This document shows, piece after piece, positions 1 to 38,032 of a stretch of 38,032 nucleotides of DNA (positions within the stretch are counted from its first letter, which is position 1; the number at the start of each line of letters is the position of its first letter). The DNA comes from Nannochloropsis salina CCMP1776 (lineage: Eukaryota; Sar; Eustigmatophyceae; Eustigmatales; Monodopsidaceae), in assembly GCA_004565275.1 (NCBI GenBank), contig SDOX01000121.1, forward strand, positions 114,421 to 152,452, in the 5' to 3' direction. The notes under the pieces were generated by a model. The model was not told where the DNA came from, made no database searches, and was given only the letters and a program-made list of their open reading frames with translations. The position numbers and the translations under genes are program-made.

Positions 1-1996
1 TACCACTACGAGCTCGTGAAGCGGTGCGTCTGTTTAATTCCGCCCGTCCTCCCTCCCTCCCTCCCTCCTTCCCTCCCTCCCCCCCTCCCTCCTCTTTCTC
101 CTTCGGCTCGCCTTGTCTCTTCTTTCGAGGCCGTGCACACGTTCTAAGCATTCTCCCCCTCCTTCATTTCTCCTTCCTCCCTCCCTCCCTCCCTCCCTCC
201 CCCCCCCTCCCTCTCCAGCGCCATCTCCATGTCCCTAGACGGGCGAGAGCGGGAACGGGAGCTGGTCTCCCGCCTGCTATCTGCCCTTTACCCTTCCCTC
301 CTTTCCACCGCCGACGTGGGCAAGGGCTTCGAACGCCTCTTTGAGGTGGTGGATGATCTGCAGGTGGACGTTCCGAGGTAAGGAGAGGAAAGGGGGGAAG
401 GGAGGTGAAGGAGGGAGGGAGGGAGGGCGCACGTGTGACGCTTGTCGTCTCTTTTGCGCATCCCTTGCTTTTTTATTATGTCGTTCTTCCCCCCTCCTTC
501 TTTCCCCTTTCATCCTTGGTCCATTCCCATCCGTCTTCTCTTTGCTCCCTCTCCTTCTCGTACCTCCCTCCTCTGCATCCACATCCGTCATCCCTGCCAA
601 CCCTTTCCCCTCCTCCCCTCGCTCCCTCCCTCCCCCTCCCCCCCGGGGCCCTGCGCGCAGTGCCGTCCGAGACATCGCTACCTTCCTTGCCCGCGCCGTC
701 GTGGACGAGCTCCTCCCTCCCTCCTTCCTCTCGGACCCCTTGGTTGTGGGGCTGGGCGGGGAGATGGTCGAGCACGCCAAGCTCCTCCTCTCCCGGGACC
801 ACATGGGCGCGCGGTGCGTGCAGGATGAGAAAAGGGAGAGTGGAAAGGGTCGAGGATGCTCGTGGGGGAGGGATGAGGGTTTGTGCGCCCAACCCTGTTG
901 GCGATGATGTGGCCCAAGGCTCGGCGGTGCCCCTCCTTCCTCTTCTGCTCCCCCTGCCTGTCCCCGCTGAGCTTCTCTTCACCTCCCTCCCTCGTTCCCT
1001 CCCTCGTTCCCTCCCTCGTTCCCTCCCTCTTTCTCCCCTTCTTTCCCCCCCTCTTTCCCTCCCTCTTTCTCCCCCTCTTTCTCCCCTTCTTTCCCTCCCT
1101 CTTTCCCTCCCTCTTTCCCCCCCCTCTTTCCCTCCCTCTTTTCTCCCCCTCTTTCCCTCCTTCAGCCTCGAGCATATTTGGGGGCCGGGCGACGGTCGCA
1201 GCGTTCCCGAGATGAAAGTGGCGATCGACCTCTTGGTCCAGGTACCTCTTCCCTCCCTCCCTTCCTCCCTCCCTCCCTTCCTCCCTCCCTCCGTCCGTCT
1301 TGGCCTCCCTCCCTCATCCTCGCAACCTCTCCTTTCGTTATTGTCCTCTGCCCGATCGTGCCGTTCCTCCTTTTTTTCCCCCTTCCCTGCCCCATAGGAA
1401 TATCTCTTCTCCAGACAAGTAGAGGAGGCCGCCCGCTGCGTCCGAGGTTTGCCTTCCCTCCCTCCCTCCCTCCCTCCCTCCCTCCCTCCCTCCCTCGCAG
1501 CCTTTCCCCCCGCCTCCCTCCCCCCGCGCAGACCCCCGCCCGCCTCTATGCCGCCATCCCACCCTCCCTTTCTCCCATTTCATCAGAGCTGGCTAGCCCA
1601 TTTTTCCACCACGAGCTCGTCAAGCGGGCCGTGGCCATCGCCCTCGACAAGAAGGAGGAGGAAGACCGGCTCGCCATCTCCTCCCTCCTTGCCTTCCTCC
1701 ATGCAGAGGAGGTGTGGAGAAGGGAGGGAGGGAGAGAGGGAGGGAGGCAGGAAGGGAGGGAAGGAGGGCAAGCCCATTGGACCATTGTGTTCATGGTAGC
1801 GGCTCTTGATTGCCCAGTTTCTCACGGCTCGTCTCTCCCTCCCTCCCTCCCTCCCTCCCTGCCTTCCCCTCCGCCCGGACAGATCATCTCGGGCCATCAG
1901 ATGCGTTGTGGCTTCACGCGGCTCTACCAACTCCTCCCCGACCTGGCTCTAGACGCGCCCAACGCCGGCGCCTACCTGGGAAGCATGGTGGCGCAG
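1..1996 (+). CDS. MA3-domain protein, PDCD4-like translation regulator (partial at both ends)
   Basis: Seven exons can be traced: 1-23, 219-377, 661-813, 1166-1241, 1398-1446, 1587-1711 and 1883-1996. All have GT-AG borders and matching phases. The joined product holds the end of one MA3 domain (YHYELVKR ... DVGKGFERLFEVVDDLQVDV), a linker with LEHIWGPGDGR, and a second MA3 domain (EYLFSRQVEEAARCVREL, SPFFHHELVKRAVAIALDK, GHQMRCGFTRLYQLLPDLAL). Tandem MA3 domains with this W-G-G linker are typical of PDCD4 and plant MRF proteins, which bind the helicase eIF4A and restrain cap-dependent translation in the cytosol. The start lies left of the window. After exon 7 (ends SMVAQ) a donor GTAGGG follows, but no convincing last exon is found before the opposite-strand acyltransferase gene. 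The final helix of MA3 is therefore missing. Reading through the donor gives only a GREGG tail and a stop at 2036. Confidence 0.85.
972..1160. repeat. Degenerate CCCT/CTTT tract in an MA3-gene intron
   Basis: About 190 bases almost without purines, built from variants of CCCTCCCTCGTT and CCCTCTTT. It fills most of intron 3 of the MA3 gene up to the acceptor TTCAG at 1165. Confidence 0.85.
1453..1496. repeat. (CCCT)n run in an MA3-gene intron
   Basis: A clean tetranucleotide run of about 44 bases close to the donor of intron 5 (1447-1586). It shows that pyrimidine runs can also stand at the donor side. Confidence 0.9.
1712..1882 (+). repeat. MA3-gene intron 6: GGGA arm at donor, CCCT arm at acceptor
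   Basis: The donor GTGTGG is followed by a GGGA-rich stretch (about 1718-1771). A (CCCT)n run at about 1835-1867 leads to the acceptor GGACAG. The arms could pair over at least 30 bases, leaving a loop of about 60. Confidence 0.85.
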
Positions 1997-2139
1997 GTAG
2001 GGAGGGAGGGAGGGAGGGAGGGAGGGAGGGAGACTTGAATCGTCGGCTTTTGGTCCAGGGTCCACGTGTTCTCCTTCTCCTCTTTCCCTCCCTCCTTCTT
2101 TCTCCCCTTCCCTCCCTCCCTCCCTCCCTCCCTCCCTAC
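1997..2139. repeat. Inverted GGGA/CCCT arms between two facing splice donors
   Basis: The segment opens with a plus-strand donor GTAGGG and a (GGGA)n run to about 2032. About 75 bases of mostly unique sequence follow, then a (CCCT)n run from about 2108. It closes with the reverse complement of another GTAGGG donor at 2139. It therefore holds the start of an MA3-gene intron from the left and the start of a BAHD-gene intron from the right, with no acceptor that works for either. Confidence 0.8.
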
Positions 2140-3073
2140 ATGCCGGAGCGGCCCCCGGTCGTTGACTGCGGCAGGGAAAGGCTTCCCCGTCGAGGAAAGG
2201 GCCCAAGCCAGAAGGAAACTCGCCACAGAGCCCCCGTCTGCAATGTCGTGCGAGATGCTGGAAGGGAAGGGAGGGAGGGAGGGAGGGAGCGAGGAAGGGA
2301 GTGAGGGTGGACGGATGCGGTGTCGAGTAGGACGTGCGTTCAAAAACCCTCCCTCCCTCCCTCCTTCCCTCCCTACCCCTCCCCTTTGCCTCCGCCTCCC
2401 CTTCGCCCTTCGTCCAAACTCACCACACCCCCACCGCATAACGGACGGGCCGCGCTGCCCCGTCCTCCCCTCCGCCCTCCCCCCCGCCCTCCCCAAAGCT
2501 GACGTCCGCCCACTCCTCGTTCGGGGCCTCCGGGTAGCAATTCGTGGCCATACAGCCCTGAAAGAGGCCGCTCAAAAAACCCCTGGACTCGCCCATCCCT
2601 GCCTCCTCCTCCTGCTCGTAGTCGACTTCGGTGAGGGTGATGATGAGGTTGCTCTCTCGGTCTTGGTTCACGGCGGCAGATTTATTTCCATGTACGAAGG
2701 AATGGATGTGAGTTTTGATGAACTCGTCGTCCAAAAGGGCACCTTTCCCCTTGTCCCCGCCTTTCACGGTAGCCAATTGTTGCCGGACCAAGACCCCTTT
2801 CCCGTTCAATTCGATGTAGTGCGTCTTCTTTCCCTCCTTTCGTTGGCGCCCCGCCAGAATGGGGTACTTGTCCAGGACTTTGGAGAGAGAAGAGCGGAGG
2901 ACGTGAGGGGAAAGGGGAGCAGGGAAGAAGTAGACCACGCGGAGATTCATGCGGTTAAAGAGAACATCGACTCCAGCAAGCTCGACGCGTGGAGGAGACG
3001 AGCCGGCGGAAGTGGCCGGGGGGGTCGTAGGGCGCACATAGCTATCCTTAATGACCTTGATATCGACCGTCAT
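2140..3073 (-). CDS. BAHD-type acyltransferase, N-terminal half (C-terminal part absent)
   Basis: Exon 1 runs 3073-2424 and exon 2 runs 2257-2140, joined in phase (TG|C). The ATG at 3073 gives MTVDIKVIKDSYVRP, the usual BAHD N-terminus; an upstream TTG frame is not needed. Family marks are VDVLFNRMNLRVVYFFP, then LRSSLSKVLDKYPILAGRQR, ELNGKGVLV, and the catalytic HxxxD as ISHDIADGGSVASFLLAWAL in exon 2. The His acts as general base in CoA-dependent O- or N-acylation; substrate cannot be told. About 256 residues are visible against roughly 430-450 for the family. The later DFGWG motif is not present. Exon 2 ends at a donor (GTAGGG on the minus strand) that opens into a GGGA run and then collides with the MA3 gene. 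The loss looks like an assembly fault rather than a natural end. Confidence 0.75.
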
Positions 3074-4237
3074 GTCGCAGCGTGAATGGCAGTGTCCTGT
3101 TTGATTGCGAAGAAGCAACAGAAAGAGACCAATTTCATAAGTTAAAGGAAGCTAGAATTTTGCGAGCGGTCACCACGGAGAAATAAAGGTCGGGAATCAC
3201 GACGCAAAGGATATGTGAACACTACGCCATCTGGCAGTAGCTCGCCATGCATGAGAAGACAGGCAAAATTTTAGCGCCGCACCCCACAGCTCGAGCAAGA
3301 TGAAATCCAAATGTCTATGACGAGAGAGTGAAAAATGCGACCCCATCTTCAAGATTTGACCCCATCTACAGGACGCCACTGGACGTAAAGTCTGCAGTCA
3401 CCGGGAAATGAGGAATAGCAGAAAGGATGATACTCATCCCGGAAGAAAAGAGCTCTTTGAAAGCCTGTGCCGTTTTCCGTATCAAGTCTCAATCCATTGA
3501 CCAAAATATAACTATCGAAGAACACTCAATCTCAATATAAACAATGTATACAAGCTATAAATATATATTTTAAATAATTTCAGCTGCCCTAAAAGGTCCC
3601 TGCTCGGGCGTGGCCGACACGGAATCCAAATTTGAAAAACCGTTACTAGGCACACTTGCTTCCTGACTCCCGGATTACGATGACCGTACTGAGGATAATC
3701 TCACAGGACAGACCTACACGACGACAAAATCTGGAACTTGAGCCATGCAACGTCATGAGGTATCAATTCAGGAGCTCTCACGTCGATGCTCAAGCGCTTT
3801 GTTGCTTAAATTTTGAACTTCTTTGCAAGGTGTGGTCGACATGAGTGCAGAACTTCTTTGCAAGGTGTGGTCGACATGAGTGCAGGGTGAACGCTTCCAT
3901 TTTGAAACAATAGCCAAAGTCCTGAGTAAAAGTGGTAGATTATAAAGTAAATTCGAGAAAAGCCGAACAAGGAAATGGGTTAAGAGTCCCTTAATGAAAA
4001 GGTAGCGATCGTATTGATAGCTGAATTGTACTCGTCAGGGTCGAGCGAACAAAACGCCATAAATCGGCATTAGAAAGCACGTCTCCTCATATAAGCCACA
4101 TCTCATGTATCCACGCACGCATTTCGAACGTTGATCTTTCAACAGGAAATGCATCTGTGCCTTCCTGCTGACTCAGGGAAATAGATTTAAGGATAGTTTT
4201 GGGCAACATCCTCGCGAGATAGCCACGCCGGGATAAT
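3074..4237. other. Divergent intergenic region with an AT-rich patch
   Basis: No gene is seen between the BAHD start and the phosphatase start. GC is clearly lower than in the genes. Bases about 3500-3590 are AT-rich with several TATA-like stretches, and could hold core promoter elements for either gene; this is only a composition argument. A tandem duplication lies at 3815-3884. Confidence 0.6.
3815..3885. repeat. Perfect 35-bp tandem duplication
   Basis: The 35-base unit starting GAACTTCTTTGCAAGG and ending GAGTGCA is present twice, at 3815-3849 and 3850-3884, without a mismatch. The first base of a third unit follows. Complete identity in non-coding DNA suggests a recent event, or an assembly stutter. 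Confidence 0.95.
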
Positions 4238-6046
4238 ATGCTGCCATTTTTCCCACCTTCACCTCCTGTGAAACGAAAGCACTTCGCCACATCCCCGCTC
4301 GTCGTTTTTTATATTATACGGCATGGTGAAAGCACCGGAAACCGGCAAGGTATCCTCCAGGGCCAACGAGATTATCCTTTGACAGATACGGGAAGGCAGC
4401 AAGCGCAGGCGACGGGCCGACGGCTTCGGCAAGATGCATCTTTACAAGACCCAGAAAAGAGGGATGTCACTTTCTTCTTCGACCGCATAATGTCCAGCGA
4501 TTTGACGAGGTAAGGCCGAGAACAGCAAAGGAAGAGTGAAAACTAGGGCTCTGTGCGGATATATGAGAGTAGATGAGAACGAAAGAGAGGAGGGAATGAT
4601 TATCGCGCTGCCATGCATTCACCGCCCAACCTCTTCTGATTCCGCTTGCGTGATACATCTTTTCCAACAGAGCGAAAAATACCGCCGAGATAATCGTCGA
4701 GGAACTGACAGGTGGAAAGCGCCAACCCAGCAAGGATCCTAGTCATCACGGGAGCAACGACACCAGCAGCAATACCTGTCATAACGACGACAATGCTAAT
4801 GATACTGGACTTGAAAGCCTGCTGACTCTTGACACCAATCTTAGGGAAATCTTAGGAGGCGCACGGGAGGGCCAGCCGCTTGGTCTTTCACTGCAGGAAG
4901 CAATGCGACGGACGGCTTTGGAGCAGGTGCCTGAGTGCAGTTTCTACTTTCCTCCCTTTCCCTTGTGTCTTTTTTTCTCTGGCCCGTACTTTCCGTTCAA
5001 TATCGATCGCTCTATGTAGATGTGCCTGTTCATTGTTGCTAGATTTTCTTTTTCTGTCGTTTGTCGATTTTCACCCTCTACCTGCCTATCCCTCCCTTCC
5101 CCCCTGCGCTTTCTCACTGCCTATTCCTATTATAAACATGCATTTTGCTACCCTTTTTACCTTTCTAGGGCATTTCCCTCGAACAGCTGCAACATATGCC
5201 ATCGGAGACCCTTCAATCGCTTCATTGCCGTGCCCGCTCCTTCGTTCGACGTGTCCTGACTGCAGCAGCAGAAATGCAAGCTACGGGCGAGAGAGAAGAT
5301 AAATGCACGGCCGATCTTGCCAAGGTAGAAAATAGAGGAAGAGAGGGGGCTCCAGAAGCGGAAAGACAAAGAGGGCCCATGCGCGTCCTCCTCGTCTCCC
5401 ACGGCGGCTTGCTCCTCCAGATGTTTCAGAAGGTAATTGACGTGCTCATCCCTATTTCATGCTCACTCTTCTACGTATTTGGCACCATTATCTTTTGTTA
5501 CTTAGAGGCATTTTTGAATATGTAGTATCCGAGGCAATTCATGAATACCATTATATTTTTTGGGGTTTACGGTGCTTGCTCCTTCGAGGAGACACCCATC
5601 CCTCTCTTTTGTATTGTTTGTCAACCCTCTGCCCTCAAAATCCTCAATTATCGGCCGCTATGCTACACGATCTTGTCACGGCCTTTCTTCGCGCCATTTG
5701 TCAGGTTTTCAAGTTTTATACCGTGCAAAAAGTCTTAAATGCCTCCATAAGTGTGGTTGAGGCCTACCCTCTTGCGGGGTCCAATAATTTGGCGAACAAC
5801 GAGAGAGAGGAAGGGAAAGGAGAAGCTAAAAGGGGGGAAGATCAAGACTCACAAGCGGACACCTGCCAATTAGCCTCTGACGCTCTCTCCTCTCTGGGTA
5901 CGGAGGATGGGAAGAAAGGGCAAGGAAATGAGGGAGGAAAGGTAGAAGGGCTGGAGGAGGAATTTATTTTCCAAGCGCGGTCCCTGAATGACGTGGCGCA
6001 TTTGCAGGCTTCTGGCTTGGTGACATCGAGGAGCACGGCTTTGTAG
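4238..6046 (+). CDS. Histidine phosphatase (phosphoglycerate mutase family, TIGAR-like)
   Basis: Four exons join in phase: 4238-4509, 4671-4926, 5169-5432 and 5705-6046, giving 377 residues with a stop at 6044. The first half has FYIIRHGESTGNRQGILQG followed by YPLTDTGRQQAQATGRRL, with the phosphate-accepting His at about residue 29. The second catalytic His is in LLVSHGGLLLQMF at about residue 254. Members of this branch remove phosphate from sugar bisphosphates such as fructose-2,6-bisphosphate; the true substrate is not shown here. The protein is about 100 residues longer than human TIGAR. It carries an Asn/Asp/Ser-rich insert in exon 2 (around residues 108-130), an Arg/Glu-rich insert before the second His, and an acidic Gly/Glu-rich stretch in the C-terminal tail. 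The ATG at 4238 is the first in frame shortly before the conserved block. Confidence 0.88.
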
Positions 6047-6903
6047 GGGCCATGGGGTTGAAAACATTTTTGGGGAGGGAAAGAAGGGCGGCTGGATTTC
6101 AAAAAGAGATCTTTTTTGGAAATATTAGTCTAGATAGCTTTAAATAGCCAGGCGTGGGCGCTTTGATAACAAGGCTGTGGTCTGGAAGTGGACCAGACTG
6201 GTGTATATGCTGCAGTGAAAAGTCGTGTCTGTGCGGGTGTGCACTGACATGCTTTGTAGAAATAACTGGGAATTTTGTAGAGTATATCGGGGAGGAGGAC
6301 CAAAAATGCGAAACAAAGAAACAGAAACGGGTCAGGCTTAGTTTTGAACATGAAAAATAGGGAGGATTGGGAGTCCAGGGGGTAAAGGGTGGGGGATGAC
6401 ATGGGTGAATGATAAATGCGGGATGGGGAACATGGGGATATTTCAAGGGAAGCGATCGACAAAGCAACAACCTGCGTGGATTGGGCAATTCTCGGCAGGA
6501 TGAAGGACGGTGGAGCATTGAATGGGTCAACGCACCGATCTCACCGTCCTCATTGCGAACGGTCAAGAGTTGTGACTGACGAATGAAAAAGGTGAAAAAC
6601 GATGATCGAATGCACTTGCTACAGGTAACAATCCCCTCAATATTCCTATCGAAAGCCAAAATTCACTCAAGGCTCAAAACAGACCCGCCCAGCCACCACT
6701 CACAGCCAGGGCCCCCTTGCAGGAGGAATCAGTACTTCTGTTATGCTTTCTAAGACCCAATTTATGTTTCAATCGAGACTTTCCTCTATCACCGCAATAC
6801 ACCACCTATGATTTTCCTCCCAAAAATCGTGAAGAGGTAGTGCCGTCCCCCGTTTGTTTTCAGCCCCCATCTTCCTCTCTCCCCTCCTCTCATTCCGTCT
6901 CCC
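6047..6903. other. Convergent intergenic region, nothing recognised
   Basis: This lies between the stops of the phosphatase (+) and the PDE12-like gene (-). A 186-codon open frame exists on the minus strand (6659-6099), but it has no conserved motif and an odd composition. I see no gene or RNA here. Confidence 0.5.
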
Positions 6904-9701
6904 TCACTCCACGCGGACATCGCAAAGGATGCTCACATGGTCCGAGGGCGTCTGCCAGGACGGTAACGCCGTGTCCTGGCCCGCCTCCTCCCTGGTCGGC
7001 ATGGCGCCTACCGACAGCACGGAGAAGCCCGCGCTCGAGGGATCCAATGGGGCCGGAACCTCCGACTCCAAGAAAATGTAATCCAAAGTCTCGACGAAGC
7101 CCTAATACGGACAAAAAGCGTGGAATAATGGCATCAATGGGCGGATGGAGACAGGAGATAAGATGATTTGAGCCCCTCTGCCCTTTCCCTCTATCCCCCC
7201 CGCCGTTCCCTTAACCCTCACCTGCACATAGTTCGTGAAGTCGGGCAAGCCACAGGCACTGAAAAAAGGTCGTGTCAAGCACAGTGTGGGGATCACGTCC
7301 CCGTCTGAGGCCATGCTCCCTTTCTTCTTAGAGTTCTTCTCCTTCTCTTTTTCTTCCCGCGCCTCCACGCGCGGTGTCGCGCGGCTGGGGAGGAGAGTCT
7401 CTCTCCCCCTACGCTCCTATGAGACAATGGAGACAGCATAAGGAAAGGTGGTATGGCGCGCACGCTTGCTTAGACACGACATTTTGTTTTGCCATAGTTG
7501 AACAGCACATGACGTTCGCAATGCCATTGCATGTAGGGTGCGTGCCCAGGAATACAGGGGGAGGAAGGGAAGGAGCAGAAAGGGAGGAGGAATAAGACCG
7601 TCATGCCTCTGGCCCCTGCGCTACCACTTACCCTGCCAACATCAACCGCTACAGCCTTCCCATCCCCTCCCTCCTCCCCACCCTTCTTTTCCTCTTCTGC
7701 TTCGACGACTGCCGCCGCCGCCGCCGCCTCCCCTTCCTCCTTTTCCTCCCCCTCGCCTTGCCGCTTGCCCCACCCGAAGACGTGGAGGTGCTCCCAGACC
7801 TCGTCCTCCCGGCCGATCGTCTCCCCGCGCAGGTAGCGGATCGTGGCGGTAGTGGGGGTGCTGGGAAAGGAGCGGCAGGGAAGAAGCAGGGGAGGGAAAG
7901 GGAAATCAAGAGAAGAGGATTAGAGGAGCGAAGAGGTACGCAGCGGATGCGCTCGCATCTGGCACCCTCCCTGGTCCCTTATAGTAAAGGAGGTGGACGA
8001 GCCAAGTACCCTCCTTCCTCCCGAGCTCCCTCCTTCTCCCCCTCTCTCCCTTTCTCACCTATTCAGGTCACCGCACAGGACCAGACGAGGTCGCACGCCG
8101 TACTTGTCCTCGATCTCGCCCCGCCGGGCAGTCATTTCTTTCACCAGGGTGGCCATCTGGACGAGGGAAGGGAGGGGGACAGGGAGGGAGCCAGGCAGAG
8201 ATAGCGAGAGGGAGACAATTGCCCAGTGTAAGTGCGTAGCTCGCATCGAGCCTTTGCCCGGAAAAATCAAGCAGAGATACCCCCCGATACCAGAACATAA
8301 AAGCAACATTTCTTTTTCCTCTTTCTCTTCTTCCCCCCCTTCCTACCTGCATGAGCCGGATGTGCTGCGCCATGGGATGGTAAAACAGGTGGGTATTCCC
8401 CACAAGCAGGAGACGTTCTTGCCCCTCTTCCTCCTCCTCCTGCCGTGCCGTGAGGACGCTCGTGAATCCATGTAACTGTTTCCGTCCCCTCTATCTCCGC
8501 CTCGTCCTGACTCTGCTTTCCTTTCCCTCACGCCCTTCCCCACACACACACCTCGAGACGCAAAAGCACGATCTGTCCGACCGTTGTCAGTTTTTCACAC
8601 AAAATGGCGCGAAGTGCAGGATAGCGGTCTTGGAGGGGCTAAGCAAGGAAGGAAGAACGAAAAGAAGAGAGGTATAGAGCGCAAGGCGCGTACATAATAC
8701 GAGTAGCGTGGGTAAAAATGGCCGCAGAGATGCTCGGCAGCTCATCCTTACACCCACACTAGACGTCACAGTCTTGTCCTCATGTCCATGCAGTCAGAAT
8801 GAGGGGAATGGGGCCACAGAGAAAAAAAAAATAAAGGAAAAAAAAAAGGCAGAAAGGGGAAGACGCAGAAATCATGCGAGGGAGAAGGGGGAAGAGAGGA
8901 AGCAGAACAGGGCAAACGAGGGGTAAAAGAATGAATACGAGGAAGAAAAACTCCCTAGAACCATGTAATATCGGTAAACGTTACCTTGAAAGGATTATCT
9001 TTCCTGTCGAAAGCTTCCCGCATCTCGAAGTCAAACGTGCCCAGACAGGCCAGGCGCTCCAGCCGGTAGAAGAGGGCGGCACCCTCCCGAGTATTGCCGC
9101 ATTTGGAGTGGTGGAGGCCTGGGCGTGGCGGAGAAAGACCAGGGCTCGTGAAAATGAGAGAGGGTCTTCCAGGAAAGTGGGAGTGTTCAGCCAAGGGGAG
9201 GACAGGTGGGACGGCATTCATTTGAAGCTTCCTGGCATGCCCTGATTGCTTTTACGACGATCGCCACACCCCATGACTCAATACCCGAGACTTGCGAGCA
9301 CGTTACAGTCATTCCTCAAAAACGGGCAGAGGCCTGGCTTGCGAACAGGAGGTGCGTGCATGCGGAGGCAGCACAGAGGTACTTTCTTCCCTCCCTCCCT
9401 CCCTCCCTCCCTCCCTCCCCCATCCCCCTCAACCTCCCCTCCTCCCGTCCCATATCACGTCGATGCGTCCGCGCCACCCCCGACGTCGCCGTCCTTCACA
9501 CGATCCAAGGGAAACCTTCCCTCCGACCTCTTCTGACCCTCCACATCCATCACCTCACCTCCCCCGCCTCTCCAAATCCCTCACCTTCCCATCCAGGTCG
9601 AAGAAACTCAGCTCTACCTCCGCCTCGCCCTCCACGACGCGGACATGCAGCTCGTCCATGTTTTGGGAATTGAACTGGCGCTCGAGTCGACCTTGATCTC
9701 C
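6904..9701 (-). CDS. PDE12-like endonuclease/exonuclease/phosphatase protein (part of domain missing)
   Basis: Seven exons join in phase to the stop: 9118-8985, 8638-8552, 8475-8347, 8156-8059, 7860-7632, 7416-7222 and 7101-6904. They encode 355 residues of the C-terminal part of the catalytic domain. Marks in order are EGAALFYRLERL, VGNTHLFYHPMAQHIRLMQ, RLVLCGDLNSTPTTATIRYL, SACGLPDFTNYVQ, ETLDYIFLE and PSDHVSILCDV. These match 2',5'-phosphodiesterase 12 and the CCR4 family, metal-dependent RNases that trim oligo(A) or 2'-5' RNA; human PDE12 acts in mitochondria. An exon at 9701-9585 (RLERQFNSQNMDEL ... ELSFFDLDGK) fits the N-terminal region, but its link is inferred. The blocks with the catalytic Asn (YNILAD) and Glu (LQEV) should lie between 9585 and 9118. 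They are not there; a GGGA run fills that intron. Exon 7860-7632 also carries a long Glu/Ala-rich insert. The 5' end of the gene is unresolved. Confidence 0.8.
9388..9420. repeat. (CCCT)n run inside the PDE12-like gene
   Basis: A clean tetranucleotide run, GGGA in the sense of the minus-strand gene. It sits in the intron where conserved catalytic exons are expected but absent. Confidence 0.9.
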
Positions 9702-11159
9702 CTGAGAAAATGGATCGACGGTTAAACGAAGGGTTATTTGGTGATGACCTTAACCTCCTCCTTTTCCTCCTCTGCTCCTAGGGTACCAGGCCTCATCGAA
9801 TTCACACCCGTTCTCGCCGTGCTCTCTGCGTCACCCTTTTAGGAGAGGACTGCACCAAAGATAAAGTAGGAGCCCCGCATCGAAAGACGCGTCAATACTC
9901 GAGCCACGGGCAAAAGCCATGGGTCAGATGGCAGGGTTCCAACGAGGCAGGGGCCAGGAGGGCAACGATGGCTCAACCACCAAGCACATTGAATATTCCT
10001 ACGTCCGTCTTTACACAGCTTTACCTTCTGCTCTCGAGAGTCCCTGGCAGACGAATGTTTTTTCCGCTTGTTGCCCCCACCAGTCGCACTTCTGCTGCTT
10101 TCACTTCCCGCAAGCACGGAAAAGCTGACAAGGGAGAAGCGAAAGCGAGAAGGGCGAAGGGGAGGGGAAAATGTGGTAACTAAGCACGATTTCGGAAATC
10201 GCGTCGATGGCGGCAAAAGCAGAAACGCTTGGGCAGCAAGACTTAAAAGAAATGCGGTGAAGATGAGCAGCGATGGCAACGGTATTGTGTAAGGCTGCAC
10301 ACCTCCCACGGGCATCCCCCGAGGGCTTTGGGAGCACGAAGCTGAGAAGCCCAGCTTCCTCGATAGGCGCTCTACAACAAATGGGAAAATTGCGCGATGA
10401 ATTTTCGAAATGAGAAGACGCAAACATAAATTGGGTGGAAAGGGAGTGAACGGAGGGGGTACTACATGGTATGTGAGCAGGGAAAAAGCGATCGAACGGC
10501 GAGCTAGCAGCTTCAGCGTCAGGAAAATCAACACAGGACATCAAATGCCGCCGCGCGACATGCTTTTGGAATGTCTGTTACCTACATTTAATTATCTCAC
10601 AATTGTTTTGTTTCCCAAATCCTGGGGCTAATGTGTCTTTGCCGCAGGCAACGCATATCCACGCGGTCGCTGTGGCCCGAACAAATTGCTTTTTCCCCCG
10701 AGGATCAATTACGTCTATCAGTGTAAACAAACGTGGACGTCTCACATCCACCGACCTCACATATTCTTTTTTTCCCGCCCCCTACACATTCAATATACGG
10801 TCCTTCATTCCTGCCATTAGCTTTCTCTTGAAAGAAAATTATTTGCTGGGATAACCTCCTCCCTTCCAGCTCGAAGTCTAAGGTGACTTCAGCCACGGTG
10901 ATGGCAGCAACTGCGCCAGTCGCTGCACCTACCAGTGCGTTGATAACCCAGGCGCAACAGAAGACAGTGGCATATTTGCCGAGGATCGACTCCCAAAGAG
11001 CTCACACAGTGAGTGCTACGGACTTGGAGGGGGCTTTCCAGTACGAAGAAAAATACGTTGGTACGGCTTAAAGGGAGGACTCAGGGACTGTTGGTCCCGT
11101 CAAAAAACATAAATTGTACATTCGAGTCGTCGGAGGTGTATAGATTTCAAGAAAGGAGC
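9702..11159. other. Upstream region between the PDE12-like gene and SAICAR synthetase
   Basis: The first exon(s) of the minus-strand gene should lie here. Short Ser/Arg/Lys-rich open stretches exist around 10135-10015 (SESSRSATGGGNKRKKHSSA), but none can be tied to the gene with confidence. A plus-strand ATG at 10901 opens an Ala/Thr-rich frame up to a possible donor near 10999; no acceptor in the right phase joins it to SAICAR synthetase. Divergent promoters are expected in this stretch. Confidence 0.4.
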
Positions 11160-13768
11160 ATGGAAAGACCCACAAGTTTGAGCGAGGGAAGTTGTAATTT
11201 TCCCGTCCTCTCCTCACACCACCCATTTCCCCTCTTCGATAAACCTCCGTCTCTGACGTCTTCAGGCAAAGTAAGAGATGTCTATACCACCGCAGACTCC
11301 CTCCTTCTCATTTCCACGGACCGCCAAAGCGCATTCGACCGCAACCTTGCCTCGATCCCCTTCAAAGGTCAAGTGTTGAACTTAACCTCCCAATGGTACG
11401 GCCTCAGACAAGCGAAGAGGGAGGCCATCGACACCTTGCTTTTCACTTTCCTGCGTCCTCCCCTCAGCCGTGTTCTCTCGCCATTTTCCAATCCCAACTC
11501 CTTGTTCACCGCTGTTCGCTCCTCACAAAGACTTCTCCCCTCCCTCTTCCCCTCCCTTCCTCAGGTGGTTCGAGAAGAGTAAAGATCTGGTGCCCAACCA
11601 CATCCTTGCGGTTCCTCACCCAAACGCCTGCATCGGGAAGAAATGCACGGTGTTTCCCGTCGAATTCGTCATGCGCGGGTGAGGGTGCCGCGCCAACTCT
11701 TCCTTTCCCCAGTTGCTCCTTCCCTCCCTCCCTTTCCTCGCTCTTTCCCCTCCTCTCTTCTTTTTCACACCCAAGGCGAGCGTGTCGTTCGCTCGTATGC
11801 TTCTGATTACCAATCCTCTCATTCTTTATGGCTATTGCACGCAAAACACGCCCATCTTGTCCCCTCTCTCCCTCCCCCTCCCCTCCTCCCTCCCCAGCTA
11901 CATCACGGGGTCGACCGACACCTCCCTCTGGACCAATTACAAGAAGGGCGTGCGTCAGTATTGCGGTCATGCCCTGCCCGAGGGCTTGAAGAAGAACCAA
12001 CAACTCGGTGCGGACCGCCGGAGGGAGGGAGGGAGGGAAGGGGTAGGGAGGGAGAGCGAAGACATGTTAGGACGAGACGTGTGGAATCACAACAAGTACG
12101 ACAGAGGGCGTCACAGCGAATATTTTCGCCTTATCTTCAATTCCCTTTCCCTCCCCCCCTCTTTCCTCCTCCCTTCCTCCCCCCCTCCCTCCCTCCCTCC
12201 CTAGCCAACAACCTCCTCACCCCCACCACCAAGGACGCCGCCCACGACGAGCTCATTTCGGCCGAAGAGATCGTATCCTCGAGACGGATGTCCCAAGAGG
12301 ATTGGGAGGTAGGCTCTCTGCGGACATGGCTAGGAGGGCAGGAATAGGGGCCCACTCTGCGGGAGCCCTCTAAGTGTAGGGGAAGGCGGGCGGGAGGAAG
12401 GGACGAAGGGTAAAGACCGCTGCTGCTTGGAAAAGACCCTCACCCTCCCTCTTTCCCTCCCTCCCTTCCTTCCTTCCTTCCAGCTCTGCGCTTCCTACGC
12501 GCATGCCCTCTTTGCCTTTGGGCAGAAGGTTGCCTCCGCGCGAGGACTCATTCTGGTCGACACCAAGTACGAGTTCGGCAAGGTACCCACCTCCCCTCCC
12601 TCCCTCCCTCCCTCCCTCCCTCCCTCCTTCCTTCCTTCCTCCACCTTTTACCAGATTTCAGTCCAGCACGGACGCTCGAGTCGCCTGCGTCCCGTCCCCA
12701 CCCTGTTCTTTCCCCCCTCCTCCCTTTCCCTTCCTCCGCCCCCTGCCAGACGGCCGACGGGCAAGTGATCATCGTGGACGAGGTGCACACCCCGGACTCT
12801 TCCCGCTACTGGGTCGCCGAGACCTATAAGGCGCGCATGGCCCAGGTTTGAGGGAGGGAGGGAGGGAGGGAGGGAGGGAGGGACGGGAGGGGCAGGGATA
12901 GGGCGGAGTGTTTGCAGAGAACAGAAGCGCCCGTGGCAAACCGAGAAATGGCAAATACTGGAGCAGGGAGGGAGGGGGGGAAGGAGAAAGGAAGGAGGGA
13001 GGGAGAAAGGAAGGAAGAGGGACTGGTATTACAACTCCATTCATCCAGCATTTATAGACGCTCCCTCCTCCTGATTCTTTTCTCTTTTCCTTCCTGGGCC
13101 CCTCCCTCCCTCCCTCCCTCCAACCCCCTCTCCCTCTCTTATACCTAGGGTCTGGAGCCAGAGAATATTGACAAAGAATTCCTGCGCCTCTGGTTCAAGG
13201 TACCTTGTCTTTCTCCTCCCTCTTGATGTCCCTCTTCGTCTTTCCCCCTCACCCCTTCGCCTAAGCTCCCTCCCATCCTTCACGCTTGCCATTCATTAAT
13301 TATTCTTGTCCTTGCCCCAGTTCTCGCTTTCACTGTACGTCTTTTCCCTCTTTCTCCCTCCTTCTTACCCTCCTTCCCTCCCTCCCTCCCTCCCTCCCTC
13401 ACGTTCCAGGATCGTTGCGACCCGTACAAAGACGCCACCCTCCCCGAGGCGCCAGCCGAACTCGTAAACGAGCTCTCCCGTCGCTATATTATGCTCTATG
13501 AGCTCATCACGGGTGAGCGGGTCTTCCAGGCGACGTCCCTGTTTCCTTGTCACCATGCCTCTCGTAGATCTTTAGCCCGGAAAGCAGCGATTCTGGACGT
13601 ATTGAGACACTTCTATCGAGTTAGCCCCTTTCTTATACACCTGCATACATTCATCGTACCCCTTTTCTTCAAACCTTAGGATTAGATTTCGTCTTTCCCG
13701 AGGCCAGCGTGACCACCAACGACTCCTTGCGTGCCGCCATAGGTGCGTACTACGGCCGGGCCCAGTAA
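11160..13768 (+). CDS. purC: Phosphoribosylaminoimidazole-succinocarboxamide synthase (SAICAR synthetase)
   Basis: Nine exons join without a phase error: 11160-11395, 11565-11678, 11898-12007, 12205-12308, 12484-12582, 12750-12845, 13149-13199, 13410-13512 and 13680-13768. The product has 333 residues. It joins CAIR and aspartate using ATP in de novo purine synthesis. Diagnostic stretches are [110 protein letters not shown] and [12 protein letters not shown]. The form is the monofunctional one of plants, fungi and bacteria, not the animal PAICS fusion. The ATG at 11160 leaves about 35 residues before the core with no clear targeting peptide. Introns 3 and 6 have GGGA runs after the donor and CCCT runs before the acceptor. 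Confidence 0.95.
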
Positions 13769-15476
13769 GGTTGCCGAAGTGTCAGGCGCGAGGAAGGGGG
13801 GAAAGGGGGCAAGAGGATGGGGGATCCGCTCTTTCTGAGATTTAATGGAGGGGGGTTAAGAGGAGGGAGTGGAGCCTTAAGGTGCGGGCAGAGGGAGGAC
13901 TACCTTGATATTATCTGTGAACGAACAATTTCGGCGTCAGGAGAATGGCTAATAATTTGATTAGTTGCGACAAACAAAGCTTCGAGGATGCCTTCGGGAC
14001 GCAGTGAACTCTGTATGTGAAGACTATCTTTGCTTTTCTCTCTCTTTTTAGGGCCCAACATGAATGTATTGTGTCATTTCCTTCAGGAGAGCCCCCCTGA
14101 ACAACTTTGGACCTTGCGGCTTGAGTCTGCTTACTGTATATATCTTTTTTTCCACTCAAGTCTGTTGTGAACGGGCTCCGTAGCTCACTCCTTTCTCTCA
14201 GAAGAGGAGGGTCCTCAAGGCGCACCGCGCGCAGTGCATGTCGTCCAACAATCTCATGAATCAAATGTCAGTCGCTATTTCCCCTCCTATCATTCCCGCC
14301 TCGGTTTCCTTCGCTCTTTTTCCTGCTGGACGATCTGGCATGCGGTTAAAACCATCTCGCAGGTCTTGAAAGACGTGTGCGCCTCAATTGCTGAAGAAAA
14401 ATATTAGGAGGGCAAAGGAAACCTCAGCATCTCTCTCCTGCTTTGATCTCTTCTGCTTTATTTGTCCGTTCGCTGCCCCTTCCTGGATTTTCTGCATGAA
14501 CTCTCGCATCTTGCCGATCGGTTCACTCAAGTCACTCGCCACCCTCACACACTTCATCGCACTGTCTTTGCTCGTTTTATTGCCGAGTACCATCAAGAGT
14601 ACCCCATGCATGTGACAGTGAAGGTTGACACAAATAATCATCTTCGTCCATCATCTGGCTGTTGATACCCACTTACTCATGATTGTTGCCGTCCCGTCCT
14701 TGACGCCGAGGTTGTGTCGGCCCCGTAGTTACACACACATCACACATTTTGAGGCCTTTCACTTTTGATGCAATGTTTCTCTCTCTCGCAGTCCGGGCTT
14801 GGCTTCTGGAACCAGTTATGCCGCTCGCCCTTCACTCAGTCGTCGTATGCACACTGAAACAAATAATCTGACTTCTATGACGCCTGAGCCCGCATTACGG
14901 CTTTTCATTTGCCCTAGGACCTTAGATTCGCTCTTTGGCCTGGCTTAACATGGCATGAGGACCCTTTGAATATTGTTCATATGCACACATTGTCTTGCGA
15001 AGCATGCGCCATCCCACCCTCGATGCGCGACGCGCGCGCCTGCCAAAGGGCTCTACGACCATTCCTGCCCGACGCCCATGCACCCGAAATTTACACTTTT
15101 GACATATGGAATGCACAGGTTTCCTTCCTGTCCGGCCCCATTCTTTTATTTTCCCTTCCCCTTTCCACCATATCCATGACCTACTCATTTTTGTTCGGCT
15201 CCTGCGCCCTTCTGCGGTTCTTTTTAATTCGAAACACGACCGGTCGCTCGCATACATCTTCACCATTCGCATTCGCAGGCCATACACGACTTTCCCGTCG
15301 AAATTTCCTCCCTCCTTTTACCAAGCAATCCATGTCATTGTTTCCTTCGCCTTCAAAACAGTCCCCATTCATTCATTCAAAACACATTCGCCGTGTACCA
15401 CCCTCTTAATACCTCCATACCTTATTCCCCCACCTCCCTTTCTCCCCATCCCACAGCGTCCCCCCCAATCGCCTCG
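13769..15476. other. Convergent/tandem intergenic region
   Basis: This lies between the SAICAR synthetase stop (+) and the carrier stop (-). Apart from the weak minus-strand candidate at 14641-14290 I see no supported gene. The sequence is pyrimidine-rich from about 15110 to 15470 but lacks the clean CCCT runs. Confidence 0.5.
14290..14641 (-). CDS. Doubtful small protein, unknown
   Basis: A minus-strand frame contains SDLSEPIGKMREFMQKIQEG followed by a Lys/Arg/Gln-rich stretch up to a possible donor (GAG|GTTTCC near 14420). A possible very short intron leads to AHTSFKTCEMVLTACQIVQQ, a basic end and a stop at 14290-14292. Both pieces have helix-like, coding-like composition. No family is recognised. 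The intron would be only about 40 bases, and the start is unclear (ATG at 14641, or further upstream). The opposite strand also shows a coding-like frame, so either could be chance. Confidence 0.25.
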
Positions 15477-16670
15477 TTACAGCAACAATTCCCGACACTG
15501 TCCACGGAAGATGCAGTCGTCCAGAAATTTCCAGACCACCCCAAAGGTCATCCCTTGGAAGCCATTAGCCATCAATCGAAGGCCCAAACCGCGCCCCAAC
15601 AACCCTCGCACCCCGTCCACGGCTAATATCTGCTCTGTGGTCTGCCGGTACGTCAAGAGCTCCACACTGGCTTGTTTGCACACCTTGATGACGGTCAAGG
15701 AATTGGAAAGCACGTCCGAGGCGACACTGGCCGCGAAGCCCATGAATGCATTGCGCAAGACCCGCGTTTTCATCCCTCCCGGCTCGGGCAAGTGGGTTTC
15801 GCAGAGATTGTACACCGCGAACCACGGGAAATGCCCCACCACATTCGCCGAGAAGGAAGCCCCCGCACCTTGAAAGAGGACCGAGGGCCCCACCCGTTTC
15901 AATTTCCGCAATAGGCCAGACCACCCTGGGTATCCCTGAACCTGTTGGCAGACGATGAGGGTGTCCAAAGGCATGAGGAAGATCCGCCAGACCGCGGACG
16001 CCACCGACCCCGCCGCCGTTTTCAGAACAATCGGGAGGTTCCTGGTCTCCGCCTGCCGGTCCAGCAATGCCAGGGCGCCCGCGTTGGCCGCCGTGTCCCC
16101 AAACCGACTGGCCGGCCCGTGCACAAGGGCTGCGGTAAAGCCTTGGTAGAAGCGTCGTACCCCCCCTTCCCGGTACAAGGTCCGAACAACCTGGGGCAAG
16201 GGAGTCCCGTGCATTTGTTGGTACGACATGATGGTGCGGAGCCACATGAATGCGCCCACGTTGATGCCCATCGCAATGGCTCCCGAGACCCCGCCCGAAA
16301 ATGTCCGACCCCAGACTGTCCTGTCCAGCTCCTCTTGCATCTCCGTATCCACCCGCAAGAAGTCGACACGTTTGCCTTCCCGTTGCTCCTTTTGATGGAG
16401 GTAGGCATTGATCGCATGCGTTCGTGTAGGGGGTAAGGAGAGCGGCGCCGCGGCGGCCGACATGGAGGAATGCCGCCTGAGTACAGCATTGCGATGGGAC
16501 TCATTGGCCGGAGGACGGGCTCCTGCTGGCCTCAGAGCTTCCTCCAACAAGAACCAGGGTTCCTTGTTACAAGCACGGCCACACCGAGTGGAAGCTGCCG
16601 TCGTGGCGTCACGTGGCGACGATAATGGTGCAGATGGTGCGCCGGTCCGCAAGGCGTTGCTCCCGCTCAT
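15477..16670 (-). CDS. Mitochondrial carrier family protein
   Basis: One uninterrupted frame. The ATG at 16670 gives 397 residues; the frame stays open up to about 16928 without another ATG, so a longer N-terminus from an upstream exon is possible. The body has three carrier-like repeats. The first starts near TVWGRTFSGGVSGAIAMGIN and contains VVRTLYREGGVRRFYQGFTA. The second has TAAGSVASAVWRIFLMPLDT, a variant of the Px[DE]xx[KR] signature, followed by LFQGAGASFSANVVGHFPWF. The third has NAFMGFAASVASDVLSNSLT and a closing GLLGRGLGLRLMANGFQGM. The signatures are degenerate, as in the divergent carriers of plants and protists, so the substrate cannot be given. It is expected in the mitochondrial inner membrane. 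The Ser/Pro/Ala-rich N-terminus of about 130 residues before the first repeat could include a presequence. Confidence 0.8.
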   Translation of the reverse strand: MSGSNALRTGAPSAPLSSPRDATTAASTRCGRACNKEPWFLLEEALRPAGARPPANESHRNAVLRRHSSMSAAAAPLSLPPTRTHAINAYLHQKEQREGKRVDFLRVDTEMQEELDRTVWGRTFSGGVSGAIAMGINVGAFMWLRTIMSYQQMHGTPLPQVVRTLYREGGVRRFYQGFTAALVHGPASRFGDTAANAGALALLDRQAETRNLPIVLKTAAGSVASAVWRIFLMPLDTLIVCQQVQGYPGWSGLLRKLKRVGPSVLFQGAGASFSANVVGHFPWFAVYNLCETHLPEPGGMKTRVLRNAFMGFAASVASDVLSNSLTVIKVCKQASVELLTYRQTTEQILAVDGVRGLLGRGLGLRLMANGFQGMTFGVVWKFLDDCIFRGQCRELLL

Positions 16671-16928
16671 ACGCCGGTCCACAAGGCGCTGGCTGCGGAG
16701 ACCAGAAGGGTCTGGGGCGGCAGCCGACGCTCGTGCAACCCCGTCGTGTCCCACTGTCGCACCATTTTGGCCAGGGATAGGGCTGGCGGTGGTAGAAGTG
16801 GGGCGGGGAAGGGGGGAGGGCGGGGCTGAGGAACCTTGAGGGGCGTGGTAGGTCCAGGGGATGTTCGCCAGGATGACGGGGCTGTGGGGTCCAGGATCTC
16901 GATGGGATGCTGGTGAAGACAGCGGCAA

Positions 16929-18934
16929 TCCCAGTGACGACAGATGGATAAACGGTGCGCTGGTTTCCGCTCTATTTCACAGCGTGCCTCTGCGGAATTT
17001 CAAAGCAGTCTGAAGGTGTGTGGGAGCGTAAGAAAAGGACGTGATCATTTAATCCAGGTACGGAGACGACCCCACCGCCCTCCTTGCTCTTGCATTATAA
17101 CATACCTCGAGTTTATTGCAGAGATCGTCGTACAGCAGCATGTGCGTGATCGTGTTGCCCTTTTCACTTACGTTAAGTAGGGTTCTGACTCGATGTGAAG
17201 AGTAGAAAGAGTGTCATTTTAGGAATGCGGGGGTCAAGCTCTGGACGGTCTGCATGATATCAGTAGCTTTTGACAAGTTGCACTTCGGCTAGCACTAGCT
17301 CATCGACCATCGTCGATCCCTCTGCAGTCATCTCTATGCCAAAGGCGAAGCATGCGCGGTCTCTCAGCCAAGTAATCGATCTTGTGTTCATCGCAATAAC
17401 AAGAAAATGGGGACATGTCGCTCATGGAAAAGGTGCTTGCAACGACAAGAGTGACAGAAACCGGTGGGACAGCTGTATCCTCACGACGAAATGGAACTTT
17501 CTGCATTCGGAGGATCAATGTGAGCGCTTCCCGGAGGAAGTGTCAAGAGCCTTTCCAACAAAGGCCTTTCCCGCCCCCAAAAAATGACAAAAAGATATCC
17601 TCACCAAGTCAACGCCAGTCGCCCACACGCTCTTTCTAAAGAAAGGCATTGAAGCAGGCTGCGTGTCATACGCTGTCCTTCTCTGAGATCCTATCGCTTC
17701 AGAACACCGCCATCACCACTTGGGACGTACCCTCCCAGCCTAAATGAAGAGATCCCGCCAGCCATACCATGCGCCTAAACCTCAGTCACAAAAGCCCTTT
17801 ACCACCAAAAACATAATCAAACTTTCACTTAGGGGGCAGGGGTAGGAGGCAGGGGGCGTGGGAACAGTGTCGCGGACGCTGATCGTCCTTTTATTCCGGG
17901 CGATGGATACTTCAAGCGCCAAATATGGGCCGAGCCTGACGCGGGATGCTAAAAAGGAGACGCATCCTCGACGATGATTTGATACCCTGCGGTGTGCTGC
18001 ATAAAATTGGTTCATATTGGCACATACATGGCAATATACCCACATGCGAAAGCTGGAAAATATTAGTTGATTGGATTATTGTTCACCTTCAACGCAAGTG
18101 CTGTCCGAAGAAACCTTGCGCTAATTTTTCTTTAAAAAAAAAGTATTAAGAATTGGCTTGTATGGCCGCGATGACAACAATGCAGCCCCTGATGCTATTT
18201 CATGTGTCTATTCAAGGTGGAAGAACTTGCCGTAATGCCTCGCGATCCAGCAATGTTACAAGTGATTCGATTAATAGACATGCCGTATGCCTAAAACACA
18301 ATTACGACCACTATTTTTGCGAGTGTGAAAAGGAGGATGAGCTACAAGAAATCTTGGACTACTAAACGGACACGAACCAAGACACATACGGAGCAGGAAA
18401 TAACGTGAGAAGGTGATTTCATTAGTGATCTACAGGGAGTCAAGCCTGTCATCAGGCGCGAGGACGTTCTTCCCTGCCTCAGGAAAAGTGCCGGAGACGG
18501 AACGTTCAGGCTCCCTAAAATATTAGTCACGCGAGACGGTAGTATTGTTTGAATCGTCACATATATGTTGCCGGGTAAATAAGGCAAGTAAAGAGTCGTG
18601 TGAAGGTGGTCTCCAAGTAACCGTTCCGTGTATATGTAGAAGCAAGAAATAACCGAGTAATTAAATCTACACACACAATGAAAAACCCTCTTGTAGTGCT
18701 TCATTTCCTTTTCCAGAAGGAGGAAGGGGTTCGACGTCCGCGATGAATCAATAAAGTGGCCCAAGATGCTTCACACCCACTGAGCAATCGGCCGCGCTAC
18801 GCAGCCGTCGCATAGATGCCTCGCGTCGAAAACCAAATGTTCTCGAGACTGCTCCCCCGATTCGTTTGTTTCCCTCCCCCCTCCCTCTTTCTGCCCCACA
18901 TGCCGGTTGTCTGGCCCCCTCTCCTTACGTCTCT
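16929..18934. other. Two kilobases with no recognised gene
   Basis: This lies upstream of the carrier and downstream of eL13. GC is moderate and CCCT runs are absent. Short open frames on both strands (for example + 17270-17587 and - 18764-18342) show no motif. Unlike most intergenic stretches here it separates two genes on the same strand, so an undetected plus-strand gene or RNA is possible but not shown. Confidence 0.5.
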
Positions 18935-19914
18935 TTACGCATCCCCCTTCCCCGCCTTCAACGCCTTCCCTCGCCTAATTCCATCCAATTTCTGGTCGTT
19001 GCGGGCCACCCGCAGGGCGGTATGGGCTCGGAAGTTCTTCAATTCCTCCGATACTGAAACAAACTCCACCGCCTTCCTCCCGGTCGGCAAGGGTAGGACC
19101 GTGCCCGTGGCTTGCACCGCCGCCCGGCATTCCGCCGTGCTGCTGTCGCCCGCCTTGGGCTTCTTGACCCGGCCCATGGGGAAGACGATAAGTTTGGATT
19201 TGTACTCTTTCAGTCGCTGCACGTTGGCTTGCAACGACTCGACCGACAGGTTCGTGCGACGGTGGTCGACGGCAATGCCTACGGACTTGGCGTACTTCTT
19301 GGTCAAGCCAGCTTCCTTCAGCTCCTGGATCGGGGAGGGAGAAGGGAGGGAGCAGAATGGAAAGGGGAGATGTTGAGAATTGTGCGTGAAAAAAGTCTGC
19401 AGCAAACAAAACATCCAGAAAAGAAAGGTCTGGCAGGCCTCCGCCCCACTTTGGCTCCTCCTGGCGCACCTGCATGGTGAAACCCCTGCCCAAACGCGTC
19501 TTGTGATTGTACCGCTGCGTGGGCGCGTGCACCACCGGACGGAGGAGTTGTGCGGGTCTGGGAGCAAGGGCTGCGGCCTTGGCTTTCCGAGCCAGGCGAC
19601 GGGCCTTCTTCTTGGCGGGCTGTGAGGGGTAGAGAGAATCGAAGGAGGGAGGTAGGAGATAAGAAAATCAAGCCAAGTATGTGCGTGCATGATGTACAAG
19701 CACGACCGGATAGATACTGTTTGAAATAGGACGGTCCTGAGCTGAAGGAAAGTCGCGAGCCCGAGTTAAAAGGGTAGCGGGAAGGGAGAGACTCCCAAGT
19801 GAGACTTTCCGATCCCCTTCCATCACCACGCACCTGATCAAACCAGGTCTTGACCCGAGTTTGCCAGTCCTTATGGAAGTGCTGGTTCGGGATGACGTTG
19901 TTGTGTCGCACCAT
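18935..19914 (-). CDS. RPL13: 60S ribosomal protein eL13 (RPL13)
   Basis: Three exons, 19914-19834, 19619-19470 and 19324-18935, give 206 residues, close to the usual 205-211. Exon 1 carries the family start [20 protein letters not shown] followed by VKTWFDQ. Exon 2 has [34 protein letters not shown] and GFTMQ. Exon 3 has [38 protein letters not shown] and [20 protein letters not shown]. It is a structural protein of the large cytosolic ribosomal subunit. The exon breaks fall at conserved joints, and all borders are GT-AG in phase 0. It shares its upstream region (about 740 bases) with SGF29 on the other strand. Unlike many neighbours, its introns have only weak purine/pyrimidine bias. Confidence 0.96.
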
Positions 19915-20655
19915 CCTGCCTGCTGGGGAATGGAGGGGAGGGAGAACAAGGGTCATGAGGTGGCGCTCCCCACGCTCTTCTAATGACCACTGCAATCTCG
20001 TCCTTGACAACGAGGCACGTTCATCCAGAGCAGTGCACAAATCTCACGACGACGTCTAAGGATGTTGACGAGCCACAAGGACAGGATGGCGGGCGCTCCG
20101 CCCAAGAAAGAAGACAACGAAGGGGAGGACAGTCTGGAGCCTTCCCAGCCGTCCATCTACCCCTCGACGCTCCTTCCTCCGTCCTATGTCTCACTCTGTC
20201 CCCGAAACAAGCATCTCAGATGGTCATCCCATAATTCCCGTAAGAAACCCACGACCCTGCACTCGAGATCAAGCCCCGGGAGGCCGAAGGTAAAGGAGTG
20301 GATGGCGATGGGGAGTTTGATGCACACATGCCTGTCCCCGCGGACCGGGGCCACACCATGTCCCCCCGCCCTCGCTTTGGTGCGGCCTGCGAGTTCTTTG
20401 GCGACTGCAGGTTGACGCTGCTTGTCACTTGTCTATGTTGGGATGCGAATCAGAGGTAGGCGGGGTATTTTTACTCCGTAGCAAGAGTCAGTAATTTCTT
20501 CAAAATTCGTCTGCTAGTCGCCGCGACAACAACAGCAGGAGCACCAACCTCCCCTCCCCCTTACCTTGTAGGACGTGCGAAGCTCGATGATTATACGATG
20601 ATTGGCTTCGAACGCCATTTTTGTTGGTCGTAGGCTTAATATCATAAAACTGGAG
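19915..20655. other. Shared divergent upstream region of eL13 and SGF29
   Basis: No gene is supported in these 741 bases. Open frames on both strands (for example + 20062-20415) lack recognisable motifs. Promoters and the 5' untranslated parts of both genes should be here; no element could be named from the sequence. Confidence 0.5.
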
Positions 20656-22941
20656 ATGTGCACACCGGCGCAAAAGTCTAGCAAAAGCAAAGGCAGCACG
20701 AATGTATCCGGCGGACACGCAGTAGGCGAAAGGGCCCATCCCATGCTACCTCCTGATATCCCATCTTATTCCTTATCGGAGAGTCAATCTTCGTCTTCAA
20801 CCGGGTCGATTCCATCATCCACTCACAACACCAATGTACAAACTTTGGATTCACGGGTGCGGAAGTTGGCGGTACGTGTGATTAGAAGGGACTATTTAGG
20901 GTTTTCTTTCAACACCGTTCCTCCTCCCGAGAAATGTGCCATCCACATCTTCTCCGCGAACGGGCAAAATTGCCGCAATTTCTCGCAACAAATAGGAAAT
21001 CTTTATCCAACTCTCACTTCTCTCCACATTGTCGTCGCACCTGCGCACAGGGGGCTCTCCTGCAGGACGCGGGCAAGGATCCAGATAGTTTCTTCAGCAT
21101 GGCCGACGCCCTCGGCCGGCTCAGGGAGCGGCCCTTGGGAGGAGGGGAGGCAGGGGTAGAGGTGGGCACGGGGCCCGACTCGCACACGCTGGCAGAGATG
21201 CGGGCAAGGATGGTTCGGACCGCGGAATGGCTCCGGGAAATGGCGGGAGCGGCCGAGTCGTGTCTGGCGTCGCTCCAGGCGGAGGAGGTGGCGTGGAAGG
21301 CACAGGAGGAAGGGAGGGAGCCGGGAGGTCATGTCCTGGGGGAGGGAGGGATGGGGAGAGGAAGGGGAGGAGAAGGGGAGGAAGAGGAACAGGACGAGAT
21401 CACGGCCTTCGCGCACCATTCCTACGACGGAAGTTCCAGCCACCTCTTCCTCCCAGCCCACCCCACGCCCCCTCCCCACACTGGCCCAGGCGAGGGTAGG
21501 CCGGCGGGGCGGGGGAGAAATGGAGGAGGGAAGGAGGGCGGGGGAACGGGTATGGGAGGCGCTGCCCCCATAGCCCTGGTGTTGGCAGGAAAAGGCCGTC
21601 GCTTGGCGGGGCTGGTGGCCAAAGCCCGGGCTTCGGGCGGAGGAGGGCGGGGGGGAAGGCCTGGAGAAGGGGATACGGGAGCGCATTCGGCCTTTTTCAA
21701 GTCGGTGAAATTCCCGGATTTGGACCGGGCACTGGACGAAGGGGAGCAGGTGGCGGCCAAGATCTCCGAGGAGGCAGCATGGGCTTTAACCACCGTGCGG
21801 GTCCACAACGTGGTCACGGACAAGGTACGAGGGAGGGAGGGAGGGAGGGAGGGAGGGGAAGGAGCAGCGACGCGTGGGGGATGACCCTGGGGACAATATG
21901 GCCACGGAGGACAGCCCTGCGTCGAACATGTGCACGGGCGCATAGGGGATTGACGGGATTATCGCTTCTTTCGCCTATTGTCTTTTCCTACCCTCCTTCC
22001 CCTCCCTCCCTCCCTCCCTTTTACCGAACCGTGGGGCAGGTGGAGGTGACTGATTTAGACGACAGCCGGCGACGGACGTATTTTGTGGACAGGACCCACG
22101 TGGTACCTTTGCCGAGGGAGGGCGGGAGGGAGGGCGGGAGGGAGGGCCAGGACGCCTGGGCGCGGATGTTCCCCCGGGAGACGCGGGTCTTTGCCATGTA
22201 CCCTGAGACGACGGTAGGCAAGGAGGGGAGAGGGGGAAGGGGAGGGAGAGGGGGGAGGGAGGGAGGGAGGGAAGGGAGGGGGGGAAGGGAGGGAGGGAGG
22301 GAGGGAGGGCAGGGACACATGGGGTCAGGTTGTGGCCTCTTTGGCTCTCTTGGCTCTCACTTCCAGATTTTGATCAGCTTTATTCTTCACGACTGACCTG
22401 GATTCCAACCGGTCCTTCCGTCCTTTTCCCTTTCCTTCTTTCCCTCTTTCCTCTCCTTCCCTCCTTCCCTCCTTCCCTACTTCCCTCTTTCTTTTCTTTT
22501 TCTCTCTTTTGTCTTTCTTGGCATCCGCGCGCAGAGTTTCTACCCTGCGGTCGTGGTGGAGAACAGGATCAAGAGGGAAGAGGATCCCCTGGGAATGGGC
22601 GGTGGGGGAGAGGGAGGGGAAGGGGAGAGGGAGGAGGCGCGGTGTGCTCTGTGGTTTGACGAGGATGAGGACGAAGAGGGAAACCCTAGGGTGGTCCAGG
22701 TAGGGAGGAAGGAGGGAAAGAGGGAGGGAGGGAGGGAGGGAGGGAGGGAGGGAGGGAAGGGGGAAAGGAGCCACGCGCGCGCGAGCTTTTTGTGTCGCTC
22801 ACGCTCCCTTCACCTCTTCCCCCTTTTTTGGGTGCTCTCCCTTCCACCCCATTTCCTTTACCCGTGCTGGCCTCCCAGGTTCCTTTCAGGCATATCACCG
22901 CGGTTCCCGAGACCTTTGCGGGCGAGGGGTTGGATTCTTGA
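20656..22941 (+). CDS. SGF29: SGF29-like tandem Tudor protein (SAGA histone reader)
   Basis: Five exons, 20656-20871, 21051-21824, 22040-22213, 22535-22699 and 22879-22941, give 463 residues with every junction in phase 0. The C-terminal third matches the SGF29 double Tudor domain: GEQVAAKISEEAAWALTTVR, VEVTDLDDSRRRTYFVDRTH, VVPLP, then TRVFAMYPETT and SFYPAVVVENRI, CALWFDEDEDEEGNP and VPFRHITAVPE. SGF29 reads H3K4me2/3 and brings the SAGA acetyltransferase to promoters in the nucleus. The N-terminal 150 residues are Ser-rich, then helical around residues 90-150, as in the family. A Gly/Glu-rich linker of about 100 residues makes it longer than human SGF29 (293). Between the two Tudors, exon 3 encodes a [11 protein letters not shown] stretch drawn from the same purine repeat that fills the introns. 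The ATG at 20656 follows an in-frame TTG but no earlier ATG. Confidence 0.88.
21825..22039 (+). repeat. SGF29 intron 2: GGGA arm at donor, CCCT arm at acceptor
   Basis: The donor GTACGA runs at once into (GGGA)n up to about 21860. A (CCCT)n run stands at about 21995-22020, shortly before the acceptor GGGGCAG. The two arms are complementary. Introns 22214-22534 and 22700-22878 of the same gene repeat the layout, with the 3' arm weaker in the last. Confidence 0.85.
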
Positions 22942-23623
22942 GATAATGAACATACACGAAAGGGAGGGCGGGAGGGATGATGGAAGGGAGAGTTTTGTTC
23001 AGAGAAGCGGCTGCGATGGGGTGTGCGGACAAGGGAGGAAAAAATCGAAAAATAGGGGGAAGCCGATCGGGTTGTGTATAAGAGTGGGTCGTAAGGGAGA
23101 GAAAAGAGCCAAATCCGATACTCTTCAGCATCTGGATGTCTTGGCTCAGGCAGCGGCGTTTTTTTCTCTTCGTTCTTTTCTCCACCGACGTTCGACCGTG
23201 GAGCACGTTTACATAAATACTGTCTTCCCCCCCCCCTCGGATTTTACTGTGGGACCCCTGGCATGGATACCTTTATATTCGTTGCTTCCAAGACCAGCTT
23301 GAACGGCCCACGCTGCCCCGTCTGTCATCTTTTCTCCCCCTACGCTTTGATGATTTATTCCGTCATCCCTCCTGACCCTCCCTGACCAAGCACGGTCCCA
23401 CAAGCCCCTTCCTGCCTGTGCGCGAACACTTGGAGGCGGTGACATGGCCCGTGTGGACGCTGCACGACACCCTTCAGGATGTTTCTCGTCCTCCTTCGTA
23501 TTTCTCTACGCCAACCCTGCCTCGTTTCCTCTGAATGCCCCTCCGCGCCCTGCTTCCCCGTCCTTGCTCCTCCCTCCCTCCCTCCCTCCCTCCCTCCCTC
23601 CCTCCCTCCCTCCCTCCCTCTCT
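22942..23623. other. Convergent intergenic region with a long CCCT run at its edge
   Basis: This lies between the SGF29 stop and the presumed end of the cysteine-rich gene. No coding motif is seen. A (CCCT)n run covers about 23569-23620 and a (GGGA)n run about 23751-23782. Together they make an inverted pair flanking the presumed last exon of the minus-strand gene. Confidence 0.5.
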
Positions 23624-25446
23624 CTATCCCGCATTCCCTCTCTCATTCAGCTTCGGTCTTGGATGGTGTTGACTGTGGGTGCTTGCACTCCTTTTTTCTC
23701 CTGGAAAGCAATCTCCACGGCGCTTTGCGTCTTGTGTGGAGGGAGGGGAGGAGGGAGGGAGGGAGGGAGGGAGGGAGGGAGGAAAAGGGAAGTAGAAAAA
23801 ATGATTGAACTCCTCGAGGACATGGCCGTCGCTCTTTCAGTAAAGAAAGAGGACCTGTGGTACGCACCCACATTAAATAAAGAAACAAACCCTAAAAAAC
23901 GTTTCGTCCGAGAACCAACGGCAACACGTGCCTTGGAAAAGCAACTCCGTGGTACCAACGCCCATTCCCTCCCACCGGAAAAACAGCAAAGGCACAGAAA
24001 TGCTCGGTAGACAAGGGCCCCAGCAAAGTAAGACGCTTTATTCTCGTACCTGCATACAGCCTTGGACAGTGCAGAAAGTGATATGGGCCACGTGCCGGAG
24101 GATCCGCGCGCCTTCCCGAAGGTCCTTGACGCATATCGAGGCCAGCGAGCAGATGCACGCCAGACACTGCATTGCATTGCTGCACCTGACTGAATAAGGC
24201 GAAAATCGTCATGTGGAATTGAGAAGGTTGGCGCGTTGATGTGGGATATCCACACAGACCGCGTAGGGTTCACTGGTGGAGGGCTCCGGGGGGCTCGCGC
24301 TGGATGGAATGGGTCACGTCTGATCACCCTTGACTCACGGCGACATGTCTACAAAGCCGAAACCCCAAGTTCGTACACCATCGACACGCCACACTCCCGC
24401 ATCCTTTCCCCTCACGGCCCATTCCATGGTCTGAGGACGCTGGGGGACCTCAAAACGCCCAAGAGTGGGGACTGACAGATCGGCTCCACTTCATACTTAG
24501 ACGCACAAGTACTTACTGATCTGGTAGTCCATAGGGTCGGGGTGAATGCGGTACTTGTCCATCAAGTAGTTCCGGGTGGCGGAGACGGCGCAGGTAAAGC
24601 AACAGGTGGCCTCCAGGCACAGACACATAGAGGGACAAGTACTCTCGCCCACCTCCCCGGCGCGAAACCCGCACAGGGGGTAGTACCTGTGCGGAAAGCA
24701 TGCACAAGGGTCGCGAGAAGTTGTGAGAAAGATACAGGGGATCCACGTCGACTCGTATCAGCTAGCAGAGGGCTTGACTGAAATGAAAAGGTGTCTTCAT
24801 CTGCGGTAGGAAAGGATCGCTCCCGAGCCCCCATCACACGCGACAACAGACATAAAATATCGCATGCGGTAATAGAGTCTAAATATGTCTAAAATCATAC
24901 TCCATATGGATGGAGTGAAGCCATTGAGCTTGCTTGTTGACAGATTGGACTCGAGATAACCTCCCGCCTCCTTACCCCTGACAGCACTTATATTCGTCCA
25001 TGTTCCCCTCCAATGCCCGGTGCCGGTTGACGCAGGCCACAGGGAGAGGACAAACGAGAGATGCAAGGCAGCAGCATGGATCCGCGATGCACGTTTTGCT
25101 CATTGGAACCTTGAAGGTGTAGGGATTGTCCGACCTCGGATACCCGCTGTAAGTCGATACAAAATCAATTACATATACATGGAGTAGTACTACAAAGAAG
25201 GCCTTCAGGAAAAAACATTAGGCTGTTTGATGGTTACGTCGCGCGGACTTGTCGAGAAGCAGCATACAACCCCAGAGAACACCACACAGGTACTTACGCG
25301 ATGACATCGTCCGGGAAACAGAGGAAACAAATGGACATCGGGCACGAATAAGTCCAGGGACCCTTCAAAGCCTTTGCTCGGCGTCTCTGTGCAGTGTGAA
25401 TGGATGCGGCATGCGCACGTTGTGAGTGTATTTTAATACAGCGCAT
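23624..25446 (-). CDS. Cysteine-rich conserved protein, function unknown
   Basis: Four exons join in phase: 25446-25298, 25146-24976, 24686-24517 and 24189-24050. A fifth at 23833-23624 is only tentative. Visible blocks are CPMSICFLCFPDDVIAGYPR, YTFKVPMSKTCIADPCCCLA, SLVCPLPVACVNRHRALEGN, YYPLCGFRAGEV, CPSMCLCLEATCCFTCAVSA, TRNYLMDKYRIHPDPMDYQI and IRCSNAMQCLACICSLASIC. Spaced Cys pairs around hydrophobic stretches suggest a membrane-linked, metal- or disulfide-stabilised protein. I recall similar SATRxYxMDxYxxxxDPxDxxxIRxxN proteins in heterokonts and amoebae without a known role; that likeness is from memory and unchecked. The ATG at 25446 keeps the phase, but an acceptor at about 25387 could replace it with an upstream exon. 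The tentative last exon reads SDGHVLEEFNHFFYFPF and then a Pro/Ser/Leu repeat, so the true end is open. Confidence 0.65.
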
Positions 25447-26077
25447 TTGCTCCGACTGATTGATTCGTCGCCAAGACTGGTTCAAGAGGACAGTGGGCGA
25501 TGGCACATGCAATAAGAAATAGCCCCCAAAACGCCGCGCCAGCAGCAACGTTACACTTGCGCTTCTCCCAATCCCATACATTGACGACGAGGGTTTCAAG
25601 CCCTCCAAAATACAAATGTACTGCCTGGAGATGGGAACAAAAGCGGGCGACGTATTGGCGTACGCGCACAGAACAGGAGAGGGTACTCCCCCGACGTTTT
25701 TAATCCCTTTTTGGTACCGCGTGAAAAGTGCACAGCCAGTGTTCCACGCGTGCATGAAACGCTTGTTGTCCCTGTCTGCTACCTACCGTGCTTTCGTGCC
25801 AATGCCTGCTTGTTCAATGTGCAGGCTGCCGACAGCATGCATTGCAAGACGGCGCCCATGTTGCGTATGCTTCGATCCTGCTCGTACTCCAATGCTCGGA
25901 CACCTTGACCACCCCTTCGCATTATATCATCCTCCCGCAAATTGAATGGCGCCAATTGGGGTACATTTCTCTTAAATCTCGAATATTGCCGCAATGGTTC
26001 ACGTCGCGTCCGTCCTTCCATCCCTCTGGCGCCAGGGCAACTTCATTTCATTCCTCAAATATCTACCCATCACAGCC
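25447..26077. other. Divergent upstream region of the cysteine-rich gene and VPS45
   Basis: No gene is supported in these 631 bases. Several frames are open on both strands, without motifs. An upstream exon of the cysteine-rich gene could be hidden here. Promoters for both genes are expected. Confidence 0.45.
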
Positions 26078-27160
26078 ATGACACAGCACATGAATCAAGC
26101 GTCGCCACCAACAAGCCTTGATGCCATAGCTGCGGTTCGGTACGTCTTCATTGGTCTTGTTTGTGCCTTTTCCTCTTCGTGACACCTCCCATCCTTCTTC
26201 CTTCGCGCCCCCTCCGGGCAGGTACTACGTGGATCGCATCGTTTCGAGCATCGACGGGATGAAAGTGCTCTTGCTGGACACGGAGACTACCCAGATAATT
26301 TCCACGGTCTATTCGCAGGTAGAGGAACCGGAAAATGGGGTCTTATGCGGGGGGGAAGAGATAGGGGCAGGAGGAGAAGATAGGCAAGCGACAATGAGAT
26401 GCGTGTGGCACGCGCTTTGCCCGTGAGCCGATGGTTTCAATCAAGTCATCCTCGCTACATGGACACATGCCTTTGCTTCTGTCCATTTTTGCCGACCCCC
26501 CCAATCATGCCGGGAGGCGTGGGCCTGTGCTGGCTCGGCCGCTTCCCTCCCGACCGTAGCGGGTGTCGTCCCCGCCCCTCCCCCCGTGCTCCTTGCACGA
26601 TACAGCTCGGAGGCTTGCCTGGCGTCTCTCCATTTATGCCTCGACATCTCACGGATACAACCCCTTTTCTCCTTCCCAAGACCACCGTCCTCGAGCGGGA
26701 AGTCTACCTGGTGGAACGCCTCAGTCCGGCGACCAAGCACGAGCCTATGACGCACTTGCGGGCCGTGTGCTTCCTCCGTCCTACGGGTAGGGAGGGAGGG
26801 AGGGAGGGAGGGAGGGAGGGAGNNNNNNNNNNNNNNNNNNNNNNNNNNNNNNNNNNNNNNNNNNNNNNNNNNNNNNNNNNNNNNNNNNNNNNNNNNNNNN
26901 NNNNNNNNNNNNNNNNNNNNNNCTCCCTCCCTCCCTCCCTCCCTCCCTCGCCTTCCCCGTCCTCTCAGGGCGGGCCTCAGATCTTGCTGGGCTGCAGCTC
27001 GGTCCACAATTCCACCTCTTTCCTGGAAGAGGTACGGAAACACTTCACTCGGGAGGCCTACCCTTCCTCCTCCCCGTCCTCCTTCCCTCCCTCCCGCGTC
27101 CAGGCGGGCCCCGGGCACGGAGAGGCGATGCCACGGCGGTCATCGCACGTCCTTGCTTGA
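26078..27160 (+). CDS. VPS45: VPS45, Sec1/Munc18-type vesicle fusion regulator (middle lost in gap)
   Basis: Exons 26078-26139, 26222-26318 and 26681-26786 give the family N-terminus: AVRYYVDRIVSSIDGMKVLL, LDTETTQIISTVYSQ, VLEREVYLVERL and MTHLRAVCFLRPT. After the gap, the exon from 26969 gives the family C-terminus, PQILLGCSSVHNSTSFLEEV, then a Ser/Pro tail to a stop at 27158. VPS45 binds Tlg2/syntaxin-16-type SNAREs and acts in traffic from Golgi to endosome or vacuole. About 85 N-terminal and 64 C-terminal residues are visible out of an expected 550-600. The rest, including most of the SNARE-binding domain, must lie in the stretch shown as 100 N. The ATG at 26078 is preferred over one at 25994, since it leaves the short N-terminus usual for the family. 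Confidence 0.9.
26823..26922. other. Assembly gap of 100 N
   Basis: Exactly 100 N, bounded on the left by (GGGA)n from a VPS45 donor and on the right by (CCCT)n ahead of a VPS45 acceptor. The round length suggests a placeholder of unknown true size. The missing 400-450 residues of VPS45 plus introns imply well over 1.2 kb. Confidence 0.95.
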
Positions 27161-28090
27161 AGGCGAGAAGGAAGGGGAGGGGAAAGGAGGGGTGGAAGAA
27201 CTTGCGGGGGGGCGGGCCACCGGGGTGGGTGGGGTCCAGGGAGGCATTTTGGAAGGGTGCAACCCGGTCCACGGTGCACGCGAGTGTCTCCAGGCGTGTG
27301 AGAAAGGGAACTTAAATTCATTCTTATGGGAGGGAGGGAGGGAGGGAGGGAGGGAGGAGGGTGTGCAAAGTGAAGCAGGGAGACCCTCGGGCAACCCTAC
27401 CCCCACGGACGCCGCCGCGGGGATAGGGGAACATGTCGTTCGAATATTTCGTAAATATGGCGCGAACTCTCGGCATTGAAGCCAATCCCAGCCCGTGAGG
27501 AAAGGAAGAGGGACGAGAAACACCACGTGAGTCTCCAGCCAATGCCCGGACAGGGCAGGTCTGCTTTATGTGCTTGATACCTCTCGTGTCGAATTGCCTC
27601 GCTCCGCGCATGGATCCATGCCTGTCCCGTCGCCCTTCCAGTCTCATCATTCTCCTCAGTCGCATCGTGCCCAACCTCCTTCGTCTTGGGCGCTTCCGGC
27701 CTAGTGCCTTCACTAGCCCTTACAGTAGCATCTTTCCCCTTCCTCGCTCAAGTTCTCCCCTCCCTCCCTCCCCCTCTCCCTGTCTTTCCCCTTGCTTGTT
27801 TCTTCTCTTTCCCTTCCCACGACACCTTCTGACGCCCTACTTCCCCTCCATTCCTATAGAAGAACACACCCCTCCCTCCTCGCCTGCCTCAGAGCTTCCT
27901 GCCCCCCCCCCCCTTCCCTCTCCCCCCTATCCCGATCTCCCGCACCCCCCCCCGGATTGCCGTGCCCGGTTCCACCCTATTCGAGACACACAGTACGCCT
28001 TTCTCTCCTCCTCCCCCCCTCCGGTTCGGGCAGCCAGTCTCCCAGTGCCTCCCACCGCCCCGCCCAACCTCCTGCCTCCTCTTTCCTACT
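27161..28090. other. Convergent intergenic region, pyrimidine-rich
   Basis: This lies between the VPS45 stop and the PPR stop. Long frames on both strands are Ser/Pro/Leu-rich products of C/T-rich DNA and are not believed. A GGGA run is at about 27330-27358. No gene is seen. Confidence 0.5.
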
Positions 28091-31000
28091 TCATCTTTCC
28101 TCCCACTTCCCTGACCACCTCTCCTGCGCCGACCGTGGCGACGGCTGCCATGCATTCTGTCCTCCCCGACTTCGGGCCCCTGGCACGTGAAAGTCCAAGA
28201 GAGCGGACCACTCCTTGCTCCGCCCACATGCCTCCACGGCCCGAAGGTACTCCTCCCTCCAGCGTTCCCTCCCTCCCGCCCTCCCTCCTTCCGTCCCCTG
28301 CATAATCCCGCACAGCCCCGTCACAAACCTGTCCACGTCCGCCTGGGCTCCCAACTCGACGGCCGCCGCCACCGCCCCCCCGTACAGACATTTTTCCAAC
28401 CGCCGGTGCCCGCTTCCTCCCCCTCCTTCTCCGCCTCCCCCAGCACCTTCTGCTGGTGGCGGGGAGGCAGTGGAGGAGGGTCCTGACGGAGGAGGAGGGG
28501 GCGCGATGGCCCCACTGGTCACGGCCAAATCGAAGACGCGACCGGCGAGATCCCAGGCGCCCGCCGCAACGATCCGGCGCATGGCCTCCGAGAAGAAGGA
28601 GTCTGAAGACGGGTAAGGCAAGTAGGATGGGGGGGAGGACGGGAGGGAGGACGGAAGAGGAGAAGGCAGGGAGGGCGGGGGGCCCGGCGTGGTGGAGGAG
28701 GAGGACAGCCGGGCTTCGATCGTGTTGAAGAGTTCTTGGACCTGGGGCCATTGGCCCGTCCTGGCCAGGATCCGGAGGACGATGCCGTAGGTGATCCAAT
28801 TGGGCTCCACACGGGCCTCCGCCTGCATCCGGTGGAAGAGCCCCAGGGCCTCCGTCTCCGCCCCGTGCTCTTCGCAGACTTGCATGGCCAAATTGAAGGT
28901 GATCGGGTCCAAGGGCAAGCGGGGCTGGAGCGCCAACGTCTCTTCCACGTAGGCCAAGGCGGTCTCCACCAGACCACAGGCTCCACACGCCTTGATCCCC
29001 ACCGTCAACGCGTACACATCCGGCTGGAGCCCCGCTGCCCGCATTTCTTGGAAAGTCTGAATGGCCCGCTGGCACTCCCCAGCCTCCACCCACGCGTTCA
29101 TCACGGTCGTGTACGTCCGGACTTGGGCGACCAGCCCCGCCGCCTGCATCTGTTGGAAGAGGACCCATGCCATGTCCGGCTGGTGGCCCTCCGCGCAGGC
29201 CTTGAGGACCACGTTGTAGGTGGGCACGTCCCAGGGGATCCCGTCCTCCCGCATCCGGTCGAATATTTTCAGGGCCCGTCTGGCTTCCCCCCCTTCGATG
29301 CAGGCGTTCATGGCGGTCCGGTAACTGACCGCGTCCGGGTCCACACGCTGCGCCCGCATGCTGTTGAGGAGCATCACGGCCTCCCGCCACCGCCGGCCGA
29401 CGACGCAGGCCTTGAGGGCGGTATTGTAGCTCACCAGGTTGGGGGAGACGTGGTAATGCCCGGGCATGCGCTGGAGGAAGGAGAGGGCTTCGTCCCACCG
29501 GCCGCAGACGGCGAAGGCGTTCAAGAGGGTGTTACAAGAGACCACGTCGAACTCGACCTGAGTGCTTTGCATCCGCCGTTTCAGCGCCAAGGCCCGGGGC
29601 AGGTCCTTGGCCTTGCTGCAGGCCTCCATCACCACGTTGTAAATGAAAGTGGTGGGCCGGAACCCCATGCTCTCCATCCGAGATAGCGTCTGAATCGCCT
29701 CCTCCGTCCGCCCCGCCACGGCGCAGGCTTGCACCGCCTGCTCGTAGAAGCCGACCGAGAGCCACGAGTGCGTGGCCCCATTGCCACCCTTGGGAGTCTC
29801 CCTGCCGCGCCCTTTCCCTCCCATTTCACTCCCGCCACCTTTCCCTGCCCCTTCCAGGTCGGTGCTTGGCTTGACCTCCTTCCCGTCCTCCCACTCGCCC
29901 TGTCCCAAGACCCGGAGCAAGTGCAAGGCACTCCGCCAGCGCCCGTTCTCGACGAAACCCGCCATCAAATCCTGGAAAAATCCTTGGTTGGCCACCCCCG
30001 CCCCTCCTTCCCGCCCGTCCTCCCTCCCACCTTCGCCTTCCCAGGGCAACGCCTCCATCATCGCGTCAACCCGTTCCCAGTCCCGGAGGTCCAAGGCGGC
30101 GCTCATGGCCAAGGCCGACGCTTCTTTGTTGGGGACGACACCTGCGTGCGTCATCTCCTCCCACAGGCCTAGGGTCCGAGATTTCTCCCCGGACTCCAAG
30201 CATGCCCGCATGGCGATGGCGTAGGATGCGGCGTCTGGCAATTGGCCTTCCCGGCGCATTTCGATCAACAGGTACCCGGCGGTTTTCCATTCCCCCGCTT
30301 TCGCGCAAATTTTGATGACCATCTTGGTGAAAAGCTGTGGGAGGGGGGGGGGGGAGGTTGTCGGTCAGGTAGGTAGACAGTGGGGAAAAGAGACACGGGA
30401 ATGAATCAGGGGGCGACATGGACAGGCAATGATAGAGATGAAGCTCGGCACTGAGGCTGGTACTTAGGCATAAGAAGAGAGGGCGGGGACGCTAAAGAAG
30501 GGGAGCATGCACATGGGGGGGGACGTGGGGAAGAGGGGACAAAGAGAAGGAAAACTAGATCACCTGCCAGCGACAAGCACGGGTCAGATACATTTCACGC
30601 CTGCACTGCGGCGTCCTCCACTTCTCCCTCCCCCGTCCCGCCCGTTTTCGGGCAGGATCCTCCCGTCCGCCCCTCCCTTTCGACCCCGATGCTCCCACTC
30701 CCTGTTCCTACGCCCGGCCACCCCCCTGCCCTGTCCCCAAGGACCTTACCTGACTGGCCCGCCCCGCCCGTCGAATCACGTGCAAGAGGTGGATGCTCTC
30801 TTTCCACCGGCCTTCCCCCTCGAATTTCTGGAGAAGGACGCGGAAAAACCGTTCGTCGGGGTCCAACCCGCACCGTTCCATGGCGGCAAAGACCTCAAAA
30901 AGCTTGTCAAAGGCCGCCGTCTGCAGGCAGGTGGCCGTGGCCATGATGAAGGTGTACGTGTTGGGGCGGACTTGCAAGATTTCCATGCGCCCGAGCAAGC

Positions 31001-33617
31001 GTGTGATCTGCACGACTTGGCCGGCTTTTTGACAGGCCGAGACGGCGGTGTTGAAAGAGTACAGGTCGGGACGGATGCCTTGCTTGACCCGCATGTCCTC
31101 CACCAGCTTGACCGCCGCCTTCCACTCCCCGCCCGCGTCGCAGGCCTTGATAGCGAGGTTATAAACCACGTTGTTCAACAACCCGCCCTCCCTCCCGCCC
31201 TCCTTCCCGCCCTCCTTCCCGCCCTCCTTCCTGCCTTTCTTCCGGTCTCCTTTCAAAGACTCCACCACCTCCAGGCTCTGGCGCCATTGCCCTTGGCTCG
31301 CCAACGCCTTCAAAATCCACTCGATAAAATGCGCATCCGGACTCACTCCTACCTGTTTCATTCCCTCCAAAATTTCCACCACCCGCGGCCAGTCTCGGGC
31401 GCGCAAGCAGGCGTTCATGACCGCCTCGTAGGACGCCAGGGTCGGGGGATAGCCCGACGCCTCCATCTCCTGGAGCAGGGACAAGACTTGCTCCCACTCG
31501 CCCACGCGTTGGCAGGCGGCAATGGCTGCTTGGAAAGAGTAGTAGTCCGGCCGTAATTTCTCGCCTTTCAGTTCGTGGAGGAGGTCCAAGGCCAGCCGCC
31601 AATCGCCCCCCGCCGCGCAGGCATGGATGGCCGTGTTGAAGACCAGGAGAAGGGTGGAGGAACAGGGCACCGAGGCCCCCGTCCCTCCCTCTTGGGCTTG
31701 GCTCAAGGGGAGGCGGCGCAAGGCGGAGATTTGACTGGCCAGGGTCTGGGAGGGTCGGCGCGTGGGGGAGGTGGCCAAGACCCGGACCAGCTCGTCGAAA
31801 AACACCGACTCGGGACGGCGCCCATGCCCGGCCATGTGTTTGAGGAGCATGGGCAGTGCGTCCCAGCGTTCTTGCTCAAAGCACGTGGCGAAGGCGAGGG
31901 AATAGAGTTCCCTGGAAGGGGTTCGCCTTTCCTGCCGCCTCCCGGGGTCCGGGCCATGCCCGTAGTCGGCCAGGTCCTTGTCGAGCAAGCTGTCCCGCAG
32001 GTCCAGGAGGGAGAAGACCCGCTCGATGTCCCCCGCCTGTCGACAGGCGGACATGGCGCCGCGGAAGGCGGCTTCGCTGGCTTCCATTGGAAGGGGAATG
32101 CTTCCCGTGGCACCCGCCCCCACGTGGTGGGCCAACCCAGTGCTGGAGCTCAGGCTCCCGCTGCTGCTCGCGCCAGCGCCCCCACTGCCGTAATTTGCAA
32201 GAGCGCCGGGGGCAGTGGTGTCCAGTCCGGGAGAGGAGTACGGACGAGAAGAGGACAAAGCAGCAGGTCCAGAAGGAGGGGAGGACGACAGCGTCATGGT
32301 CGAGGCGGCCGCCCCATCGAGGGGGACGCGGACGTGCCTGAGAAAGCCTTCCTGGTCCATGGCTTCCAGGTGTCGAAAGGCTTCCGCCCACTGCCCCTCT
32401 GGGACGCAGGCCTCCACCGCCTTGACGTAGACATCGGCCGTTAACTTGCCCGCCCGCCGCGCGAGGTCCAGCATGGCCTTCGCTTCCTGCCAGCGACCCT
32501 CCCGGACCAAATCGCCCATCACCAGGTGGATAAGACGTTCCTCTACGTCCAAACCCTGCGCGATCATCCGCTCCAGCACCCGCAGCATCTCTCCATACTC
32601 TCTCGAGGCCAAGGTAGAGTGGACGGCCGTGGCGTACGCCCCTCCCCGGTTCCCTCCCCCTGTCCCTGCCTCCTCCATCTCCGTCAAGAGAGCCAGGACC
32701 CGTTCGGTTTGCCCCGCCCGGTGACAGGCGGCCATGACCACGGCGAATGTCGGTGTTTCCACGGCCAATCCGTCCGTGTGCCGCATTGTCGATAAAAGGG
32801 ACACCGCGACCGACCATCGACCTTTGCGGGCGCAGGTGTCGATCGCCGTCGCGTAGCAAGTCTCGTCCGGGAGAGGACCGCGTTCGCGCATTTTTTCGAT
32901 GATCCAGGCGGCTTTGTCGGGCTGGTGCAGGCGCGAGCAGGCCGTCAAGGCGCCGCGACACATAGTGGCATCCAAGGGTCCGGTGATCTCTTCCACCGTA
33001 CGCTCCAAGTTGCGAAGCTGCGTTACGTCTTCCAGATCTCCCACAGGCCACTGACTTTGCCCCGCTCCTCCCACCCCGCCCCGCTGGCGCCCCTCCGAAG
33101 CCTCCCGCCATCGCCGATGGCCCCATCCCTCCTGTCGCTGATGCCGATGAGACGGATGCGGGGGCTGCTTGTGGTGGGAGGGAAGGACATGCTGCTCCTG
33201 GCCCTGGCCTCCATCTCTACGACCCGTGCCCATGCTGTCGTCATCGCTACCGCTGGTGCGCTTCCTGTCTGTCACTTTCCTCTTACTGCTACTATTGCTA
33301 TCCTTCCTGCTGCTGCTACTGCTACTCCCCGACCCGGCGCCCTCCCCCGAGGTCAACGCGGAGAAGGCAAGCGGTCCTCCATCTGCTACCAGTCTATACG
33401 AATATGTTTTCTGACCCAAATAATAATGCCGTGAGGCATGGAAGAAGAAGGCCGTCACCCGACTTCCCTCCAGGAGATTGGCTCCGCTCCAGGACGGGTG
33501 AGGCTTGAAAGAAAAGGCCGCTGTCTGGTTTCTTATTCTATTTCGACCACAGCTCCATTCCAGATAGCCTATCAATCCTATTAGAAGCCAGCGAACTCTC
33601 TTACAGGTGTTTCTCAT
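28091..33617 (-). CDS. Very large pentatricopeptide repeat (PPR) protein
   Basis: Two long exons, 33617-30750 and 30334-28091, join in phase 0 (AGRASQ then LFTKMVIKICAKAGEWK), giving about 1,703 residues. The donor CAG|GTAAGG and the acceptor after a C-rich tract are both strong. Many 35-residue helical-pair repeats are visible, for example YNTALKACVVGRRWREAVML, YRTAMNACIEGGEARRALKI, YNVVLKACAEGHQPDMAWVL, YTTVMNAWVEAGECQRAIQT and FNTAVSACQKAGQVVQITRL. PPR proteins bind organelle RNA base by base and control its processing, stability or translation in plastid or mitochondrion. No DYW, SMR or other C-terminal catalytic domain is seen. The N-terminus from the ATG at 33617 has a hydrophobic stretch (VRWLLIGLIGYLEW) and then NQTAAFSF, which could be a bipartite heterokont plastid signal; this is weak. 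Ser-, Gly- and Glu-rich inserts break the repeat array. Confidence 0.88.
31182..31240 (-). repeat. Exonic GGGA-type repeat in the PPR gene
   Basis: Within exon 1 of the PPR gene, a degenerate purine repeat is translated as [17 protein letters not shown] between two PPR motifs. It keeps the frame, so it is tolerated as a linker. Confidence 0.8.
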
Positions 33618-34465
33618 GAGTATTTGAGTCACAAGTGACGCAAAAAGCTACGCAGTAGAAGCGGCAGCTCCTATCCGTGGTAGGCGATATTTCTTGTCAA
33701 TGAAGGAATGGCAGACCAAAACGGAACCTTAGTACCACATTCATGCCATCAACAGATTTTTTTCCTGTTGGTAAATTTATGACGTGTTGAATACAGGGGA
33801 AAAAGGGTAAAGAGAAGAATAAATGAGCCGGCGTCAAGGGGCTTGACTATGGGAGGGATGATCTCAACGGGGTTGGACCCTCCTGCGAGGCGGGCGAAAA
33901 CCTCGTTGGGGCATTCATAAGCACGATTATGCCCAACAAGCCCGCCTTGCGACCCAATCTGTCCAGATCAGCGTCGCAGGAACGGTTGGGAAAGCAGGCA
34001 AGGTACATAGTGGGGAGGCACGACTTCAAGGCCGGGCAAAAAGTGCAACTGGAAGCATGGGTTGTATCCTGGTGCGGGGGCTTATGGCTGGAAAAGCGAG
34101 TCGCCTCGCCCGCCCCAGCTCTCGCCCGGGCGGCATACATTAGGACACGATTTCCCTTCCTTATGAAAGACGCAGCCTGCGGTAACGCGCGCGAATAGGT
34201 TGATAGGCATGTAGAAAAGGTGGTGGAGGGGTGCGTCATGCTTGGTAACGCGTAAAGGCGTGGATTTGACGACCGTAACGTCAGCCTTGGCGGAATGAGG
34301 GTACCTGACCATGATGATTGTCTGTCTGCCGTCCACCTTCTTGTGCCAAATATAGGAGCCACACAGGCCTTTATGCCCCACACGTAGAAGAATTCTGCAA
34401 ACACTGATGGTAATTCTTTATTACTCATAAAGTTGCATTGTTTCGCCCCCACAAAAGTGTTCACA
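33618..34465. other. Divergent upstream region of the PPR gene and SEC62
   Basis: No gene is supported. A minus-strand frame (34539-33847) overlaps the start of SEC62 in antisense and has no motif. Promoters of both genes are expected here. Confidence 0.5.
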
Positions 34466-36087
34466 ATGAGTGCTCCAGCGGCCACAGATGACGCGAAGTC
34501 CACCCCCCCAGCGTCTGCGGGCGCCGCGACAACTGCCACAACTCATGACGGGCCAGCGGGAGCGTATGAAGACCCGGAATTACTCCACAAACTTGCAGAC
34601 ACGGTGCGGCGGACAATGAAAATCCGAAACGGAGTCCTTCAAGAGACTCGTGTGGATTACTTCAAAGGTAATAAGAGGGGGGAGGGGACGAGAGAAGACA
34701 AAAGAAGAAAGGACGTGTGCTGAATCTCCCTGAGGCCACCGAAAAGTCTGTAAAAGGCATGCAAGAACAATGGTGCAGGTGCGCCGTCCATGACCTTCCC
34801 CTGCCAATTCCTTCCTTTCCAGGCACGAAACTGATCAAATACCTAACCGCGGACCCGCTGAGCAAAGCAGACGGAAAACTTCCCAGTGTAGCCTCGGAGG
34901 AGCAGGCCATCGCCATCGGCAACCTGCTGCTGCGAGCCAAGGGGTAGGGAAGGAGGGAGGGAGGGAGGGAGGGAGGGAGGGATGGGAGGGAGGGAGGGAG
35001 GGAGGGAGGGAGGGAGGGAGGGACAGCGCTTGGGAAAAAAGGCGAGGGTATCGAGGGGTCCTGGGGTCCCACGCTTTTTTCGGTGTTAGGTTGCTTACTT
35101 GAAATTTTATGCTCTCTTTGTTACGCCTCCATTATGGACGATCTAGGGAGGACGGTCAACCCAAGTACTTTATTCGCTGCGACAAAGTCAAGCCGCGCAT
35201 TCTGGAGGTGGGGAGGGAGGAAGGGTGGGGGGAAGGGAGGGAAGGAAGAAGGAAGACAGTGAGGACGGGAAGAAGGGAGGGAAGATGTGAGAAGGGGTGA
35301 TAGGTTCACGGCCGCGCAGAGTGTAGTGGTCGATAACGGGCAGGATAACGCCCCGTTATGACCTTTCTTCCCTCCCTCCCTCCCCCCCCTCCCTCCCTCC
35401 ACCCCTCCCCAGCTGACCACCAAGCAAGACTACGAGGAGCTGGGGTATTACGCCTGGATCTACGAAGGCTCTCAGACGCTGTCGAACTTCATGACCTTCC
35501 TCATCATCGCCGGTTTCCTTGCCATCACATGCTTCCCCATTTGGCCGCATTTCTTGAAGGTAGGTAGGGAGGGAGGAAGGGAAGGAGGGAGGAAGGGAGG
35601 GAGGGGGGGTGGGAAAAGGGCATGGGTGGTTTCCTTCCTTACCATCACCGACACCTCCTTCCCTTTCCTGGAATTCTTCCCCCGCCCTGCCTCCCTCCCT
35701 CCCTCCCCCCCTCCCTCCAGTCGGACAAGGACAACATCGACAAGCCTAAGGCCTACCCCTCCTACGAGGAGCTCCTGCGCGAGAGTGAGCTTGATCTAGG
35801 TGCGTTCTTCTCCCCTCACTCATTCCCTGCCCTTTCCCCCCGCCCCTACCTTTATGTGACACCCTGCTTTGTTCCCTCCCTTTCCCACCCCTCCTCTCCC
35901 ATCCCACCGGGCCCCATCCTCTGGCTTCCTATCTCATTCAGCGGGGACGGATAGTCTGAGCGATGAGGAGCGAGGCGACTCGGTCATCGATTCGTTGCTG
36001 GGGGAGGACGAGGAGGAAGAAGCAGCTGATGCGGCGCAGGACCGGAAAGCGGCGGCGACGGCGGAAGAGAAGGAGGAAGGGGGTTAA
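34466..36087 (+). CDS. SEC62: SEC62-like ER translocon protein (second membrane span not found)
   Basis: Six exons join in phase: 34466-34667, 34823-34943, 35147-35207, 35413-35559, 35721-35799 and 35942-36087, for 251 residues. Family marks are ETRVDYFKGTKLIKYL, EEQAIAIGNLLLRAKG, YFIRCDKV, then LGYYAWIYEGSQTLSNF and a membrane span, TFLIIAGFLAITCFPIWPHF. SEC62 works with SEC61 and SEC63 in post-translational import into the ER. Known SEC62 has two spans in a hairpin, with a FWFLPNL-type stretch after the second. Here exon 4 jumps straight to a charged tail (SDKDNIDKPKAYPSYEELLR and an acidic end). The intron between them (35560-35720) has a GGGA arm and a CCCT arm and no coding stretch for a second span. 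Loss of an exon from the assembly is likelier than a one-span protein. Confidence 0.82.
34952..35022. repeat. (GGGA)n run at the start of SEC62 intron 2
   Basis: Some 70 bases of nearly pure GGGA begin right after the donor of the exon ending at 34943, broken once by a GAT near 34981. This is the longest sense-strand G run next to a donor in the window. Confidence 0.9.
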
Positions 36088-36868
36088 AGGGTGGGATGGG
36101 GATGCGGGGGGGGTTCCGTACACAGACTCTGCGGAGGGCGGGTCCACGTATGGACGTGAGGTAGGAGGGGAGAGACTTCTGCACAGGGATGAGAAAGAGA
36201 AGCATTGGGAGAGCATGGTCATGTGCAGGACCGAAAAGAAAACAAAAAGGAATACGGACAGCGGGGGGCGTTGGCCTTTGCACCAAAAAATCGGCAATTC
36301 CTCGCTTAATTTTTCTTGCCGACAAATTTCTTGATGTAAAATCGATTAAAAAAAATAATTTCGAAGCTTTACGTACACAGTCCTCTCGATGGCAACGAGC
36401 AAACAGAGAAAGTCACAGGGGGAGGCCGACAAGGGAGGGATGGAAGGACGAACGAAGAAGGAAGGAGAAGGACTCAAAGACTACAAGCCGCGAGACTTCA
36501 TTACCCGAAAGGTGCGCCGGGCCAAACCCTACGCAAACGAGGGCGGGGGGGAGGGCGGGAGGGAGGGCAATCACGACTCGCTCCCTCCCCTCCTTCACGC
36601 CCAAACGTCGCTATCTATCCAGGCGCCTTACCCGTCTGCATCTCGCCACCAAGATGCTTTTACGGTGCCGTGCGTGGATTCTTGGCGGGGTTTACATATG
36701 CATGGAGGGGGATGGGGCGCTGCGATGTGGGGATGTGGATTTTTGTACGGCGGTCTTTGATGTTTATTCCCTCCCTTCGCATCGCTTCTCCTGCCAACTC
36801 AGCAGTGCCCCGAGGTTTCACTCCCTCCTGACATCTTTTTCGCAATCTACCGACACAGTGTCTGCACC
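36088..36868. other. Region between SEC62 and NDUFV1
   Basis: The two genes point the same way. A plus-strand ATG at 36389 opens a Lys/Glu-rich frame (MATSKQRKSQGEADKGG ...) that shows no motif and turns into repeat translation. I see no supported gene. The NDUFV1 promoter should lie here. Confidence 0.45.
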
Positions 36869-38032
36869 ATGCTGCGTTCCAGCGGCAGTAAGCTCAAGAC
36901 AGCTTTCGGCCGCGTGGCGGGCGATATCCTTCGACGTGGCGCGGGTAAGTTGTGTAAATTTGCTCCCTGGCCGTGCATCCCGGGCTCCTACAGAGACCCC
37001 TCATTCCACGTCCCCCCTCCATCATGTTTCACTCAACCGCCCGCGTCGGGGCTTGAGAATGCGCAGATTCGAACGCGGTACAGAACCCTCTGACGCTGGT
37101 TTTGAATCCGCAAGCGTCGTGTTTAGAATATAGCCGTATGGCCTCATTTCACCTCTTTCCTACAGCATCGGCTGCCCCCCCTCCCGCAGCGCCAGCCATG
37201 ACTAAGGTCTATGGAGGCCTCAAGGACCAAGATCGTATCTTCACGAATCTGTACGGCGAGTACGACTGGCGCATTGACGGGGCGATGAAGCGAGGGGATT
37301 GGCACATGACCAAGGAAATTATGTGGCAAGGTAAGGGGGGGAGGAAGGAGAGAAGGGAAGGAAGGGGGAAAAGCATGGTTGTACGAATGGGGATGTGTAT
37401 GCATTCCTTTTCACAGTGGCAGGAGATGCTCATAAGGATACGTGTTTCTTGTCTCTGACCTTTTGCCTGTCCGCGTCGCCTTCTCTCCTCTTTCCTCCCT
37501 CCTTTCCTCCCTCTTCCCTTCTTTCCCTTCCCCCCTCCCTCCCGCCCGTCCTTTTCCCCTCATCCCCGTTCTCCCGCCTGTAGGCCCGGACTGGATCGTC
37601 GAGGAGATGAAGAAGTCAGGGCTCCGAGGAAGGGGTGGCGCCGGCTTTCCCTCCGGCCTCAAGTGGTCCTTTATGCCGAAAAAGGTGGGTCCCTCCCCTC
37701 CCTCCCGCCCTCCCTCCCTCCCGCCCTCCCTCCTTCCCGCCCTCCCTTTCTGGGTCGCCTTCTCGCCCATCCTGACCGAGTCTCTGGCCTCTTCCTCCGG
37801 CGCCTCTCCCGCCCTCTCCCTTCCCTCCTATCCCTTCCCCTCCCTCCCTTCCCTCCTCCATCCTTCCTCCTCTCCTGCATCTCCCAGCCGCGAGTGGGCT
37901 GACTGGGAAGATCATGGGCGGAGAGCGGCTTGACGTTACCTTATGTCCATCTTCTCAAGATTGCGCGCGGGGGGAGCTGGGCCTCTCCAGCGGATTCTGG
38001 GAGGGAGGGGGGGAGGAGGTAGGGAGGGAGGG
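36869..38032 (+). CDS. NDUFV1: NADH dehydrogenase flavoprotein 1, 51 kDa subunit of complex I (5' part)
   Basis: Three exons are present, 36869-36944, 37166-37330 and 37584-37684; the gene runs off the window. Exon 1 ([20 protein letters not shown]) looks like a mitochondrial presequence rich in Arg, Lys and Ser. Exons 2-3 give [60 protein letters not shown] and [13 protein letters not shown]. The glycine-rich [10 protein letters not shown] belongs to the FMN site. This matrix-side subunit takes electrons from NADH in complex I. The intron from 37685 to the end starts with C/T-rich repeats and ends, inside the window, in a GGGA run; no further exon is reached. Intron 2 (37331-37583) has a purine arm at the donor and a CCCT arm near the acceptor. 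Confidence 0.93.

Follow-up and report, generated by a model that had tools for sequence, protein, structure and literature searches.

Many introns in a 38,032-nt stretch of the Nannochloropsis salina CCMP1776 genome (contig SDOX01000121.1 of assembly GCA_004565275.1, positions 114,421-152,452, forward strand; the whole stretch is hereafter the window) open with GGGA-rich purine runs and close with CCCT-rich pyrimidine runs, raising the question of whether the two ends are built to pair in the transcript. Here we show that an orientation rule at intron ends exists, but that it is weaker and more regional than the first-pass annotation of this DNA had it. Two ordinary and separate splicing signals account for what is seen better than a hairpin made for the purpose would.

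Eleven gene models of the window were used, 10 of them with introns; read in the best of its three frames, each is free of internal stops. A Pfam search covering nine of the 11 models gave matches above the curated cut-off for MA3, SAICAR synthetase, SGF29, Sec62, ribosomal L13e, and histidine phosphatase; the NDUFV1 piece fell below it (27.7 vs 31.2 bits). The PDE12 and VPS45 models had no Pfam match at 0.001, the former being backed by PDB sequences (1.1e-20) and the latter weakly backed (E 0.88). An Rfam search of the window returned no family at threshold. From the 73 window introns called by the kept gene-finder run (intron cost -8.5), 42 were curated using open spliced frames and first-pass coordinates, and a few of the exon borders were placed manually; 41 of these introns lie inside the window models and one (37685-37887) is a gene-finder call only. 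This set excludes the opening MA3 intron, which is partial (to 218), the intron from 1997, and the introns of unassigned models. Gene-finder settings with cheap introns (841-1108 introns with tiny exons) and stricter settings, which missed known introns, were discarded. The comparison sample consists of 96 introns outside the window, based on prediction only. All 42 curated introns are GT-AG, the only borders that the gene finder permits, and no branch-point consensus was found among the motifs tried.

A strict arm was defined as 12 nt with at most one mismatch to the tandem unit, no more than 80 nt from an intron end. Donor-side arms are GGGA in 12 and CCCT in six of the 42 curated introns, and acceptor-side arms are CCCT in 19 and GGGA in none. 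Both arms (5' GGGA and 3' CCCT) occur together in 9/42 window introns and in 1/96 predicted introns outside. The nine are:

378..660, + strand, MA3-gene intron: GGGA-rich from about 391, CCCT-rich to about 633
1712..1882, + strand, MA3-gene intron: GGGA 1721-1768, CCCT 1835-1864
12008..12204, + strand, SAICAR synthetase intron: GGGA 12020-12054, CCCT 12148-12202
12846..13148, + strand, SAICAR synthetase intron: GGGA 12850-12891 and 12965-13005, CCCT 13100-13136
21825..22039, + strand, SGF29 intron: GGGA 21829-21857, CCCT 21991-22019
22214..22534, + strand, SGF29 intron: GGGA 22223-22315, CCCT-like 22413-22491
26765..26968, + strand, VPS45-like intron: GGGA 26789-26822, CCCT 26923-26949 (a 100-N assembly gap lies between the arms, and the coordinates do not give the true length)
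35208..35412, + strand, SEC62 intron: GGGA 35211-35248, CCCT 35369-35409
35560..35720, + strand, SEC62 intron: GGGA to 35614, CCCT 35681-35718 (the CCCT arm reaches the acceptor AG)

Single arms, and counterexamples with CCCT on the donor side, occur as follows:

7861..8058, - strand, PDE12-like intron: 5' strict GGGA arm only
22700..22878, + strand, SGF29 intron: 5' GGGA arm only
34944..35146, + strand, SEC62 intron: 5' GGGA arm only
37331..37583, + strand, NDUFV1-like intron: 3' strict CCCT arm only, with looser 5' G runs
1242..1397, + strand, counterexample: donor-side CCCT array
1447..1586, + strand, counterexample: CCCT at the 5' and 3' ends
7417..7631, - strand, counterexample: CCCT no more than 80 nt from the donor
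11679..11897, + strand, counterexample: CCCT at the 5' and 3' ends
12583..12749, + strand, counterexample: CCCT array 12594-12639 straight after the donor
37685..37887, + strand, counterexample from the gene finder only: CCCT at the 5' and 3' ends

The first-pass annotation had named 14 introns as opening with purines and closing with pyrimidines; nine of them carry two strict arms, while the remaining five (814-1165, 37331-37583, 8346-8157, 8058-7861, and the PPR intron) carry one strict arm or looser runs. Its remark that no GGGA run precedes an acceptor holds under the strict definition in both sets (0/42 and 0/96), giving GGGA 0 and CCCT 24 on the acceptor side of all 138 introns; of 15 settings tried, 14 gave a GGGA count of 0/42 and the other 2/42, and seven gave counts of 1-3 in the 96. 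That CCCT can stand at either end is likewise borne out by the counts above. Donor-side GGGA and CCCT (12:6) do not differ significantly in the window alone (P=0.24). Arrays are not confined to the curated introns, as 32 of 78 lie outside them, some in uncurated introns and others in coding exons. It had also been reasoned that agreement between genes on both strands excludes a replication-strand bias. This reasoning is invalid, because GGGA...CCCT is its own reverse complement and a purine-to-pyrimidine order reads the same from either strand. What argues against a uniform strand bias is the switch from purine to pyrimidine inside one intron, which takes place within about 105-238 nt (measured in eight of the nine two-arm introns).

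Beyond the window, the picture is uneven. Intronic arrays of at least three units, counted in gene-finder introns, number 38 in the 38-kb window and 3, 3, and 4 in 100, 100, and 50 kb elsewhere, so that the expectation of an even, genome-wide feature was not confirmed. Across the whole assembly the two array orientations are about equally frequent (4292 and 4165). The orientation bias that had been expected genome-wide is strong in word counts at the 3' end, where CCCT and GGGA arrays before YNCAGR number 641 and 246 (reversed-word control 298 vs 313; P=4e-20), and not settled at the 5' end, where GGGA:CCCT is 210:121 against a control of 99:78 (P=0.11, not significant); these tests score a single genome strand, namely that on which the word leads, as forward and reverse counts of a pattern differ, apparently since matches are counted per start. 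For coupling between the ends, donor tracts followed by CCCT 80-110 nt downstream gave GGGA:CCCT 116:77 against baselines of 32:16 and 210:121 (P 0.51 and 0.46), a weak test in that its anchor, AGGT, is one letter off AGGG and probably inflated beside GGGA arrays. Counts of GGGA...CCCT vs CCCT...GGGA (5:1, 235:115, 446:808, and 360:439 at gaps of 20-50, 70-100, 130-160, and 300-330, respectively) were rejected as an orientation test because CCCT-exon-GGGA covers similar distances; they also tally match starts, so long arrays count for more.

G runs open introns that contain no array at all. In 16 array-free curated introns, GGG occurs 3.19 times per 40 nt after the donor, 0.69 times in the middle, and 0.06 times before the acceptor (post-donor vs middle, P=0.006; post-donor GGG vs CCC, P=0.026), and 14/16 have GGG within +7..+46. 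The end bias therefore does not require the arrays. The same lean is seen elsewhere, in 34 predicted introns that lack arrays (0.91, 0.29, and 0.38; P=0.02), and curated introns 100 nt or longer give 4.0 GGG per 40 nt at the 5' end vs 0.85 in the middle (P=7e-6; 5' GGG vs CCC, P=0.008). In a looser sample of 71 array-free introns, post-donor GGG and CCC did not differ significantly (P=0.19). At the other end, window introns carry a long, C-rich, AG-free pyrimidine tract before the acceptor, with a median AG-free stretch of 92 nt where an arm is present and 72 nt where it is not, compared with 34 nt in the sample elsewhere. Since window introns show this long stretch whether they have an arm or lack one, it is a regional property and not one caused by the arm.

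The two arms share introns more often than shuffling predicts: within genes, 9 two-arm introns were observed vs 5.56 expected (P=0.007; 0.004-0.125 across 15 settings), and the association holds over all 42 introns (P=0.02) and among the 25 introns of array-rich genes that reach 150 nt or more (P=0.017). Donor-side CCCT shows no comparable association with 3' CCCT (P 0.75-0.96). This excess could stem from G runs compensating for weak tracts, or from real bridging.

Taken together, we consider it likely that two separate, ordinary splicing signals have been inflated by microsatellite slippage. The G runs after the donor would act as G-run intronic splicing enhancers, and the C-rich, AG-free tract would be recognised by U2AF or by a factor that binds C. 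Both signals have, in some parts of the genome, grown to (GGGA)n and (TCCC)n arrays, presumably through slippage. Placed at the 3' end, GGGA units would interrupt the pyrimidine tract and add an AG each, which may account for the near-absence of such arrays there; G tracts between the pyrimidine tract and the AG are described as silencers (PMC4320613). Introns do tolerate CCCT arrays on the donor side, and the complementarity of intron ends would be a by-product. Many weak U2AF65 tracts in human are reported to be C-rich and to be compensated by upstream G-rich and C-rich enhancers acting together (PMC2481429); were such compensation to apply here, both arms would share introns without pairing. 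The analogy is borrowed, in that the human enhancers are described just upstream of the tract and not at the donor (PMC2481429). Fully independent signals do not predict the within-gene co-occurrence given above, and the donor-side bias falls short of significance both genome-wide and in the window.

Among the alternatives, bridging, in which base pairing between the GGGA and CCCT arms of the transcript draws donor to acceptor, appears unlikely, although it has a precedent in repeats at opposite ends of zebrafish introns (PMC9198270). The proposal that the ends could pair stands insofar as predicted pairing is strong: in 41/42 introns (the N-containing one excluded), 40.8 5'-3' pairs are expected in the 8 two-arm introns and 13.1 in the 33 others, with duplex energies as low as -110.9 kcal/mol. 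It does not extend to a preference for the same intron, since within a gene the best 3' partner of a 5' end belongs to the same intron in 8/40 cases against a chance expectation of 9.0, and over 31 neighbouring intron pairs skipping (-45.3 kcal/mol) and cross-exon (-41.1) partners are as good as cis ones (-44.9). Permutation of cis duplex energies favours bridging across all introns (P=0.041) and gives P=0.073 within genes; exchanging 3' ends among introns leaves 28.0 bridged introns vs 28/41 in the actual arrangement. While the co-occurrence of arms, and its absence for donor-side CCCT, would suit bridging, both arms are present in few introns here and in a single one elsewhere, their lengths show no significant correlation (rho 0.40, P=0.29, n=9), a graded measure of G runs and C runs gives rho 0.07 overall (P=0.65) and 0.24 within genes (P=0.12), and the genome-wide counts, a weak test, show no coupling. 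Bridging would moreover bury the pyrimidine tract, whose mean pairing probability is 0.82 in two-arm introns and 0.48 in the others.

The GGGA arm may instead fold into an RNA G-quadruplex after the donor, which would recruit factors or keep acceptor-side sequence from pairing with the arm. On the RNA strand, quadruplex motifs are found in the first 100 nt of 15/42 introns and the last 100 nt of 2/42 (other strand, 5 and 21), allowing quadruplexes lowers the folding energy of the 5' 100 nt in 8/8 two-arm introns and of the whole intron in 6/8, and a mammalian parallel is described (PMC9065059; PMC5778605). The energy parameters are crude, however, a linear G-run enhancer would be expected to have the same sequence, and the array-free introns at 4510 and 20872 show, by eye, GGG just once or twice close to the donor, which would not suffice for a quadruplex; we hold this reading to be quite improbable. 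It is rather unlikely, too, that GGGA and CCCT were recruited in repeat-rich parts of the genome as mass-produced bridging arms, or as a quadruplex/duplex switch, with the presence of arms setting splicing efficiency intron by intron. Least likely of all is neutral mutation bias alone, that is, a repeat-prone compartment with no splicing role and an orientation due to chance or strand-coupled mutation. The regional distribution of arrays, their presence outside introns, and the near-equal orientations across the assembly are compatible with it, but a strand bias from replication or transcription would run uniformly along the intron, contrary to the switch described above, and array orientation tracks acceptors (641:246 vs control 298:313).

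If two inflated signals are indeed the source, this suggests a route by which slippage turns the usual signals at intron ends into long complementary arrays. The introns with two, one, and no arms form a natural series in which pairing of intron ends can be tested against G-run enhancement. The arrays are also relevant to annotation, as assembly gaps and repeats sit inside introns, and to selecting introns for expression in these algae.

The first-pass remark that no such splicing aid is known is answered by zebrafish introns in which complementary dinucleotide repeats reportedly bridge the ends and make U2AF2 dispensable (Lin et al. 2016, Genome Res. 26:12, as cited in PMC9198270 and PMC5766209), a close precedent. 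As in those (AC)m-(GT)n introns, a simple repeat and its complement stand at opposite ends and are capable of forming a hairpin, in 9/42 introns here and 1/96 elsewhere; unlike them, the arms are low-complexity purine/pyrimidine tetranucleotide repeats and the pyrimidine tract is itself an arm, and the same-intron pairing that marks the zebrafish type is not apparent from the partner and permutation tests. Among the literature matches listed, including those on Nannochloropsis, no title dealt with GGGA/CCCT intron ends, which does not prove absence from print. Introner elements do not appear to fit, as the introns share no common non-repetitive sequence; of 24 matches among introns at E 0.001, the 15 listed span 17-36 nt on both strands and were taken for array remnants. 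Euglenid nonconventional introns have paired ends and non-GT-AG borders. The borders here are GT-AG in 42/42, but the gene finder permits no other; spliced frames are open, and most models have domain support. Like G-run enhancers and the G-quadruplex motifs of 5' splice sites, the introns have RNA-strand G runs just past the donor and are short (PMC9065059, PMC2481429); unlike known G-run enhancers, these are GGGA tandem arrays in an alga. At human 3' splice sites, too, G-quadruplex motifs are described as enriched on the RNA strand (PMC9065059), which is not the case here. The acceptor-side arms are pyrimidine-only and AG-free, with purine arrays nearly absent, as in a polypyrimidine tract with AG exclusion. 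A polypyrimidine tract rich in C, together with an AG-free zone leading up to the acceptor, is a known architecture of 3' splice sites. The pyrimidine tract and the constraint on AG at this site are described in PMC4320613; the tracts in the window differ from the usual form in their tandem TCCC units, their very high C content, and their length (median 92 nt with and 72 nt without an arm).

Here we show that tandem GGGA and CCCT arrays at intron ends form a real, regional, sequence-level regularity in the Nannochloropsis salina assembly (26.5 Mb, 103 contigs). For N. oceanica, a mean intron length of 230 bp, a G+C content of 53.8% and a genome of 28.7 Mb have been given (PMC3499364).

Window gene models were built from a purpose-written hidden-Markov gene finder (GT-AG borders only) and the coordinates of the first-pass annotation. 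None of the 11 models contains a stop codon in its spliced frame. Ten bear introns, of which seven are backed by domain or structure-sequence matches (six by Pfam, PDE12 by PDB); of the other three, the NDUFV1 model scores under the Pfam cut-off, the VPS45 match is weak, and the third is a PPR model; Pfam was run on nine of the 11 models. These models supplied 41 of the 42 curated introns, the remaining one coming from the gene finder alone. The comparison set comprised 96 predicted introns (80 nt or longer, flanked by coding sequence) from 250 kb on three contigs outside the window. Because the non-coding model is strand-symmetric and the splice-site matrices span only -3 to +6 and -5 to +1, the gene finder should not create a purine-to-pyrimidine bias deeper in introns.

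At the strict setting (12 nt, at most one mismatch, within 80 nt of the intron end), GGGA arrays occupy the 5' end of 12 window introns and CCCT arrays that of 6, while the 3' end carries CCCT in 19 and GGGA in none; 9 of the 42 have both a 5' GGGA and a 3' CCCT arm. Among the 96 predicted introns, the counts are 9 (GGGA) and 0 (CCCT) at the 5' end, 5 (CCCT) and 0 (GGGA) at the 3' end, and one intron with both arms. With the two sets pooled, the bias is 24:0 for CCCT at the 3' end (P = 1e-7) and 21:6 for GGGA at the 5' end (P = 0.006); the 5' bias within the window by itself (12:6) is not significant (P = 0.24). The first-pass annotation had described introns running from GGGA after the donor to CCCT before the acceptor. 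Its list covers every two-arm intron among the curated set and the end bias is present, but 33 of 42 introns are without both arms and six have CCCT after the donor. Its further claim, that no GGGA run precedes an acceptor, holds in both sets at the strict setting; some looser ones let in a few such arrays, with 2 of 42 under one of the 15 settings and 1-3 of 96 under seven.

Genome-wide, CCCT arrays outnumber GGGA arrays 641:246 within 30 nt before the acceptor-like word YNCAGR, compared with 298:313 for the reversed word (odds ratio 2.7, P = 4e-20), while after CAGGT the GGGA:CCCT ratio is 210:121 against 99:78 for the control (P = 0.11). The acceptor-side orientation is thus a strong rule, and the donor-side GGGA preference a lean short of significance in this count. 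GGGA and CCCT arrays 20-50 nt apart are very rare in the genome (GGGA-then-CCCT, 5 match starts at 2 places; CCCT-then-GGGA, 1 match start); wider gaps tried gave 115-808 match starts.

Other repeat features of the window are as follows.

984-1160: array of 12-nt period (TCCCTCCCTCTT), 14.6 copies, occupying the 3' portion of an intron in the MA3 gene
3815-3885: perfect tandem duplication of 35 bp where no gene was curated
22114-22147: array related to the GGGA/CCCT repeat in a coding exon of SGF29, translated as REGG repeats
23568-23784: opposite order, a CCCT array then a GGGA array, outside curated genes
26823-26922: 100-N assembly gap inside an intron, exactly between GGGA and CCCT arrays
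31182-31243, minus strand: array related to the GGGA/CCCT repeat in a coding exon of the PPR gene, translated as KEGG repeats

A similar gap lies at 38947-39128 of another contig (C7), and such sites between opposite arrays may break assembly.

The arrays appear to exaggerate a gradient of G runs already present in array-free introns. In 16 such curated introns, the number of GGG per 40 nt falls from 3.19 (5' end) to 0.69 (middle) and 0.06 (3' end), and 14 of them hold one at +7 to +46; the values for 34 array-free predicted introns elsewhere are 0.91, 0.29 and 0.38. In a looser set of 71, 5' GGG is above the middle (P = 0.02) and not above CCC counted in that position (P = 0.19). The repeat is abundant genome-wide (4292 and 4165 twenty-base GGGA/TCCC matches on the two strands), with arrays regional and unevenly spread. 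Clustering was seen on contig C1 (1.07 Mb), which holds all of the 100 twenty-base matches listed: 37 in its first 8 kb, 16 at 20-421 kb and 47 at 840-964 kb.

Agreement between genes on both strands had been offered as evidence on direction; since GGGA...CCCT is its own reverse complement and reads identically from either strand, it is uninformative. A strand-wide mutation bias as the source of array orientation is instead disfavoured by the change from purine to pyrimidine side inside single introns, over 105-238 nt in the eight two-arm introns measured. Bridging of introns by arm pairing, also proposed initially, draws support from co-occurrence: 3' CCCT is present in 9 of 12 window introns with 5' GGGA, 3 of 6 with 5' CCCT and 7 of 24 with neither (P = 0.02 over all window introns; P = 0.007 shuffled within genes; 0.004-0.125 over 15 array definitions; P = 0.017 with the test confined to array-rich genes and their 25 introns of 150 nt or longer). 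On a graded scale, G runs compared with C runs gave rho 0.07 over all introns (P = 0.65) and 0.24 within genes (P = 0.12), and a weak genome-wide test saw no coupling (116:77 vs 32:16 and 210:121). Computed pairing is strong, but specificity for the own intron failed: the own 3' end was the best same-gene partner in 8 of 40 introns, where chance would give 9.0. Among 31 pairs of neighbouring introns, duplex energies were similar, at -44.9 kcal/mol within the own intron, -45.3 with the next intron's 3' end (P = 0.76) and -41.1 across the exon (P = 0.44); shuffling 3' ends gave P = 0.073 within genes and P = 0.041 across all introns, and swapped-end chimeric introns were bridged equally often (28.0 vs 28 of 41). 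In predicted folds, mean pairing probability in two-arm introns and others is 0.82 and 0.48 for the pyrimidine tract and 0.74 and 0.65 for the donor, which would be a burden on ordinary splicing.

The 3' half of the pattern is ordinary: the acceptor-side tract would serve as a C-rich pyrimidine tract kept AG-free, and G tracts placed between pyrimidine tract and AG silence splicing (PMC4320613). The AG-free stretch before the acceptor is 92 nt with an arm and 72 nt without in window introns, and 34 nt in the comparison set, which ties it more closely to the region than to the arm. The 5' half agrees with an enhancer type already known, and donor-side G runs probably act as intronic splicing enhancers. 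In human cells, weak U2AF65 tracts are often C-rich; enhancers of G-rich and C-rich kinds that lie upstream cooperate, the C-rich kind partly substituting for the G-rich (PMC2481429); if transferable, this scheme would yield arm co-occurrence without pairing, as well as CCCT arrays after some donors.

The complementarity of the ends is striking, and from sequence its functional role is a candidate only. The closest known design, as described in PMC9198270, is that of certain zebrafish introns: dinucleotide repeats sit at the two boundaries of an intron, and the hairpins they form mediate U2AF2-free splicing. Unlike that design, pairing in the window is not specific to the own intron; co-occurrence is found within genes and uncoupled in the weak genome-wide counts. 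The likeness is that window introns, too, carry complementary repeats at both ends.
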